From Vibrio coralliirubri (GTDB taxonomy: Bacteria; Pseudomonadota; Gammaproteobacteria; Enterobacterales; Vibrionaceae): DNA of 64,000 nt. Shown here piece after piece: positions 1-64,000 of the stretch (position 1 is the stretch's first letter; each line of letters starts with the position of its first letter). The notes beneath the pieces are model-generated. The model was not told where the DNA came from, ran no database searches, and worked only from the letters and a program-made list of their open reading frames with translations. Where the stretch lies: contig NZ_AP025471.1 in the NCBI RefSeq assembly GCF_024347375.1, positions 372,001-436,000 of the forward strand, written 5' to 3'. The translations under genes and the position numbers were made by a program.

Positions 1-72
1 AAGATTAATGCGTTAGAACAACACATCGATGAGCAAATGTTATTCCCAAAATTCCGTTCCGTCCTTTTATAG
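1..72 (+). CDS. 3' end of an unidentified protein
   Basis: Frame 1 is open from the first base to a TAG at 70-72 and gives 23 residues ending FPKFRSVLL. The start lies outside the window. The piece HIDEQMLFP loosely recalls the metal-binding helix of hemerythrin-like proteins (H...E..LFP), but 23 residues are too few to assign a family. No convincing hairpin terminator follows it. Confidence 0.55.
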   Translation, partial: KINALEQHIDEQMLFPKFRSVLL

Positions 73-326
73 TGCTTATAACCAATCGTTATGATGTCTA
101 TGTAACCTATTGATTAATATGAGTTCCAGTGGGTGGCTAGAATAAAGCCTTAGTTTGTATGTGTGATCCTTATCATGTTTGTTGGCGTAAACCTTATCGA
201 TGATTTCTGTATCCGCATCTCAATGAAAATGACAAAAAGATTAATAGCTTAGGGAATCTCGCGCATGCGTAAAAAATGAACTATACGTTGTAGGGCAGGA
301 TGCAAATAACTTACGAAGAGGTTTCT
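73..326 (+). promoter_or_regulatory. Intergenic leader of the sulfatase with a possible CRP-like site
   Basis: This 254-bp AT-rich stretch separates the partial upstream gene from the sulfatase. At 162-177 the sequence TGTGATCCTTATCATG resembles a CRP site: the TGTGA half is perfect, the other half is 3 of 5. Catabolite control would suit a sulfatase used for scavenging, but this is a weak match and no clear -35/-10 pair could be fixed. Confidence 0.3.
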
Positions 327-1874
327 ATGACAGCGAAATATGGCGCTAAACGTCGATTAGCGATTTTGGGTACAGCAATGATGGCCGCGTCCAGCGCCAC
401 TTTTGCGGCAGAAAAGCCAAATATATTGGTCATTTGGGGGGACGATATTGGTCAATCCAATGTGAGTGCATACACCTTCGGTCTCATGGGTTACAAAACT
501 CCGAATATTGATAGCATCGCGAAAGAAGGGATGATGTTTACCGATTACTACGCAGAGCAATCTTGTACTGCGGGTCGATCTACCTTTATTACGGGACAAA
601 GTGTATTACGAACGGGTTTGAGTAAAGTAGGCTTGCCGGGCGCAGACATTGGCTTACAAGCAGAAGACGCGACAATCGCAGAAATGCTGAAACCTATGGG
701 TTACATGACAGGTCAATTTGGTAAAAACCACCTTGGCGATAAAGATGAATTCCTTCCAACAGCACACGGGTTTGACGAATTTTTTGGCAACCTTTACCAC
801 CTAAATGCTGAAGAAGAACCAGAAAATGAAGATTACCCAACTGACCCAGAGTTTCGTAAGAAATTTGGCCCTCGTGGTGTTATCAAATCATTTGCTGATG
901 GCAAGATTGAAGATACTGGTCCTCTAACGCGTAAGCGTATGGAAACGGTCGATGAAGAAACACTAGACGCGGCACTTGATTTTATGGATCGCGCAGTGAA
1001 AGCGGACAAACCATTCTTCGTATGGTGGAACGCGACACGTATGCACTTTAGAACGCACGTGAAAGCCGACAGTAAAGGTGTAACCGGTGTTGGTAACTAC
1101 GCTGATGGTATGGTTGAGCACGATCGACACGTTGGGCAACTATTGAAGCAAGTGGATGAGTTGGGAATCAAAGACAACACGATTGTTTTCTACTCAACGG
1201 ATAACGGCCCTCACATGAACTCGTGGCCTGATGCGGGTACAACCCCGTTCCGTGGTGAGAAAAACACCAACTGGGAAGGCGCATACCGTGTACCAGCCAT
1301 GGTTCGTTGGCCTGGTAAGATTGAACCAGGAACCGTTTCTAACGAAATCATGCACCATATGGACTGGATGCCAACCTTCGTTGCCGCTGCTGGTGATGAC
1401 CAAATCAAAGAGAAACTACTCAAAGGTCATACTGCCGGTGATAAAACGTTTAAGGTTCACTTAGATGGTTACAACTTCCTTCCTTACCTAACGGGTGAAG
1501 AAGAGAAAGGCCGTCGCTCGGAGATCTTCTACTTTACCGATGATGGTGATTTAGCGGCGCTTCGTTACAACCAGTGGAAAGCAGTGTTCATGGAGCAGCG
1601 TGCAACGGGTACGATGCAAATTTGGGCTGAACCGTTCGTGACGTTACGTCTTCCTAAGCTGTTTAACCTGCGTATGGACCCATACGAAAACGCAGACATT
1701 ACATCGAACACATACTACGATTGGTTGTTAGACCATGCTTATATGTTCGTTCCAGCACAAGCGTATGTAGGCAAGTTCCTAGAAACGTTTGCTGAATATC
1801 CGCCACGCCAAAAAGCCGCAAGCTTTAGCTTGGATCAGGTCATGGAAAAACTTCAGGAATCTCATAACAAGTAA
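327..1874 (+). CDS. Exported Cys-type sulfatase (arylsulfatase family)
   Basis: The predicted product is a periplasmic sulfate-ester hydrolase of the alkaline phosphatase superfamily, about 515 residues. I chose the ATG at 327 because AGAGG lies 6-7 bases upstream and the protein then begins with MTAKYGAKRR and a hydrophobic signal peptide ending near TFAAEKPN. An ATG at 300 in the same frame has no usable spacing. The metal-binding start is IWGDDIG. The formylglycine motif is CTAGR at about residue 80, matching C-x-P/A-x-R, so the Cys must be oxidised to formylglycine for activity. YSTDNGPH is the second metal-site motif. The maturase at 21958 is the likely activator. The natural substrate cannot be told from the sequence. 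A terminator follows at 1904, so it is probably transcribed alone. Confidence 0.9.
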   Translation: MTAKYGAKRRLAILGTAMMAASSATFAAEKPNILVIWGDDIGQSNVSAYTFGLMGYKTPNIDSIAKEGMMFTDYYAEQSCTAGRSTFITGQSVLRTGLSKVGLPGADIGLQAEDATIAEMLKPMGYMTGQFGKNHLGDKDEFLPTAHGFDEFFGNLYHLNAEEEPENEDYPTDPEFRKKFGPRGVIKSFADGKIEDTGPLTRKRMETVDEETLDAALDFMDRAVKADKPFFVWWNATRMHFRTHVKADSKGVTGVGNYADGMVEHDRHVGQLLKQVDELGIKDNTIVFYSTDNGPHMNSWPDAGTTPFRGEKNTNWEGAYRVPAMVRWPGKIEPGTVSNEIMHHMDWMPTFVAAAGDDQIKEKLLKGHTAGDKTFKVHLDGYNFLPYLTGEEEKGRRSEIFYFTDDGDLAALRYNQWKAVFMEQRATGTMQIWAEPFVTLRLPKLFNLRMDPYENADITSNTYYDWLLDHAYMFVPAQAYVGKFLETFAEYPPRQKAASFSLDQVMEKLQESHNK

Positions 1875-1903
1875 GTGATTGTTGGAGTGAAACTGAAAAG
1901 ACG

Positions 1904-1930
1904 AAAAGAGCTCTTAGGAGCTCTTTTTTT
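1904..1930 (+). terminator. Rho-independent terminator after the sulfatase
   Basis: AAGAGCTC pairs with GAGCTCTT across a 4-base TTAG loop and is followed by a run of T. It ends the sulfatase transcript before the cytochrome gene. Confidence 0.85.
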
Positions 1931-2067
1931 ATGCGCATACCGATGAGTAAATCCCGGTCGTGAATATGAGTCACAACAATCGAGCTTACTGCCACTAAAT
2001 AATTGTAAATTCGTTGTTTTTACGTCTACCTTATTAAGCATAAGGATGTATAAAAACAAGGAATGTT

Positions 2068-4476
2068 ATGTCTGCATGGTTGTGCTTACTGGTAAACGGA
2101 TTGAAATGCCAGCGAGTCGCAGTATTATCCGCAATCTTGTCTCCACTAATGTTGTCGCTGTTCAGTTTGAACGCTTATGCCAACGAGCAAGATCCTAATA
2201 TCAACTCTGATATTTCAAAGACCAGCTCTGTAGCTTCACACGTTAGCTCTGACGCTTTACCTAGCGGCTCTAAAGCCACCTATGTCGGTTCGGAAGCTTG
2301 TATTGATTGTCATAGTGAAGAAGTCGAAGCGTGGGAGGGCTCTCATCATGATATGGCGATGAAGCATGCTACAGATGAATCGGTATTAGGTGATTTTAAC
2401 GACCAAGCGGTCACTCATGACGGTAAACCTAACCGATTTTTCCGCAAGGGCGAAGAGTTCTGGGTCAATATCGAAGGGCCAGACGGCCAATTCAAAGATT
2501 ACAAAATCAGCTATACCTTTGCCTTTGAACCACTACAACAATACATGGTTGAATTTGAAGACGGCCGTGTACAGTTGATTCCTTTCGCTTGGGACTCTCG
2601 AACTGAAGGCGAAGGCGGTCAACGCTGGTTTCACCTCTATCCTGATACCACCAACACTGATGAATTCTACTGGACCAACAGCGGTCAAAACTGGAACTTC
2701 ATGTGTGCTGATTGCCACTCTACGAATCTAGAGAAAAACTACGACAGCGCGAGTAATACCTACAACACTACTTGGTCTGAGATTAATGTCGGTTGTGAAG
2801 CCTGTCATGGCCCTGCAAGCGAGCACGTTGAGCAGGCCAAGCTAGCCAAAGCTAACGGCGGAAAGGATGCTCCAGTCTCGGCGCATTATGGCTTTGATCG
2901 TGACTTGTCAAAATCGGTCAAAGAGTGGATCTACCAAGAGGGCAACTCAACCCTGCAACCAAAAGACATCATCCATACCAACCAAGTTCAAACCTGTGCT
3001 CAATGCCACAGCCGACGTACTCAGTTGAATGAAACAGGTGACCACGTGAACGGGTCATTCTTTGATAAGTATCGCCTGAGCTTAATTACTCCTGAGCTTT
3101 ACCATAACGATGGTCAAATCTACGATGAAGATTACGTTTACGGATCTTTCCTTCAATCCGTGATGGCTGAAAAAGGCGTCACATGTACTAACTGCCACGA
3201 TCCCCATACCGCTGAACTAAAAATTGCGGAAGAAGCCGTGTGTAGCCAATGTCACATTGCATCAGAATACACGCCTGAAAAGCACACATTCCATGAAGCC
3301 AATACCGAAGCTTCACAATGCACGACTTGTCACATGCCAGAGACGACTTACATGGAGGTCGACCCAAGGCGTGACCACAGTTGGCACATCCCACGTCCTG
3401 ATATTAGCCAACACATTAAAACGCCGAACGTGTGTACTAGCTGTCATGAAGATCAAACCGACCAGTGGGCAGATAAGCAAATAGGTGAGTGGTTCCCAGA
3501 TTCTAAGTATCGTAATCAGCAGCACTTTGCCGTTGCCTTTTATGCTGACTCAATAGGATATAGAGGGGCAGAGGATGCGTTGGCGTATTCGGCTCAGGAT
3601 TCCAGCTTAAGCAATATCATTCGAGCATCTAGCTTAGAACGTTTAGGCGGTAATACGGGTAAGAATACGCTTATCTCGCTGGCAAGAGCGGTGAAACATG
3701 ATGACGAGATGATTCGTTTGGGTGTGGTGCAAGGCTCGTCCGGTTTCCCATTCACTGATCGATGGCAGATTCTAGAACCGCTACTGAAAGATCCTGTATT
3801 GTCGATTCGTTCAGAAACCGCAGGCGCATTAGTTCGTTATTGGGGAGAAATGAATCCTCTGCAGAAAGACCAAATCAAGCCTGCATTGGAAGAGTACATT
3901 GAGATACAGCAATTTAATGCCGACAGAGGGTTTGGACGCACTAATCTAGGTAACGTTTACCGAGATTTAGGCCAGCACGATAAAGCGATTGAGTTCTATT
4001 TAGGTGCTATCGAGATTGAGCCTTACTTCGAAAACAGCTACGCCAACTTGGCGGATCTGTATCGAGCGCAAGGTAACGAAGCAAAAGCGTTGTCGACCTT
4101 GAAGCAAGGTATTGAAGCTCAGCCTAAATCGAGTGTATTACCATACAGCACAGGGTTATCTTTGCTTCGTGTGAAAGATTACGAACAAGCAACGGACTAC
4201 CTTAAACAAGCTGCTGAAACTGCACAAACCGACCCTCAATATTGGTATGTGTACGGATTGGCTTTGGAAAAATCGGATGTGCTTGCGGCAAGTCAATCAC
4301 TGCATAAGGCTTACCAATTTAGCCGTAACCCACAGCACCTGTATGCCCAGTGTGAAGTGTTGGCGCGAAACAGCCATATACCGGGCGTACCAAAGGCGTT
4401 TGAGCAATGTATTTCATCATTGAGCAAAGTGGCTCCGCCGGAGGCCATTAACCAATTGAAAGCTAGGTTTAAATAA
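2068..4476 (+). CDS. Octaheme c-type cytochrome with C-terminal HEAT/TPR repeats
   Basis: This is an exported 802-residue multihaem protein. An AAGGA ribosome site precedes ATG 2068, and an N-terminal hydrophobic segment ending near AYANEQDP looks like a signal peptide. Eight CxxCH haem-attachment motifs lie at about residues 78, 213, 243, 310, 373, 392, 418 and 456 (CIDCH, CADCH, CEACH, CAQCH, CTNCH, CSQCH, CTTCH, CTSCH). Residues about 500-610 look like HEAT repeats and 620-790 like TPR repeats. The first half resembles cytochrome c554-type multihaem proteins of marine gammaproteobacteria. The likely role is periplasmic electron transfer, with the repeat half binding partners, but the redox partner is unknown. 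The C-terminal half is clearly related to the haem-free protein at 23377-24435. Confidence 0.88.
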   Translation: MSAWLCLLVNGLKCQRVAVLSAILSPLMLSLFSLNAYANEQDPNINSDISKTSSVASHVSSDALPSGSKATYVGSEACIDCHSEEVEAWEGSHHDMAMKHATDESVLGDFNDQAVTHDGKPNRFFRKGEEFWVNIEGPDGQFKDYKISYTFAFEPLQQYMVEFEDGRVQLIPFAWDSRTEGEGGQRWFHLYPDTTNTDEFYWTNSGQNWNFMCADCHSTNLEKNYDSASNTYNTTWSEINVGCEACHGPASEHVEQAKLAKANGGKDAPVSAHYGFDRDLSKSVKEWIYQEGNSTLQPKDIIHTNQVQTCAQCHSRRTQLNETGDHVNGSFFDKYRLSLITPELYHNDGQIYDEDYVYGSFLQSVMAEKGVTCTNCHDPHTAELKIAEEAVCSQCHIASEYTPEKHTFHEANTEASQCTTCHMPETTYMEVDPRRDHSWHIPRPDISQHIKTPNVCTSCHEDQTDQWADKQIGEWFPDSKYRNQQHFAVAFYADSIGYRGAEDALAYSAQDSSLSNIIRASSLERLGGNTGKNTLISLARAVKHDDEMIRLGVVQGSSGFPFTDRWQILEPLLKDPVLSIRSETAGALVRYWGEMNPLQKDQIKPALEEYIEIQQFNADRGFGRTNLGNVYRDLGQHDKAIEFYLGAIEIEPYFENSYANLADLYRAQGNEAKALSTLKQGIEAQPKSSVLPYSTGLSLLRVKDYEQATDYLKQAAETAQTDPQYWYVYGLALEKSDVLAASQSLHKAYQFSRNPQHLYAQCEVLARNSHIPGVPKAFEQCISSLSKVAPPEAINQLKARFK

Positions 4477-4571
4477 AGCGATGAGGTGAGCTTGGCTATC
4501 GAGCTTATAACTAATAGTTATGGGGCTTGTGAGTAGGATGTACGCAGCCAGATTGAATTAAGGGAAGACCT

Positions 4572-5555
4572 ATGAACCATGCGCAACAAGCAATAAACCA
4601 ACTGATTGAACAAACAGAGAAAAGTGTTATCGGTCAGAGCCACGTCGTTCGGGCTCTGGTGATAGGGTTATTGACTAATGGCCATGTGCTTTTAGAGGGA
4701 CTTCCCGGTACAGCGAAAACTCGCTCAGTAAAATCGCTGGCGAATCTACTGAACACCAGTTTTGGTCGAATTCAATTTACGCCAGACCTGCTGCCATCTG
4801 ATGTGACGGGCACGGAGGTGTATCAGGAGCTTGATGGAAAGCCTCAACTGCATTTCCAACCGGGTCCTATTTTCAATAGCATTGTATTAGCCGATGAAGT
4901 GAACCGTGCGCCCGCAAAGGTACAAGCGGCTCTGCTTGAAGCGATGGCGGAAGGGACGATTACGGTGGGTGGTCAAACTCATATTCTGCCAGATCTGTTC
5001 ATGGTATTAGCTACGCAAAACCCAGTTGAGCAAGAAGGTACGTATCCACTCCCTGAAGCTCAAATGGACCGTTTCATTATGAAAGTGACGGTCGATTATC
5101 CAGAAGATGAAGCTGAACGTGACATCATTCGACTGGTCCGCAGTGAAGAGTTGGGTAGCGAAACCAGTTCAGAATTAGTCACTCCGGATCATATTGAACC
5201 TGAGTTGGTGCTTGAAGCTCGCCGCCAACTTCCAGATATTGCCGTTTCCGATTTAGTTGAGAACTACATTGTGGCCTTGGTGATGGCGACTCGTAAGCCA
5301 GAGCGTTACCCAGAATCAAACTTGTCTAAATGGATTGAGATTGGTTCAAGCCCGCGTGCTTCCATCGCGTTGGATAAATGTGCTCGCGCTTATGCATGGC
5401 TGCAAGGGCGTGACCACGTCACGTTAGACGATGTACGTGCCATGTTGCCAACCGTGTTAGGCCACCGATTCTCGCTGTCTTACGACGCATTGGCCGATGG
5501 TGTTGACCATCAAAGAGTGGTTGAAGAACTGCTCGATAATGTTGAGATTGGATAA
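4572..5555 (+). CDS. MoxR-family AAA+ ATPase
   Basis: This 327-residue cytosolic ATPase has Walker A GLPGTAKT near residue 42 and Walker B IVLADEVNRAP near residue 105. The sensor region ATQNPVEQEGTYPLPEAQMD is typical of MoxR proteins. MoxR ATPases act as chaperone-like partners of VWA-domain proteins, which are encoded immediately downstream. A purine-rich AAGGGAAG site precedes the ATG. The next gene begins 12 bases after the stop, so this is the first gene of a tight operon running to 11259. Confidence 0.95.
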   Translation: MNHAQQAINQLIEQTEKSVIGQSHVVRALVIGLLTNGHVLLEGLPGTAKTRSVKSLANLLNTSFGRIQFTPDLLPSDVTGTEVYQELDGKPQLHFQPGPIFNSIVLADEVNRAPAKVQAALLEAMAEGTITVGGQTHILPDLFMVLATQNPVEQEGTYPLPEAQMDRFIMKVTVDYPEDEAERDIIRLVRSEELGSETSSELVTPDHIEPELVLEARRQLPDIAVSDLVENYIVALVMATRKPERYPESNLSKWIEIGSSPRASIALDKCARAYAWLQGRDHVTLDDVRAMLPTVLGHRFSLSYDALADGVDHQRVVEELLDNVEIG

Positions 5556-5567
5556 CTAGGGGGCGTC

Positions 5568-6530
5568 ATGGCGAAGCCAACACAAGCTCCCAGATCGCAA
5601 GGCCTTGATCCTCGACTGTATTGTGATTACTCAAGTTTAGTGAGAATTCAGGCTCAAGCTGACTCGTTTTCTCTACTGCCTCACCTAAAGGCGGGCAGCG
5701 TGCTTTCGGGTAGACACAATTCATTGTTCCGTGGTCGAGGCTTGAATTTCGAGGAGTTACGTCACTACCAACTTGGTGATGACATTCGTAACCTCGATTG
5801 GAAAGTTACGATGCGAACAGGTAAACCTCATGTTCGTAGTTATACCGAAGAGAAAGACCGTAATGTGATGATCTGTGTTGATCAACGCAGCTCGATGTTC
5901 TTTGCGTCTCAAAATACCATGAAATCCGTTGTGGCCGCCGAAGTCGCTGCATTGTGTGGATGGCGAGTGCTGAAAGATGGTGATCGTGTCGGCTTTGTTT
6001 TAGCTTCACACCAAAAGCTCTTTCATACCAAAGCGCAACGTTCTCAATCGGATTTATTGGCTCAGCTAAAACATCTTACCAAAGCCAATCAAAGCTTAGG
6101 TGTCAGTGTGAGCGATAGCGAAGGTGTTGGGTTTAGCCAGTGGATTGAACTGATCAAGCGCATGAGATTGAAGCAGTCGACCTTAATCTTTATTAGTGAT
6201 TGGCGAGATTGCCAAGAGCAACATCTTGACCGACTAAAACAACTGCAACAACATAACGATATCTTAGCCATTATGGTCACCGATCCATTAGAACAATCGT
6301 TGCCTCAAGATCTGGCAAGCGCAAACTGGGTGGTGGGTGATGGTCGCTTTCAACTGAATCTGGATAGCCAATCTAAGGTTAACCTCGCAAGCGAAAGCCT
6401 TGCCCAAAAAGCGGCACTCCAGAAACAGTCGCTTGCTAAATTGATGGCGATGAAAAACCTTCCTTATATCGAATTAGACACCTCAGGCAATCACATATCA
6501 CAGCTGCAAAAGCTGGTGGGAGGGCGTTAG
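5568..6530 (+). CDS. DUF58 domain protein of the MoxR/Bat operon
   Basis: The product has 320 residues and the DUF58 signature region around GRGLNFEELRHYQLGDDIR and NLDWKVTMRTGKPHVRSY, with a VWA-like fold after it (MICVDQRSSM). Such proteins regularly sit between MoxR and membrane VWA proteins and are thought to be part of the same assembly or maturation complex. The exact biochemical role is not known. A GGGGGC site lies just before ATG 5568. The stop codon abuts the next start. Confidence 0.92.
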   Translation: MAKPTQAPRSQGLDPRLYCDYSSLVRIQAQADSFSLLPHLKAGSVLSGRHNSLFRGRGLNFEELRHYQLGDDIRNLDWKVTMRTGKPHVRSYTEEKDRNVMICVDQRSSMFFASQNTMKSVVAAEVAALCGWRVLKDGDRVGFVLASHQKLFHTKAQRSQSDLLAQLKHLTKANQSLGVSVSDSEGVGFSQWIELIKRMRLKQSTLIFISDWRDCQEQHLDRLKQLQQHNDILAIMVTDPLEQSLPQDLASANWVVGDGRFQLNLDSQSKVNLASESLAQKAALQKQSLAKLMAMKNLPYIELDTSGNHISQLQKLVGGR

Positions 6531-7091
6531 ATGGCTGTTGAACATACGCCTCCAAGTACTTATATCCTTCGCGACCTACATGATGTCGCCATTCCCGAGA
6601 GCGTGAGCTGGATGCCGCAAACCATTGGTTGGAAGATCCTCGGCGTTATTCTGTTATTGGTCGCTATCTATCTGGCTTATCGTTTGGCGCAGAGATGGTG
6701 GAATAACCGTTATCGTAAAGAAGCGCTTCAAGAGCTCATGGTATTGGATGCACGAGACAAAAACTCAACTGAACGAACCTTTAAAGTCCTCAAAGTGGTG
6801 CTTCGCTACCTAGACAGCAGCAATGCCAAGCTGTTTGGCCAAGCTTATGTCAACCGTTTGAACGCTTACCTGCCTGTTAGTGCTAACACCAGTGAAAACA
6901 GCAATGCGTTCTTTGCCGATGAAGTTTCGGAATTATGGATGCAGAGCTTAATTGACCCTAATGTCCGTTTGAGCTTTGAACAGCGTTTAGAGGTGATTCA
7001 AACCGCGATGATGTGGCTAAAGCTTCATAAACCCGATGTACAAACAAAACCGAATGTACAGGTAATGGCTGAGGGGCACGACAATGTTTGA
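6531..7091 (+). CDS. DUF4381 membrane protein
   Basis: This 186-residue protein has one predicted membrane helix at about residues 35-55 (ILGVILLLVAIYLAYRLA) followed by a cytoplasmic helical domain. It matches the DUF4381 proteins that accompany MoxR, DUF58 and VWA genes. The ATG follows the previous stop directly, with GGGAGGGC upstream, and its end overlaps the next gene by 8 bp, which points to translational coupling. No catalytic motif is visible. Confidence 0.85.
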   Translation: MAVEHTPPSTYILRDLHDVAIPESVSWMPQTIGWKILGVILLLVAIYLAYRLAQRWWNNRYRKEALQELMVLDARDKNSTERTFKVLKVVLRYLDSSNAKLFGQAYVNRLNAYLPVSANTSENSNAFFADEVSELWMQSLIDPNVRLSFEQRLEVIQTAMMWLKLHKPDVQTKPNVQVMAEGHDNV

Positions 7092-8163
7092 TGTTTTATC
7101 TGCCAGCTTTGAATTTGCGCACCCGCTATGGTTTATCGCGCTGCCTCTGCCGTTGTTGGTCTACTTTGCCGTGCCAGCTTATCGGACTAAGCAAATGGCG
7201 ATTAAGGTGCCATTTTTTCGAGAATTGGTTGAAGCGATTGGGGAAGCTCCGTCAGAAGGTGCCAGCCAGTTAACGCCAAGCTGGTGGCAACGAACCACGC
7301 TCATTATTACTTGGGTATTGGTCGTGTGCGCGTTAGCGAAACCAACCATTCTTGGTGAGCCACAGGTTCGTGAACAATTAGGTCGTGATGTGATGGTGGT
7401 GGTCGATTTGTCTGGCTCAATGGCGGAGCAAGATTTCACCTCTAAGCAAGGCGATAAAATCTCTCGTTTAGATGCGACCAAAGAGGTGTTAGCCGATTTC
7501 GCGAAAACCAGAAAAGGGGACCGACTCGGTTTGATCTTGTTTGGTGATGCAGCGTTTGTACAAACGCCATTTACCGCAGACCAAGATGTATGGCTTGAAC
7601 TGCTTAATCAAACCGATGTCGCTATGGCAGGGCAAAGTACGCACTTAGGTGACGCAATTGGTTTGGCGATCAAGGTGTTTGAACAGAGTGAGAAGCAAAG
7701 TGCTGCCGTTCAATATTCAAACGTCGATACCAACGAAAAAGAGAAAGTCGTGATCGTATTAACAGACGGTAATGATACGGGAAGTTTTGTTGAGCCTATC
7801 GATGCCGCAAAAGTCGCCAAGGCTAAAGGCGTTCGAATTCACGTTATTGCGATGGGCGATCCGCAAACCGTTGGTGAAGTGGCTTTGGATATGGAAACCA
7901 TCAAACGAGTGGCTCAAGAGTCTGGTGGCGAAGCCTTTGAGGCGCTTAACCGCGACGAACTGACCAAAGCCTACGCTCAGATTGGTGAGCTAGAACCTCA
8001 GTTATATGAAAGTACCACTTATCGCCCTAAACAGGGGTTGCACCACTACTTGATGGCGATTGTTGTAGTGATGTATTTGACCGCATTCAGCTTAGCAACG
8101 ATACGCCGAAGATCGCTGCTCGCTTCTTCGGCTAAGAATTTGAAAGGAGAGAGTGATGCCTGA
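7084..8163 (+). CDS. Membrane VWA-domain protein (BatA-like)
   Basis: The product is 359 residues with N-terminal membrane helices, a VWA domain and a C-terminal helix (YLMAIVVVMYLTAFSLATI). The metal-ion-dependent adhesion site is complete: DLSGSMAEQD for DxSxS, then a downstream Thr in GQSTHLGDA and Asp in LTDGND. It corresponds to BatA of the Bacteroides aerotolerance family, which is a comparison of domain layout and not proof of that function. It overlaps both neighbours (8 bp each side) within the operon. Confidence 0.9.
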   Translation: MFDVLSASFEFAHPLWFIALPLPLLVYFAVPAYRTKQMAIKVPFFRELVEAIGEAPSEGASQLTPSWWQRTTLIITWVLVVCALAKPTILGEPQVREQLGRDVMVVVDLSGSMAEQDFTSKQGDKISRLDATKEVLADFAKTRKGDRLGLILFGDAAFVQTPFTADQDVWLELLNQTDVAMAGQSTHLGDAIGLAIKVFEQSEKQSAAVQYSNVDTNEKEKVVIVLTDGNDTGSFVEPIDAAKVAKAKGVRIHVIAMGDPQTVGEVALDMETIKRVAQESGGEAFEALNRDELTKAYAQIGELEPQLYESTTYRPKQGLHHYLMAIVVVMYLTAFSLATIRRRSLLASSAKNLKGESDA

Positions 8164-9880
8164 TTCTCTCACGATACAACAGTTCTTTACCCAGTTTCAT
8201 TTTATCCGACCATTGTGGTTGTTGGCCTTTATTCCAATGTTTTTCCTGTTATGGATTCGTTGGAGAGAAGAGACCAAACCAACGTGGAAAGACATTTTAC
8301 CTGCACATTTACGTGATGCATTGACGATTGGCGAAACAGGCTGGCGCAAGCAACTGCCGCTGAAGCTATTGGTGGTGATTGTGACTATCGCCATCATTAT
8401 CTGTTCTGGCCCGACATGGCAACGTGAAGCATCGCCTTTTGGTGAAGACAAAGCGTCGATGTTGGTTGTTCTTGATAACAGTGAATCTATGCTTGCTAAA
8501 GATTTACCTCCAAGTCGCTTGGAACGATCTAAGCAGAAAATTAGAGACTTATTGGCCGCTCGCAAAGGCGGTAATACTGGCTTAGTAGTTTACGCAGGCA
8601 GCGCACACGTCGCGATGCCCGTCACACAAGACAGCAAGGTATTCGAACCGTTTCTTGCGGCTATCACACCCGACATCATGCCGGTATCAGGTAAATCAGC
8701 AGAGGCAGCGTTGCCACTCATAAATCAGCAACTGTCTGGTGAGTTAGGTTCGTCAGTGCTTTTAGTCTCAGATGGTGTGAATCCAAGTACGACGCGAGCT
8801 TTTGAAACCTTCTTTAACGAAAACCCGTATCAGTTGCTGATTTTGGCTGCCGGAAATAGCGATGTGGTGAGCGATAACCCTGTCGACCTTGATTCATTGC
8901 GCAATTTAGCGAATAAGACAGGTGGTCGAGTGATTGAGGTGACCGTTGACGACTCGGATATTCGACAACTGAATCAAGCCGTTGAAAGAAATATGCAACT
9001 TAACGGTGAATCCTCTATGCCATGGAAAGACATGGGCTATGGCTTGCTTATTCCAATGGCGATCATCATGTTGTTGTGGTTCAGAAAAGGATGGTTGGTA
9101 CAGTGGTGTGTTGTTGGCCTAGTGATTTCAGGCAGTATTTATTCACCAAGCACTTTGGCGAAAACAGTCAATTTAACCGCTGAGAAACCCGTTGTGGTGG
9201 AGTCGCTTACAGCTTGGGATAAGACCGCTCAATGGTGGTGGGACTTATGGCTAACGCCCGACCAACAAGGTCAACGTTTGTTGAACCAGAAAGAGTACCT
9301 TCAAGCTGCCAAACATTTTACTGATCCAATGCGAAAGGGTGCGGCTTATTACTATGCTCGTGATTTTAAGCTCGCTCACAGTGCATTCCTGCAAACCAAA
9401 ACTGACCTTGGTTTGTACAATGCAGCGAGTGCGTTAGCTAGGCAGCGTGAATACCTTGCCGCGCGAGACCTTTTGAAGTCACTAAGCGAGAAAGAGGACC
9501 TTTCACCAGAACTAAGAACGGATGTGGAAAACAACCTTGCAGTGCTTAGCGGGATTGTTGAAGAGGTTAACCGAACCAGTGAAAGCCAGTCTGGAACCAC
9601 AGATGGCCCTGAAGAATCTTTAGAACTCGAAGACGATCAGCCGCGAACGGGTGATGGTGCTGAAGAAGAAACGGTAGCGGAATTGATGCTCAAGGAAACG
9701 CTTAACGCCAATGAAATCTTGGGCAGCCAAGAGCTTGCCGACAAGTGGTTAAAACGCGTCGAAGCGGATCCTAAGTTCTTCTTGAAGTCGAAATTTCAAA
9801 TTCAATTAAGAGACCCTGCACCGTCTATCGAACAGACACCGAAACAGGAACAGGCATCAAAACAGGAGCAAGCACAATGA
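8156..9880 (+). CDS. Membrane VWA protein with TPR region (BatB/BatC-like fusion)
   Basis: A GTG at 8153 and an ATG at 8156 are both in frame. I prefer 8156 because AGGAGA ends 5 bases upstream. The protein (574 residues) has two N-terminal helices, a VWA domain with DNSESM as DxSxS, another helix pair near residue 300, then a TPR-like part (LNQKEYLQAAKHF, AYYYARDFKLAHSAFLQ) and a charged, Gln-rich C-terminal tail with a short KQEQA repeat. It therefore combines the layout of separate BatB and BatC proteins. The last four bases overlap the next start (ATGA). Confidence 0.88.
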   Translation: MPDSLTIQQFFTQFHFIRPLWLLAFIPMFFLLWIRWREETKPTWKDILPAHLRDALTIGETGWRKQLPLKLLVVIVTIAIIICSGPTWQREASPFGEDKASMLVVLDNSESMLAKDLPPSRLERSKQKIRDLLAARKGGNTGLVVYAGSAHVAMPVTQDSKVFEPFLAAITPDIMPVSGKSAEAALPLINQQLSGELGSSVLLVSDGVNPSTTRAFETFFNENPYQLLILAAGNSDVVSDNPVDLDSLRNLANKTGGRVIEVTVDDSDIRQLNQAVERNMQLNGESSMPWKDMGYGLLIPMAIIMLLWFRKGWLVQWCVVGLVISGSIYSPSTLAKTVNLTAEKPVVVESLTAWDKTAQWWWDLWLTPDQQGQRLLNQKEYLQAAKHFTDPMRKGAAYYYARDFKLAHSAFLQTKTDLGLYNAASALARQREYLAARDLLKSLSEKEDLSPELRTDVENNLAVLSGIVEEVNRTSESQSGTTDGPEESLELEDDQPRTGDGAEEETVAELMLKETLNANEILGSQELADKWLKRVEADPKFFLKSKFQIQLRDPAPSIEQTPKQEQASKQEQAQ

Positions 9881-11259
9881 GTCGATACGATTTAGCGCTT
9901 GAAGCGATTCAATCAAAGGGAGCGCGATTCACATCCCGTACATGGTTGCTGTCGATGACTCTTATGTTGAGTTGGTTTTTTCCTGCTGTTGCTTCTGCTG
10001 CCGATATCTTCGATCTGCAAAAAAGTGGTGACGTTGAGCTTATCGCTTGGATTGGCGAGAAACCCAAGTCGGGCGACAAAATAATGCCGACCAAAGTCAG
10101 CGTAAATGAGCAGGTGATTCTGAACATTGAGGTGGCGACACCGCGCTGGTTAACAGGCGGCACTCGAATTGGCAGCATCGAAATCCCTAATGTGATTGCT
10201 AAACAGCGTAACCAACTCGCGACGAATTACACAGAAAGAGTCGGTGGTACTACATGGTCACGCCAGCGTTGGGAAGTGACGCTTTATCCGATGACTTCTG
10301 GCGAGTTTGTCATTCCAACCTTACCGGTTCGTATCCAAGTTTCTGCTCCTGATGGTTCAAACGTTGGTGGCACGCTTTACACGCAGCCGATTAAGTTTGA
10401 AGCTTCGTTGCCCTCAGGTTTACTCGATAATGAAACGCCTTGGTTTTCTGCGACAGAAGTAGATGTAGAGCAGCAATGGCAACGTTCGAGTGAAGAGCTG
10501 AAAGTTGGCGATGCCATTACTCGAACTATCACGATTAAGGCAAAAGACAGCCTTTCTGTGTTGCTACCAGACGTGCTAACCAATGAGTCCACTCAGCAGT
10601 TCCAAGCTTACCCACAGCCCAACCGTTTGGATGATACACAAGAACGTGGTGATTATCGCTCAAGCCGAGTTGAAGAGACGGTATATGTGATTCAACAAGG
10701 TGGTGAGTTTACGTTGCCAGAGTTTTCATTTCAGTGGTGGGACAGCAAAAATCAACGCCTTGAAAACGTGGTGATAAAAGGAGAAGTGTTTGAAGCCAAA
10801 CACACAGTCCAATCTTTCATCAAAGCCTACATGTCGGTGTTTATTACTGTTGGTTTGGCGTTATTAGTCTGCATTGCGTTGATTGTTTCCGTTAAGCGTT
10901 ACTACGCAAATCGTCCAACACCAAGTTGGTTGGTATTACGTCGTTTACTCAAGCAAGGTAATTGGGCTGCATTAAGAACCTTTATCTACCGTCAATTGCG
11001 AAACGAAACCTCTCAGTTAGAACTGAATAAAGCGCAACTAAGTAAAGAGCAACTGGGTAAATCAAATGGGCAAAAGCGTTGGCTAGAAGATAGCGAAGCC
11101 CTTCAACAAGGAAGTGAAGATAAAAACGTATTCACTCGTTTATGGAAAGGGTTACGTAACTTGCCCAACGACAAATCAAGCCAGAGTAAACCTCGTTCAA
11201 TTGCCGCTTGCTTGAAAATCCCTAAAGCCTTGCCAGACTTAAAAGATAGAACTAAGTAG
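9877..11259 (+). CDS. BatD-family membrane protein
   Basis: The product is 460 residues with a signal peptide ending near AVASAADIF, an extracytoplasmic beta-rich region of about 300 residues, and one C-terminal membrane helix near residue 325 (VFITVGLALLVCIALIVSV) with a basic cytoplasmic tail. This is the BatD layout. It is the last gene of the MoxR operon, overlaps the previous gene by ATGA, and is followed by a terminator. The likely role is the periplasmic part of the VWA/MoxR complex, but a substrate is not known. Confidence 0.88.
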   Translation: MSRYDLALEAIQSKGARFTSRTWLLSMTLMLSWFFPAVASAADIFDLQKSGDVELIAWIGEKPKSGDKIMPTKVSVNEQVILNIEVATPRWLTGGTRIGSIEIPNVIAKQRNQLATNYTERVGGTTWSRQRWEVTLYPMTSGEFVIPTLPVRIQVSAPDGSNVGGTLYTQPIKFEASLPSGLLDNETPWFSATEVDVEQQWQRSSEELKVGDAITRTITIKAKDSLSVLLPDVLTNESTQQFQAYPQPNRLDDTQERGDYRSSRVEETVYVIQQGGEFTLPEFSFQWWDSKNQRLENVVIKGEVFEAKHTVQSFIKAYMSVFITVGLALLVCIALIVSVKRYYANRPTPSWLVLRRLLKQGNWAALRTFIYRQLRNETSQLELNKAQLSKEQLGKSNGQKRWLEDSEALQQGSEDKNVFTRLWKGLRNLPNDKSSQSKPRSIAACLKIPKALPDLKDRTK

Positions 11260-11291
11260 CAAACTTTAGTCATTCGCATCGAACATAATCG

Positions 11292-11323
11292 GCAGGTTCT
11301 CTACTATGGGGAACCTGCTTCTT
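11292..11323 (+). terminator. Terminator of the MoxR-Bat operon
   Basis: GCAGGTTC at 11292-11299 pairs with GAACCTGC at 11311-11318 across an 11-base loop and is followed by TTCTTTAA. It separates the operon from the LysR gene. The T tract is interrupted by one C. Confidence 0.75.
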
Positions 11324-11337
11324 TAATATGGAACTGT

Positions 11338-12243
11338 ATGAAAAGTACCGAACTAAATCTAATTCCTATATTTGTTGCTATCTATGAAGAGCAGAACTTA
11401 TCTAGGGCTGCTAATCGCATGGATATAAGCCAACCAGCAGTGAGTAAAGCACTTGCAAGGTTGAGAGATATCTATGATGAGCCACTGTTTCACCGCACCA
11501 CATCAGGCGTAGAGCCAACCACATTTGCTATTGATATCTATCCTGCAATGGCTGCCGCACTTAAAAACTTTACTTCTACTTTATCCGCATCAAGAGACTT
11601 CGATCCTAAAACCTCAGGCCGTGTGTTTTCCATTGCTTGCGTCTCGGCAGCGAGCTACGAAATGATGCCAAAAGTAATGCAGTTAATCAGCCAAGTCGCG
11701 CCAGGTATCGCGTTAGAGGTTCACCCGCTGTTTACCGAAGACTATGAGTCCGATTTAAGGCTTCAAAGACATGACGTGATTGTTGATATGACGCCTAAAG
11801 GAAGAACCATGCTTAAGCACGAGGTGATTTCTACAGAAGAGCTGGTCGTGGTGTGTAGTAGTGATCATCCTACGGTTGGCGATACGATCGATATGGAACA
11901 GTTCTTAGCACTCGAACATGTTGTTGTATCAAGGTGGCATGCGCGCAAAAGCTTATTGAGCTCAGAGCACTACAGTGACCTTGAGAAACGTAGAATCGTG
12001 TATCGCGCAGCGGGCGTTGTAGAGATGCTGCCTGTTATCGAAGGCTCTGAGTATATCGGTGTAATGCCTATTTCATCGGTGCGTTGTTTTGCTGAAAAGT
12101 ACGCGGTAAAAACACTGCCATTACCCTTCGAGTTGGAAGACCTCGATATGTGTATGATTTGGCATCCAAGCCGTACTAATGAACCAAGCCATAAGTGGTT
12201 ACGAGCTAAGATCAAAGCGGCAGCAAAAGAGTTATCAAGTTAG
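11338..12243 (+). CDS. LysR-family transcriptional regulator
   Basis: This is a 301-residue protein with the LysR N-terminal winged helix (FVAIYEEQNLSRAANRMDIS followed by QPAVSKALARLR) and a substrate-binding domain of periplasmic-binding fold after residue 90. The effector and target genes are not evident. It is not divergent from a neighbour, and the next gene downstream, 19 bases away, is a decayed lipid kinase, so the usual clue to a LysR target is absent. Confidence 0.93.
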   Translation: MKSTELNLIPIFVAIYEEQNLSRAANRMDISQPAVSKALARLRDIYDEPLFHRTTSGVEPTTFAIDIYPAMAAALKNFTSTLSASRDFDPKTSGRVFSIACVSAASYEMMPKVMQLISQVAPGIALEVHPLFTEDYESDLRLQRHDVIVDMTPKGRTMLKHEVISTEELVVVCSSDHPTVGDTIDMEQFLALEHVVVSRWHARKSLLSSEHYSDLEKRRIVYRAAGVVEMLPVIEGSEYIGVMPISSVRCFAEKYAVKTLPLPFELEDLDMCMIWHPSRTNEPSHKWLRAKIKAAAKELSS

Positions 12244-12262
12244 CCTATACAAGGACATAGCC

Positions 12263-13157
12263 ATGGAAAGCATTCGCGCGATTTTAAGCCAATATCCCGG
12301 AATTAAGGCAAGCCATCTTTGCGGCGAGGGACAATGATATTGACCTGCAAGTTAGAGTGACTTGGGAATCGTCGGACATGTTTCGTTTGGTAAGCGAGGC
12401 AATATGCGATGGTGTTAAGCGTCTGATTGTGGCGGGTGGCGATGGAACGGTGAATGAAGCCGTTAACGCGCTCAACCAGTTCCGTGCGAGTGAAAGACCA
12501 CAACTGGCGATTATCCCCATGGGCACTGCGAATGATTTTGCGACCGCAACGGGAATACCTAATGATATTTTGGGTGCTTTTGAACTAGCGCTGGAAGGTA
12601 AGGCGTTTGCAGTGGATAGCGTGCGTGCGAATGACCGTTATTTCATGAACGTTGCTGCGGCGGGTTTTGGTGCTGAAGTCACAGCCGAAACGCCAGTCGA
12701 GCTTAAAGATTTTCTCGGTGGCGGTGCGTATACGCTAACAGGTGTGGTGAAAGCACTCGGCTTTAAGCCTTACAGTGGCACGTTGACCATAGACAAAGGT
12801 AGCTTTACCGGGGAGATCCTTGTTGGTGCTTTTTGTAATGGTCGCTTAGCGGGTGGAGGATAAGAGCTAGCACCCAATGCATTGATTGATGACGGCTTGA
12901 TGGGTCTTACTTTGGTCAAAACCTTCATGGCTTCTGATCTGCCAAAAGTCATCGAAGAGCTCAAGCATCCAGCCGACAACGGCAAGTACATTGTCCATAC
13001 TCAAGCTCGTTGGCTAGAGATCGATTTCCCTCAGTCACTGCCCATTAACCTTGATGGTGAACCTTATCGTTCCAATCAAATACGTTTTGAAGTCATGCCA
13101 TCCAGCATTTGTTTGGTGCTGCCAGAAAACAGTCCTTGTTTGGTGAAAAACCGGTAA
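12263..13157 (+). pseudogene. Decayed YegS/BmrU-type lipid kinase
   Basis: The family is clear from [22 protein letters not shown] and the late [12 protein letters not shown]. Two lesions break it. First, ATG 12263 reads MESIRAIL then leaves frame. The rest resumes one frame away as [19 protein letters not shown] from about 12288, as if roughly 11 bases that normally encode the NGK motif were deleted. Second, an in-frame TAA at 12861-12863 replaces the expected Gln codon in AGGGQELAPN, and the same frame then continues to the stop at 13157. An intact enzyme would phosphorylate diacylglycerol, phosphatidylglycerol or a sphingoid lipid. A remaining open piece at 12357-12860 could be expressed but lacks both ends. 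Confidence 0.85.
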
Positions 13158-13564
13158 ACCACTTCGGTTGGGTAAACGGAGTGATCGACCGATAGGGTCA
13201 TTCGCTACGCTAAGATTCGTTATGCTTCTTTTTGCGTTTGTTCTGAATTAAGCAAGAAGTAAGATAACCAGTCATCAATCGGCAGAGGACGCGCAAAGAA
13301 ATAGCCTTGAGCGTATTTACAACCGATCTGGCGCAGTGTCTTCACATGACTCTGGGTTTCAAGGCCCTCTGCAATCACTGAAAAGTCGAGTATTTGCGCG
13401 AGTTTAAGCACCGCACAAGTAATCTCGTAATCAACCTTTGATGAGTTAATATCTTCAATAAAGCTTCGATCTAACTTTACGCAATCAGCCGAAAGATTCT
13501 TCAATACCGACAGTGAAGAGTAACCCGTGCCAAAATCATCGATAGCAATCTTATAGCCTTTAGA

Positions 13565-13573
13565 ATGAAGCAC
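13565..13573. repeat. Target-site duplication, left copy
   Basis: ATGAAGCAC directly flanks the left end of the IS903-like element. The identical right copy is at 14628-14636. A perfect duplicate suggests a recent single insertion without later rearrangement. Confidence 0.93.
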
Positions 13574-14627
13574 GGCTTTGTTGCGTAATTAAATTTAGAG
13601 ATAGAGCCAACCCGTTTCGCTTGTTTCTTAGTCAATACGACAAGTTTCAGGCATACCTAACCCAGTAAGCTTGTTCAACGCTTTTATCATCGCGTAAGTT
13701 TCACCCACCTGGGCATTGTAATTTCTTAAGCTCAGTTTCCCTCCTAGCAACTGTTTAACTCGATACATCGCTGTTTCTGAGAGTGAACGTTTGTGGTATC
13801 CATACCGCTCTTTCCAATACTTATTTGAGTCGTATAATTTCTGGCAACCCACGGCGAGATTTCGAGGGTGACCACGCTCCCAGAAGGCAGCCCCTTCTCT
13901 TGGGGGAATAAGCGCAATAGCTCCCTTAATCTTAATAGCAGCGTGACACGCTCTCGTGTCGTAAGCGCCATCACCAGACACCTCAAGGATACTTCGGCGT
14001 GTTTGTTTCAGTAAGTTCGGGAGTACTTCTCCATCTGTAACCGTCGATAAACTTAGCTCGGCGGCAATGATCTCATGAGTGTTGGTATCGACTGCAATAT
14101 GCAGCTTTCGCCAGACTCTACGCTTGCCATCCGTCCCATGTTTTTTGACTTTCCATTCACCTTCGCCATAAACCTTAAGGCCAGTAGCATCAATGGCTAG
14201 GTGCTGTATCGCTCCTCTCGTTTTAGTCTTAAATGAAACCTCAACTTGCTTGGCTCTACGACTGATGCAGGTGTAATGCGGACAACTTAACGGTACATGG
14301 GCTAACCTAAATATCGAGTCGATAAATCCTTGCAGCGCTCTCAATGGCATAGAAAAAACTCGTTTGACCATGAGTGCTGTCGTGATAGCTAAATCACTGA
14401 ACCGACGCGGCCTACCGCGCTTATTCTGTTTGCTTTGCGCCCATCCGCTTATTGCTTCTTCATCAATCCAAAAAGTCAGAGAACCACGGTTAATGAGTGA
14501 TCGGTTGTATTGCTTCCAGTTGGTTGTTTTATAACGAGGCTTAGGCATAGGACTACGAGATAGAGTGGAGGTAGCTGATCAGATCGTAGGTTCTTGATTT
14601 AGTTCCATTGAATTACGCAACAAAGCC
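13574..14627 (-). mobile_element. IS5-family element of the IS903 type (1,054 bp)
   Basis: The ends are perfect 17-bp inverted repeats: GGCTTTGTTGCGTAATT at 13574-13590 and its complement at 14611-14627. The end sequence, the size and the 9-bp target duplication fit the IS903 group of IS5. One transposase gene fills the element. The ends and gene look intact, so it may still be mobile. Confidence 0.95.
13628..14548 (-). CDS. IS5/IS903-type DDE transposase
   Basis: The 306-residue product begins MPKPRYKTTNWKQYN and has the IS903-type N-terminal region (GSLTFWIDEEAISGW), a first catalytic Asp in AIDATGLKVYGEGEWKVKKH, a second in VSGDGAYDTRA, and a Glu-bearing YREK-like helix near YKERYGYHKRSLSETAMYR read as KERYGYHKRSLSETAMYR. 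It catalyses cut-and-paste transposition of the element. It is the only gene in the element and appears full length, with no frameshift or internal stop. Confidence 0.93.
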   Translation of the reverse strand: MPKPRYKTTNWKQYNRSLINRGSLTFWIDEEAISGWAQSKQNKRGRPRRFSDLAITTALMVKRVFSMPLRALQGFIDSIFRLAHVPLSCPHYTCISRRAKQVEVSFKTKTRGAIQHLAIDATGLKVYGEGEWKVKKHGTDGKRRVWRKLHIAVDTNTHEIIAAELSLSTVTDGEVLPNLLKQTRRSILEVSGDGAYDTRACHAAIKIKGAIALIPPREGAAFWERGHPRNLAVGCQKLYDSNKYWKERYGYHKRSLSETAMYRVKQLLGGKLSLRNYNAQVGETYAMIKALNKLTGLGMPETCRID

Positions 14628-14636
14628 ATGAAGCAC
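14628..14636. repeat. Target-site duplication, right copy
   Basis: ATGAAGCAC flanks the right end of the IS903-like element and matches the copy at 13565-13573. In the interrupted gene it encodes the end of EVLH on the minus strand. Confidence 0.93.
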
Positions 14637-16753
14637 CTCAATGGTTCTCGAACAGGTTTCAAAATCACGCATCATGTCTCTTTCGGTAATCTCAAGCAGC
14701 AATTGGTGAGGTTGGCAATCCGTTTCATCCAATATCACTTGTAGCTGCTCGGCGAGGTCTGTCATATAGAACATTCTCGCTGAGAAATTGATTGAGAAAA
14801 TCACGCCTTGCAGGTCGATCCCCGCACGTTGCCATTCAGTGATTAAGTTCGCCACTTTCTTAAACACCCATTTATCGATGTCGATAATGAGGTCACTTTT
14901 CTCCGCCACTTCAAGGAAATCAATCGGTGGCAGTAAGCCCAATTTAGGGTGTCGCCAGCGAATAAGTGCTTCGGCGCCAATGATGCCCTGTGAGTCTAAG
15001 TCGACTTTGGGCTGGAAGAACACTTCAAGCTCGTCGTTAGCAATCGCTTGATGAAGCCCTATGTTGGTTTCGATTAAGTCGTTCACTTCGTGGGTCATTT
15101 TATCCGCGTAGATTCTGTACTGGTCTCTACCGTTCCGCTTGGCGTGATACATGGCGGTATCTGCGTTGCGAATTAAGGTTTCACGATCCAAACCATGAGT
15201 AGGGTATTCACAAACACCAATACTCGCAGAGACGAAGATAGAATTATCATCGATGTAATACGGCTTTCTTAATGCTTGATTCAAGCGATCGGCGATCGGT
15301 TCACCTTCTTCTAGGCCAACATTGGAATACACAACCAAGAACTCGTCGCCACCCATTCGAGCAACAAAGCCTTTATCGCCGACTAAGTTACTCAGAATGT
15401 CAGATACATTGACTAATAAGTTGTCTCCGGGCGCATGTCCTAAGGAGTCGTTAATGGTCTTAAATTCATCAATGTCGAGATAAAACAATAAGAAAGAGGC
15501 GTTGCTCTCACTGGATTTTCTAATCTCTTCATCTAATAGTTTGGTGGCCAACAGTCGGTTAGCCAAATTCGTCAGTGGGTCATGGTGCGCGAGGAAGTCG
15601 AAGTTCTTCTTCTCTTCAGTGAGGTCGAGATAGGCCTCAGACAGTCTTAAAGCCATGTCGTTATAGGCTTTTTCTAAGTGAGACCATTCGTCACTTCTGC
15701 CCAAGTTGATCGGGTTTTTGAGGCTACCGGATTCTAAACGGTCGAAGCCATGCCTAAGGGCATTGAGTGGTTTTCGAATGTGGTGTCTAACAACGTGGCT
15801 AACCAGCAACATCGACAACACGACGGCTGAAATGCTGATAACAATCGCATTGAGCCTTGAGAGACCGATTTCTTTTTCAAGCTGGTCTGTCAGTTCTAAG
15901 GCTTGGTTTTGTACGCGTGATTCGGTTTTTTCTACCATCTCCAACAAGTCACTTTGGGCAACTAGCAGTGATGCCATCACCAACCAACGCTGTTCCAGAT
16001 TCGCTCGAATGCGTTTTAAAGCGGCGTTGTATCGTTTCACCGTTCGATTGATTCTTTTCTTCTCAGCAATAACCGCTGTTGTTTCGATATCAACGTTTTC
16101 TAAATGGAGCAAAAATATATCGAGTTCTTTCTCGACCTCGATAAGCAGGACTTTCTCCGTTTCTGGCGTGATACGGCTGTGAATGTCACCGACCATTTTC
16201 CCCGAAGTGAGAAACGACTCTCGTAGCATGTTGATGAGATCTAATTCATTGTTATAACGGATGAAATTAGGTTGGTCTAAGTGCCTTAGCTTGCTGTCGG
16301 CGATTGCAAATTCGAGTTGATCAAGTTGCTCGGCTAACGCAGCGTCGATTTGATTTGTCTGTTTTAGAATTCGATTCAGTGCTAGCGAACTGCCTAAGAA
16401 ACGGTGGAAGTTATCGATAAAGGCATCGATCTTTTGCGAGAAACCTTCGTTGGTCGAAAGATCTCTCAGTCGTTGCAGTTGGAAATCAACATTGAACGCT
16501 TCTTCAGACAGCGTGGTTTCACTGAACAAAAAAGTCTGTTCCAACAGCTTAACTCGAGAGGTGAGCGTAAACACGCGACGACTGATTTCAGAGTTAACAA
16601 TCAAATCTGACACGTGTGTCGAGGTTTCCGTTTTGAGCGTCGACTCGACGTAATAGAGCGAGCGGATCACCATGATGACCGCAAGGCTCACAATCAATAG
16701 CGAAACCAGATTCGAAATAATGAGCCGTTGGGTGATGTTTATCTGAGGTAGTT

Positions 16754-17872
16754 TCATTGTGGCTTCCAAATTTTCAGATACGCTTCACGGTAGCCATTTT
16801 TAGGGTCGTAGATGCCTTTGTCTGACTGGCTGATGAGTTCTTCAACATTATCGGGCGTGACGAGATGCACAGGGGCAGAGTAGCCACTCGGAGGCATCTG
16901 GTTGAATGCTCGATTGAGCTCGTCGACAATTTGCCAACCTTGTAGATATAAGGGTTCAGGTACCGTCGCCAGTTGGAATTGACCGCTATTGATTCTTTTG
17001 TACGCGGCTTTGCTGCCGTCACCCGCTGAAATGTTTTGTGGTATTAGCCGATACTCTTCGAGATTAGATTCCAAAGAAGGGATCGCGTAATCAATGTAGA
17101 GGTCGTTGATGGCTAAGATATGCGTTATTTTTTCGCCATATTGATCATCAAGGTTTTTCAATGTTGCAGGCATCTGCTCGGCAATTTTATCGAGCGGTAA
17201 GTAGTTCAGTTCAAGTACATCACAGGTACCGCAACGCTTGATGGTGTTGACCATCGCGTTGGCCTTGATCATCGCAATTTCATAGTTCGGGTCGGTAAAC
17301 ACCACGGTTTTTGCTCGCCCGTTTGAGTTAACAATCGCGAGTAGCGCGGCCACCTCCGCCACATCGAGAGGGTCGGTGGTGATGTTGGTGTATAAGCCGA
17401 TTTCTGGGTTGCCACCAACAAGCTCAGTCGCATGCCAGCCAATAACAACGATTCCGAGATCTTCCGCTTGTTTCAAAATGGTTTTGTGTCGAACAGCGTC
17501 AATGCCGCCAAGAACAATGGCATCGGGTTCAAAGCCAATCGCTTTTCGGATAACTGCACCTTGGCGTACTTCTGAGCCTAAGCCATCAATGAACCTCAGA
17601 TGCCAATTGATGTTTGAAATCGCCTCAGAGATACCTTTACCCACACCGTAAACGCCACCATTACGTAAATCAGACGCGACAAAAATAACGTTTTTTTCAT
17701 GACGCACCGCAGGGCCTTGCATTGGGCCATCCCAAGTTCTCTGATTGGAAACCGCACGCATCACTTTTTCTTCAGCATATTGGAAGAAATCGTCTTCATG
17801 ATTACCCGCAAAACTCTGAGAGTAGCAAGTAGTAGCGAGCAACAAACCCGCAAAATTTAATCTCTTATTCAT
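16754..17872 (-). CDS. Periplasmic sugar-binding-like protein coupled to GGDEF-EAL
   Basis: This is a 372-residue exported protein (signal peptide through SQSFAGNHE) of the type I periplasmic-binding fold, the Peripla_BP_4/LuxP/TorT kind. Typical parts are NVIFVASDLRNGGVYGVGKG, PDAIVLGGIDAVRHK and ISAGDGSKAAYKRINSG. Two cysteines in RCGTCDV may form a disulfide. Its stop overlaps the start of the GGDEF-EAL gene by ATGA, so it is probably the ligand-binding partner of that sensor, as LuxP is for LuxQ or TorT for TorS. The ligand is unknown. The gene faces away from the binding-protein gene at 17954, with an 81-base intergenic region between them. Confidence 0.85.
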   Translation of the reverse strand: MNKRLNFAGLLLATTCYSQSFAGNHEDDFFQYAEEKVMRAVSNQRTWDGPMQGPAVRHEKNVIFVASDLRNGGVYGVGKGISEAISNINWHLRFIDGLGSEVRQGAVIRKAIGFEPDAIVLGGIDAVRHKTILKQAEDLGIVVIGWHATELVGGNPEIGLYTNITTDPLDVAEVAALLAIVNSNGRAKTVVFTDPNYEIAMIKANAMVNTIKRCGTCDVLELNYLPLDKIAEQMPATLKNLDDQYGEKITHILAINDLYIDYAIPSLESNLEEYRLIPQNISAGDGSKAAYKRINSGQFQLATVPEPLYLQGWQIVDELNRAFNQMPPSGYSAPVHLVTPDNVEELISQSDKGIYDPKNGYREAYLKIWKPQ

Positions 17873-17953
17873 ATGGCTTATAAAACGCTTTAACTTATAA
17901 TTGCCCTATATTTATAATGTTGTTAATAAACATTCAAACATTTGGTAACAGTT

Positions 17954-19048
17954 ATGCCGGGTCAACTTTATAAAAATATTTTACCAACCCTACTGACAGC
18001 GTGTTTTTGCCTCCCTTTGTACGTCAATGCAGACGGTGTAAGGTCGGAGGCTGATGTAAAGAAACTTGAAAAATTTCAAGAGACTGTAAGTGGCGAGCCA
18101 ATTTCATTAGCTCCGATGTCGGTAGAAAAACCGGTAAGAATTGCGCTGATTTATCCAAGTGCAGATATTTCTGACTTTTGGACCAGAAACTACACCGCAT
18201 TGAAGGAGAGGCTCATCGCTTTGGAGCTGCCTTTTGAGATCAGTGAGTTTACCTCAAGGCAAATTGAGCACTCATTACAGACCCAATACATCGAGCAAGT
18301 CCTGAATTCTGAGACGCCTTATGACTTCGTCATTTTTGGTCCTTCTGAATTAGGTATCCAAGCCGGCAACATTCAAAAACTGTCCGCTTCCAAAGATTTC
18401 AAAACCTTTATTTGGGCGTTTCACACACCGAATGAGCAATGGAAACATCAACCAGACAGCTGGTTTGATTTCTCAAGCGCGATGGGGGCTGAGGTGCTTT
18501 GTGACCATGTGGTGAAAGAACTCGGAAATGAAGTCGAGTTTTCAGCCAATCGAGGAATTCCGGGAATAACAGATACTCAACGTTCACAAGGTTTCATTGA
18601 TTGCGTAGAAGAAAAAGGCGATTGGTTAACGGTGTATGAGCACTTTGGGCAATACCAGAAGATAGGTGGAGCCGACGGGATTCGTTTGGTGCTCGGTAAC
18701 TTCCCCGAAGTGACCATGGTTCACAATGCTAATACTGCGATGACAATGGGAGCGGTGGATGCTTTAAACAAGGCTGACATGTTGTCTCAAATCTATGTGA
18801 CGGGTTGGGGCGGTACTGCGAAAGAGATAGAAAAGATTCGTTCCGATGAATTAGACGCGACGCCTATGCGAATGAGTGATGACCTTGGTGTGGCAACGGC
18901 CGAAGCGATTAAGTTTCACTTGGAAGAGCGAGAGGCAGAAGTCCCGTTGGTTTACTTAGGTCGTATCACCGTTGTGCACAATAAGATGAATGACGACCAA
19001 TTAAATCAGCTAACCAGAGAAGCGTTTCGTTACTCGGGCAAGAATTAG
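17954..19048 (+). CDS. Second periplasmic binding protein, LuxP/TorT-like
   Basis: The ATG at 17954 begins a signal peptide (ILPTLLTACFCLPLYVNA). A TTG at 17942 in frame is a less likely start, and no strong ribosome site is visible. The 364-residue product shows the type I binding fold with IALIYPSADISDFWTRNY, NANTAMTMGAVDAL and VTGWGGTAKEIEK. It lies divergent from a binding protein/GGDEF-EAL pair, so it may feed the same or a related sensor. No ABC permease is nearby, which argues for sensing over transport. It is followed by a bidirectional terminator. Confidence 0.82.
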   Translation: MPGQLYKNILPTLLTACFCLPLYVNADGVRSEADVKKLEKFQETVSGEPISLAPMSVEKPVRIALIYPSADISDFWTRNYTALKERLIALELPFEISEFTSRQIEHSLQTQYIEQVLNSETPYDFVIFGPSELGIQAGNIQKLSASKDFKTFIWAFHTPNEQWKHQPDSWFDFSSAMGAEVLCDHVVKELGNEVEFSANRGIPGITDTQRSQGFIDCVEEKGDWLTVYEHFGQYQKIGGADGIRLVLGNFPEVTMVHNANTAMTMGAVDALNKADMLSQIYVTGWGGTAKEIEKIRSDELDATPMRMSDDLGVATAEAIKFHLEEREAEVPLVYLGRITVVHNKMNDDQLNQLTREAFRYSGKN

Positions 19049-19076
19049 GTTCGATCCATTTAGCCTTTATCAATCA

Positions 19077-19134
19077 AAAAGAGCCGCTTATCTGTTTCGA
19101 CTTAGTGAGTCAGAATTAGATAAACAGCTCTTTT
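19077..19134. terminator. Bidirectional terminator between converging genes
   Basis: AAAAGAGC and GCTCTTTT form the base of a long hairpin with a second stem TTATCT/AGATAA and a 3x3 internal loop. A-rich and T-rich flanks on both sides suit both the + gene ending at 19048 and the - gene ending at 19188. Confidence 0.75.
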
Positions 19135-19187
19135 ATTGAGTGGGTTCCGGATTCGAAATCTAGCTCACGAAACCTTAGAGATTGAGT

Positions 19188-20870
19188 CTATTCCGTGATT
19201 TCTTGCAGCACTTCTCCGATTGACCCGCTTGGTTGGGTGATTCCCAGTTTGTTCGACAGTGTCGGTGCAATGTCATATGGCGTCACTGCTCGTGATACCT
19301 TCTGAGCTTCAACGTCGTAACCTGCGAAGATCACCGGCACATGTGTGTCATACTTCCATGGAGAACCATGTGTAGAGGCAATTTGGAGGCCTTCCATGTC
19401 GTTAATGTAGCTGCGCGGTGCAAATACCACGTACACGTCGCCAGAACGAGCAGGGTGGTAGTTATTTTTAATTAGCTGCATCACATGCGTATCCGGCACT
19501 CGGTTGGTTGCGATATCACTGCTTGATACAGCAAACGCAACGCCTTTCACTTTTGCAATCTCATCAGCAATGGCTTCTTGTACCTTAGCCAGATCAAGCT
19601 TCTTCTCAGCGATCAGATCATGATTCAGATAGATGTAAGGTTGTGCGTACAAGCGAATCGCGTCTTTGGTTAAACCAAATTCATCCTTCAATCGTTTCTC
19701 AACACCACTCGAGAGTAGTGTGTCTTTATTGAAGTATTGAGCTTGATTGAAGCCAAGCGCATTTGCCGCAGGTGAAGATTCAGGAACGCCGTGGTCGGCA
19801 GACAGCACAATTAATGTGTTTTCTAACCCGACTTGGTTATCCACGGTTTTGAAAAGCTTAGCAAGAGTCTTATCAAGTCGGATAAGGTTGTCTTCTGTTT
19901 CTAGGCTTTCAGGGCCGTAAAGGTGCACCACGTAGTCGTTTGATGAGAAACTTACAGACAGATAATCAGTCACGTCGCCTTGGCCAAGCTTCTCTTGCAT
20001 CAACAAGGTGCTAGCGAAGTTTTCCGTGATCTCGTCACCAGCAGGGCTAACGGTTAGGGTGGTGCTGTAGTATTTGTAGCTTGCCGGGCCGTATGGGTGA
20101 GGGAACGTACGTTGGAAATCACCGAGTTTCACTTTGTGTTCGGTATCGTGTTCTTGCAACGTGTATTTCTCACGCGGTAATGATAGCTCCCATTTCTGTT
20201 TGGAATACTGAGCAGCAATCGCTTTCTCGTTCCAGCGCGATACCCAATCTGGATACTCGTCGTAGTAATAGTTACTGGTGACGAATTCAGATTGTGCTTT
20301 GGAGAACCAGAAGGCTTTACCGCTGTGTCCCGCCAATGAGATTGCGCCGCGGTCTTTCACAGATACACCGAACACTTTTGATTTGCCACTATTGGAAATC
20401 GTCAACTCATCACCAAACGTAGTCGAGAGTATTGGCTCCGGAGAGCGGCCGTCGCCTTGTGCTGTCTTCTGCGTTGGGTCGATCTCTGTTGCTTTATCGA
20501 CACCCGCACCAGAGGTCAGCATTTGGTAGTTACCGTCTTCTACGTTATACACCAAACGTTCTTCGCTACGGTCATACCAAACGTTACCTACCATGCCGTG
20601 TACGCTCGGTGGAGCGCCGGTTGCAAGCGATACATGGCCCACAATCGTTTCCGTGTTGCCATGTTGGTAGTTCGCGTTGGTGTAGTAAGTACCATCATCC
20701 ATTAAGTACCGGAAACCGCCTTCACCGAAGTTGCGCTTATATCGTTCGATTAGATCTGCGCGCAGGCCATCTACCGTGATTTGAAGGACTAGATTTGGCT
20801 TTTCCGCAGCTGAAGCTGGAAGAGCGCAGAGTAACGCGAGTGTTAGTCCTGAAAGCTTGGTGTATTGCAT
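19188..20870 (-). CDS. PafA-like periplasmic alkaline phosphatase/phosphodiesterase
   Basis: This 560-residue exported protein (signal peptide ending PASAAEKPN) belongs to the alkaline phosphatase superfamily, nucleotide pyrophosphatase/phosphodiesterase branch. It shows the first metal ligand in ITVDGLRADL, the nucleophilic Thr in GNTETIVGHVSLATG, the SVSFSSNDYVVHLYGPES region and LSADHGVPE. These fit the phosphate-irrepressible PafA enzymes, which release phosphate from monoesters. Thr in place of Ser and length near 550 residues fit PafA. Sulfatase activity is unlikely because there is no C/S-x-P/A-x-R motif. It shares the minus strand with the lipoprotein at 21032. Confidence 0.85.
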   Translation of the reverse strand: MQYTKLSGLTLALLCALPASAAEKPNLVLQITVDGLRADLIERYKRNFGEGGFRYLMDDGTYYTNANYQHGNTETIVGHVSLATGAPPSVHGMVGNVWYDRSEERLVYNVEDGNYQMLTSGAGVDKATEIDPTQKTAQGDGRSPEPILSTTFGDELTISNSGKSKVFGVSVKDRGAISLAGHSGKAFWFSKAQSEFVTSNYYYDEYPDWVSRWNEKAIAAQYSKQKWELSLPREKYTLQEHDTEHKVKLGDFQRTFPHPYGPASYKYYSTTLTVSPAGDEITENFASTLLMQEKLGQGDVTDYLSVSFSSNDYVVHLYGPESLETEDNLIRLDKTLAKLFKTVDNQVGLENTLIVLSADHGVPESSPAANALGFNQAQYFNKDTLLSSGVEKRLKDEFGLTKDAIRLYAQPYIYLNHDLIAEKKLDLAKVQEAIADEIAKVKGVAFAVSSSDIATNRVPDTHVMQLIKNNYHPARSGDVYVVFAPRSYINDMEGLQIASTHGSPWKYDTHVPVIFAGYDVEAQKVSRAVTPYDIAPTLSNKLGITQPSGSIGEVLQEITE

Positions 20871-21031
20871 AGCGTTTCCTTATTCACTGTTGCCGCTGAG
20901 TTCTAATGTTTGGTCAGGTTTCTAACGTGTGTACAGTGCGAATCGTATTTTTAGTATTGTTGGTGACGATTAGTGAACCACATAACCGTCGGCATCTTTA
21001 GCTAGTTCGCTTCGTTGGCTAGTTAACAGCT

Positions 21032-21820
21032 TTAGTTCGTATCCTTAACTAAACGCAGCCCCATATCTGACATAGTGATCGATTGGCTTGCGAAGTCACG
21101 ACGGTAACTTTCAGATTCATTTTCGTCATAAGCAAAGCTGCCACCGCGAACCGATTTGTGTGATAAACCGACGTCGCTGTGTTTTGCGCTGTTAGGGTTG
21201 TCTGTTGGACCGAATCGGTAGAAGGTGTCATCGAAGGCATCGATAACAAACTCGCCCACGTTTCCTGTCATGTCATATAAGCCTAGTTCATTTGGTTTCT
21301 TTAGCCCGACTGGATGCGCGCTATTTTTAGAATTTGCTGAGTACCACGCAACATCATCTAAGTTATTGGAACCACTGTAAGTAAAGCCTTTGCTTTTGTT
21401 GCCACCTTTCGCTGCAAATTCCCATTCAGCTTCAGTAGGCAAACGGTATTCTTCGCCTGTAAGTTCGTTCAATTGGTCGACGAAGTAGTTCGCTTGTTGC
21501 CAGCTAAGGTTATTGACTGGAACTTGTGGGTTTTGGAAATAACTGAGAGATGAACCCATCACCGATTCGAACAATTCTTGAGTCACCTCAAACTTCGCAA
21601 TATAGAAACTATCTACAGTTACATTACGTGCAGGACGCTCTGCTTTGGTCGCTTCTGGATCGTTCGACCCCATGGTGAATGTGCCGCCTTCAACCAACAC
21701 CATCTCTTGGTCGATTTGTTGGGCGATAGGGTGTGTAGGCACGCTTGCACAGCCACTCAGAAGAATAGTCATGGTGACGCTGCTAATTGTTGCTAACTGT
21801 TTGTAATTAAGAAATTTCAT
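21032..21820 (-). CDS. Formylglycine-generating-enzyme-like lipoprotein without catalytic Cys
   Basis: I chose ATG 21820 (MKFLNYKQ) because GAGG lies just upstream and the signal ends at the lipobox LLSGC; an upstream ATG at 21871 gives an odd 17-residue extension. The 262-residue product has the SUMF1/FGE-type fold (VEGGTFTMGSND, RLPTEAEWEFAAKGG, YDMTGNVGEFVIDAF, SVRGGSFAYDENESESYRRD). Active aerobic FGEs need a Cys pair in the segment after RGGS. Here that segment has none, and the only Cys in the mature protein is the lipidated one. It is therefore unlikely to oxidise a sulfatase Cys. A binding or structural role at the outer membrane is a guess. It is divergent from the radical SAM maturase. 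Confidence 0.85.
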   Translation of the reverse strand: MKFLNYKQLATISSVTMTILLSGCASVPTHPIAQQIDQEMVLVEGGTFTMGSNDPEATKAERPARNVTVDSFYIAKFEVTQELFESVMGSSLSYFQNPQVPVNNLSWQQANYFVDQLNELTGEEYRLPTEAEWEFAAKGGNKSKGFTYSGSNNLDDVAWYSANSKNSAHPVGLKKPNELGLYDMTGNVGEFVIDAFDDTFYRFGPTDNPNSAKHSDVGLSHKSVRGGSFAYDENESESYRRDFASQSITMSDMGLRLVKDTN

Positions 21821-21957
21821 CACGTGCCTCAGATGTTCGAAATAGGGTCTAATTCTAACGTTTAAGGTCATTCCTATTGGTTATAAAGGGTATAACATGT
21901 CACCTGATCGAATAGGAATTATGATGGCTCCAGAATACTAAAATAGGTAGGTAAATC

Positions 21958-23289
21958 ATGCATATTACTCAAGGTCCACAATATAACGGTAAAGCGTCTA
22001 AGCGCTTGCATGTCATGGCTAAGCCGATTGGCGCAGCGTGCAACATTGACTGTAAATATTGTTACTACCTAAGTAAGCAAGATTTGTTGGAGTACAAGAA
22101 AGGCAGTTCTCCAAGAATGGATGATGAGACGTTAGAAACCTACATCCGACAATACATCGAAGGTCAAAACACACCAGAAATCATCTTCTCATGGCAGGGC
22201 GGTGAACCGACCATGCTAGGTTTGGCGTATTTTGAACGCGTGGTTGAGTTACAGAAAAAGTACCAACCTAAAGGCGTATTAATTTCAAACGATTTACAAA
22301 CCAATGGTACTTTGCTGAATGATGATTGGGCTGAGTTTCTTGCGAAGAATAACTTCCTGATCGGTTTGAGTATTGATGGTCCTGAAATGCTGCACAATGC
22401 CTATCGTGTCAACAGAGCTGGCCGTGGCACATTCAAACAAGTGATGGCGGCCGTGGAGCTGCTGCATAAACATCAAGTGAAGTTCGCAACGCTGACTTGT
22501 GTGAATAACCTCACCAGTCAAAATGCACTTGAGGTCTATCGCTTCCTACGTGATGTGGTGAAGTCACCGCAAATGCAGTTTATTCCTATCGTTGAACAGA
22601 AAACGTTCAGAACGGTTGCACCGCAAACATCCCAAGTGAGCGAGCAGCTCAAACAAGGCGACAAACGCCTGATCCCCGGACATAAAGATTCGATCATGGA
22701 ATCGTGGTGTGTGTCGGACTTGGCTTGGGGTAATTTCCTTATTTCTGTATTTGATGAGTGGGCCAAGAACGACATCGGCAAGGTGTTTGTTCAGTATTTT
22801 GAAGCGAGCGTAGAAACATGGATTGGGCGTCCGAATCCACTGTGTACCTTGAATGAGATATGCGGAAAAGGCTTGGCAATGGAGCCAAATGGCGACGTAT
22901 TTTCATGCGACCATTATGTTTACCCTGAATACAAGATTGGCAATATTCATCACGAGAAACTTGATGATTTGGCGTACAGCGCACCACAGCAAAAGTTTGG
23001 TTTTGCTAAATCCCGCACACTGACCAGTCAATGTCAGCAGTGTGATTACAAGTTTGCTTGTCATGGTGAGTGCCCTAAGAACCGCTTTATCAAAACTCGA
23101 GCAGGCGAACCGGGCTTGAACTACTTATGTGCAGGTTGGCATAAGTTCTTTTCTCATGTCGATAAGTCGATGGCGTACATCGCTCGTGCAATGGGGTATC
23201 CAGTGGCTCATGGCAAATTCAGCGACTCAGTATTGATGGCGCATCGAGCAAAACAGGCGCAACAAGCGACGTTCGAGACCAAGTTTTAA
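21958..23289 (+). CDS. Radical SAM anaerobic sulfatase-maturating enzyme (anSME)
   Basis: The product (443 residues) has the radical SAM cluster motif CNIDCKYCYY near residue 30 and Gly-rich SAM-binding part SWQGGEPTMLGL. The C-terminal SPASM region contains the expected Cys set: CTLNEIC, FSCDHYVYPEY, CQQCDYKFACHGEC and YLCAGW. It uses SAM to oxidise a Cys or Ser of a cytosolic sulfatase to formylglycine before export. The probable client is the CTAGR sulfatase at 327. GGTAGG precedes the ATG. It is divergent from the inactive-looking FGE-like lipoprotein, and its stop is 87 bases before the TPR gene. Confidence 0.93.
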   Translation: MHITQGPQYNGKASKRLHVMAKPIGAACNIDCKYCYYLSKQDLLEYKKGSSPRMDDETLETYIRQYIEGQNTPEIIFSWQGGEPTMLGLAYFERVVELQKKYQPKGVLISNDLQTNGTLLNDDWAEFLAKNNFLIGLSIDGPEMLHNAYRVNRAGRGTFKQVMAAVELLHKHQVKFATLTCVNNLTSQNALEVYRFLRDVVKSPQMQFIPIVEQKTFRTVAPQTSQVSEQLKQGDKRLIPGHKDSIMESWCVSDLAWGNFLISVFDEWAKNDIGKVFVQYFEASVETWIGRPNPLCTLNEICGKGLAMEPNGDVFSCDHYVYPEYKIGNIHHEKLDDLAYSAPQQKFGFAKSRTLTSQCQQCDYKFACHGECPKNRFIKTRAGEPGLNYLCAGWHKFFSHVDKSMAYIARAMGYPVAHGKFSDSVLMAHRAKQAQQATFETKF

Positions 23290-23376
23290 CTCGTTCTTTG
23301 GATCAACAGGTCCAAGATAAATTTAATCAGATACGAGTCTAAGGACAGGCTAAGTTCTCCAGTTTAAGGTAATACT

Positions 23377-24435
23377 ATGATGAAGAAGAGTTTAGCGACG
23401 GCTGTTGCTTTATTGGTTTCAACGTCCGCATTGATTTCAACGTCTGCGATGGCTGCGAATAGCGTTCAACAAACGGTTGACGCGCCAGCACAAAATATCA
23501 ATCAAGTGCTTGAAATGACGGACACTCAAACCCGTATTCAACAATTGTCTTACATGGCACAAGATCAGAATCAATCTGTTGAAAATCGTACTGGTGCACT
23601 GCAAGAGCTTGCTTCATACCCAAGCCAAAATGCGCTGGTGGCTGTTGCTAGAGGCTTAAAAGATCAAAACCCTGAAGTGCGTGAAGCGGCAGTTATCGGT
23701 TCTGAACCTTACCAACTTGAACATCGCTGGGCGTTAGTTTCACCTCTGCTAAAAGACAGCGATACCATGGTTCGCCATACGGCAACGTCAAACCTAGTCC
23801 GTGACTTCAATGCGTTAGATGACGAGCAGAAAGCACAAATTGAACCACCAGTCACAGAGCTTATTAGCTTCTTGGAAACGCAAGAATCTGAAAAGTACCA
23901 ATTACTGTTTGCTGATGTGCTTCGATGGCACAACGATTGGGATAAGGCGGAAACGGTTTATCTAGAGCTGATCAATACTCACCCAAAAGAAGCACAAGTT
24001 TGGTTGAGCTACGCAGATAATTTTCGAGCTCAGAACAAAGACAAACAAGCAGTCGAAGTATTAGATCGTGGTTTAGAGAGTGTGCCAAACAACGCCGCAC
24101 TGCATTATTCGAAATCGTTGACTTTGGTTCGCCTTGAAGACAAAACTGCGGCAGCCAAAGAGATTGAAGTGGCCGCGAAGCTAGCGAAAGATAACAGCTA
24201 TTACTGGTACCTAAATGGGGTGTTACAAGAAGAGTTGGATATCGACAAGTCGACTAAATCGTTCGAGAAAGCATATTTGATCTCTGGTTCTCCAGAGCAA
24301 TTATATGCGGTCTGCGATATCTATGTGCGCTACGGAAATGAAAAGACCGATGATTGCTTGGGTGAGCTAGGTAAAGTGGCTCCTGATTATGTTATTGAGC
24401 AGTTGAAAGAGAAACGAGTAGCGCCAAGCTCATAA
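23377..24435 (+). CDS. Periplasmic HEAT/TPR repeat protein, paralogue of the cytochrome tail
   Basis: This 352-residue protein has a signal peptide (MMKKSLATAVALLVSTSAL...AMAANS), HEAT-like repeats at about residues 70-165 and TPR repeats at about 170-330. It has no CxxCH motif. Its order and sequence match the C-terminal half of the octaheme cytochrome at 2068-4476: compare SPLLKDSDTMVRHTA with EPLLKDPVLSIRSET, and LYAVCDIYVR with LYAQCEVLAR, both ending in a similar KVAP segment. It probably binds the same kind of partner. The gene lies after the maturase. Its terminator has been split by an IS3 element. Confidence 0.85.
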   Translation: MMKKSLATAVALLVSTSALISTSAMAANSVQQTVDAPAQNINQVLEMTDTQTRIQQLSYMAQDQNQSVENRTGALQELASYPSQNALVAVARGLKDQNPEVREAAVIGSEPYQLEHRWALVSPLLKDSDTMVRHTATSNLVRDFNALDDEQKAQIEPPVTELISFLETQESEKYQLLFADVLRWHNDWDKAETVYLELINTHPKEAQVWLSYADNFRAQNKDKQAVEVLDRGLESVPNNAALHYSKSLTLVRLEDKTAAAKEIEVAAKLAKDNSYYWYLNGVLQEELDIDKSTKSFEKAYLISGSPEQLYAVCDIYVRYGNEKTDDCLGELGKVAPDYVIEQLKEKRVAPSS

Positions 24436-24469
24436 TATTCTAATGAGTAACTAGCGAAGCCGATAATGA

Positions 24470-24481
24470 AAAGCCAGTCGA
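24470..24481 (+). terminator. Left arm of a terminator split by the IS3 element
   Basis: AAAGCCAGTCGA pairs with TCGACTGGCTTTTT at 25916-25929, on the other side of the IS3 element. Removing the element and one ACA duplicate gives a perfect stem with a short loop and a T tract, the natural end of the TPR gene. Confidence 0.82.
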
Positions 24482-24491
24482 CATGAACTGA

Positions 24492-24529
24492 CCCCCAATA
24501 GTTGGACACCAATTATTGGGGGTCTTTTT
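24492..24529 (+). terminator. Hairpin at the IS3 left end overlapping the orfA ribosome site
   Basis: CCCCCAATA at 24492-24500 pairs with TATTGGGGG at 24514-24522 and is followed by TCTTTTT. The GGGGG is also the only plausible ribosome site for orfA at 24530. The structure could stop read-through from outside and hide the orfA start in read-through RNA. Confidence 0.65.
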
Positions 24530-25039
24530 ATGTCCAAATATAGCCGAGAGCTAAAATGTATCATTGCTAAGCAATACTTAGATGGCACGTCATCTCTCTA
24601 CTTAGCAAAACAATATTCAATTTCTTCAAGGCAGATACGGTATTGGGCTCAAGTCTTTGCCATCCATGGTACTGATTCATTTTTACCAACTAATCATGCC
24701 GCGACTGCTCAAACAAAACGAAAAGCATTGAATTTAATGTGGACGAATGAATGGTCTCTCACGCACACTAGCGCTGTATTAAACCTCTCATCCCCTGGAA
24801 TACTCTCTGTCTGGCTTAAACGATTTAATGAGCTCGGTATCAAGGGGCTCGAAATGCGCCAGAAAGGAAGACCCTCAATGAAACAGCAACCTCAACGTAC
24901 CACTAAGCCTGATAATGAAATGACACTTGAGGAGCTAAAAGAGGAGTTGGTCTACTTACGAACCGAGAATGCCGTTCTAAAAAAGTTGGAAGAGTTGGAG
25001 CAGAAAAAAAACCGTCGAACAAAGAAAAAGCGGTCATAG
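24530..25039 (+). CDS. IS3-family OrfA
   Basis: The 169-residue product has a helix-turn-helix start (YLAKQYSISSRQIRYWAQVF), a second one, and a leucine-zipper-like tail (LEELKEELVYLRTENAVLKK) that typically mediates binding to the frameshifted OrfAB. The gene runs into the A8 run at 25004-25011 and ends at TAG 25037. It provides the DNA-binding part of the transposase. Confidence 0.92.
   Translation: MSKYSRELKCIIAKQYLDGTSSLYLAKQYSISSRQIRYWAQVFAIHGTDSFLPTNHAATAQTKRKALNLMWTNEWSLTHTSAVLNLSSPGILSVWLKRFNELGIKGLEMRQKGRPSMKQQPQRTTKPDNEMTLEELKEELVYLRTENAVLKKLEELEQKKNRRTKKKRS
25006..25012 (+). other. Programmed -1 frameshift heptamer A AAA AAC
   Basis: In orfA's frame the bases 25006-25012 read A AAA AAC, the classical -1 slippery heptamer. 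Slipping here moves into the orfB frame, which stays open from 25012 (PSNKEKAVIALTLKGKYPLK) into the orfB coding region. A second G AAA AAG lies just after, at 25024-25030. Confidence 0.75.
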
Positions 25040-25092
25040 CTCTAACTCTTAAAGGCAAGTACCCATTAAAGCACTTACTGCACACTCTACAG

Positions 25093-25878
25093 TTGGCAAA
25101 AAGTGTCTTTTATTATCAGGCTCAAACGAGCAAGCGCCAAAATAGCTACGAACGTGAGCTGCGGTTGATAAAGTCAATTTATCATGAACATAAGGGGCGA
25201 TACGGCTACCGCCGTATTCACTTGGAACTAAAGAATCAGGGGTTCGTGCTTAATCACAAAACGGTTCAAAGGCTTATGGCTCAGCTCAACCTTAAATCGA
25301 CGGTCAGGATTAAAAAGTATCGTTCATACCGAGGAGAGTCAGGAAAAGCTGCTCCCAACGTTCTTGAAAGAGATTTTAGTGCGACTCAACCCGATGAAAA
25401 GTGGGTAACTGATGTCACGGAGTTCAAAGTCAAAGAGCAGAAAGTATACTTATCTCCCGTTGTCGACTTGTTTACTCAGGAGGTGGTTGCTTATAGAGTG
25501 GCCAAAAATGCCTGCTTGCCGCTTGTCACAGATATGCTGACGGAAGCTATATCAACGCTTAAACCCAACTCAAAGCCAATTATACATAGCGATCAAGGTT
25601 GGCAATATCGCCATCGACAGTATCAGAAAAAGGTAGCGGAGAGTGGGTTAACGCAAAGCATGTCGAGAAAAGGTAACTGCTTGGATAATGCTGTTGCTGA
25701 AAACTTTTTTGCTTTACTCAAAACCGAGATGTATCACAACCAAAGCTTTGAAGATGCAGATGCTCTGATAGAGCAGATTAAAGAATACATCGAGTACTAC
25801 AATACCAAACGTATAAAAGTGAAACTAAAAGGCCTGACTCCGATAGAATATCGAACTCAGGCCTTGAAAGCCGCTTAA
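25093..25878 (+). CDS. IS3-family OrfB, DDE integrase
   Basis: The sequence is in the -1 frame relative to orfA and is open from the slippery site, so the true product is an OrfAB fusion; 25093 is the first start-like codon (TTG) and may not be used. It has an HTH_21-like N-terminus (YHEHKGRYGYRRIHLEL) and an rve integrase core with Asp in VTDVTEFKV, the second Asp in IHSDQGWQY and the Glu in NCLDNAVAENFFALLKTE. It is full length with no internal stop. Confidence 0.92.
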   Translation: MAKSVFYYQAQTSKRQNSYERELRLIKSIYHEHKGRYGYRRIHLELKNQGFVLNHKTVQRLMAQLNLKSTVRIKKYRSYRGESGKAAPNVLERDFSATQPDEKWVTDVTEFKVKEQKVYLSPVVDLFTQEVVAYRVAKNACLPLVTDMLTEAISTLKPNSKPIIHSDQGWQYRHRQYQKKVAESGLTQSMSRKGNCLDNAVAENFFALLKTEMYHNQSFEDADALIEQIKEYIEYYNTKRIKVKLKGLTPIEYRTQALKAA

Positions 25879-25915
25879 CAGAAATGTCCAACTTTACGGG
25901 GTCACTTCAACATGT

Positions 25916-25929
25916 TCGACTGGCTTTTT
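25916..25929 (+). terminator. Right arm of the split terminator
   Basis: TCGACTGGCTTTTT pairs with the arm at 24470-24481. The IS3 insertion has placed about 1.4 kb in the loop, so the two arms can no longer form a normal terminator. Confidence 0.82.
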
Positions 25930-26011
25930 CTCATCCATGAACCACTTAGATAAGGCTCAAGCGACTAAAGACAGAATAAGGGCAAGCCTATTACTTGCCC
26001 ATTTAACTTTA

Positions 26012-27742
26012 TTATTCACCCATAGAGCTTGATGCACGGCGTCTGTCGGTCGCGCCATAGATCTTGCCATCTTTGACTTCAATCGCGTTCAAGCCACTGA
26101 CGACTGGAATGACATGCACCGGATAACCGAGCTGCATGAACTCTGGTACTAGCATTTCAGCATAGGTTTTCTTCTCGACCAACAAACCCGTTGGGTCATA
26201 AGGTTTGGTGCGGTCGATCTTGGTGCCGTATTGAATGTTTGGAAGGTCAATGGCTTCTTGCGCAGGCAGATCCCAATCTAAAACGCCAACTACGGTTTTT
26301 AACACGTACCCCGGAATTTGCGAGCTACCAGGAGAGCCGACAACTAAACGCAGGTCGTCTTTTTTATCCATAACCATTAACGGTGTGATAGCTGAACGAG
26401 GTCGCTTACCTGCTTCGATGGCGTTTTGAGTCGGTTTACCGTTTATGGTGGGTTTGGTGGAGAAGTTCGCCATTTGGGCATTAAGAATCACACCATCGAC
26501 CATTACTCCTGAACCCATCCCTGTGCCGACGGTGCTGGTCATAGCTATGGCATTACCGTCTTTGTCGATAATGGATATGTGCCCGGTATCTTGGCTCTCA
26601 AAACCTTGGTACTGAGCGTAATCAGTATCGGATAGCTTACCTGCTTTCGGCTTTGTTTTCGCAATACCAGTCTCTGGAATGAGCTTACGTCGCTCATCGA
26701 TGTAGGACTTGTCGAGTAGGGCAGCTACGGGCGTTTCAATGTAATCTGGATCGCCCGCATAAGCGATGCGATCGGCCTTGGCGATTCTCATGGCTTCGGT
26801 CATCAAGCGCCAAGGTTCAACATCGGTTTTAGACATGTCGGCTAAGTCATAGGCTTCCAACATTTCAAGGCTTTGAGCAACCATTACCCCACCAGAGGCT
26901 GGATAACCAAACGAGACAATCTTGTTGCCACGATAGTCGCTTTCGATAACTTCACGTTGTTTCACTTGGTACTGTTCAAAATCTTCGATTGAAAGTTTTG
27001 CATGGTCGGCATCGATTCGGCTGTTAACCGTTTCAACGATGTGCTTACCGAACTCGCCACCATAAAGGTACTTATCGCCTTGTTGAGCAATGTTGTTCAG
27101 AGTGTCGGCAAGCTTTGGGTTCTTCATCAATGTGCCGGTCGGTTTGATTTGGTCGTCATTCCAATACAGGGCTTCGATTTCTGGATCTTCAATCAATCGT
27201 TCTTGTTCACGAACCACGATGTCGTAGGTGTAGCTGTTCATCGCGTAGCCCTTGCTTGCCAGTTCAATTGCGGGTTGAACAAGCTCAGACCATGGCAGTT
27301 TTCCGTATTGTTGATGAGTGCTATAGAGCAAACGAAGTGTGCCGGGAACTGCTACAGAACGAGCCCCTAAAATCTCGTTTCGACTTAGCGCTTCTCCATT
27401 TTCCATGAACATATCTGGAGTAGCAGTTGAAGGGGCTTCATCTCGTCCATCAAGTGCGAGGAATTGATCTTTGTCTTTTTGGTAAAACAGCGCAAAAGTG
27501 CCGCCGCCAATCCCAGTCATATCCGGTTCAACCACAGACATTGTCATCTGCATCGCCACCATTGCATCGACTGCATTACCGCCTTTTTTGAGTATCGAAT
27601 ACCCAGTGCTGCTTACGTATGGATTCGTTGCACTTACCATAAACTCTTCGCCAGTTTCGTCTGGCGTAATTGGAAAAGGGTTTGGCTCAGCCGCGAAACC
27701 GACCGCTGAAACCAAACTTAAAGATAAAGTAGCTATTCGCAT
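26012..27742 (-). CDS. ggt: Gamma-glutamyltransferase
   Basis: This is a 576-residue exported enzyme (signal peptide ending GFAAEPN) that hydrolyses glutathione or transfers its gamma-glutamyl group in the periplasm. The proenzyme is expected to cleave itself before the Thr of SQDTGHISIID, which becomes the nucleophile of the small subunit. The motif is usually TTHxS; here the second Thr is Gly (TGH), with the nucleophilic first Thr kept. GSPGSSQIPG is the oxyanion-site motif. The length is normal for the family. It has no clear operon partner. The next gene downstream on the same strand is beyond the IS3 element. Confidence 0.93.
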   Translation of the reverse strand: MRIATLSLSLVSAVGFAAEPNPFPITPDETGEEFMVSATNPYVSSTGYSILKKGGNAVDAMVAMQMTMSVVEPDMTGIGGGTFALFYQKDKDQFLALDGRDEAPSTATPDMFMENGEALSRNEILGARSVAVPGTLRLLYSTHQQYGKLPWSELVQPAIELASKGYAMNSYTYDIVVREQERLIEDPEIEALYWNDDQIKPTGTLMKNPKLADTLNNIAQQGDKYLYGGEFGKHIVETVNSRIDADHAKLSIEDFEQYQVKQREVIESDYRGNKIVSFGYPASGGVMVAQSLEMLEAYDLADMSKTDVEPWRLMTEAMRIAKADRIAYAGDPDYIETPVAALLDKSYIDERRKLIPETGIAKTKPKAGKLSDTDYAQYQGFESQDTGHISIIDKDGNAIAMTSTVGTGMGSGVMVDGVILNAQMANFSTKPTINGKPTQNAIEAGKRPRSAITPLMVMDKKDDLRLVVGSPGSSQIPGYVLKTVVGVLDWDLPAQEAIDLPNIQYGTKIDRTKPYDPTGLLVEKKTYAEMLVPEFMQLGYPVHVIPVVSGLNAIEVKDGKIYGATDRRRASSSMGE

Positions 27743-27937
27743 GCGTTCTCCGTTTAAGGTATCTGTTTATTCGCTTTTAGGTTGACCAATTTAAGGTAGT
27801 GAAGTTCGTGAGTTTACAGCCTTCTTACACAATGCTGACGGCTCTGACATTAGTGACTAAATCACCTAAATGTTTCTGAATTAAAGGATAGTTAAGAGCA
27901 ATGTAATGGCTTGTTAAGCATGACAATTCAAAGACAT

Positions 27938-27973
27938 AAAAAAGCCCAGACTGTTTGATTAGCTTGGGCTTTT
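27938..27973. terminator. Bidirectional terminator between the barrel gene and ggt
   Basis: AGCCCA pairs with TGGGCT across a loop of about 16 bases. On the minus strand six T follow, which suits the gene ending at 28004; on the plus strand four T follow. Confidence 0.75.
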
Positions 27974-28003
27974 GTTTCTATTGACGATGATTTTTACGCA
28001 TGA

Positions 28004-29071
28004 TTAGAAAACGAAACTCAACATGATGGTGTAAAGGACGGCATCTTTGTCATCAAAGGCACTTCGTGGATAGAACTCTTCGACAAACGCACCGTTTGCT
28101 TTGCGAGCTTCAAAATATTGCACTTCACCATTAATAGAGACATTTGGTAGCACATCGTAATCCACACCAATTAGGTAGCTGTTTCCTGTTAGGTGTTCGT
28201 GTGAATCAAACTCTGCCCCGTAAACGACGTATGGAGTGAATAAATCTAGTCTATAGCCCAAACTCGCGTACATCGAGGACGAGAAGTCACTGATCTGTCC
28301 TTCACTTGCAAGCACCGCTTGACCTAATTCATACTCAGCACCTAACGACCAAAGTTGGATGTGTTGGTTATCTGCTGTTGGGAGGGTACCAACGTTTTTA
28401 ATCTTTACTGTTTGGTCAAAATTTGAATCTAGGAAAGATAAATTCCAACGATAATTTTCACCACTCAATTGAAGGTTGGCACCGAACATTCGATTGGTTT
28501 CAAATTCCAGCTCAGTACTCGAATTAAAGTCGACTTCGTTTTTGTCTTTTATACCGAAGAAGGGGGAGAGTAATAGCGTTGCTTCGTCACTGACATCATG
28601 AGTCCAACTCACTTTAATACCATTGAACGCAGTAATGCCTAAGACGGAATTGTATACCTCTGTTGGTGGCCTTGCTGTCATATAGGCTTGGCCCACATAG
28701 TAGTACTCAGAGGCAAGGAATAATGGTAGTCGTAATCGACCAACGCTGACATCAAAGTCATTAAATTCATAACCTAAGTAAGCCCACTCTAGCTGAGGCT
28801 CACTCCAATCATATTGGGGTGGCTTTACAACTTGCACGGAAGCTTTGAATGAATTGTAGAAGTAATCGAGTTGAACACCAAATGTGGTATCACAGTCGTA
28901 ACAGCTCTCATCAGTAAAACCGCGGTTGATGATTAATGGATTATCGTTATCCGATGTTGCCCAAGACGTTGAGCCAAAGCCACTCAAGGATAAATTATCG
29001 GTAAGTTCGATATTCGCAAAAGCCGGAGAGGCCATTGAGGCACATAACACTGACGTAATTATTCTTTTCAT
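28004..29071 (-). CDS. Predicted outer-membrane beta-barrel (porin-like) protein
   Basis: The product is 355 residues with a signal peptide (MKRIITSVLCASMASPAFAN) and alternating polar/hydrophobic strands ending in Phe (TIMLSFVF), the outer-membrane barrel terminal signal. Two Cys in CYDCDTT may bind metal or form a disulfide. It follows the PstS-like gene by one base on the same strand and probably belongs to the same operon as the hybrid kinase. The transported compound is unknown. A family name cannot be given confidently. Confidence 0.7.
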   Translation of the reverse strand: MKRIITSVLCASMASPAFANIELTDNLSLSGFGSTSWATSDNDNPLIINRGFTDESCYDCDTTFGVQLDYFYNSFKASVQVVKPPQYDWSEPQLEWAYLGYEFNDFDVSVGRLRLPLFLASEYYYVGQAYMTARPPTEVYNSVLGITAFNGIKVSWTHDVSDEATLLLSPFFGIKDKNEVDFNSSTELEFETNRMFGANLQLSGENYRWNLSFLDSNFDQTVKIKNVGTLPTADNQHIQLWSLGAEYELGQAVLASEGQISDFSSSMYASLGYRLDLFTPYVVYGAEFDSHEHLTGNSYLIGVDYDVLPNVSINGEVQYFEARKANGAFVEEFYPRSAFDDKDAVLYTIMLSFVF

Positions 29072-29072
29072 A

Positions 29073-29549
29073 TTATTTCTCCGAACTTATAACGTAGAGA
29101 ACGTTGGCATTTTGAGGAACCGAAGAGAGTGGGGAGTAACCAATACGGTTTGGTTTGTCATCAAGCCAGTCCACTAAGCTGTCGGTTGATGCCGTTTTGA
29201 TTTCTCTTGGATAACGCGCTTTTCCTGAAAAAGATAATCCAGCCCAATGTGCATTCATTTGAGCGGCATTTTTTCCAAGTAAAAGCTGATAAAATTGTTC
29301 TCTCTCGGCGCTGTTCTCAGGCCAGTCTGATAGTTCTACACGTTTGCCATTGAGGCGCTTGGTTTTTCCTCGGTATAGCTTTCTCGCTTTGTTTATCGAT
29401 ATCTCTTCAAACCCAGAGTCTAAAGAGAATATGGCGTAATCCTCTGCGGCATGAGCGGGGCTGAGAAGAAGTAAGCTTCCTAACAACCCTATCACTGCAG
29501 GTAGCAGCGCTCTGCACGAGAGTGTTTTAATTGTTTTGATCCATTCCAT
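29073..29549 (-). CDS. Short PstS-like substrate-binding protein
   Basis: This 158-residue protein has a hydrophobic N-terminal signal (VIGLLGSLLLLSPAHAAEDY) and a compact region resembling one half of phosphate/oxyanion-binding proteins (KARKLYRGKTKRLNGKRVEL, RIGYSPLSSVPQNANVLYV). Its length is about half the usual. It is embedded between the hybrid kinase (9-base gap) and the barrel protein (1-base gap), so it is more likely a sensory or accessory protein than an ABC component. No ABC permease is close. The ligand is unknown. Confidence 0.72.
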   Translation of the reverse strand: MEWIKTIKTLSCRALLPAVIGLLGSLLLLSPAHAAEDYAIFSLDSGFEEISINKARKLYRGKTKRLNGKRVELSDWPENSAEREQFYQLLLGKNAAQMNAHWAGLSFSGKARYPREIKTASTDSLVDWLDDKPNRIGYSPLSSVPQNANVLYVISSEK

Positions 29550-29558
29550 TGGTTTCTC

Positions 29559-32500
29559 CTAACAAGTCGCACTTTCTATTTGGTGGAACAGTTTTTCTTT
29601 TCTTACGGGCTTCGCTACGTACCCATCCATTCCGGAATCAAAGCACTTTTGAATATCATCATCGATAACACTGGCGGTTAACGCGATAATAGGAGTTTTG
29701 CTTAAGCCTTGGTTTTTCTCGTGTTCTCGAATCTCCTTAGTTGCGGTGAAACCGTCCATAACAGGCATCATGCAATCCATCAAAATAATGTCGAAGCTAC
29801 TGTCGTTCTGGTACATATCAACGGCAATTTGTCCGTTATCTGCTATTTCAAAGGCGTAGCCGGCTTTTTTAAGCATCACTGAAGCGACTTTCTGGTTCAC
29901 GCGATTATCTTCAACAAGCAATATCTTTTCTGATTTGCTCGGAATTGCGTTTTGTTCCGCTTCTTCAGGCAAAGTACGTTTTGTCGCAGCCCCGTTGATA
30001 ATCGGAGTGACAGTTGCAGGTTGTGTCTTAGGTTGTGTCTTAGGTTGAGCTTTATAGGAAGCTGGTAGTGGCATAGCTTCGACCGCGGTGAGCACTTTCT
30101 CTTTAAGCATCTCGAACTTGAATGGCTTTGGTACATAGTCATCCATACCAACGTCGAAACATTTCTGAATATCGTCATCGATGACACTGGCGGTCAATGC
30201 AATGATAGGGATGCGTCGCGTCGCTTCTGTTTCTTTTTCAATTCTTCGGATGTTGCTTGTCGCATCAAAGCCATCCATAACCGGCATCATGCAATCCATG
30301 AGTATCGCCGCGTAATGAGGATTAGCGGTGAACATGTCGATAGCTTCTTGACCGTTATTCGCAAACTCGAATTCAAAACCACTCTTTCCTACATGAAGGC
30401 CCGCAATCTTTTGGTTGATCTTGTTGTCTTCAACGATAAGGATTTTGTGTTGGATCTCAACTTGTGGCTGGCTTGCCTCAGATAGTTCCGCCAAACCTCG
30501 TGTATCACAAAGCTCAATAGCTTTAATTAAACGCAAGCCGAGTAGGGGCTGTGCGACTTGTGCTGTAACGCTGTCACCAAGATCCGCTGGCTCACTTAAG
30601 AAGGAACGTATCAAACAGATTGTGATGCCGTTTTGGTGCAGCTTAGCTAAGTTATCTGCGTGGGTATTAGCTAGGAATGCGTCATCTTCGGCGAAAACGA
30701 CAGTGATAGGTTTAGTGTGTTTTTGAGTGGAGAGCTGCTCTGTAATTGCCGTTATATCGTTCGTTTTATCGGTAACCTTCAAACCATAAAGGTTAAGGTC
30801 GGACTCGATTCGCTCGGAGAGCATGTTTTCGTTACCCAGCACATAAATATCAGCCATTGCTGCACTTGGTTTTGGCAGTATCAAGTCAACAGGCAATTCC
30901 AAGTCGAAGTAGAAACAACTCCCTTCACCTTTAACTGAGTCGAGTTGAATTTGACCACCCATCAGTTCAACCAACTGTGTACTGATGGCTAGACCAAGAC
31001 CAGTACCACCAAATTGACGTGTGGTTGAATCGTCTTCTTGAGCGAAGGGTTCAAATATCTGTTTTTGTTGCTTTGAATCGATACCAATACCCGTGTCTCG
31101 TACAGCAAATCGAATGGTGGCATTGTTATCTGCTTTGTTGAGCGTTTGGATTGATAAGGTGACGCCACCTTCTGCAGTAAACTTCACCGCATTCGACATA
31201 AAGTTCATCAAGATTTGTCTTAAACGGTGATCGTCTATCATCACGCGTGCCGGTGTGTCTGGGCTGATATCTACGTTAATCGATATTTTTTGTTCTTTGG
31301 CTTTTGGTGCCACAATAGAGGCTATGTCGTAAATCGATTCTCGAATTGATGCTGAATGAGGGCTGATCAAGAGCATGCCAGATTCGATCTTAGAGAAGTC
31401 CAAAATGTCGTTAATAAGGCTTAATAGCAGTTGAGAAGAAGTCTCAATGGTATCGACATAATCGCGTTGTGTTGGTGTCAGCGGTGTATCAGACAAGATC
31501 TCAGAAATACCGATAACGCCATTCAATGGAGTACGAATCTCGTGTGACATGTTAGCCAAGAAGCTACTTTTGGCCTTACTGGCTTGTATCGCGTGATCTT
31601 TTGCTTCTTCAGCGTCTTCTTTAGCTCGCTCGGCGTCTTCTTTTGCTACCGTCAATCTCTCTTTCGCGAGTTCTCGTTCGATGGTCAATCGTTCAACTTG
31701 TTGAGCAAACAGACTGAGTTCATCTTTACCTTGGATTAATTTATCTAAAGAAGGGCGCGTGTCATCATTTTCGCTTTTTAAGAAGGCTAACACCAAATTT
31801 AGGTTGTTAGTGACTTGTCTGGCCAAGCTAAGGGTTAAACCCATAACAATCGCTGCCAACAAAGCGACGATTGAAATAAACAGGGTTCGCTGTATTTGCG
31901 CGTCATAGATGGCTTGCTCAACTTCTTGTTGAAACTCTTGCTTGATTACGCCGCCAAGGCTTTGTAATAAGTTGAGTCGAGCGCTCATCGCTTCTAAGCC
32001 AACAGACACTTCTTGTGGCGTCAGTTGGCTGATTGCATTTAGGTCGAGTAGCGCGCTTCTTATCTCTTGGCTTTGAGCAAACACATCATTTCGAAACACT
32101 TCAACCATCAAAGACACTTGATGTTCGTTGGCGTTCAATGAAACAAAGCGCTCTAAGAACAATTGTTGTCTTTCACTCAAGGTTTCGATTTGTTCTGCGA
32201 GTTCTGGGTCGTACTCTTGGCTGCTTTGGAATATCTCAATCAGTGAACTACCAAGCTTGAACTCTTCATTCGACCAAAACATCAACCACTCAAGTTGTTG
32301 AAGGGCAGTGAGGTGCTGTTGAATTTCACGTTTAGTGTTTTCAAAAGGGACCTTCTCTACTTCAAGTAGCAGTTGCTTGTATAAATCGCTCTGCCATTCG
32401 AGGGCATCCAATTTATCGTAAGTGTCAGTCGCTTGCATCGTCGATAAGGTCGCTTCGCTGAAATCGGCAACAAGTTGATTCATTTCATCAGATGCGTCTA

Positions 32501-32774
32501 AAAAAATGATGGGAGACAGGTTTTTTAGTTCTGCCTTTACTTGATTGCTTTGAGTCGCAAACTCTTCAGGGCTAGACGCCAAGGTACTTCTATACAAGAC
32601 AGAAATATCTTGAAGATACACAGATAACTGATTGGTTCGTTCAAAATCGGTTAACTGAGTCGTTAATATATAAGCCTGTCTACCTGCTAGGAAGAGTAAT
32701 AATGAAATGGGAAGTAGAACTAAGCCAAAGAGTTTATGTTTGACTGAAAGGTTATTCCAGACCGTAATTGCCAT
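29559..32774 (-). CDS. Hybrid sensor histidine kinase with twin receivers
   Basis: ATG 32774 (MAITVWNN) has GGAT upstream; an in-frame ATG at 32786 adds four residues and has weaker support. The protein (about 1,071 residues) has two membrane helices flanking a helical periplasmic region of about 270 residues, a coiled coil, then HisKA with [15 protein letters not shown]. The HATPase domain has [16 protein letters not shown] and [10 protein letters not shown], so it looks active. A degenerate receiver-like segment and two full receivers follow (both with [13 protein letters not shown] and KP). The two receivers share the run [18 protein letters not shown] and are joined by a KTQP-rich linker, indicating internal duplication. 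No HPt is fused. The neighbours are a PstS-like and a barrel protein. Confidence 0.9.
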
Positions 32775-32987
32775 ATAAGGATCCATCCAACTGTCGTTAT
32801 ATAAAAACAGTAGAATAAAAATTCCGATATGGAAACTTTGAAACGGTAAATTTTACGTAAGTGTGGGAGGGGTATAAGTTCTTGTGATTCCAGAGCTTAT
32901 TTTGAAATGCGTTCTTTTATTAGTAATTTATAGCGTTTGGCAGTTTGTTTAATTTTATGCTTATTGATGAATAACTTAAAAAGCGTA

Positions 32988-33362
32988 TTAATGAGGACGA
33001 TTGTTATCGAGGCTTAATTCGAAAAGAAGTTGCTCTAAAACCGTTTTTGCAGAGGGTTCTAATGTCCAAATACCGAGCATTCTGTTTAGTGCAGCGCGAT
33101 ACACTCTGTTTTTGAGTAGGAAGGCGAGTGTGCTTGTATCGTTGTTAAAAACGTGTGTTTGTATGATTGTGAGCTCTGGTTTATTTGCGATTTCAATTTT
33201 CTGTAGGTTAAAAGCAGGCAGGAATGAACACTCGTACCAAATCTCAATGATCTCTCGAAGTTCGATTTCTTCTTCAGGCACGTCACAGCCCTGAAATATA
33301 TGATTCTCAGGAATTGCGGATAAGTAAGCTACATCAAGCTTGTCTGCAACGAATGTGTACAT
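32988..33362 (-). CDS. Small hypothetical protein downstream of the secretion genes
   Basis: A 124-residue acidic protein starts at ATG 33362, with AAGGAAG just upstream. It has no signal peptide, membrane helix or motif I recognise, and contains several Cys, Trp and Phe in its first half (WYECSFLPAFN). It lies 108 bases downstream of the ABC transporter on the same strand, so it may be the last gene of the secretion operon. I do not recognise a family. Confidence 0.55.
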   Translation of the reverse strand: MYTFVADKLDVAYLSAIPENHIFQGCDVPEEEIELREIIEIWYECSFLPAFNLQKIEIANKPELTIIQTHVFNNDTSTLAFLLKNRVYRAALNRMLGIWTLEPSAKTVLEQLLFELSLDNNRPH

Positions 33363-33470
33363 TTTCTTCCTTGTTACCTGTGGTATTGGGGCGAATCATC
33401 TCTCTCACTTATTAATTTGTCAATTACATCCATTTCCCTAAATCGCGAATTGTGATTAAGCGTTGAGGTT

Positions 33471-35609
33471 TTAGCTTAAGCTGTTTAAGTATTTGTCTGT
33501 TAAGCCAAAATATTTCAAATTCCCATCCGGCTCTAACACTAAACTCATGTTTGATGTTGCGATCAAACCAGGGTCATTAGTCGAAAAAATCACGGTTTTA
33601 TTCAACAATTTATCGGAGAACAGGCGATTAAAGTATTGAGCGTTTTCTTGCTCTGCACCGTTGAACGGTTCATCAATGATAATCAGAGATTGCTCACAGT
33701 TACCTAGGCCAAGTGCCAAACGCAATTTTTGTTGAATTCCATTCGGGAGACTTTTGCATTTATCCACGCTTAACTGAGTAGCCAAGCCTTCAGGAAGCCA
33801 TTCATCTAATTCAAAGAAGCTGATCATCTCTTGCATCTTGTCTGTTGGAATCAGCCCGTTGTGTAGAATGAAGTTGGTCTCAAGTGAGCCTTCAAAAATA
33901 TGTAAATTGAAAGGAATGTAGTTAATCGACGTGCGATAACGGTAGCTATTGAACTGTTTAATGTTGTAACCATCGACAGATACAGCGCCTTGATAGCGGT
34001 CTTCTAACCCAGCAATGATTGAGATTAAGGTGGTTTTGCCGCAGCCCGTAGGGCCACAAATGACCACTTTGGCACTGGGTGGCACTTTGAAACCAAGGTT
34101 GGTTAAGCCGGTCGCCGCTCCTGCATATCGGTGACTGACACCGCTGCCCACAATGCTGCCTTGGAACTGGCGAATAGGTGGGCTTTTTTCTAAGGTCAAT
34201 TTGTCGTCATTCATCGACATCAGGTTGTTTATCTGTGCTGATGAAGCCTTGATCGATTGGAACTTGGAAATTGAGTTATAGATACCCATGATTGGGCCTA
34301 ACGCTTTCCAAACCAAAATTACGGTCGCGAGCATGGCACCTGCATCAGAAGTGCCTTCCATCACGCCGATTACCGCGGTCACGATACTTGCTGTACCAAT
34401 CACTTGAATCAAACTGCCGCCAGCGGCCTGAATCTTACTGTTCGTTACGGCAACGTTCTCTGCATCGCTGGTGCTTTGCATGTGCGATGCACTGAATCGA
34501 GATTGAACGACACGAAGTAAAGGTAGGCCTTGAATGGTCTTGATACCACGAAGGATTTCGTTCCATTGATACGAGACCATCGCATTGGCGCGCGAACTTT
34601 TGGATGTGGCTTGCGAGTAGATATAGCGCGAGTAAATACAGAACACTAGCATCAGTATTAAACCACCCATTACCACCAATGCCGCTGTACCAGACATCAG
34701 AGCTATGGCGATGATAAATACAATCACAAACGGCATATCAAAATAGCTGAGGGTTGATTCTGCAGTCACTAAGCGTCGGAAGGTATCGATATCTTTCAAA
34801 CGTGCTAGCTGAGAAGAGACACCGGCAGTGGATGTCATCGCATAGGGTAGCCACAGTAGCTTAGATATAACGGCTTGCGAGATGTGCACGGCGAGATCTT
34901 TACCGGAAGTGGCAATGATGTTGACCCGCATTTTCTTAAAGAAGTATTCAGAGAAGCCGACAATGATGGCAAACAGAGTTAACCAATACAGTGTCGCCTC
35001 AGAACTCGAAGTGAGTGCGAAGTTATAAACACTCATAATAAAGAATGGCTGCAATGCACCTAGAATACTGATGACGAAACTCAGAATGATTAAGCTCTTT
35101 AGCTCGTTGTTATAGCGATAGAAAGCGTATTTAATCCAATTACTTCTGTCTTGCGATTCCGGCGGTGGTTCGCGGAACAGACGAGAGTACTCGCTAATAG
35201 AAATCAGCAAGCACGGCTTTTGACACATTGGATATTCAATAGTGTTGTTGTTCGTGTAATCAAACAGCAGCAATTTTCCATCTTTAGTACCTAAGAAGAT
35301 CGCACTTAGATTCTCTATTTCAATAAAGCATGGGTGAGGGTGCTTATCGATATTCTCGAGTGTCTTTAGCTTAGTCACATCACAGCGATACCCAAGACGC
35401 TCGATGGTTGCCGTAAAACTGTCGCTGTCTTTTGGTTTAGGAATAAAAGCGTCACTGAGGATTGCGGGCGTACCTTCCCATTCTAATGCTATCAAGGTGT
35501 AAGCTAAGCCGCGAATCAGCGGCGACTGACCGTAACGTTCATCATAACCACTTGCTTCAAAGTCCAAAACTCGCTGCGGGACATTGTTGAAGTCAACTAG
35601 GATACTCAT
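33471..35609 (-). CDS. Type I secretion ABC transporter with C39-like domain (degenerate NBD)
   Basis: This 712-residue inner-membrane protein starts at ATG 35609, overlapping the previous stop by 4 bp (ATGA). Residues about 1-150 form a C39-peptidase-like domain with no clear catalytic Cys, residues 160-450 hold the membrane helices, and residues from 490 the ATPase. Walker A is GPTGCGKTT and Walker B SLIIIDEPFNG, with its Glu present. The signature reads LPNGIQQKL where LSGGQ is expected. The Q-loop (NYIPFNLHIFEG) lacks the Gln and the H-loop region has FSTNDP with no His. It resembles LapB-like exporters for giant adhesins and probably pairs with the ABC protein encoded just upstream. Confidence 0.88.
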   Translation of the reverse strand: MSILVDFNNVPQRVLDFEASGYDERYGQSPLIRGLAYTLIALEWEGTPAILSDAFIPKPKDSDSFTATIERLGYRCDVTKLKTLENIDKHPHPCFIEIENLSAIFLGTKDGKLLLFDYTNNNTIEYPMCQKPCLLISISEYSRLFREPPPESQDRSNWIKYAFYRYNNELKSLIILSFVISILGALQPFFIMSVYNFALTSSSEATLYWLTLFAIIVGFSEYFFKKMRVNIIATSGKDLAVHISQAVISKLLWLPYAMTSTAGVSSQLARLKDIDTFRRLVTAESTLSYFDMPFVIVFIIAIALMSGTAALVVMGGLILMLVFCIYSRYIYSQATSKSSRANAMVSYQWNEILRGIKTIQGLPLLRVVQSRFSASHMQSTSDAENVAVTNSKIQAAGGSLIQVIGTASIVTAVIGVMEGTSDAGAMLATVILVWKALGPIMGIYNSISKFQSIKASSAQINNLMSMNDDKLTLEKSPPIRQFQGSIVGSGVSHRYAGAATGLTNLGFKVPPSAKVVICGPTGCGKTTLISIIAGLEDRYQGAVSVDGYNIKQFNSYRYRTSINYIPFNLHIFEGSLETNFILHNGLIPTDKMQEMISFFELDEWLPEGLATQLSVDKCKSLPNGIQQKLRLALGLGNCEQSLIIIDEPFNGAEQENAQYFNRLFSDKLLNKTVIFSTNDPGLIATSNMSLVLEPDGNLKYFGLTDKYLNSLS

Positions 35610-37192
35610 TGGTCACCTCCGGTAAGTTTTACGCGTTTGAGGCGATGGTTAAGCTTGTCCATTTTATTGCTGGCGATGATTAGGATTTTGTCATTGGCAC
35701 GATAAGCCGTGCTGGTAAGAACCATTCGCGCGAATTCCTCATCAAACACACAGTCGATATCATCAAATATCAATACACGTTTACTGGCGAGCAGAGCGCG
35801 AACCAATAATAAGGCATAGCCAACTTGGCGTGAGAATGGGTTACGCATATGGCCTTTGAGTTCTGTATAAAAACCGGCAGGGAGTCCATCAATTTGAGCT
35901 TTGATGTTCATGGTTTCACACAGTGCAAACGCCGTGTTATTCAAGCTTGGGCGGAAACAGGTGAGGTTATCGATAATCGTCCCTTCTACGAACGAACTGG
36001 TCTTATCAACCATCAGAACACTGTTACGCCAAACGTTGTAATTGACGTCATCCAAAGGCGTGTCGTTAATCATGATATCGAGTTTGCTATCACTGTTCTG
36101 ACGCGTAATACAGTTAGCGAGGTGGGTTTTACCTGAACCACTTTTCCCTGTCAGCAAATAGGCTTGTCCGAGTTCGAACTCGATGCGCTGCTTTTCAGAA
36201 TACTTAACCGAAATACGTTCTACTTCTGTTGTTTCATGTTGGTGCTCGACAGAGGCTGCTAATTCAAGGAGATCAGCGATACGTTGGATATGGAGTTTGT
36301 TTAACTCCCAGCGGCTAGCGGTGCGCATTACTTGCTGGTAAGGCGCAAAATAACGGTTGGTTAGCATGATGATGGCGGCCATGATGCCTTGACTCGATTC
36401 CATATTGATTACTGCAGTCGCCAATACCACAACGACACAAGCAATGGAGAGCTGTTGGATGAGCGCCAATATTAGGCTGAAGTTCGATTCAATCTGCTCA
36501 TATTTGATGTTCTCCACTTCGCGCTCTTCAACCATTTGTGTCATCAGGCTTTCAACTCGGTACTCCATGTTTCGAGCTTTGATATCAAGTGGGCTAGAGA
36601 TGATCTCAATGATTTTGGAGGTGGTTAACCCTTCGATGTCTGACTTATTCTGTAAGCTACCAATCTTTTGTTTGGAAAGGCTCCACGCAAAAATAGCCAA
36701 GATGACAGAGGCAATCAGAAGGGTAATGCCAGCCCATATGTTGATGAGGCCGATGATGAGGATCGTTATCACACTGACGGCAAGGTTGATAAGCGCTCGA
36801 ACCGATTCTCCACCAAAGAAGGTCTTAAGTTCAGGAATGGTTGAGATTCGTTCTAGGTATTCGCCCGGTTCTAAACGGCGGAATTTAGAGATCTCAGCCA
36901 AACAGATGGATTGAAATACCTTATTGGTTAAGTTGGTCTCAAACTGCCTCATGATGACAGAGGAAATCTTCTCTTCCTGATTTTTTAAGTGATAGTCGAG
37001 GAAGATAGAAATCAAGATAATCGCGAACAATAAGAACAGAGTATCTTGGGCTTGGTTGGGTAACACTCGGTCAAAAATGATCAGAATAGAGAAAGGCAGT
37101 ACCAAGCCAAACAGGGTCGATATTATCGTTGAGAAAGTCAGATAACACTTATCTGCCATGTTGATCTTTTGCGAAAACTGCTCAGTTTGCAT
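35606..37192 (-). CDS. Second ABC half-transporter, no peptidase-like domain
   Basis: The 528-residue product begins almost directly with membrane helices and has no C39-like domain. Its ATPase has Walker A TGKSGSGKTHL and a Walker B-like RVLIFDDIDCVFDEE, with Asp where the catalytic Glu sits. The expected signature position reads RNPFSRQVGYALL, far from LSGGQ, and the H-loop position reads ASNKMDKL. The Q-loop also lacks Gln. It overlaps the tolC-like gene by 11 bp and the next ABC gene by 4 bp. The likely unit is a heterodimer of two unequal half-transporters, which is unusual for type I secretion. Confidence 0.85.
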   Translation of the reverse strand: MQTEQFSQKINMADKCYLTFSTIISTLFGLVLPFSILIIFDRVLPNQAQDTLFLLFAIILISIFLDYHLKNQEEKISSVIMRQFETNLTNKVFQSICLAEISKFRRLEPGEYLERISTIPELKTFFGGESVRALINLAVSVITILIIGLINIWAGITLLIASVILAIFAWSLSKQKIGSLQNKSDIEGLTTSKIIEIISSPLDIKARNMEYRVESLMTQMVEEREVENIKYEQIESNFSLILALIQQLSIACVVVVLATAVINMESSQGIMAAIIMLTNRYFAPYQQVMRTASRWELNKLHIQRIADLLELAASVEHQHETTEVERISVKYSEKQRIEFELGQAYLLTGKSGSGKTHLANCITRQNSDSKLDIMINDTPLDDVNYNVWRNSVLMVDKTSSFVEGTIIDNLTCFRPSLNNTAFALCETMNIKAQIDGLPAGFYTELKGHMRNPFSRQVGYALLLVRALLASKRVLIFDDIDCVFDEEFARMVLTSTAYRANDKILIIASNKMDKLNHRLKRVKLTGGDQ

Positions 37193-38606
37193 TGCGACCT
37201 CCTTTCCTCAATGACTCCGTTGAGAGAAGGTGTTTAGGCACCAAATCTTGATTGTCTCGTCCCTCAATATCGCTCATCAATTGCATGATGCTCTCTATCG
37301 ATTGAATTGAGAGTATGCCTTTAGTTTGCTCAAGCTTGATGGTCTCGATGATGTAGTCGTATCGTGCGCTTTCATAGTCTCTCAAAGCGCTGAACAATTT
37401 ACTTTCCGCCGCCAGCAAGTCGGTGATGGTACGCGTGCCTAATTGGTAGGCTCTTTGGATCCCTTTATAAGAGGCGTAGTTGGCGCGAATGATGTTTTCG
37501 TAACTGCTTATAGACTGCGAGAAATCGTTAATGTTGAGCACTGATGTATTCACACTGTTACGTGTGGTGTAAAGCGAATCTTGGTAAAGCAGCTCAGTAC
37601 GTTCGATGGCCGTCGATGATTTTTGATAACCATAGTAATCAGAACCACCAGACAAGATAGGCACGGCGAGGTTTAAGCCAACACTGGTTGAGTTACTTTC
37701 ACCTGTCGCTGTAATGTCGGTTTTATCGTAGTTATTGGCGTCATCGTGTCGATAGCTGGCTGAAAGCGACACGGTCGGTAAGAAATTCGAACCGCTCTCT
37801 TTCAAGCTTCTGCGGCTTCTTTCTACGTTTTTCTTTGCTACCAACAAGTCGTTATTCAGCTTTAATGCTTGATCCATAATTGCGCGTTGTTCGGTTTCGT
37901 TGATCTCTTTTAAAGGCACGCTTTCGTATATGTCTTGCGACGGAGTAATAGGGTATTGAATTTGAATAGAGAGCCCGTTGAGAATGACACGTCGATCTTT
38001 CTGCAAGGTTCTTAATCGGTTCGACACACCTTCTTTCTGAGCAATCACTTCGTACAGCTCACTGGCTGCGGTGTTACCCAGCTCTACATTGCGTCGCATT
38101 TGGTGTTCACGCGTTTCGGACGATTTAAGTTCAACCTTGGTCGCTTTAATTTGGGCGTTATTTTTCAAATACTCAAAGTATTGAGAACCGATTTCCGAAA
38201 TGGTGCTTTGGACTTTGTTCTCGTGTTTAATCTCTTCAATATTGAAGTCGAGTTTTGCCGTCCCATATTTAAAAATGTCACCAAGATTGAATATGGATTG
38301 GGATAAAGAAAGACTGTAGCTATTTGAGTTATAGCTAGAGGTTTCATCGGGTACGCTCGATAGTAAGGTTTCATTCTCGTTCCATGTGGTATCGGCAGCA
38401 CCATTGAGTGAAGGCAGAAATTTAGAGCGACTAATACCAATGTTGTACTCGTTTTCTTCCACGCCCTTATCACTCGCGCGAAGAGACAGGCTGTTTTGCA
38501 GGCCGAGTTCTACCGCCTCAAGCAGGGTAGTCGCCGATGCTGAAGGTGTCGTGCTGAATGCGAGTGCAGCTATGATGCTGCTAATTAAGTTTCTGTACCG
38601 CCACAT
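37182..38606 (-). CDS. TolC-family outer membrane factor
   Basis: This 474-residue protein has a signal peptide (ISSIIAALAFSTTPSASA) and the two TolC half-repeats: EAVELGLQNSLSLRA near residue 30 and ILSGGSDYYGYQKSST near residue 310, with alpha-helical coiled parts such as YKGIQRAYQLGTRTITDLLA. It supplies the outer-membrane tunnel of the type I system. Its start overlaps the end of the kinase-like gene by 26 bp, so the two are likely translated together. The length is normal for the family. Confidence 0.9.
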   Translation of the reverse strand: MWRYRNLISSIIAALAFSTTPSASATTLLEAVELGLQNSLSLRASDKGVEENEYNIGISRSKFLPSLNGAADTTWNENETLLSSVPDETSSYNSNSYSLSLSQSIFNLGDIFKYGTAKLDFNIEEIKHENKVQSTISEIGSQYFEYLKNNAQIKATKVELKSSETREHQMRRNVELGNTAASELYEVIAQKEGVSNRLRTLQKDRRVILNGLSIQIQYPITPSQDIYESVPLKEINETEQRAIMDQALKLNNDLLVAKKNVERSRRSLKESGSNFLPTVSLSASYRHDDANNYDKTDITATGESNSTSVGLNLAVPILSGGSDYYGYQKSSTAIERTELLYQDSLYTTRNSVNTSVLNINDFSQSISSYENIIRANYASYKGIQRAYQLGTRTITDLLAAESKLFSALRDYESARYDYIIETIKLEQTKGILSIQSIESIMQLMSDIEGRDNQDLVPKHLLSTESLRKGGRNAN

Positions 38607-40812
38607 ACTTGTTGATCACCTTGATGATTTGGTCGCTTTTATAAGGTTTGCTGATCACGTAATCCATTCCGGCCTCAATACAAGCCTGGTGTTCGTTACT
38701 GCTGGTCAATGCGGTTGCACCTATGATGGTACAAGGGTTCTTCTCGTTTTCTTGTTCGAATTGGCGAATGCGTTTTGTTGCTTCGATGCCGCCCATACCC
38801 GGCATGATGCAATCCATGAAGATGATGTCAGAACGTTTATTCATGAAGTGCTTCACGGCATCGGCACCATCGCCAACGGTGTCTGGTTCATACTCTTGCT
38901 TGGTAAGAATTCGTTTCAGTAAGATCTGCTGAACTCGGTCATCCTCAACGATAAGGAATGAGCTGTTCTCCATCTGTTCTTCCGATGCTTCCGCTTCCAT
39001 AATGGTGAGTAGGTTTGGAATGAACTCGTAAGGGATAGCAGGGGCGTTGATTATCTTGTCGACGAAGCTATGACACTCTTGTGCTTGCTGAGTGTTGGTC
39101 ACTGACAACAGTAACTTGGTATTTGGGTGGTTCTTAAGTTGGGATTTGACCGTTTTACTCAACGACGGCAGCTTATTGGGTTCAAAGGTATCGGTCAGCA
39201 TAATCGCATCGTATTCGCCGAACGTTTTCGCCGCTGAGAAAAGCTCATTTGCAGTGCGAATCTCGGTGATGTCTAGCCCCAAATTGCTGAGCATCTTCTT
39301 CATCACATCGATACGGATTTGAGTATTGGCACACAAGAGTAAACGCTTGCCATCAAAGCGCGTTTTCTCTGTGTGGAAGTTCTTAGCCTTAAGATCCAGT
39401 TCAATCTGGAAAAGTTCCTGAGCCCCTGACTGGAACCAGTGACTCTCGTAATATCCGTAATCCTTCAGAACGCTTTTCGCTAAGTCATCTGTGCTGGCTG
39501 TATGGTCTTTGTGGGCGCTCCAGTGGAGTTTGTTGAGCTTGGCAACAGAGACATCCAGCGTTGATAAGAAGTTGAGGTTGATAGTGACACGGGTATTTTC
39601 CATGTCTGACGCCGCACCCGATTCAATCGTTACAAACAGTTTCTTATTTGATTTGAGTTGAATGGCATTGGAAAGCTGCAGGAACAATATCCAGAACAAG
39701 CTGGTGGATTGACCTTCTACGCGATTGGGTAAGTTGTCAGAGATAAAGCAGTCAAGTTCGCCTTCATTTCGTTGAATTTTGGCGCTGATATGAATCATCA
39801 ATTCCGACAGTACGTTAAGTAATGAAAATTCTTTCGATTTACTTTCCGTACCCTGTGAAATCAAGCGATTATAGTTTTCTGCTAACTCAGATAAAGTGCT
39901 ACATGCAGAGGTAATATCCTTTGCCATCAATACGCCGTTTTCATCGGTTTCTTGAACCAGATATTGGACACCACCGTTGATGGTATTGGTGATTCCGCGA
40001 ATCTCATAACCTATTAATGCATACAGCTGTTTGTAGAGATCGTTATTGCGTTTTTGGTCTTCCAATTTACCGAAGATTAGCTTCAAGTGAGAGTAGATCT
40101 GGCGTTGCTTAGGATTGATGCTCACTTCGTTAAGAAGCTCTTCAAGCCGTTGTAAATCGAGCTGCTTCAGCTCTTGATACAGGGCATCGAATTCATAGTC
40201 GATTTCGCGTTCGTTAGAACTGGATTTCTTCAGCTTCAACATAGCAACTGAGTTGGATAAAATCGTAATTACAGCCAATATTACGACCACCATAAACAAC
40301 CAGATAAAGAACTCGTTTTTCTCAGACATTAAGTCATTCGCATGGTTGTTAAACATGGTGCGATAGTTGTCGTCCATCTGCAGATAGTTATTGGTCAATG
40401 AAAGGTACAAGCCTAATACGTCGTTACGTGTTTTTGGGCTATCGGAGAAACGATTAATCGCCAATTCCAGTTGTGTGTATTCAGTTGCCCCAACCAAGCT
40501 GAACTCGGTTTTGTTCAAAGAGGCTAAAGAGCGAAATTCATCAATTTCACGCTTCAAGTTAACTAGGTTGAATTCGTTAGTACCGCAAGTGTTGGTACTT
40601 AAGCACTGCTGCAGAGTTTGAATATCTTGTTCTATGGTCTGATTAAGTTTCTGGGCTTGTATGAGCAGTGGGGCGCTTTGCACTTGTGCGACTGAGTCTA
40701 TTTTTGACCAAGAAAAGTATAAATAGAAAGCGAGCGCAGCCAATACCACGCTAAATAGTATGCTTAGACGTAGAGCGGGTACGGAAATATTGTACGAAGG
40801 TTTACCGCTCAT
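38581..40812 (-). CDS. Hybrid histidine-kinase-like protein with degenerate kinase core
   Basis: The protein (743 residues) has a helix at 13-33, a helical periplasmic part of about 135 residues, a second helix at about 168-190 and a coiled coil. Where HisKA would carry [10 protein letters not shown] it reads LIGYEIRGITNTINGG, with Tyr269 in place of the phosphoacceptor His. An N-box-like LQLSNAIQLKS follows, but the DxGxG and GxGLGL boxes of the ATP lid are missing. A degenerate receiver (KRLLLCANTQIRIDV) and a complete receiver (FLIVEDDR, IIFMDCIMPGMGG, SKPY) close the protein. It is probably not an autokinase, but its last receiver should still accept phosphate from another kinase. It sits within a secretion operon and likely senses or gates secretion. 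Confidence 0.85.
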   Translation of the reverse strand: MSGKPSYNISVPALRLSILFSVVLAALAFYLYFSWSKIDSVAQVQSAPLLIQAQKLNQTIEQDIQTLQQCLSTNTCGTNEFNLVNLKREIDEFRSLASLNKTEFSLVGATEYTQLELAINRFSDSPKTRNDVLGLYLSLTNNYLQMDDNYRTMFNNHANDLMSEKNEFFIWLFMVVVILAVITILSNSVAMLKLKKSSSNEREIDYEFDALYQELKQLDLQRLEELLNEVSINPKQRQIYSHLKLIFGKLEDQKRNNDLYKQLYALIGYEIRGITNTINGGVQYLVQETDENGVLMAKDITSACSTLSELAENYNRLISQGTESKSKEFSLLNVLSELMIHISAKIQRNEGELDCFISDNLPNRVEGQSTSLFWILFLQLSNAIQLKSNKKLFVTIESGAASDMENTRVTINLNFLSTLDVSVAKLNKLHWSAHKDHTASTDDLAKSVLKDYGYYESHWFQSGAQELFQIELDLKAKNFHTEKTRFDGKRLLLCANTQIRIDVMKKMLSNLGLDITEIRTANELFSAAKTFGEYDAIMLTDTFEPNKLPSLSKTVKSQLKNHPNTKLLLSVTNTQQAQECHSFVDKIINAPAIPYEFIPNLLTIMEAEASEEQMENSSFLIVEDDRVQQILLKRILTKQEYEPDTVGDGADAVKHFMNKRSDIIFMDCIMPGMGGIEATKRIRQFEQENEKNPCTIIGATALTSSNEHQACIEAGMDYVISKPYKSDQIIKVINKYVAVQKLN

Positions 40813-40815
40813 TGA

Positions 40816-42165
40816 TTATCTCTCATCGAAAGCATCCTCGATGGCTGACATCACAGGTTTCGCAGCGTATTCGATCACGCGACGCGAGCCTGTTTTCACA
40901 TCGGCGGTAAACTCCATGTAAGGTGATAACTTGTATTGAGTGCCTCCTCGCTCAAGAAAGTTTCGGTCAATTTCAATCTCTGCTAAATAGAATTCAGCGT
41001 CTTCTTCTTCGTATGATGAACGGCTGATTGAGGCGATGGTTCCCTCAACAAACCCGTATTTTGCAAAGTTATAGGTATCCATTTTCACTTTCACTGCCTG
41101 ACCAATTTCGACAAATCCCATGTCTTTACGTGGGATCTTCGCTTCACCGTGAAGGGAGTTATTGATCGGTGCGATATCGGCGATACTTTCTCCTGGCGGA
41201 ATCACAGCAGAACGGAAATTGAAGTGAAGTTTGTCGACCACACCATCGACTGGCGAGTAGACGACTAGGCGATCAACCTTGTCGGAATGCTGCGGTTGTA
41301 AGATTCGCTTCAGCTTGAGGTCTTTATTCGCTTGAATGATTTGCGCTTGATACTCAGAGTTTCTGTTCTCAACCAAGTCACGGTGTTGCTTTTCAAGCTT
41401 GTCGAGTTGGAAGCGCTCATTCATCACCGATTCGTCAAGGTTCTCAATCTCACGCACCATATTCGACTCTTGTACTTTCATGTTAAGAACGTCGACATAA
41501 GACGCCATCTCTTCTTTATAGAGGGTGTTTTTGATGTTGAGCTGCTTACGTATCAGAGAGAGTTGATTCTCTGAACTTTTGCGACGCTTTAACATTGAAC
41601 TGATTAATGAGTTCTTGTGCTTAATATCGTGAGTGATGAGTTCTTCATTTGAACGGTTTTTAGAGAACTCTTGCCTCCAGGTATTCATGTTGACGTGAAC
41701 TTGCTCAGGGTATTTCTCAATGAAGGCGTCGAAGTTAGGTTCTACCATATCGCGTAAGCTTTCATAACGAATCTTATCGAGCTCTATCTGAATAATTTCA
41801 GTATTCACGGTATCAAGTTGAGTGTTGCGGTCGAGTGAGCGTATTCGAGCGATAGGTTGGCCCTCATATACGACTTCACCTTTCCTGACTAACAATTCTT
41901 CTAATATCCCGCCTTCTAAATGTTGAACTTTCTCAACATCCGATTCCAATAGCAGTTCGCCACGTACAGAAACAACAATGTCGATACGTGCTTGTGACGC
42001 CACCGCAATAGCGACCAAAGCGAGCAAGAATATAATGAGCAACGTTTTGTGAACGCTGGTCATGGCACTAGCAAGCACAATAGTGTCATCAGCTGTGACC
42101 TTAGAAGCCTCGTTATTGGAAACAAGTGCTTTTCTGAGGTGATGTTCTATTTGGTTATTGCTCAT
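40816..42165 (-). CDS. HlyD-family membrane fusion protein
   Basis: This 449-residue protein has one membrane helix at about residues 38-58 (LLIIFLLALVAIAVAS), a lipoyl/barrel-sandwich half (VEKVQHLEGGILEELLVRKG), a long coiled-coil hairpin and the second half with VYSPVDGVVDKLHF and ending KTGSRRVIEYAAKPV. It joins the ABC inner-membrane complex to TolC. It lies 12 bp after the HPt-like gene and 3 bp before the kinase-like gene, firmly in the operon. Confidence 0.92.
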   Translation of the reverse strand: MSNNQIEHHLRKALVSNNEASKVTADDTIVLASAMTSVHKTLLIIFLLALVAIAVASQARIDIVVSVRGELLLESDVEKVQHLEGGILEELLVRKGEVVYEGQPIARIRSLDRNTQLDTVNTEIIQIELDKIRYESLRDMVEPNFDAFIEKYPEQVHVNMNTWRQEFSKNRSNEELITHDIKHKNSLISSMLKRRKSSENQLSLIRKQLNIKNTLYKEEMASYVDVLNMKVQESNMVREIENLDESVMNERFQLDKLEKQHRDLVENRNSEYQAQIIQANKDLKLKRILQPQHSDKVDRLVVYSPVDGVVDKLHFNFRSAVIPPGESIADIAPINNSLHGEAKIPRKDMGFVEIGQAVKVKMDTYNFAKYGFVEGTIASISRSSYEEEDAEFYLAEIEIDRNFLERGGTQYKLSPYMEFTADVKTGSRRVIEYAAKPVMSAIEDAFDER

Positions 42166-42177
42166 GACTGACCTCGG

Positions 42178-42528
42178 TTACTTGCCATCTATTACTTCCT
42201 TAATATCCAACAAGTGGTTGATTTGTCGATTGACGTTGTGCAATTCAGTTTTTACATCCTCTATTAGATCTTCCGGCGCAGGGAACTCGTGTTTGCTCAA
42301 GTGTTCCAATTTGGCCATTTTGGGCGGAAGGTCTTGGTCGCAAAGCAACGTTAAGATGGTCTTCAACTTTTTTGAGTAACTATTGAGTTCATCAAAACGA
42401 TTACTGTTATGAAGCTCTTCTATGTTTAGGGCTGCGTCAGAAAAGTCATTGTAAAAGTCGCCTAATAGCAATTGCAGCCCTTTGTGGTTGTTGTCGACCG
42501 AGCGCAACAAATTCGTCATGTCTATCAT
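42178..42528 (-). CDS. Small helical protein resembling a degenerate HPt domain
   Basis: This 116-residue, all-helical, signal-free protein has two possible starts, ATG 42528 (MIDMTNLL) and ATG 42519; GGAG upstream sits too close to the first and rather far from the second. The pattern GLQLLLGDFYNDFSDAALN followed by SNRFDELNSYSKKLKT is like HPt domains, whose motif is AHxLKG. In this alignment the His position is Lys53, so it could not carry phosphate. It is the first gene of the secretion operon. The family assignment is an inference and another small helical protein remains possible. Confidence 0.65.
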   Translation of the reverse strand: MIDMTNLLRSVDNNHKGLQLLLGDFYNDFSDAALNIEELHNSNRFDELNSYSKKLKTILTLLCDQDLPPKMAKLEHLSKHEFPAPEDLIEDVKTELHNVNRQINHLLDIKEVIDGK

Positions 42529-42716
42529 CGCTCCACTGCCTTAATTGCTTTAATCACAATAACTAAGGATCTTTAAAGGCAGTTTTCAAATTTTTTTTGA
42601 TTCTTTCTCTTTAAAAAGAAATTATGAAAAATGTTGTATAAAAAATTGGTTTTTCAAAATGATGTCCTTTAATGCTTCTAAATACGATCAGTTAGCTAGT
42701 AGCAACGGAGGCTGTA
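42529..42716. promoter_or_regulatory. Divergent control region of the secretion operon and adhesin
   Basis: This 188-bp AT-rich segment separates the two divergent transcription units. A weak -35/-10-like pair on the plus strand, TTGATT at 42598 and AATTAT at 42620, has 16-bp spacing. An oligo-T and an oligo-A run bracket it. The adhesin start has a good ribosome site, GGAGG at 42707-42711. No operator could be identified. Confidence 0.4.
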
Positions 42717-45700
42717 ATGGCAGGCGAAAATAACCAAAACAACCAAAATGAAGATCTAAATGACGCGGTAGAACAAACGGACACGAACGACGCGGGTACG
42801 CCCTCCCAACAGCAGAATCAACAAAATCAACAAAATACGATTGCGTCGACAATAGCGACGGGTGCTGAAAATGCGGATGCGGCAGATGAAGTTAACCAGG
42901 CTTTAGACGAAAATCCGAGTGGTGCAGGTAATGCTGAAGATGCCTCGGCTTCTGGTGCGGCTGTGCAAGAAGAGACGCCAGAAAGTGGTAGTGATTCAGA
43001 CGCAGCACAATCCAATGTAGTTGGTGGGGCCGCTTCTGAAGCTGGCTCGGATAACGCTGCTGGTAGTGGTGGCGGAGCTGGAGCGGGCGCACAAGCTGTA
43101 GGCGGTGATAACGCAGAGGCCGCGACAGGTGGCGCAGACGCTGAAGGTAATGAAGAACAAGGCCAAGCTGCACGTACATCAGCAGCGCCGAGTGCGACAT
43201 CTTCAGAGTCGGGTGACCAACAAGTTGGTGATGAGCTGGATTCACAAACAGTAGAAGAGACATTTGCAGTTGATGTTCAAGCTTCTGACGAAGAGACCAT
43301 CAGCGAAGTAGAAGATGACTTTGATTCTGAAACGGTAAGCGAAACGTTCAAAATCAAAGTGGAAAGTGAAAATGATGCGCCAGAAGCTGAACAAGATCTG
43401 GCTTACATCATGGATGAAGATGGCTCCATAACATTCACTCAAGAACAATTACTCGAATACGCTAGTGATGTAGATGGGGACGAGCTTGTTGCTTCCAACG
43501 TTCAAGTTGGTGCTGATGCCACAGTTCAAGACAATGGTGATGGTACTTTCACCGTTGTTCCTTCAGCTGATTTTAATGGTGAACTTGACCTTACTTTCGA
43601 CATCAGTGACGGCCAAGAAACGATTAGCAGCGCAATTGATTTAACGGTACGCCCGATTAATGACGCGCCTGTTCCTGAAGATAAAACGTTTGAAATCGAG
43701 GAAGACGGAACGCTTATCTTCACCGATGCAGACCTATTAACAGGTGCCACGGACATTGAAGGTGACAACCTAACGGTTGAAGGTGTGACCTACGACGGTG
43801 GCGACGGCATCCTTACTGATAACGGTAATGGTACTTACACCTTTGCTCCGAATGAAAACTTCAACGGCGATGTAAACTTCGGCTTCGATGTATCAGATGG
43901 TACCGATACGGTCTCTGCCAACATCGACGTAAGCGTAACTGCCGTTGATGATGCGCCTGTATCGGGTGACCTAGCTTATTCAATCGATGAAGACGGTTCG
44001 ATTCGTCTAAGTCAAGAGCAGCTTCTATCGCAAGCGTCTGATGTGGAAGGCGATGACCTTACTGCCAGCGGCCTAACGGTTGGCGGCGATGCAACAGTCG
44101 TTGCTAACGATGACGGCAGCTTCACGATTACGCCAGATGAGAACTTCAATGGTGACATCGATATCAACTTCGATATCTCTGATGGTACTAACACCGTTCA
44201 AGCTTCAGCAGACCTGACGGTTAATCCAGTTAACGATTTACCAGTCCCTCAAGACCAACAGTTCAGTGTTGAAGAAGACGGCACGTTAATCTTTACCGAT
44301 GCAGACCTGTTAACAGGCGCGACAGATATTGAAGGTGACAACCTGACGGTTGAAGGTGTGACCTACGATGGTGGCGACGGTATCCTGACCGACAACGGTA
44401 ATGGTACTTACACGTTTGCTCCGAATGAAAACTTCAATGGCGACGTAAACTTCGGCTTTGATGTCTCTGACGGTACCGATACGGTATCTGCGAACATCGA
44501 CGTAAGCGTTACTGCCGTTGATGATGCGCCTGTGTCTGGTGACTTAGCGTACTCAATCGACGAAGACGGTTCGATTCGTCTAAGCCAAGAGCAGTTGCTA
44601 TCGCAAGCGTCTGACGTGGAAGGCGATGACCTAACGGCCAGCGACTTAACGGTTGGTGGTGATGCAACAGTTGTGGCTAACGACGATGGCAGTTTCACGA
44701 TTACGCCAGATGAGAACTTCAATGGTGACATCGATATCAGCTTTGATATCTCAGATGGTACCAATACCGTTCAAGCTTCAGCAGACCTTACGGTTAACCC
44801 AGTAAATGATTTACCAGTCCCTCAAGATCAACAGTTCAGCGTTGAAGAAGATGGCACGCTTATCTTCACCGATGCAGACCTGTTAACAGGTGCTACAGAT
44901 ATTGAAGGTGACAACCTAACGGTTGAAGGTGTGACCTACGATGGTGGCGACGGTATACTTACCGACAACGGTAATGGTACGTACACCTTTGCTCCGAATG
45001 AAAACTTCAACGGCGATGTAAACTTCGGCTTCGATGTATCAGATGGTACCGATACGGTCTCTGCCAACATCGACGTAAGCGTAACTGCCGTTGATGATGC
45101 GCCTGTATCGGGTGACCTAGCTTATTCAATCGATGAAGACGGTTCGATTCGTCTAAGCCAAGAGCAGTTGCTATCGCAAGCATCAGATGTGGAAGGCGAT
45201 GACCTTACTGCCAGCGGTCTAACGGTTGGTGGTGATGCAACCGTTACTCAAAACGATGACGGCAGCTTCACGATTACGCCAGATGAGAACTTCAATGGTG
45301 ACATCGATATCAACTTCGATATCTCAGATGGTACTAACACCGTTCAAGCTTCAGCTGACCTTACGGTTAATCCAGTTAACGATTTACCAGTACCTCAAGA
45401 TCAACAGTTCAGCGTTGAAGAAGATGGCACGCTCATCTTTACCGATGCAGATCTGTTAACCGGTGCTACAGATATTGAAGGTGACAACCTTACTGTTGAA
45501 GGTGTGACCTACGATGGCGGTGACGGTATTCTTACCGACAACGGTAACGGCACGTACACCTTCGCTCCAAACGAGAACTTCAATGGCGACGTAAACTTCG
45601 GTTTCGATGTGTCAGACGGCACCGATACGGTGTCAGCAAACATCGACGTAAGCGTAACTGCAGTTGATGATGCGCCAGTATCGGGCGACCTAGCGTACTC

Positions 45701-48700
45701 AGTGGACGAAGATGGTTCGATTCGCCTAAGCCAAGAGCAGTTGCTATCGCAAGCATCAGATGTGGAAGGCGATGACCTTACTGCCAGCGGCCTAACGGTT
45801 GGTGGTGATGCGACGGTTGTAGCCAACGATGACGGCAGCTTCACGATTACGCCAGATGAGAACTTCAATGGCGACATCGATATCAGCTTCGATATCTCAG
45901 ATGGTACCAACACAGTTCAAGCTTCGGCTGACCTAACCGTTAACCCAGTAAATGACCTGCCAGTGCCTCAAGATCAACAGTTCAGCGTTGAAGAAGATGG
46001 TACGTTAATCTTTACTGATGCCGACCTGTTAACAGGCGCAACGGATATTGAAGGTGACAACCTAACGGTTGAAGGTGTGACCTACGACGGCGGTGACGGT
46101 ATTCTTACTGATAACGGTAATGGTACTTACACCTTTGCTCCAAATGAAAACTTCAATGGCGACGTAAACTTCGGTTTCGATGTGTCAGATGGTACCGATA
46201 CGGTATCTGCGAACATCGATGTCAGTGTTACAGCGGTTGATGATGCGCCAGTATCGGGTGACCTAGCGTACTCAATTGATGAAGACGGTTCGATTCGTCT
46301 AAGCCAAGAGCAACTTTTATCACAAGCTTCTGACGTAGAAGGCGATGACCTGACGGCCAGTGACCTATCGGTTGACGGTGATGCAACAGTCGTTGCGAAC
46401 GATGACGGCAGCTTTACGATTACGCCAGATGAGAACTTCAATGGCGACATCGATATCAACTTCGATATCTCAGATGGTACTAACACCGTTCAAGCTTCAG
46501 CTGACCTAACCGTTAATCCAGTTAACGATTTACCAGTCCCTCAAGATCAACAGTTCAGCGTTGAAGAAGATGGCACGCTCATCTTTACCGATGCAGATCT
46601 GTTAACCGGTGCTACAGATATTGAAGGCGACAACCTATCGGTTGAAGGTGTGACCTACGACGGTGGCGACGGTATCCTAACCGACAACGGTAACGGAACT
46701 TACACCTTCGCTCCGAATGAAAACTTCAATGGCGATGTAAACTTCGGCTTCGATGTGTCTGACGGTACCGATACGGTATCTGCCAATATCGATGTGAGTG
46801 TAACTGCCGTTGATGATGCGCCTGTATCGGGTGACCTAGCGTACTCAATCGACGAAGACGGTTCGATTCGTCTAAGCCAAGAGCAATTGCTTTCTCAAGC
46901 CTCTGACGTAGAGGGCGATGACCTGACGGCTAGCGACCTAACGGTTGACGGTGATGCGACGGTTGTAGCCAACGATGACGGCAGCTTCACGATTACGCCA
47001 GATGAGAACTTCAATGGCGACATCGATATCAGCTTCGATATCTCAGATGGTAGCAACACAGTTCAAGCTTCGGCTGACCTAACCGTTAACCCAGTAAATG
47101 ACCTGCCAGTGCCTCAAGATCAACAGTTCAGCGTTGAAGAAGATGGTACGTTAATCTTTACTGATGCCGACCTGTTAACAGGCGCAACGGATATTGAAGG
47201 TGACAACCTAACGGTTGAAGGTGTGACCTACGACGGCGGTGACGGTATCCTTACCGACAACGGTAATGGTACGTACACATTCGCTCCAAATGAGAACTTC
47301 AATGGCGACGTAAACTTCGGCTTCGATGTGTCTGACGGTACCGATACGGTATCAGCCAATATCGATGTGAGTGTAACTGCCGTTGATGATGCGCCTGTAT
47401 CGGGTGACCTAGCATACTCAATCGACGAAGACGGTTCGATTCGTCTAAGCCAAGAGCAGCTTCTATCGCAAGCGTCTGACGTTGAAGGCGATGATCTAAC
47501 CGCAAGCGACTTAACGGTCGGCGGTGATGCAACGGTTGTAGCTAACGACGACGGCAGTTTCACTATTACGCCAGATGAGAACTTCAATGGCGACATCGAT
47601 ATCAGCTTTGATATCTCAGATGGCACTAATACGGTTCAAGCCTCTGCAGACTTAACCGTTAACCCAGTAAATGACCTGCCAGTACCACAAGATCAACAGT
47701 TCAGCGTTGAAGAAGACGGCACGTTAATCTTCACCGATGCCGACCTATTAACAGGCGCAACGGACATTGAAGGTGATAACTTAACGGTTGAAGGTGTGAC
47801 CTACGATGGCGGCGACGGTATCCTTACTGATAACGGTAATGGTACTTACACCTTTGCGCCAAACGAGAACTTCAATGGTGACGTAAACTTCGGTTTCGAT
47901 GTATCTGACGGTACCGATACGGTCTCTGCCAACATTGATGTGAGCGTAACAGCGGTTGATGATGCGCCAGTATCGGGCGACCTAGCGTACTCAATTGACG
48001 AAGACGGTTCTATCCGCTTAAGCCAAGAGCAACTGCTTTCTCAAGCATCAGATGTGGAAGGCGATGATTTAACAGCAAGCGACTTAACGGTTAGCGGTGA
48101 TGCAACAGTCGTTGCTAACGATGACGGCAGCTTCACGATTACGCCAGATGAGAACTTCAATGGCGACATTGATATCAGCTTCGATATCTCAGACGGCACC
48201 AATACGGTTCAAGCTTCAGCAGACCTGACGGTTAACCCAGTAAACGACCTACCAGTGCCTCAAGATCAACAGTTCAGTGTTGAAGAAGATGGCACGCTCA
48301 TCTTTACTGATGCAGACCTGTTAACAGGTGCTACAGACATTGAAGGCGATAACCTTACTGTTGAAGGTGTGACCTACGACGGTGGCGACGGTATCTTGAC
48401 CGACAACGGCAATGGTACGTACACCTTTGCGCCAAACGAGAACTTCAATGGTGACGTAAACTTCGGCTTCGATGTATCTGACGGTACTGATACGGTATCT
48501 GCGAACATTGATGTAAGTGTGACGGCGGTTGATGATGCGCCAGTATCGGGTGACCTAGCGTACTCAATCGATGAAGACGGTTCGATTCGTCTAAGTCAAG
48601 AGCAATTGCTATCACAAGCATCAGATGTGGAAGGCGATGATCTAACAGCGAGCGACCTTACGGTTGGCGGTGATGCGACGGTTGTAGCTAACGATGACGG

Positions 48701-51700
48701 CAGCTTCACGATTACGCCAGATGAGAACTTCAATGGCGACATCGATATCAGCTTCGATATCTCTGATGGTACCAATACGGTTCAAGCTTCAGCAGACCTG
48801 ACGGTTAACCCAGTAAACGACCTGCCAGTGCCTCAAGATCAGCAATTCAGTGTTGAAGAAGATGGCACGTTAATCTTCACCGATGCAGACCTGTTAACAG
48901 GCGCTACAGACATTGAAGGCGATAACCTTACTGTTGAAGGTGTGACCTACGACGGTGGCGAGGGTATTCTGACCGACAACGGCAATGGTACGTACACCTT
49001 TGCGCCAAACGAGAACTTCAATGGTGACGTAAACTTCGGTTTCGATGTATCAGACGGTACCGATACGGTCTCTGCCAATATCGACGTAAGCGTAACAGCG
49101 GTTGATGATGCGCCAGTATCGGGCGACCTCGCGTACTCAATCGATGAAGACGGTTCTATCCGCCTAAGCCAAGAGCAACTGCTATCACAAGCCTCTGACG
49201 TAGAAGGCGATGACCTGACAGCCAGCGACCTTACGGTTGGTGGTGATGCAACGGTTGTAGCTAATGATGACGGCAGCTTCACCATCACGCCAGATGAGAA
49301 CTTCAATGGCGACATCGATATCAGCTTCGATATCTCTGATGGTACTAATACGGTTCAAGCTTCTGCTGACCTAACCGTTAACCCAGTTAACGACCTGCCA
49401 GTACCTCAAGATCAACAGTTCAGTATTGCAGAAGACGGTACTTTACTGTTCACAGACGCGGATCTGCTTACAGGCGCGACAGACGTTGAAGGTGATAACC
49501 TGACGGTTGAAGGTATCACTTATGAAGGCACTGATGGCGTACTGACTGACTTAGGTGAGGGCTCATATAGCTTTGCTCCAAACGAAAACTTTAATGGAGA
49601 TGTGAGCTTTAGCTTCGATGTGTCAGACGGTACAGATACCGTGTCTGCAAACATTGATGTTAGCGTGACTCCTGAGAACGATCCGCCTGTTGCGGGCTCA
49701 ACGTCCTACACGGTGAATGAAGACAATTCGATTACCATTTCTGATGCACAACTATTGGCAACATCTTCAGATATTGAAGGTGATGTATCGATAGACAGCG
49801 TGACTTACTCTGGTAGCGACGGTGTCCTCGAAATCAATGGTAACGGCACTTACACCTTCTCGCCAAATGAGAACTTCAGCGGTGAAATTGCACTGGATGT
49901 GGTTGTTGCTGATGAAGATGGTGCGACCGACTCAACGACCGCGGGCATCAATGTTCTTGAAGTGAACGATCCGCCGGTTGCAGGCCCAACGTCTTACACC
50001 ATTGATGAAGACTCAGTACTGACCTTCAGTGAGTCTCAAGTGTTGCTTAATGCCTCAGATGTAGAAGGGGATGTTGAGCTTGTTGGTATTAGCTACGATG
50101 GCCCTGATGGTATTTTCACAGTAAATGGTGATGGCACTTGTAGCTTCGCTCCGAATGAGAACTTTAATGGTCAAGTTCAGCTTGATGTCACCATTCGTGA
50201 TGAAGACGGTGCAGAGGTTGAAACCGTCATCAATGTTGACGTATTGCCAATCAATGATGCGCCAGTGTCTGGTGATTTGGCTTACAACGTTAACGAAGAT
50301 GGTTCAATCACATTGAGCCAAGATCAGCTGTTGTCTCAAGCGTCCGATGTTGAAGGCGAAGATCTAACCGCAAGCGACTTAACGGTAGATGGTAACGCAA
50401 CAGTAACCGCCAATGATGATGGTAGCTTTACCATCGTTCCAGATGCGAACTTCAATGGTGACATTGATATTCAATTCAACATCACTGATGGTACTGACAC
50501 GGTTCAAGCAACGGCCGATCTTACTGTTAACCCAGTTAATGACTTGCCGGTTCCTCAAGACCAACAATTCAGTATTGCAGAAGACGGTACGCTGCAATTT
50601 ACAGATGCCGACTTACTTACTGGTGCCACCGATATTGATGGCGATGACTTAACCGTTGAAGGTATTAGCTATACAGGTGGTGATGGCGTACTGACCGACC
50701 ACGGAGATGGTACTTATACCTTTGCGCCAAATGAAAACTTCAATGGCGATGTGAACTTCAGTTTCGATGTGTCTGATGGCACAGAAACGGTCAGCGCTAA
50801 CATTGATGTGAGTGTGACACCTGAGAACGATCCGCCAGTTGCGGGTTCAACCTCATACATGGTCAATGAAGACAATGCCATCACAATCTCTGATGAACAG
50901 TTGCTAGCAAACTCTTCTGATGTAGAAGGTGCAGTGTCGGTTGACAGCGTAACTTACAGCGGCACAGATGGTGTGTTCCAAGATAATGGTGACGGCAGTT
51001 ACACCTTCCTTCCTAATGAAAACTTCAGTGGCGATATCAGCCTTGACGTTATTGTTGCCGATGAAGACGGTTCGATTGATGAAACCACGGCGGGCATCAC
51101 CGTTCTAGAAGTGAATGATCCACCGGTTGCGGGTCCAACGTCATACACCATTGACGAAGATTCGGTTCTGACGTTCAGTGAATCTCAGATTCTTGTGAAT
51201 GCTTCGGATGTCGAAGGCGATGTAGAACTCGTTGGCATTAATTACGATGGCTCTGACGGTATCTTCACTGTAAATGGCGATGGTACATGCAGCTTTGCAC
51301 CGAACGAAAACTTCAATGGTCAAGTACAACTGGGTGTGACCATTCAAGATGAAGATGGCGCAACGGTTGAAACACACATTAACGTTGATGTATTGCCAAT
51401 CAATGATGCGCCAGTATCGGGCGATTTGGCTTACACGATTAACGAAGACAGCTCAATCACGCTGACACAAGATCAATTGTTAGCACGAGCGGGTGATATT
51501 GATAGTGAAAACCTAGAAGCTATCAATCTATCAACTGATGAAAATGCGACCATCCAACACAATGATGATGGCAGCTACACCATTACACCTAACGCCGACT
51601 ACAACGGTGACCTAGACCTGAACTTCGATATCATCGATAACGATGGTGGTTCAGTTCAAGTTGGCCTAGACATTACCGTGAATCCGGTTAATGACTTGCC

Positions 51701-54700
51701 ACAAGCGCAAGATCAACAGTTCACGATTGAAGAAGACGGTACGTTACTCTTCACCGATGCTGACCTGCTTGCCGGCGCGTCAGATATTGATGGTGACGAG
51801 CTGTCGATTGAAAACGTGCTCTACACGGGTGCAGATGGTGTTCTTAGCGATAATGGCGACGGCACATACAGCTTTGCTCCAAACGAGAACTTCAATGGTG
51901 ATGTTCAATTCTCGTTCGATGTCTCTGACGGTACTGATTCAACATCAGCTGTTATTGATGTCAGCGTAACGCCTGAGAATGATCCACCGGTTGCGGGCTC
52001 GACATCTTACACAGTTCAAGAAGATGGCCAAATCACGATCAGTGATGAGCAACTATTGGCAAACTCTTCCGATGTGGAAGGCGATGTATCATTGTCTGGA
52101 GTAACTTACTCCGGTGATGACGGCTCTTTTGTTGATAATGGCAATGGTACTTACACCTTTACGCCAAATGAAAACTTCGATGGTGATATTTCACTAGACG
52201 TTGTTGTCATTGATGAAGACGGTGCAACCGCAACTACAACCGCTGGCATCGATGTTATCGCTGTGAATGACGGACCTGAAACTTCGGGCATTCAGGCTGA
52301 AGTCGATGAAGATAACGCAATTACCATTACTCAAGAGCAGTTGCTAGCGAACGCAACGGACGTTGAAGGTGATGATCTAACGGCATCTAACCTACAAACC
52401 AACGATCCAGATGCGACAATTGTTGCTAATGACGATGGTTCATTCACCATTACGCACACAGAAAACTTCAATGGCGAGTTGGACTTCACATACAACATCA
52501 GTGATGGTGAGAATGAAGTTCTGACGACACTCGACTTGACGGTTAATCCTGTCAACGATGCGCCGGAAGCGGGCGATGAAATCTTCATTCAAGCCCAAGA
52601 AGACCAAACAGTTGGTGTAACACTTCGTGAAGAGCCAGCACTACGTTTAGACCAAGCGCCAGAAAACGGCATCATTGAAGCGAATGTGAATGACGAATGG
52701 GTGGTGCTGGAAGTAGGACAAGAAGTTCCTGCTGACACAGAAGTACGCTTTATTCCAAATGATGACGCATTGGCTAACGGTACACACACCACGCAAATCG
52801 GTACGTTTGACGATAACGCGAGCGTGGACGATTGGGGTACAGAAGTCGACCCTTATACTCGTGAGTTCTCGGATGGTGACTTAACGGTAACTGTTCAAAG
52901 TAACGATGATCCTCTTGGTGCCTGGAATGGTAACACCCACATTGGTCACGGTATTGGTGATACAGACCGCCAAGGCTTAAGTGGTGATGAGAAACTGACG
53001 GTTTCGGTTGAAGGTCAAGACATCAATGAAATCAGCTTCCATCTTGATGGTTTGGGTGGCTGGTTCATGGAAGAGTCTCGTCACTTTACTGAAGTGGAAA
53101 TTCGCGCCTTCAACGATGATGGTGAGTTAATCGATTCGATGACTTACCACAAAGAAGACCGTAGCAATTACGAGACGGACTACACGCTTACGGTAAATGA
53201 GCCGGTGTCTTACTTTGAACTTGGTACCGTGCAAGGTAATGGTACTTACGTGGTTCAAAACATGACAGTGTCACAAACTTGTCATGATGAAGCCGTGTTT
53301 ACATCGATTGGTGTTGATGGTTCAGAGATCACCGAAACGGTTGAGTTGAATATCCATGCGGGTGACAACGAAATCGAGCTAACGGCTGAACTTCCGAATA
53401 TTACTGTCGATACCGATGGTTCTGCACAGTTTGCTTCGGTTGTGATTACCGAAGAACAACTACTGGCGCAAGCATCTGATATTGATGGTGATGACCTCGA
53501 TATTCAGAATCTCGAGCTAGTGGGTGAAAACTCAGAGCATGCAACACTCACCGATAATGGTGATGGTACTTGGACGGTAACACCGGATGAAAACTTCCAT
53601 GGTGAAATCGAACTCGGTTACCAAGTTACGGATGGTGAGCTAACAGACAGCAACATCATCAACATCAACTTCGAATCGGTGAATGATGCGCCAATCGTTT
53701 CTGGCCCGATTGTTCTATCGACAGACGAAGATGAGGGCATCACGTTCAGTGCGGATGACTTGCTAGCGAACACCACAGATGTGGAAGGTGATACGCTGTC
53801 TATTTCTGACATCACTTACGGTGGTGACAACGGTGAGCTAGTTGATAACGGTGATGGTACGTTTACCTTCATGCCGAATGAAAACTTCAATGGTGAAATC
53901 GACATCGACTACAAGGTGTTTGATGGTACTGATGAAGTTGCAACGCATCTAGACCTAACGGTTGTACCGGTCAATGATGTGCCGGTTCCGGGTGAGCCAT
54001 TGCACACCCAAATGCTTGAAAACGGCTCCATGATCATCGAAGCGAAAGACCTATTGTCTGGCGCGACCGATGTTGATGGCGACATTCTTCATGTTGAAAA
54101 CCTATTACTTGCAGACCAAACGCAAGGTACCTTAACGGATAACGGTGATAATACCTTTACCTTCGAACCTGCAGAAGACTTCTATGGTGAAGTGAATCTG
54201 ACTTTCGATATCAGTGACGGGCAAGCAAGCGCACCAAGTACAGCAAGAGTCGACGTTGAAATTGTCAATGAAGGCCCTGAGGTGAGTGGTCCAATTGAAG
54301 CCGCTGTTGATGAAGATGGTTCAATCACTATCACTCAAGAGGATCTGTTAGCGAATGCAACCGATGTAGATGGCGATAACCTTGAAGCGGTTAACTTTGC
54401 GACCAACGATCCAAATGCGGTTGTTGTCGAAAATCCAGACGGTAGCTTCACGATTACACCAAGTGCAGATTTCTTTGGTGAGATTGAATTTACTTACGAT
54501 GTCACTGACGCGATCGAAACTGTTGCCGCTGACCTCAACCTAACCGTAAATCCAATCAATGATGCGCCAGACGTGCCTGACATGTCTTTCACTACGGAAG
54601 ATGGTCAAGCGATTACTATTACCGAAGCTGAGTTACTGGCACAAGCGACAGACGTTGAAGGTGATGAACTGTCAGTTGTGAATGTGACGAGTGCAAGCGA

Positions 54701-57700
54701 CACGGTAGAAGTCACAGACAATGGCGACGGAACATACACATTAACACCAGAACAGGGTTTCTTCGGTAATGTTGACTTAGCGTTTGATGTGAGCGATGGC
54801 ACGGATGTGGTTGCCGCAAACATCGACCTAAAAGTTGAGTTCGTCAACGATGCGCCAGAAGCGACGCCAATGGTGGCTGATGTCGACGAAGATGGTTCAA
54901 TCCTCGTTACACAAGAAATGTTGTTGGAGAACGCGAGCGACCAAGATGGCGATGAGCTATTTGCTACTTCGCTTGAAACCAATGATCCGAACGCTAGCAT
55001 TGTCGACAACGGTGATGGCACGTACACAGTGACTCCTTCTGAAAACTTCAACGGTGATATTGCATTCACTTATGAGGTGAGCGACGGTGAGCTGAGCACG
55101 TCGAATGACATGACATTGACCGTTAATCCGGTGAATGACATTCCAATTGTTGCTCCAGGCCTGTACCACATTGAAGAGGATGGCAGCATCCTGTTCACTC
55201 AAGAAGATCTTTTGAGTGGTGCGATTGATATTGATGGCGATGACCTAAGCGTTACTAGCATCAATTACTCTGGCGATGAAGGCACAGTCACCGACAATGG
55301 TGACGGCACGTTCAGCTTCGTTCCTGAAGAGCACTTCAGTGGTGACCTACAGTTCAGCTTTACGGTGACAGACGGTACGGATGAAGTTGAACAAGACATC
55401 AATGTTCACATTGAAGCCGTAGCTGATGCGCCTGACTTAGTTATCACGGATGGCGATGGTGTCAACGTTGATGATGAAGCAATTCTGGTTGAGCCAGGCG
55501 GCATTGTTGAGCTTAATATTGCGGCTGCGCTAGTAGACCAAGATCTATCAGAAACACTGACGGTAACGGTTGATGGTGTGCCTGAAGGCTCAGTGATTAC
55601 CTACGATAACGAAGGGGTAATCAATAACCAAGACAACGGTATCACCAGTTACAACGATACTGAAATCACAGTCACATTTGAGGGTGAGACGGCTGGTTAC
55701 GAAAACACAGCGGGTTACTACAAAGTTGACGAAGACGGCAACATCACGGGCGTTGAAATTGTCTACGAGAACGCCTCACAAGTCGATGGTGGTGGTGACC
55801 TTGTTCCTGGGCAAGAACAGTTCAGCTTCCAAGTGGCGGAAGGCGAAAGCTTTAACCTGTTCTTAATTCCAAACGGACATCAGCACAACGACTTTGATGC
55901 GATGCAAGACGGTCAGTACGAGTTCCGTGCTGAGGATGGTTCGCCTGCGAACATGGATACGGTTGACCCTCAACTCGTCTTTGTTGCGGCAGATGGAACC
56001 GAGACCGTGATTCAAGGCCAGAATGGTGACGCGATCTTCCATGGTGGTTCAAGCTCTCAGCTAAACCAAGATGGTATAGAACATACTCGCACGACGGTTA
56101 ATGAAGACGGCGAGCTGGTTTACGGCTTTGAAGATTTGTATGGCGGCGGTGATGCTGACTACACAGATTTCAACTTCACAATCGATGTCGGTGAAGTGAA
56201 CAGCCAAATCTACAGCGGTGAAGTGACGGTTGGCCCTGATGGTACGGTGAACTTACCAACAACGGCTATCGAAAATGCACTACAAATCCAGCTACCTGAA
56301 GACTTCAACGAACAGCTTGAAGTTCATGTAACCGCAACCGCAACAGAGCTATCGAATGATGATTCTGAAACGGTCTCTCAAACCATCTACATTAACGCGA
56401 CAGGCGCGCACATTGAGCACGCACCTGAAGCACTTCCGGTTTCTGCAACGGTTGAAGAAGATGGTTCAATCATCATTACGCAAGAAGACCTATTGGCTAA
56501 TGCGCGTGATCTCGATGGCGATCAGTTGACGGCTCTGAATTTAGCAACCGATGATGAGAGCGTTACGATTACCGATAACGGTGATGGTACGTACACATTA
56601 ACGCCAGATGCTGATTTCAATGGTGATGTAAGCTTTACGTTTGATGTGTCTGATGGTGATGATGTTGTCTCTACCAACCTAGAGCTAACGGTTTCACCTG
56701 TGAACGACGGTCCAGAAGCACAAGACCAGACATTCACAGTCGGCGAAGATGGCGTGTTAACTTTCAATGACCAAGACCTATTAACAGGTGCAACGGACAT
56801 TGAAGGGGACGACCTAAGTGTTGAAGGTGTAACTTACACTGGCGCAGATGGTGTCCTAACCGACAATGGCGATGGCACATACAGCTTCGCACCAAATGAA
56901 AACTTCAATGGCGATGTGAACTTCTCGTTCAATGTATCAGATGGTACCGATACGGTAACCGCTAACATTGATGTGAGCGTGACGCCAGAGAATGATCCAC
57001 CGGTTGCGGGTAGTACGTCTTACACGGTTCATGAGGACAACTCTATTACGATCAGTAACGAACAATTGCTAGCGAACTCTTCGGATATCGAAGGTGAAGT
57101 GGCGATTGATAGCGTGACTTACAGTGGTAGTGACGGTGTTCTAGAAATCAACGGCGACGGTACATATACCTTCTCTCCAAACGAGAACTTCAATGGCGAA
57201 GTTAGCCTTGATGTGGTTGTTGTGGATGAAGACGATGCAGCCGTATCGACTACTGCGGGCATTACGGTTCTAGAAGTGAACGATCCGCCAGTTGCTGGCC
57301 CAACGTCATACACCATCGATGAAGATTCAGTACTGACTTTCAGTGAGTCTCAAGTTCTGCTGAACGCATCTGATATTGAAGGTGATGTTGAGCTTGTTGA
57401 GATCAACTACGACGGTCCAGACGGCATCTTCTCAATCAATGGTGACGGTACATGTAGCTTCGCACCGAATGAAAACTTCAACGGCCAAGTGCAGTTGGAT
57501 GTGACAATTCAAGATGAAGACGGCGCTCAAGTTGATACGTTTATTACGGTTGATGTATTACCAATCAACGATGTACCAGTATCAGGCGACCTGGCATACA
57601 GTGTTGAGGAAGACGGTTCGATTACCTTGAGCCAGGAGCAGCTTCTTTCTCAAGCGAGTGATGTAGATGGCGACGACCTTACTGCTTCTAACTTGATTGT

Positions 57701-60700
57701 TGATGGAGACGCGACGGTTGTTGCTAACGATGACGGCAGCTTTACCATTACGCCAGATGCGAACTTCAATGGTGACATTGACCTAACGTTCGACATTAGC
57801 GACGGTACAGATACGCTGGTTGCGACGGCTGACCTAACCGTTAATCCAGTTAATGACCTTCCACAACCACAAGATCAAACGTTCAGCATCGGCGAAGACG
57901 GCATCTTGAATTTCACTGATGAAGACTTGCTGACAGGTGCGACTGACATTGATGGGGATGACCTATCGGTTGAAGGCGTTACTTACACAGGTGCGGACGG
58001 TGTTCTTACTGATAATGGCGACGGAAGCTACAGCTTTGCGCCAAATGAAAACTTCAATGGTGATGTGAACTTCAGTTTTAATGTGTCAGATGGCACGGAT
58101 ACAGTTCAAGCCAACATTGATGTCAGCGTGACACCAGAGAACGATCCACCGGTTGCAGGTAGCACGTCTTACACCGTTCATGAAGACAACTCAATTACCA
58201 TCAGTGACGAACAGTTACTTGCTAACTCTTCGGACATTGAAGGTGATGTCGCCGTTGACAGCGTGACTTACACTGGCGCTGACGGTGTCTTTGAAGACAA
58301 CGGTGACGGTACTTACACCTTCTCACCAAACGAAAACTTCAACGGAGAAGTTAGCCTTGATGTTGTTGTTACCGACGAAGAGGGCGCAACTGAAGCGACC
58401 ACCGCAGGTATTACTGTACTCGAGGTGAACGATCCACCAATCGCAGGCTCAACGAGCTACTCAGTCAACGAAGACGAAGTTATCACCATCAGTTCAGAGC
58501 AACTGTTGGCGAACGCTTCTGATATCGAAGGTGAAGTGGCGATTGATAGCGTTAACTACACAGGCTCAGACGGTATCTTTACCGACAATGGTGACGGAAC
58601 ATTCAGCTTCGCACCTAACGCGAACTTCGATGGCGATGTAAGCCTTGATGTTGTCGTTACTGATGAAGAAGGCGCAACCGTAGCGACCAACGCAAGCATT
58701 GATGTTCTGCCTGTTAACGATGCTCCGGTATCGGGTGACTTGGCGTACAGCGTGGACGAAGATGGCTCAATTACCTTGAGCCAAGAGCAATTGCTTGCTC
58801 AAGCGAGTGATGTTGACGGCGATGACTTAACAGCGGCTAACCTAACCGTTGGTGGTGATGCGACAGTTACAGCAAACGATGATGGTAGTTTCACTATCAC
58901 GCCAGATGCTAACTTCAATGGCGACATTGATTTAAACTTCGACATTACCGATGGTGATGCGACGCTTCAAGCAACGGCTGACCTAACAGTTAACCCAGTT
59001 AATGACTTGCCAACAGTCGGTGAGCCACAATTTGTGACTCAAGAAGACACCAGCTTTACCTTCACTGAAGAGCAACTACTGCAAAATGCAGGCGACATTG
59101 ATGGCGATAACCTATCGGTTGAAAATGTGGCTTCAGATAGCGGTACTTTGGTTGATAACGGCGACGGTACTTATACATTCGCACCGAATGAAAACTTCGA
59201 CGGCAATGTGAATGTGACGTTCGACGTGAATGACGGTACAGCGACAGTACCAGCAGAAGCGACAATTGATGTTCAATCTGTGGTTGATATGCCAGAGCTG
59301 TCGATTGCTTCTGACCTAGTGATTGCTTCAGACAACTTCGAGTCTGGCTCAAACGGTTGGAATACCGGTACTGAAAGCTCACAAGGCTTCGAATCTGGTG
59401 ACATGCTAGGTCGTATTGGTGGCACTGGTGGCGAGGAGGCCGTAAGCAAAACTTACGATATTCCAAGTGATGTGAGCGAAGTTAATATCTCGTTCAACTT
59501 CTACGAAATTGACTCATGGGATGGTGAGTCGTTCCAAATCTTTGTCGGTGGCGAAGAGCTTACCTCGTTAGATAACTCAGCGTTCCGTACTGAAGATGGC
59601 ACGACAACGTTGTACGATTCAGCGGGCAATGAAGTCGGTGAAGTGGTTCACGGCGTATCGCAAGGTGAAGGTTTCAGTGGTTGGAACGACCAAGCACACC
59701 AAATCAACCTAACGGTACCCGTTGAAGACGGCCAACTTGAATTAGGCTTCGGTTCAACTCTGAATCAAAGCGTGATTGACGAGTCGTTTGGTATCGATAA
59801 CATCGAAATCACAGTGTCTGACGCGGATTACCAAATCATTGGTACTGAAGATACACCTGTACCACTTGATATTGATGCCGCGCTAACCGATACCGATGGC
59901 TCAGAAAACCTCGCTATCTTGATTGAAGATGTGCCAGAAGGTAGCTCACTTTCTGCAGGTACCGATAACGGTGATGGCACTTGGTCACTGCAACCTGGCG
60001 AGCTAGAAGGGCTAGAGTTTATCCCTTCAGGTGACTTCAATGGGGATGTGGTTCTAACCGTGAATGCGACATCGACTGATGTTGATACGGGTACTACCGC
60101 AACGGCAACGCAAGATGTGACTATTCATATCTCTCCAGCGAACGATGCTCCAGAAGTTGATGGTGATATCAGTGCTGTGACAGCCGAAGACAACAGCATC
60201 ACGCTAACGCAAGAACAGTTGCTAGAGCACGCTGTCGACATTGATGGTGATGACCTATCAGCAATCAACCTAACCACTAATGATGAAAATGCGACCGTTC
60301 AAATGAACGACGATGGCAGTTTCACCATTACGCCGAGTGAAAACTTCAACGGTAATATCGAATTTAGTTACGATGTCACCGATGGAGAAGACATGGTTGC
60401 TGCTGGCCTAGACTTGACGGTAACACCTGTCAATGATGCGCCAGAGTTGCAAGATCAAGCATTCACTATTGGTGAAGATGGGGTTCTTAACTTCACTGAC
60501 GCTGACCTGTTAACGGGTGCAACGGATGTTGAAGGTGATGATCTAACAGTCGAAGGTGTGACATACACGGGTGCTGATGGTGTGCTTACCGACAATGGTG
60601 ACGGAAGCTACAGCTTTGCGCCAAACGAAAACTTCAATGGTGATGTGAACTTCAGCTTTGATGTGTCAGATGGCACGGATACGGTTCAAGCCAACATTGA

Positions 60701-63700
60701 TGTGAGCGTGACGCCTGAGAACGATCCACCAGTGGCGGGTAGTACGTCTTACACTGTGCATGAAGACAACTCAATCACGATCAGTAACGAACAGCTATTA
60801 GCCAACTCTTCAGATATTGAAGGTGAGGTTGCGATTGATAGCGTGACTTACACGGGCAGTGATGGTGTGTTCGAAGACAACGGTGACGGCACTTACACCT
60901 TCTCGCCAAACGAGAACTTCAATGGTGATGTGAGCTTAGCGGTTGTTGTTACCGATGAAGAAGGGGCAACAGAAGCGACCACAGCGGGAATCACCGTACT
61001 TGAGGTGAACGATCCGCCAATCGCAGGCTCAACCAGTTACTCAGTCAACGAAGATGAAGTTATCACCATCAGTGCAGAGCAACTGTTGGCGAACTCTTCG
61101 GATATTGAAGGCGAAGTCGCGATTGATAGTGTTACTTACACAGGCGCTGACGGTATCTTTACTGACAACGGTAACGGCACATTCAGCTTTGCACCGAACG
61201 CAAACTTCGATGGCGATGTTAGCCTCGATGTCGTGGTGACAGATGAAGACGGTGCGACAGTAGCCACCAACGCAAGTATTGATGTTCTTCCAATTAACGA
61301 TCCACCAGTATCGGGTGACTTGGCATACAGCATTGATGAAGATGGTTCGATTACTCTGACTCAAGAGCAGTTGCTATCTCAAGCCTCTGATGTGGATGGC
61401 GATGACCTGACCGCAAGCAACCTAAGCGCAGGCGATAATGCAACTGTTGTTGATAATGGCGATGGCACCTTTACGGTAACGCCAGATGCGAACTTCAATG
61501 GCGATATCGACCTAAGCTTTGATATTTCGGACGGCACTGAGTCAATTGTGGCGAACGCCGATCTGACGGTAAACCCAGTCAATGACTTGCCAACGACATC
61601 TGATGTTTACGCGAACGTTGACGAAGATAATGTCATCACTATCACGCAGGAGCAGCTACTTGCGAATGCCGCTGATATTGAGGGCGATGATCTTGTCGCT
61701 TCCGACTTAACCTTAGTGGGTGACGATGCAACGATTGTCGATAACGGCGATGGTACGTTCTCTATCACTCCAAGCGAAAACTTCAATGGCTACATAGACG
61801 TTGCCTACAGCATCAGCGATGGCGACACACCAATTGCCGCTAACTTAGGCTTAACCGTTGACCCAGTTAACGACGCGCCAATTGTTTCTGCTGATGTGGC
61901 GATAACCATTGAAGAAGATGGTTCATACACCATTACTCAAGAAGAGCTCCTACAATTCGCGACTGACATCGAAGACGATGACATGACCGCAATTATTGGA
62001 GAGCAGGGCGATGAAACAACCGTAACCGGTACTGTGTTAGACGCTGAAACCAGTAGTCCAGTGTCTGGTGCAGAAGTCACCCTGACCGACAGTGCTGGCA
62101 ATAGCTACACCACAGTAACGGATGATTCAGGTAACTACTCTGTTACAGGTTCAGTCGTTGACCAAGGCACGGTAACCATTGAGCAAGAAGGTTCAATTAC
62201 CAGTAGCTTCCTTGTCCCTGCGGGCGAAGATGTGAATGGTGGCGTAACCGCTATATCTGAAGTACTTGAAGAAACAGATATGCGTATCGTGGTGACTTGG
62301 GGTGAAAGTCCTCGAGATATGGACAACCACTTATGGCTATACGATACAGAGAATGGCAATGAGCTAGACCATATTTACTACCGCGACATGAGCCATGATC
62401 TTGGTGAAGGTAATGTTGTTCAACAAGATGTGGATGATGTAAATGGCCATGGTCCTGAAACCATTACCATTCCAAACTACCAAGATGCTGACATGCACTA
62501 TTCAGTACATAACTACACCAACAGAAGTTGGGATGTAGATGGTGTTGAAGATGTACAAGTTCAGGTGTTTGTAGGTGATACATTGGTTGAAACCTTCAGC
62601 CCGGATTTATCTGATAACCCATCAGGTGACCACTGGCATGTATTCGATATCGTGAATGGCATCATTGTTCCAAGCCAAGATGTCGGCACTCAAAATGCGT
62701 TCGACTTGCCAACGGCAGAAGAAGCGCTTGCGAATGAAAACGGCATTGATATCTCTGAATTGCTAACCGGCGATGAAGGTGATGACTCTGGTGATACGGG
62801 CGGAAACGAACCAAGTGTTGGAGATGTTTCCATTGAGAACGCGCTTATCACTGACAATGGTGACGGCACTTACACCATTACACCGGAAGAGAACTTCAAT
62901 GGTGAATTCTCGATTAGCTACAACGTAGACGATGGCAACGGTGGGGTTACTCCAGCGGAACTAGACGTGACCGTAACAGCAGTTAACGACCTGTCTGTAA
63001 TCTACGACCACGACTACACCATTAATGAAGATGGCTCGCTGACCTTTACCGATGAACAGCTATTGGCTGGTGCAACGGATATTGACGGCGATGACCTTTC
63101 TGTCGAGTCGGTTAACTACGAAGGCACAGACGGTGTGTTCACGGATAATGGCGATGGTACTTACACCTTTGCGCCAAACGAGAACTTCAATGGTAATGTC
63201 GACCTAACTTACGATGTGAGTGATGGCACTGATGTTGTATCGGCGAATATTGATGTTCAAGTTGTTCCAATCAATGACGTACCGGTAGCGGGTTCTACAA
63301 CTTACAGCGTTGAAGAAGACGGCAGTATCACCCTAAGCGATGCACAGCTTCTAGCGAATAGCTCGGATGTTGAAGGGGAAGTGTTTGTCAGCGATGTAAG
63401 CTACAGCGGCACTGATGGTGTATTCACTGATAATGGTGATGGTACTTACACCTTTGCTCCAAACGAAAACTTTAACGGTGACATCAGTCTTGATATCTCT
63501 GTTATGGATGAAGATGGCGCAACCGCTGAAACAACCGCAGGTATCGACGTCATTGCTGTTAATGACTTGCCAGTTGCAGGTTCAACGACTTACAGCGTTG
63601 ACGAAGATAACGTGATTACCATCAATGAGGCGCAGCTTCTTGCGAACAGCTCAGATATTGAAGGTGATGTATCCGTTAGCGACGTTTCCTACTCAGGCGC

Positions 63701-64000
63701 AGACGGTATCTTCACTGACAATGGTGATGGTACTTACAGCTTCGCACCAAATGAAAACTTCAACGGCAATGTCAGCCTAGATGTCACCGTTGCAGATGAA
63801 GACGGTGCAACCGCTCAAACGACGGCGGGTATTGATGTTATCGCAGTCAACGATGCACCAGTATCGGGTGACTTGGCTTACTCAGTGGATGAAGATGGTT
63901 CAATCACGCTAAGCCAAGAGCAACTGCTTGCTCAAGCATCGGATGTGGACGGCGATGATCTTACCGCTGCCAACCTAACTGCGGGTGATAACGCTACAGT
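42717..64000 (+). CDS. Giant type I-secreted repeat adhesin (5' part, open at window end)
   Basis: ATG 42717 has GGAGG five bases before it, and the frame is still open at 64000 after at least 7,094 residues. The first 220 residues are Gln/Asn/Ala/Gly/Glu-rich (MAGENNQNNQNEDLND) with no signal peptide, as expected for a type I substrate. From about residue 220 the protein is a train of cadherin/VCBS-like repeats of 95-96 residues, each with DEDGSI or EEDGTL, a DxxGD calcium-type motif (SDVEGDDL), a DNGDGTYTFAPNENFNG strand and an ND-APV hinge. Ten 573-bp tandem units come first, then 1149-bp superunits and four non-repeat modules. The C-terminal RTX/secretion signal is outside the window. The divergent operon supplies its likely exporter. 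The protein probably mediates attachment or biofilm. Confidence 0.92.
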   Translation, partial: MAGENNQNNQNEDLNDAVEQTDTNDAGTPSQQQNQQNQQNTIASTIATGAENADAADEVNQALDENPSGAGNAEDASASGAAVQEETPESGSDSDAAQSNVVGGAASEAGSDNAAGSGGGAGAGAQAVGGDNAEAATGGADAEGNEEQGQAARTSAAPSATSSESGDQQVGDELDSQTVEETFAVDVQASDEETISEVEDDFDSETVSETFKIKVESENDAPEAEQDLAYIMDEDGSITFTQEQLLEYASDVDGDELVASNVQVGADATVQDNGDGTFTVVPSADFNGELDLTFDISDGQETISSAIDLTVRPINDAPVPEDKTFEIEEDGTLIFTDADLLTGATDIEGDNLTVEGVTYDGGDGILTDNGNGTYTFAPNENFNGDVNFGFDVSDGTDTVSANIDVSVTAVDDAPVSGDLAYSIDEDGSIRLSQEQLLSQASDVEGDDLTASGLTVGGDATVVANDDGSFTITPDENFNGDIDINFDISDGTNTVQASADLTVNPVNDLPVPQDQQFSVEEDGTLIFTDADLLTGATDIEGDNLTVEGVTYDGGDGILTDNGNGTYTFAPNENFNGDVNFGFDVSDGTDTVSANIDVSVTAVDDAPVSGDLAYSIDEDGSIRLSQEQLLSQASDVEGDDLTASDLTVGGDATVVANDDGSFTITPDENFNGDIDISFDISDGTNTVQASADLTVNPVNDLPVPQDQQFSVEEDGTLIFTDADLLTGATDIEGDNLTVEGVTYDGGDGILTDNGNGTYTFAPNENFNGDVNFGFDVSDGTDTVSANIDVSVTAVDDAPVSGDLAYSIDEDGSIRLSQEQLLSQASDVEGDDLTASGLTVGGDATVTQNDDGSFTITPDENFNGDIDINFDISDGTNTVQASADLTVNPVNDLPVPQDQQFSVEEDGTLIFTDADLLTGATDIEGDNLTVEGVTYDGGDGILTDNGNGTYTFAPNENFNGDVNFGFDVSDGTDTVSANIDVSVTAVDDAPVSGDLAYSVDEDGSIRLSQEQLLSQASDVEGDDLTASGLTVGGDATVVANDDGSFTITPDENFNGDIDISFDISDGTNTVQASADLTVNPVNDLPVPQDQQFSVEEDGTLIFTDADLLTGATDIEGDNLTVEGVTYDGGDGILTDNGNGTYTFAPNENFNGDVNFGFDVSDGTDTVSANIDVSVTAVDDAPVSGDLAYSIDEDGSIRLSQEQLLSQASDVEGDDLTASDLSVDGDATVVANDDGSFTITPDENFNGDIDINFDISDGTNTVQASADLTVNPVNDLPVPQDQQFSVEEDGTLIFTDADLLTGATDIEGDNLSVEGVTYDGGDGILTDNGNGTYTFAPNENFNGDVNFGFDVSDGTDTVSANIDVSVTAVDDAPVSGDLAYSIDEDGSIRLSQEQLLSQASDVEGDDLTASDLTVDGDATVVANDDGSFTITPDENFNGDIDISFDISDGSNTVQASADLTVNPVNDLPVPQDQQFSVEEDGTLIFTDADLLTGATDIEGDNLTVEGVTYDGGDGILTDNGNGTYTFAPNENFNGDVNFGFDVSDGTDTVSANIDVSVTAVDDAPVSGDLAYSIDEDGSIRLSQEQLLSQASDVEGDDLTASDLTVGGDATVVANDDGSFTITPDENFNGDIDISFDISDGTNTVQASADLTVNPVNDLPVPQDQQFSVEEDGTLIFTDADLLTGATDIEGDNLTVEGVTYDGGDGILTDNGNGTYTFAPNENFNGDVNFGFDVSDGTDTVSANIDVSVTAVDDAPVSGDLAYSIDEDGSIRLSQEQLLSQASDVEGDDLTASDLTVSGDATVVANDDGSFTITPDENFNGDIDISFDISDGTNTVQASADLTVNPVNDLPVPQDQQFSVEEDGTLIFTDADLLTGATDIEGDNLTVEGVTYDGGDGILTDNGNGTYTFAPNENFNGDVNFGFDVSDGTDTVSANIDVSVTAVDDAPVSGDLAYSIDEDGSIRLSQEQLLSQASDVEGDDLTASDLTVGGDATVVANDDGSFTITPDENFNGDIDISFDISDGTNTVQASADLTVNPVNDLPVPQDQQFSVEEDGTLIFTDADLLTGATDIEGDNLTVEGVTYDGGEGILTDNGNGTYTFAPNENFNGDVNFGFDVSDGTDTVSANIDVSVTAVDDAPVSGDLAYSIDEDGSIRLSQEQLLSQASDVEGDDLTASDLTVGGDATVVANDDGSFTITPDENFNGDIDISFDISDGTNTVQASADLTVNPVNDLPVPQDQQFSIAEDGTLLFTDADLLTGATDVEGDNLTVEGITYEGTDGVLTDLGEGSYSFAPNENFNGDVSFSFDVSDGTDTVSANIDVSVTPENDPPVAGSTSYTVNEDNSITISDAQLLATSSDIEGDVSIDSVTYSGSDGVLEINGNGTYTFSPNENFSGEIALDVVVADEDGATDSTTAGINVLEVNDPPVAGPTSYTIDEDSVLTFSESQVLLNASDVEGDVELVGISYDGPDGIFTVNGDGTCSFAPNENFNGQVQLDVTIRDEDGAEVETVINVDVLPINDAPVSGDLAYNVNEDGSITLSQDQLLSQASDVEGEDLTASDLTVDGNATVTANDDGSFTIVPDANFNGDIDIQFNITDGTDTVQATADLTVNPVNDLPVPQDQQFSIAEDGTLQFTDADLLTGATDIDGDDLTVEGISYTGGDGVLTDHGDGTYTFAPNENFNGDVNFSFDVSDGTETVSANIDVSVTPENDPPVAGSTSYMVNEDNAITISDEQLLANSSDVEGAVSVDSVTYSGTDGVFQDNGDGSYTFLPNENFSGDISLDVIVADEDGSIDETTAGITVLEVNDPPVAGPTSYTIDEDSVLTFSESQILVNASDVEGDVELVGINYDGSDGIFTVNGDGTCSFAPNENFNGQVQLGVTIQDEDGATVETHINVDVLPINDAPVSGDLAYTINEDSSITLTQDQLLARAGDIDSENLEAINLSTDENATIQHNDDGSYTITPNADYNGDLDLNFDIIDNDGGSVQVGLDITVNPVNDLPQAQDQQFTIEEDGTLLFTDADLLAGASDIDGDELSIENVLYTGADGVLSDNGDGTYSFAPNENFNGDVQFSFDVSDGTDSTSAVIDVSVTPENDPPVAGSTSYTVQEDGQITISDEQLLANSSDVEGDVSLSGVTYSGDDGSFVDNGNGTYTFTPNENFDGDISLDVVVIDEDGATATTTAGIDVIAVNDGPETSGIQAEVDEDNAITITQEQLLANATDVEGDDLTASNLQTNDPDATIVANDDGSFTITHTENFNGELDFTYNISDGENEVLTTLDLTVNPVNDAPEAGDEIFIQAQEDQTVGVTLREEPALRLDQAPENGIIEANVNDEWVVLEVGQEVPADTEVRFIPNDDALANGTHTTQIGTFDDNASVDDWGTEVDPYTREFSDGDLTVTVQSNDDPLGAWNGNTHIGHGIGDTDRQGLSGDEKLTVSVEGQDINEISFHLDGLGGWFMEESRHFTEVEIRAFNDDGELIDSMTYHKEDRSNYETDYTLTVNEPVSYFELGTVQGNGTYVVQNMTVSQTCHDEAVFTSIGVDGSEITETVELNIHAGDNEIELTAELPNITVDTDGSAQFASVVITEEQLLAQASDIDGDDLDIQNLELVGENSEHATLTDNGDGTWTVTPDENFHGEIELGYQVTDGELTDSNIININFESVNDAPIVSGPIVLSTDEDEGITFSADDLLANTTDVEGDTLSISDITYGGDNGELVDNGDGTFTFMPNENFNGEIDIDYKVFDGTDEVATHLDLTVVPVNDVPVPGEPLHTQMLENGSMIIEAKDLLSGATDVDGDILHVENLLLADQTQGTLTDNGDNTFTFEPAEDFYGEVNLTFDISDGQASAPSTARVDVEIVNEGPEVSGPIEAAVDEDGSITITQEDLLANATDVDGDNLEAVNFATNDPNAVVVENPDGSFTITPSADFFGEIEFTYDVTDAIETVAADLNLTVNPINDAPDVPDMSFTTEDGQAITITEAELLAQATDVEGDELSVVNVTSASDTVEVTDNGDGTYTLTPEQGFFGNVDLAFDVSDGTDVVAANIDLKVEFVNDAPEATPMVADVDEDGSILVTQEMLLENASDQDGDELFATSLETNDPNASIVDNGDGTYTVTPSENFNGDIAFTYEVSDGELSTSNDMTLTVNPVNDIPIVAPGLYHIEEDGSILFTQEDLLSGAIDIDGDDLSVTSINYSGDEGTVTDNGDGTFSFVPEEHFSGDLQFSFTVTDGTDEVEQDINVHIEAVADAPDLVITDGDGVNVDDEAILVEPGGIVELNIAAALVDQDLSETLTVTVDGVPEGSVITYDNEGVINNQDNGITSYNDTEITVTFEGETAGYENTAGYYKVDEDGNITGVEIVYENASQVDGGGDLVPGQEQFSFQVAEGESFNLFLIPNGHQHNDFDAMQDGQYEFRAEDGSPANMDTVDPQLVFVAADGTETVIQGQNGDAIFHGGSSSQLNQDGIEHTRTTVNEDGELVYGFEDLYGGGDADYTDFNFTIDVGEVNSQIYSGEVTVGPDGTVNLPTTAIENALQIQLPEDFNEQLEVHVTATATELSNDDSETVSQTIYINATGAHIEHAPEALPVSATVEEDGSIIITQEDLLANARDLDGDQLTALNLATDDESVTITDNGDGTYTLTPDADFNGDVSFTFDVSDGDDVVSTNLELTVSPVNDGPEAQDQTFTVGEDGVLTFNDQDLLTGATDIEGDDLSVEGVTYTGADGVLTDNGDGTYSFAPNENFNGDVNFSFNVSDGTDTVTANIDVSVTPENDPPVAGSTSYTVHEDNSITISNEQLLANSSDIEGEVAIDSVTYSGSDGVLEINGDGTYTFSPNENFNGEVSLDVVVVDEDDAAVSTTAGITVLEVNDPPVAGPTSYTIDEDSVLTFSESQVLLNASDIEGDVELVEINYDGPDGIFSINGDGTCSFAPNENFNGQVQLDVTIQDEDGAQVDTFITVDVLPINDVPVSGDLAYSVEEDGSITLSQEQLLSQASDVDGDDLTASNLIVDGDATVVANDDGSFTITPDANFNGDIDLTFDISDGTDTLVATADLTVNPVNDLPQPQDQTFSIGEDGILNFTDEDLLTGATDIDGDDLSVEGVTYTGADGVLTDNGDGSYSFAPNENFNGDVNFSFNVSDGTDTVQANIDVSVTPENDPPVAGSTSYTVHEDNSITISDEQLLANSSDIEGDVAVDSVTYTGADGVFEDNGDGTYTFSPNENFNGEVSLDVVVTDEEGATEATTAGITVLEVNDPPIAGSTSYSVNEDEVITISSEQLLANASDIEGEVAIDSVNYTGSDGIFTDNGDGTFSFAPNANFDGDVSLDVVVTDEEGATVATNASIDVLPVNDAPVSGDLAYSVDEDGSITLSQEQLLAQASDVDGDDLTAANLTVGGDATVTANDDGSFTITPDANFNGDIDLNFDITDGDATLQATADLTVNPVNDLPTVGEPQFVTQEDTSFTFTEEQLLQNAGDIDGDNLSVENVASDSGTLVDNGDGTYTFAPNENFDGNVNVTFDVNDGTATVPAEATIDVQSVVDMPELSIASDLVIASDNFESGSNGWNTGTESSQGFESGDMLGRIGGTGGEEAVSKTYDIPSDVSEVNISFNFYEIDSWDGESFQIFVGGEELTSLDNSAFRTEDGTTTLYDSAGNEVGEVVHGVSQGEGFSGWNDQAHQINLTVPVEDGQLELGFGSTLNQSVIDESFGIDNIEITVSDADYQIIGTEDTPVPLDIDAALTDTDGSENLAILIEDVPEGSSLSAGTDNGDGTWSLQPGELEGLEFIPSGDFNGDVVLTVNATSTDVDTGTTATATQDVTIHISPANDAPEVDGDISAVTAEDNSITLTQEQLLEHAVDIDGDDLSAINLTTNDENATVQMNDDGSFTITPSENFNGNIEFSYDVTDGEDMVAAGLDLTVTPVNDAPELQDQAFTIGEDGVLNFTDADLLTGATDVEGDDLTVEGVTYTGADGVLTDNGDGSYSFAPNENFNGDVNFSFDVSDGTDTVQANIDVSVTPENDPPVAGSTSYTVHEDNSITISNEQLLANSSDIEGEVAIDSVTYTGSDGVFEDNGDGTYTFSPNENFNGDVSLAVVVTDEEGATEATTAGITVLEVNDPPIAGSTSYSVNEDEVITISAEQLLANSSDIEGEVAIDSVTYTGADGIFTDNGNGTFSFAPNANFDGDVSLDVVVTDEDGATVATNASIDVLPINDPPVSGDLAYSIDEDGSITLTQEQLLSQASDVDGDDLTASNLSAGDNATVVDNGDGTFTVTPDANFNGDIDLSFDISDGTESIVANADLTVNPVNDLPTTSDVYANVDEDNVITITQEQLLANAADIEGDDLVASDLTLVGDDATIVDNGDGTFSITPSENFNGYIDVAYSISDGDTPIAANLGLTVDPVNDAPIVSADVAITIEEDGSYTITQEELLQFATDIEDDDMTAIIGEQGDETTVTGTVLDAETSSPVSGAEVTLTDSAGNSYTTVTDDSGNYSVTGSVVDQGTVTIEQEGSITSSFLVPAGEDVNGGVTAISEVLEETDMRIVVTWGESPRDMDNHLWLYDTENGNELDHIYYRDMSHDLGEGNVVQQDVDDVNGHGPETITIPNYQDADMHYSVHNYTNRSWDVDGVEDVQVQVFVGDTLVETFSPDLSDNPSGDHWHVFDIVNGIIVPSQDVGTQNAFDLPTAEEALANENGIDISELLTGDEGDDSGDTGGNEPSVGDVSIENALITDNGDGTYTITPEENFNGEFSISYNVDDGNGGVTPAELDVTVTAVNDLSVIYDHDYTINEDGSLTFTDEQLLAGATDIDGDDLSVESVNYEGTDGVFTDNGDGTYTFAPNENFNGNVDLTYDVSDGTDVVSANIDVQVVPINDVPVAGSTTYSVEEDGSITLSDAQLLANSSDVEGEVFVSDVSYSGTDGVFTDNGDGTYTFAPNENFNGDISLDISVMDEDGATAETTAGIDVIAVNDLPVAGSTTYSVDEDNVITINEAQLLANSSDIEGDVSVSDVSYSGADGIFTDNGDGTYSFAPNENFNGNVSLDVTVADEDGATAQTTAGIDVIAVNDAPVSGDLAYSVDEDGSITLSQEQLLAQASDVDGDDLTAANLTAGDNAT
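43701..49430 (+). repeat. Ten tandem 573-bp units (two 95/96-residue modules each)
   Basis: Unit starts fall at 43701, 44274, 44847, 45420, 45993, 46566, 47139, 47712, 48285 and 48858, always 573 bp apart with no insertion or deletion. Each unit is a 288-bp A module (TLIFTDADLLTGATDIEGD) and a 285-bp D module (SIRLSQEQLLSQASDVEGD). Most differences are synonymous; a few change amino acids (TVTQ in unit 3, GSNT in unit 6, GGEG in unit 10). Such an array is prone to copy-number change. Confidence 0.93.
49431..51731 (+). repeat. Two consecutive four-module superunits (1149 and 1152 bp)
   Basis: The order is A (EDGT...FTDADLLTG), B (AGSTSYTVNEDN), C (AGPTSYTIDEDSVLTFSESQ), D (SGDLAYNVNEDGS), starting at 49431 and 50580. 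The A and D modules match those of the 573-bp array, but B and C are inserted between them. Confidence 0.85.
52570..53400 (+). other. Non-repeat beta-rich module in the adhesin
   Basis: The train of cadherin-like repeats is broken by about 275 residues including FDDNASVDDWGTEVD, NGNTHIGHGIGDTDRQGLSG, EISFHLDGLGGWFMEES and YFELGTVQGNGTYVVQNM. The composition and length fit a beta-sandwich, possibly carbohydrate binding. The one Cys here is in SQTCHDEAV. The family is not recognised. Confidence 0.6.
55430..56420 (+). other. DUF4114-like module in the adhesin
   Basis: A non-repeat segment contains NLFLIPNGHQHNDFD, DAIFHGGSS and LVYGFEDLYGGGDADYTDFN. The last is close to the DUF4114 signature GFEDLxGGGDxDYND. 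The acidic residues suggest calcium binding. The function of the module is unknown. Confidence 0.65.
56745..59042 (+). repeat. Two further 1149-bp four-module superunits
   Basis: Superunits begin at 56745 (A-B-C-D) and 57894 (A-B-B'-D), and the next block begins at 59043. Both are exactly 1149 bp. In the second, module C is replaced by another B-like module (AGSTSYSVNEDEVITISSEQ). Confidence 0.82.
59277..59830 (+). other. Lectin-like insert in the adhesin
   Basis: About 185 residues begin near DNFESGSNGWNTGTESSQ and include ISFNFYEIDSWDGESFQIF and FGIDNIEITVSD, a jelly-roll-like pattern seen in many carbohydrate- or surface-binding domains. The ligand is not known. Confidence 0.6.
60474..61622 (+). 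repeat. 1149-bp superunit A-B-B'-D
   Basis: It begins at 60474, its D module begins 864 bp later at 61338, and it ends after exactly 1149 bp at 61622. It closely follows the order of the superunit at 57894. Confidence 0.82.
62010..62800 (+). other. Carboxypeptidase-regulatory-like plus DUF2135-like insert
   Basis: The first part (VTGTVLDAETSSPVSGAEVT, then DDSGNYSV) resembles carboxypeptidase-regulatory Ig-like domains. The second (MRIVVTWGESPRDMDNHLWL, GPETITIPNYQ, HYSVHNYTNRSWD) resembles DUF2135/YfaP-like domains. The insert sits inside a single cadherin-like repeat whose two halves lie at about 61914-62000 and 62822-62980. Confidence 0.7.
63027..64000 (+). repeat. Partial superunit running off the window
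   Basis: The A-type start is at 63027 and the D-type start at 63891, again 864 bp apart as in the superunit at 60474. The module is cut by the window end. Confidence 0.75.

Follow-up and report, generated by a model that had tools for sequence, protein, structure and literature searches.

The locus considered here raises the question of what a hybrid-kinase-like protein devoid of its acceptor histidine does inside an operon for type I secretion, placed beside the gene of a giant repeat adhesin. In the accessible parts of the literature, the known envelope control of giant adhesins depends on c-di-GMP in LapD/LapG systems and involves a proton channel in the case of SiiAB. The window, i.e., the whole stretch of DNA that was analysed (64,000 nucleotides), corresponds to C2:372001-436000 of the two-contig genome (G000) of Vibrio coralliirubri. 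An earlier, sequence-only reading had described a giant repeat adhesin divergent from one operon that mixes transport and signalling genes, and both the ORFs and the gene order were found to be as described. The features of the locus are as follows.

28004..29071, minus strand: porin-like outer-membrane protein, below the Pfam cut-off, which often accompanies the hybrid kinase
29073..29549, minus strand: 158-aa protein without an assigned family, which often accompanies the hybrid kinase
29559..32786, minus strand: hybrid kinase with normal motifs, i.e., HisKA (SHEIRTPL), HATPase_c and two receivers
32988..33362, minus strand: 124-aa protein without an assigned family
33471..35609, minus strand: ABC1, T1SS-like ABC permease/ATPase (Pfam) of 712 aa with an N-terminal extension
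35606..37192, minus strand: ABC2, ABC permease/ATPase of 528 aa (Pfam, motifs)
37182..38606, minus strand: TolC-type outer-membrane channel (Pfam OEP over cut-off)
38581..40812, minus strand: degenerate hybrid kinase (DHK), 743 aa (Pfam, AF2 model, alignment)
40816..42165, minus strand: HlyD-type periplasmic adaptor (TIGR01843 over cut-off)
42178..42528, minus strand: HPt-like protein, 116 aa, with a predicted HPt fold and the histidine replaced
42529..42716, no strand: divergent intergenic region
42717..64000, continuing past the window, plus strand: giant cadherin-repeat adhesin

The genes for the HPt-like protein, HlyD, DHK, TolC, ABC2 and ABC1 form, in this order, a tight operon on the minus strand, the first two junctions being gaps of 12 and 3 bases and the other three overlaps of 26, 11 and 4 bases. 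The operon is divergent from the adhesin gene across an intergenic region of 188 bases (42529-42716), which is strongly conserved among 9 genomes (mean column identity of 87%) and contains conserved blocks that may be regulatory sites. A scan for promoters and terminators returned fewer sites than were obtained in shuffles, and no RNA element over threshold was present within the window. The 124-aa protein has a paralogue (E 4e-14) after the adhesin gene, at L051:6442-6795, and the two paralogous small proteins flank the secretion locus, one on each side.

DHK is composed of a transmembrane segment, a helical periplasmic domain, a further transmembrane segment, DHp, a degenerate CA, a pseudo-receiver (residues ~486-607) and a receiver (~617-743). 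Its H-box reads LIGYEIRGIT, with GYE where HE is expected, and the acceptor histidine is thus replaced by Tyr269. Tyrosine was found at this position in 49/49 aligned locus proteins and in 41/41 family proteins (overlapping sets). No Pfam match to HisKA or HATPase_c was obtained for the DHK of the window at E 0.1, and the only domain over the Pfam cut-off was the receiver at 620-733 (E 1e-23). The broken motifs pointed out in the sequence-only reading, i.e., those of DHK and the missing acceptor histidine of the HPt-like protein, were hence borne out. Because the acceptor histidine is a tyrosine in every member examined, DHK, judged by its motifs, cannot be a classical histidine kinase. The C-terminal receiver retains the acidic pair, the phospho-Asp, the Thr and the Lys (D624, D625, D667, T700 and K722) in 41/41 family proteins; the first, pseudo-receiver is without the acidic pair and keeps Asp541 in 40/41. 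Two periplasmic cysteines were invariant in a 30-row alignment and occur in 39/41 family proteins, the remaining two being gapped there. DHK has no recognised output domain, whether DNA-binding or enzymatic.

The family to which DHK belongs is sharply bounded. A search of 5.8 billion sequences, of which the 7,995 candidates sharing most words were scored, returned 41 proteins at 721 bits or more, the next of the scored candidates being an ordinary HisKA + HATPase protein at 119 bits. The closest named relatives were from Vibrio sp. 14G-20 (99%) and from V. splendidus and V. crassostreae strains (98%). Purifying selection on DHK was evident in the comparison with L044, with dN/dS of 0.042 for the whole protein and 0.026-0.084 for the domains with estimable dS; these values rest mainly on L044, because saturation of dS affected most comparisons with L045 and L066 as well as that of DHp with L044. 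The receiver and DHp were the domains least variable by dN.

In the AF2 model of DHK, a first membrane helix and a helical periplasmic part precede a long membrane-crossing helix, after which come DHp, a CA-like part and two receiver-like domains; the mean pLDDT was 78.5, and the pTM of 0.45 places the overall domain arrangement at low confidence. By E-value, the best PDB match of the model was ShkA (DHp-CA-REC-REC; E 4.5e-18), with a TM-score of only 0.30/0.43. The GacS receiver, RetS kinase regions and the RetS-GacS complex were among the first 50 structure matches, and RetS chains were among four sequence matches at E 0.22-0.28, which is the noise level. DHK therefore shares with the RetS/ShkA-type atypical hybrid kinases the DHp-CA core with receivers, the sequence similarity being at the noise level. 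RetS and the ShkA-type kinases act atypically, through binding or through receivers. To our knowledge, none of RetS, the ShkA-type kinases and DivL is encoded inside a secretion operon. DivL is named as a pseudo-kinase in the available part of PMC9430884. Searches of 5.39 million open papers for this arrangement or its parts, with subscription papers largely missing, brought up no type I secretion operon described as having a hybrid-kinase-like subunit.

The linkage of DHK to the secretion genes was evaluated in 48 loci (13 from same-genus genomes and 35 named), all of which were located via DHK and which represent 46 distinct genomes, as L045/L061 and L049/L074 are the same genomes taken twice. 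DHK sits between HlyD and TolC in 48/48 loci, and ABC2 and ABC1 come next in 47/48, the exception (L055) being cut by a contig end. The reading frames of DHK and TolC overlap in 44/48 loci, by 26 bases in the window. A metagenome ORF of 1,230 aa (P0052) fuses DHK to TolC, which may be genuine or may result from a frame error where the two genes overlap. Of the surveys made, only that of 394 genomes of the order is free of the bias from DHK-based locus finding. A DHK profile without the receiver (E <=1e-10) and an ABC1 profile (E <=1e-60) each matched in 15/394 genomes, with at most 3 and 2 first-look candidates, respectively, scored per genome. The two sets of 15 were identical, and at these thresholds no genome among the 394 had ABC1 without DHK. 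The two matches lie within ~6 kb in 14/15 genomes; in the remaining one (G328, a 500-contig assembly with the weakest DHK match) they are on different contigs. The presence of the kinase-like gene in related operons, on which the sequence-only reading depended, was thus upheld, both in the loci found via DHK and in the 394 genomes. The 48/48 synteny, the identical 15/394 genomes and the dN/dS of ~0.04 rule out DHK as a chance or decaying gene. DHK is a constant gene of this putative secretion machine, and the predicted export operon for a giant cadherin-repeat surface protein, with DHK in it, is carried by vibrios and some relatives.

In a sample of 369 genomes of the class, the only ABC1 matches outside the own genome were five distant ones at 223-249 bits. 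The neighbourhoods of two of these relatives were examined (L126 and L127; 249 and 230 bits); both share tandem ABC genes and HlyD with the locus and differ from it in that no DHK or HPt match was present in the 18 kb around each. Since L126 and L127 are without DHK, the latter is not a general requirement of two-ABC exporters. By this comparison, one lineage of two-ABC machines probably acquired DHK and, in the sample, did not lose it.

The locus contains the parts of a type I secretion system, i.e., an ABC exporter, HlyD, TolC and a candidate substrate gene. The ABC and OEP matches were over the Pfam cut-offs and HlyD was over that of TIGR01843, whereas ABC1, ABC2 and TolC were all below the NCBIfam cut-offs for T1SS subfamilies. 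ABC1 remained below those for LssB, HlyB and PrtD (LssB score of 256 vs a cut-off of 693), and its N-terminal extension is C39-like by position only, with no Pfam match. ABC2 is degenerate, with FSRQV as the signature and FDD as Walker B, i.e., Asp-Asp in place of the usual Asp-Glu, and the signature motifs of both ABC proteins are unusual. The sequences suggest a heterodimer of ABC1 and ABC2 with unequal ATP sites. From the position of its gene, we infer that the adhesin is the substrate of this type I machine.

The adhesin is a protein of 8,509 aa in all, with one stop, and its end lies 4,246 bases past the window (L051:6246). It was analysed in three pieces, which contained 37, 25 and 16 stretches of Pfam Cadherin_5 repeats (the last two pieces overlap), with repeat lags of ~96 and 191 residues. 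The Gly/Asp-rich RTX nonapeptide pattern had 0 matches across the 8,509 aa. The N-terminal ~170 aa are of low complexity and carry short conserved blocks that are found again in adhesins as distant as those of Shewanella, Psychromonas and Aliagarivorans. The adhesin gene is divergent from the operon in 46 loci and co-directional in 2. In L067 (V. crassostreae), the adhesin appears as five separate ORFs, broken or misassembled, beside an intact operon. LapG cleaves at TAAG motifs. PAAG and AAAG are further cleavage motifs in large adhesins, and the V. cholerae adhesins FrhA and CraA are under LapDG, according to the available part of PMC6890996. No conserved (T/A/P)AAG site was present in the adhesin N-terminus across the window and the 46 loci with an adhesin start (L083 and L084, in which this start is missing, were left out): the window adhesin has NAAG at 113, and elsewhere TAAG, PAAG, AAAG or SAAG are scattered at differing places. 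An adhesin of the LapA or RTX type was hence ruled out by motif tests, there being neither a conserved LapG site nor RTX repeats.

The sequence-only reading had further stated that LapD/LapG control is not seen. This holds for the locus, as neither LapD nor LapG was found among the ten window proteins scanned, and does not hold for the genome, which contains a LapB/LapD/LapG/LapC set elsewhere. The only genomic match to Peptidase_C93 (LapG), at C2:1730222, was over the Pfam cut-off and below that of the NCBIfam LapG equivalog (216/320 bits); adjoining it are LapD, HlyD and a LapB scoring 280 bits above the LssB cut-off. Since this set has its own LapB, LapD and HlyD, and the ABC1 of the window is far below the LssB cut-off, the strain has a predicted Lap-type set and, separately, the secretion system described here. 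As far as the LapA/LapBCE-LapD-LapG system of Pseudomonas is covered in the accessible sources, it shares with this locus a giant adhesin, type I export and an inner-membrane receptor derived from a degenerate signalling enzyme, which is a GGDEF-EAL protein in Lap and a His-less hybrid kinase with a receiver here. The locus differs from Lap in having two ABC proteins, no LapD or LapG at the locus, no conserved di-alanine site for LapG and no RTX repeats. The SPI-4 SiiE/SiiCDF system of Salmonella, as presented in the available part of PMC12607715, shares a giant adhesin with Ig/cadherin-like repeats, a type I machine of its own and additional proteins in the inner membrane. The latter, SiiA and SiiB, form a proton channel and are not a signalling protein, and there is one ABC protein; loss of SiiA/SiiB harms invasion without stopping secretion (PMC12607715). 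The same available text makes no mention of a receiver or an HPt for SPI-4. SiiE is counted among the RTX adhesins in the accessible part of PMC12153261, and the RTX label is thus used unevenly in print.

The HPt-like protein had no Pfam match and was predicted to adopt an HPt fold (pLDDT of 90.9). Its best PDB match was an HPT domain with a TM-score of 0.82 and a probability of 1.00, at a Foldseek E-value of only 0.11; no match reached 0.001. The acceptor histidine is replaced, by Lys according to the alignment, which rules the protein out as a functional phosphotransfer component in this strain. An operon HPt gene precedes HlyD in 33/48 loci and is missing or decayed in 15/48, with a decayed remnant in L047; the expectation that related operons carry the HPt-like gene was therefore borne out in part. 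Among the 33 operon HPts, the acceptor histidine is present in 9 and absent in 24, as it is in the window protein. The nine His-bearing proteins belong to five Shewanella, Aliivibrio sifiae and a relative, Psychromonas and Aliagarivorans, and 3/3 relatives tested were over the Pfam Hpt cut-off. In a DHK tree of 31 of the 49 rows (L069 and L072, with frame-broken DHK ORFs, and 16 near-identical or redundant rows were left out), the window falls in a clade of 21 rows (support 99/97) without any His-bearing operon HPt; long branches at the base leave the deep order unsure. One loss of the histidine and several losses of the gene would be the simplest reading of the history of the operon HPt. As the HPt histidine is still present in Shewanella, Psychromonas, Aliagarivorans and Aliivibrio sifiae, a working relay was probably lost stepwise. 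The His-less protein is still under purifying selection (dN/dS ~0.10, resting on L044 and L039), and it therefore probably still has a function, which may lie in binding.

Other possible relay components lie outside the stretch covered by the sequence-only reading, namely, the hybrid kinase at 29559-32786 and, past the 3' end of the adhesin gene in the own genome, an intact HPt (HPt2) and a receiver protein, accompanied by an RpoS-like sigma factor. A hybrid kinase of the window type was seen uncut in at least 19/48 loci. This count is a lower bound, as some loci end before the place and the gene is in pieces in L043, and it was limited to ORFs >1,000 aa, since the profile also catches other hybrid kinases via shared receivers. 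In other lineages, different hybrid kinases adjoin the operon. The order HPt2/receiver/sigma after the adhesin was found in 5/10 genomes with the far flank examined; the stretches examined in the other 5/10 gave no such match, in the case of G035 because the contig ends. In L076, a receiver protein, an intact HPt2 and a hybrid kinase come directly after ABC1. HPt2 was present in 11/13 genomes with DHK vs 1/9 without it (22 genomes, with no correction for kinship). Of the 11 copies, four are away from the locus, three of these with only 42-47% identity. G007 and G008 have DHK and a His-less operon HPt with no HPt2 match, and G009 has HPt2 without DHK. The own genome contains 12 Pfam Hpt matches. 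The RpoS-like sigma factor (L051:7014-7910) is below the RpoS cut-off and is also linked in L045, L046, L048, L061, L062 and L068, at a position that differs by clade. In Psychromonas marina, a haem-NO-binding protein (L128:13287-13820) and another hybrid kinase come after the locus. As the presence of the HPt and of the neighbouring kinase varies among the 48 loci, the whole signalling set was ruled out as obligatory. A non-catalytic relay, as proposed in the sequence-only reading, is in keeping with the absence of the acceptor histidine from DHK and, in this clade, from the HPt; it is at variance with the intact DHK receiver (41/41), the HPt histidine of nine loci and the adjoining hybrid kinase with normal motifs. 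The idea is thus too simple and right only in part.

Most likely, DHK serves this type I machine as a dedicated component or regulator controlled by phosphorylation. The loss of the catalytic histidine, together with an intact-looking receiver, suggests phosphorylation as the switch for adhesin export or display. What stays constant is a His-less membrane-spanning protein, an intact receiver and the linkage to an exporter, and a transmembrane receptor for a phosphorylation state would hence be the most economical reading. Phosphate would start at a hybrid kinase, for which the gene at 29559-32786 is the candidate in the window, and would pass via an HPt, originally that of the operon and here probably another one such as HPt2 past the adhesin, to the C-terminal receiver of DHK. 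DHK would then relay its state along the coiled coil and the membrane helices to the HlyD/ABC complex, the response of which would control adhesin export or surface retention. The part that c-di-GMP plays for LapD in Lap systems would thereby fall to the receiver in DHK, and the His-less HPt of the window clade would be a leftover turned binding partner. That the locus is a distinct type I machine for the giant adhesin, with the HPt-fed receiver of DHK controlling export or surface retention, is a proposal for which we judge the chances to be even. In its full form, i.e., a phosphorylation-controlled subunit in which an HPt-fed pseudo-histidine kinase gates the adhesin post-translationally as a counterpart of LapD/LapG, with the HPt progressively disarmed, the proposal is tentative and somewhat doubtful. 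The reading to which we give even chances is supported by the constant position of DHK, its occurrence in the same 15/394 genomes as ABC1, the DHK/TolC frame overlap, the kept receiver residues and the purifying selection, and also by the intact-His HPt directly upstream of HlyD in deep relatives, the relay genes of L076, the HPt2 after the adhesin and the domain layout of the AF2 model, with ShkA as its best PDB match by E-value. Against it, the phosphate source is not constant, as the window-type kinase is seen in only 19/48 loci, and the relay may no longer run in the window clade because the HPt is His-less or lost in most loci. The absence of an HPt2 match from G007 and G008, the HPt2 of G009 without DHK, the two-ABC loci L126 and L127 without DHK and the pTM of 0.45 were also counted against it.

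Alternatively, DHK may act in the control of transcription. Here the His-less DHp would pair with an active hybrid kinase in the manner of RetS, modulating a relay for adhesin or biofilm transcription and not the transporter. The conservation of the DHp helices despite the missing histidine, the RetS kinase region and RetS-GacS complex within the first 50 structure matches (sequence matches being at the noise level), the hybrid kinases adjoining the operon in several lineages and the linked RpoS-like sigma factor would all fit such an antagonist. However, the resemblance to RetS is weak and at the level of the fold, and the linkage of DHK to the transporter (48/48; 15/394) is much tighter than that to any single hybrid kinase (19/48 for the window type, with different kinases in other lineages); we consider the antagonist rather unlikely.

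The same constant linkage to ABC1, HlyD and TolC would be accounted for if DHK were an assembly or scaffold part of the two-ABC machine with a receiver that no longer signals. The overlapping frames, which suggest matched synthesis, and the DHK-TolC fusion ORF P0052, which a frame error would resemble, point the same way. Such a structural subunit is still less probable in view of the five key receiver residues kept in 41/41 proteins, the low dN of the receiver and DHp, and the His-bearing HPt kept in the same operon by nine loci. A receiver whose sole function is to draw phosphate off an HPt that other relays use as well, i.e., a phosphate sink or cross-talk buffer, would agree with the intact receiver, the lack of a recognised output domain and the 12 Pfam Hpt matches of the own genome, but it leaves the strict position inside a secretion operon and the conserved DHp part unexplained and is very improbable.

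If the reading of DHK as a phosphorylation-controlled part or regulator of the exporter is true, two-component signalling would be linked directly to protein export, without transcription. The function of a pseudo-histidine kinase would then be testable in a simple and strictly linked system, in which every step of the relay is retained by some natural relatives and lost by others.
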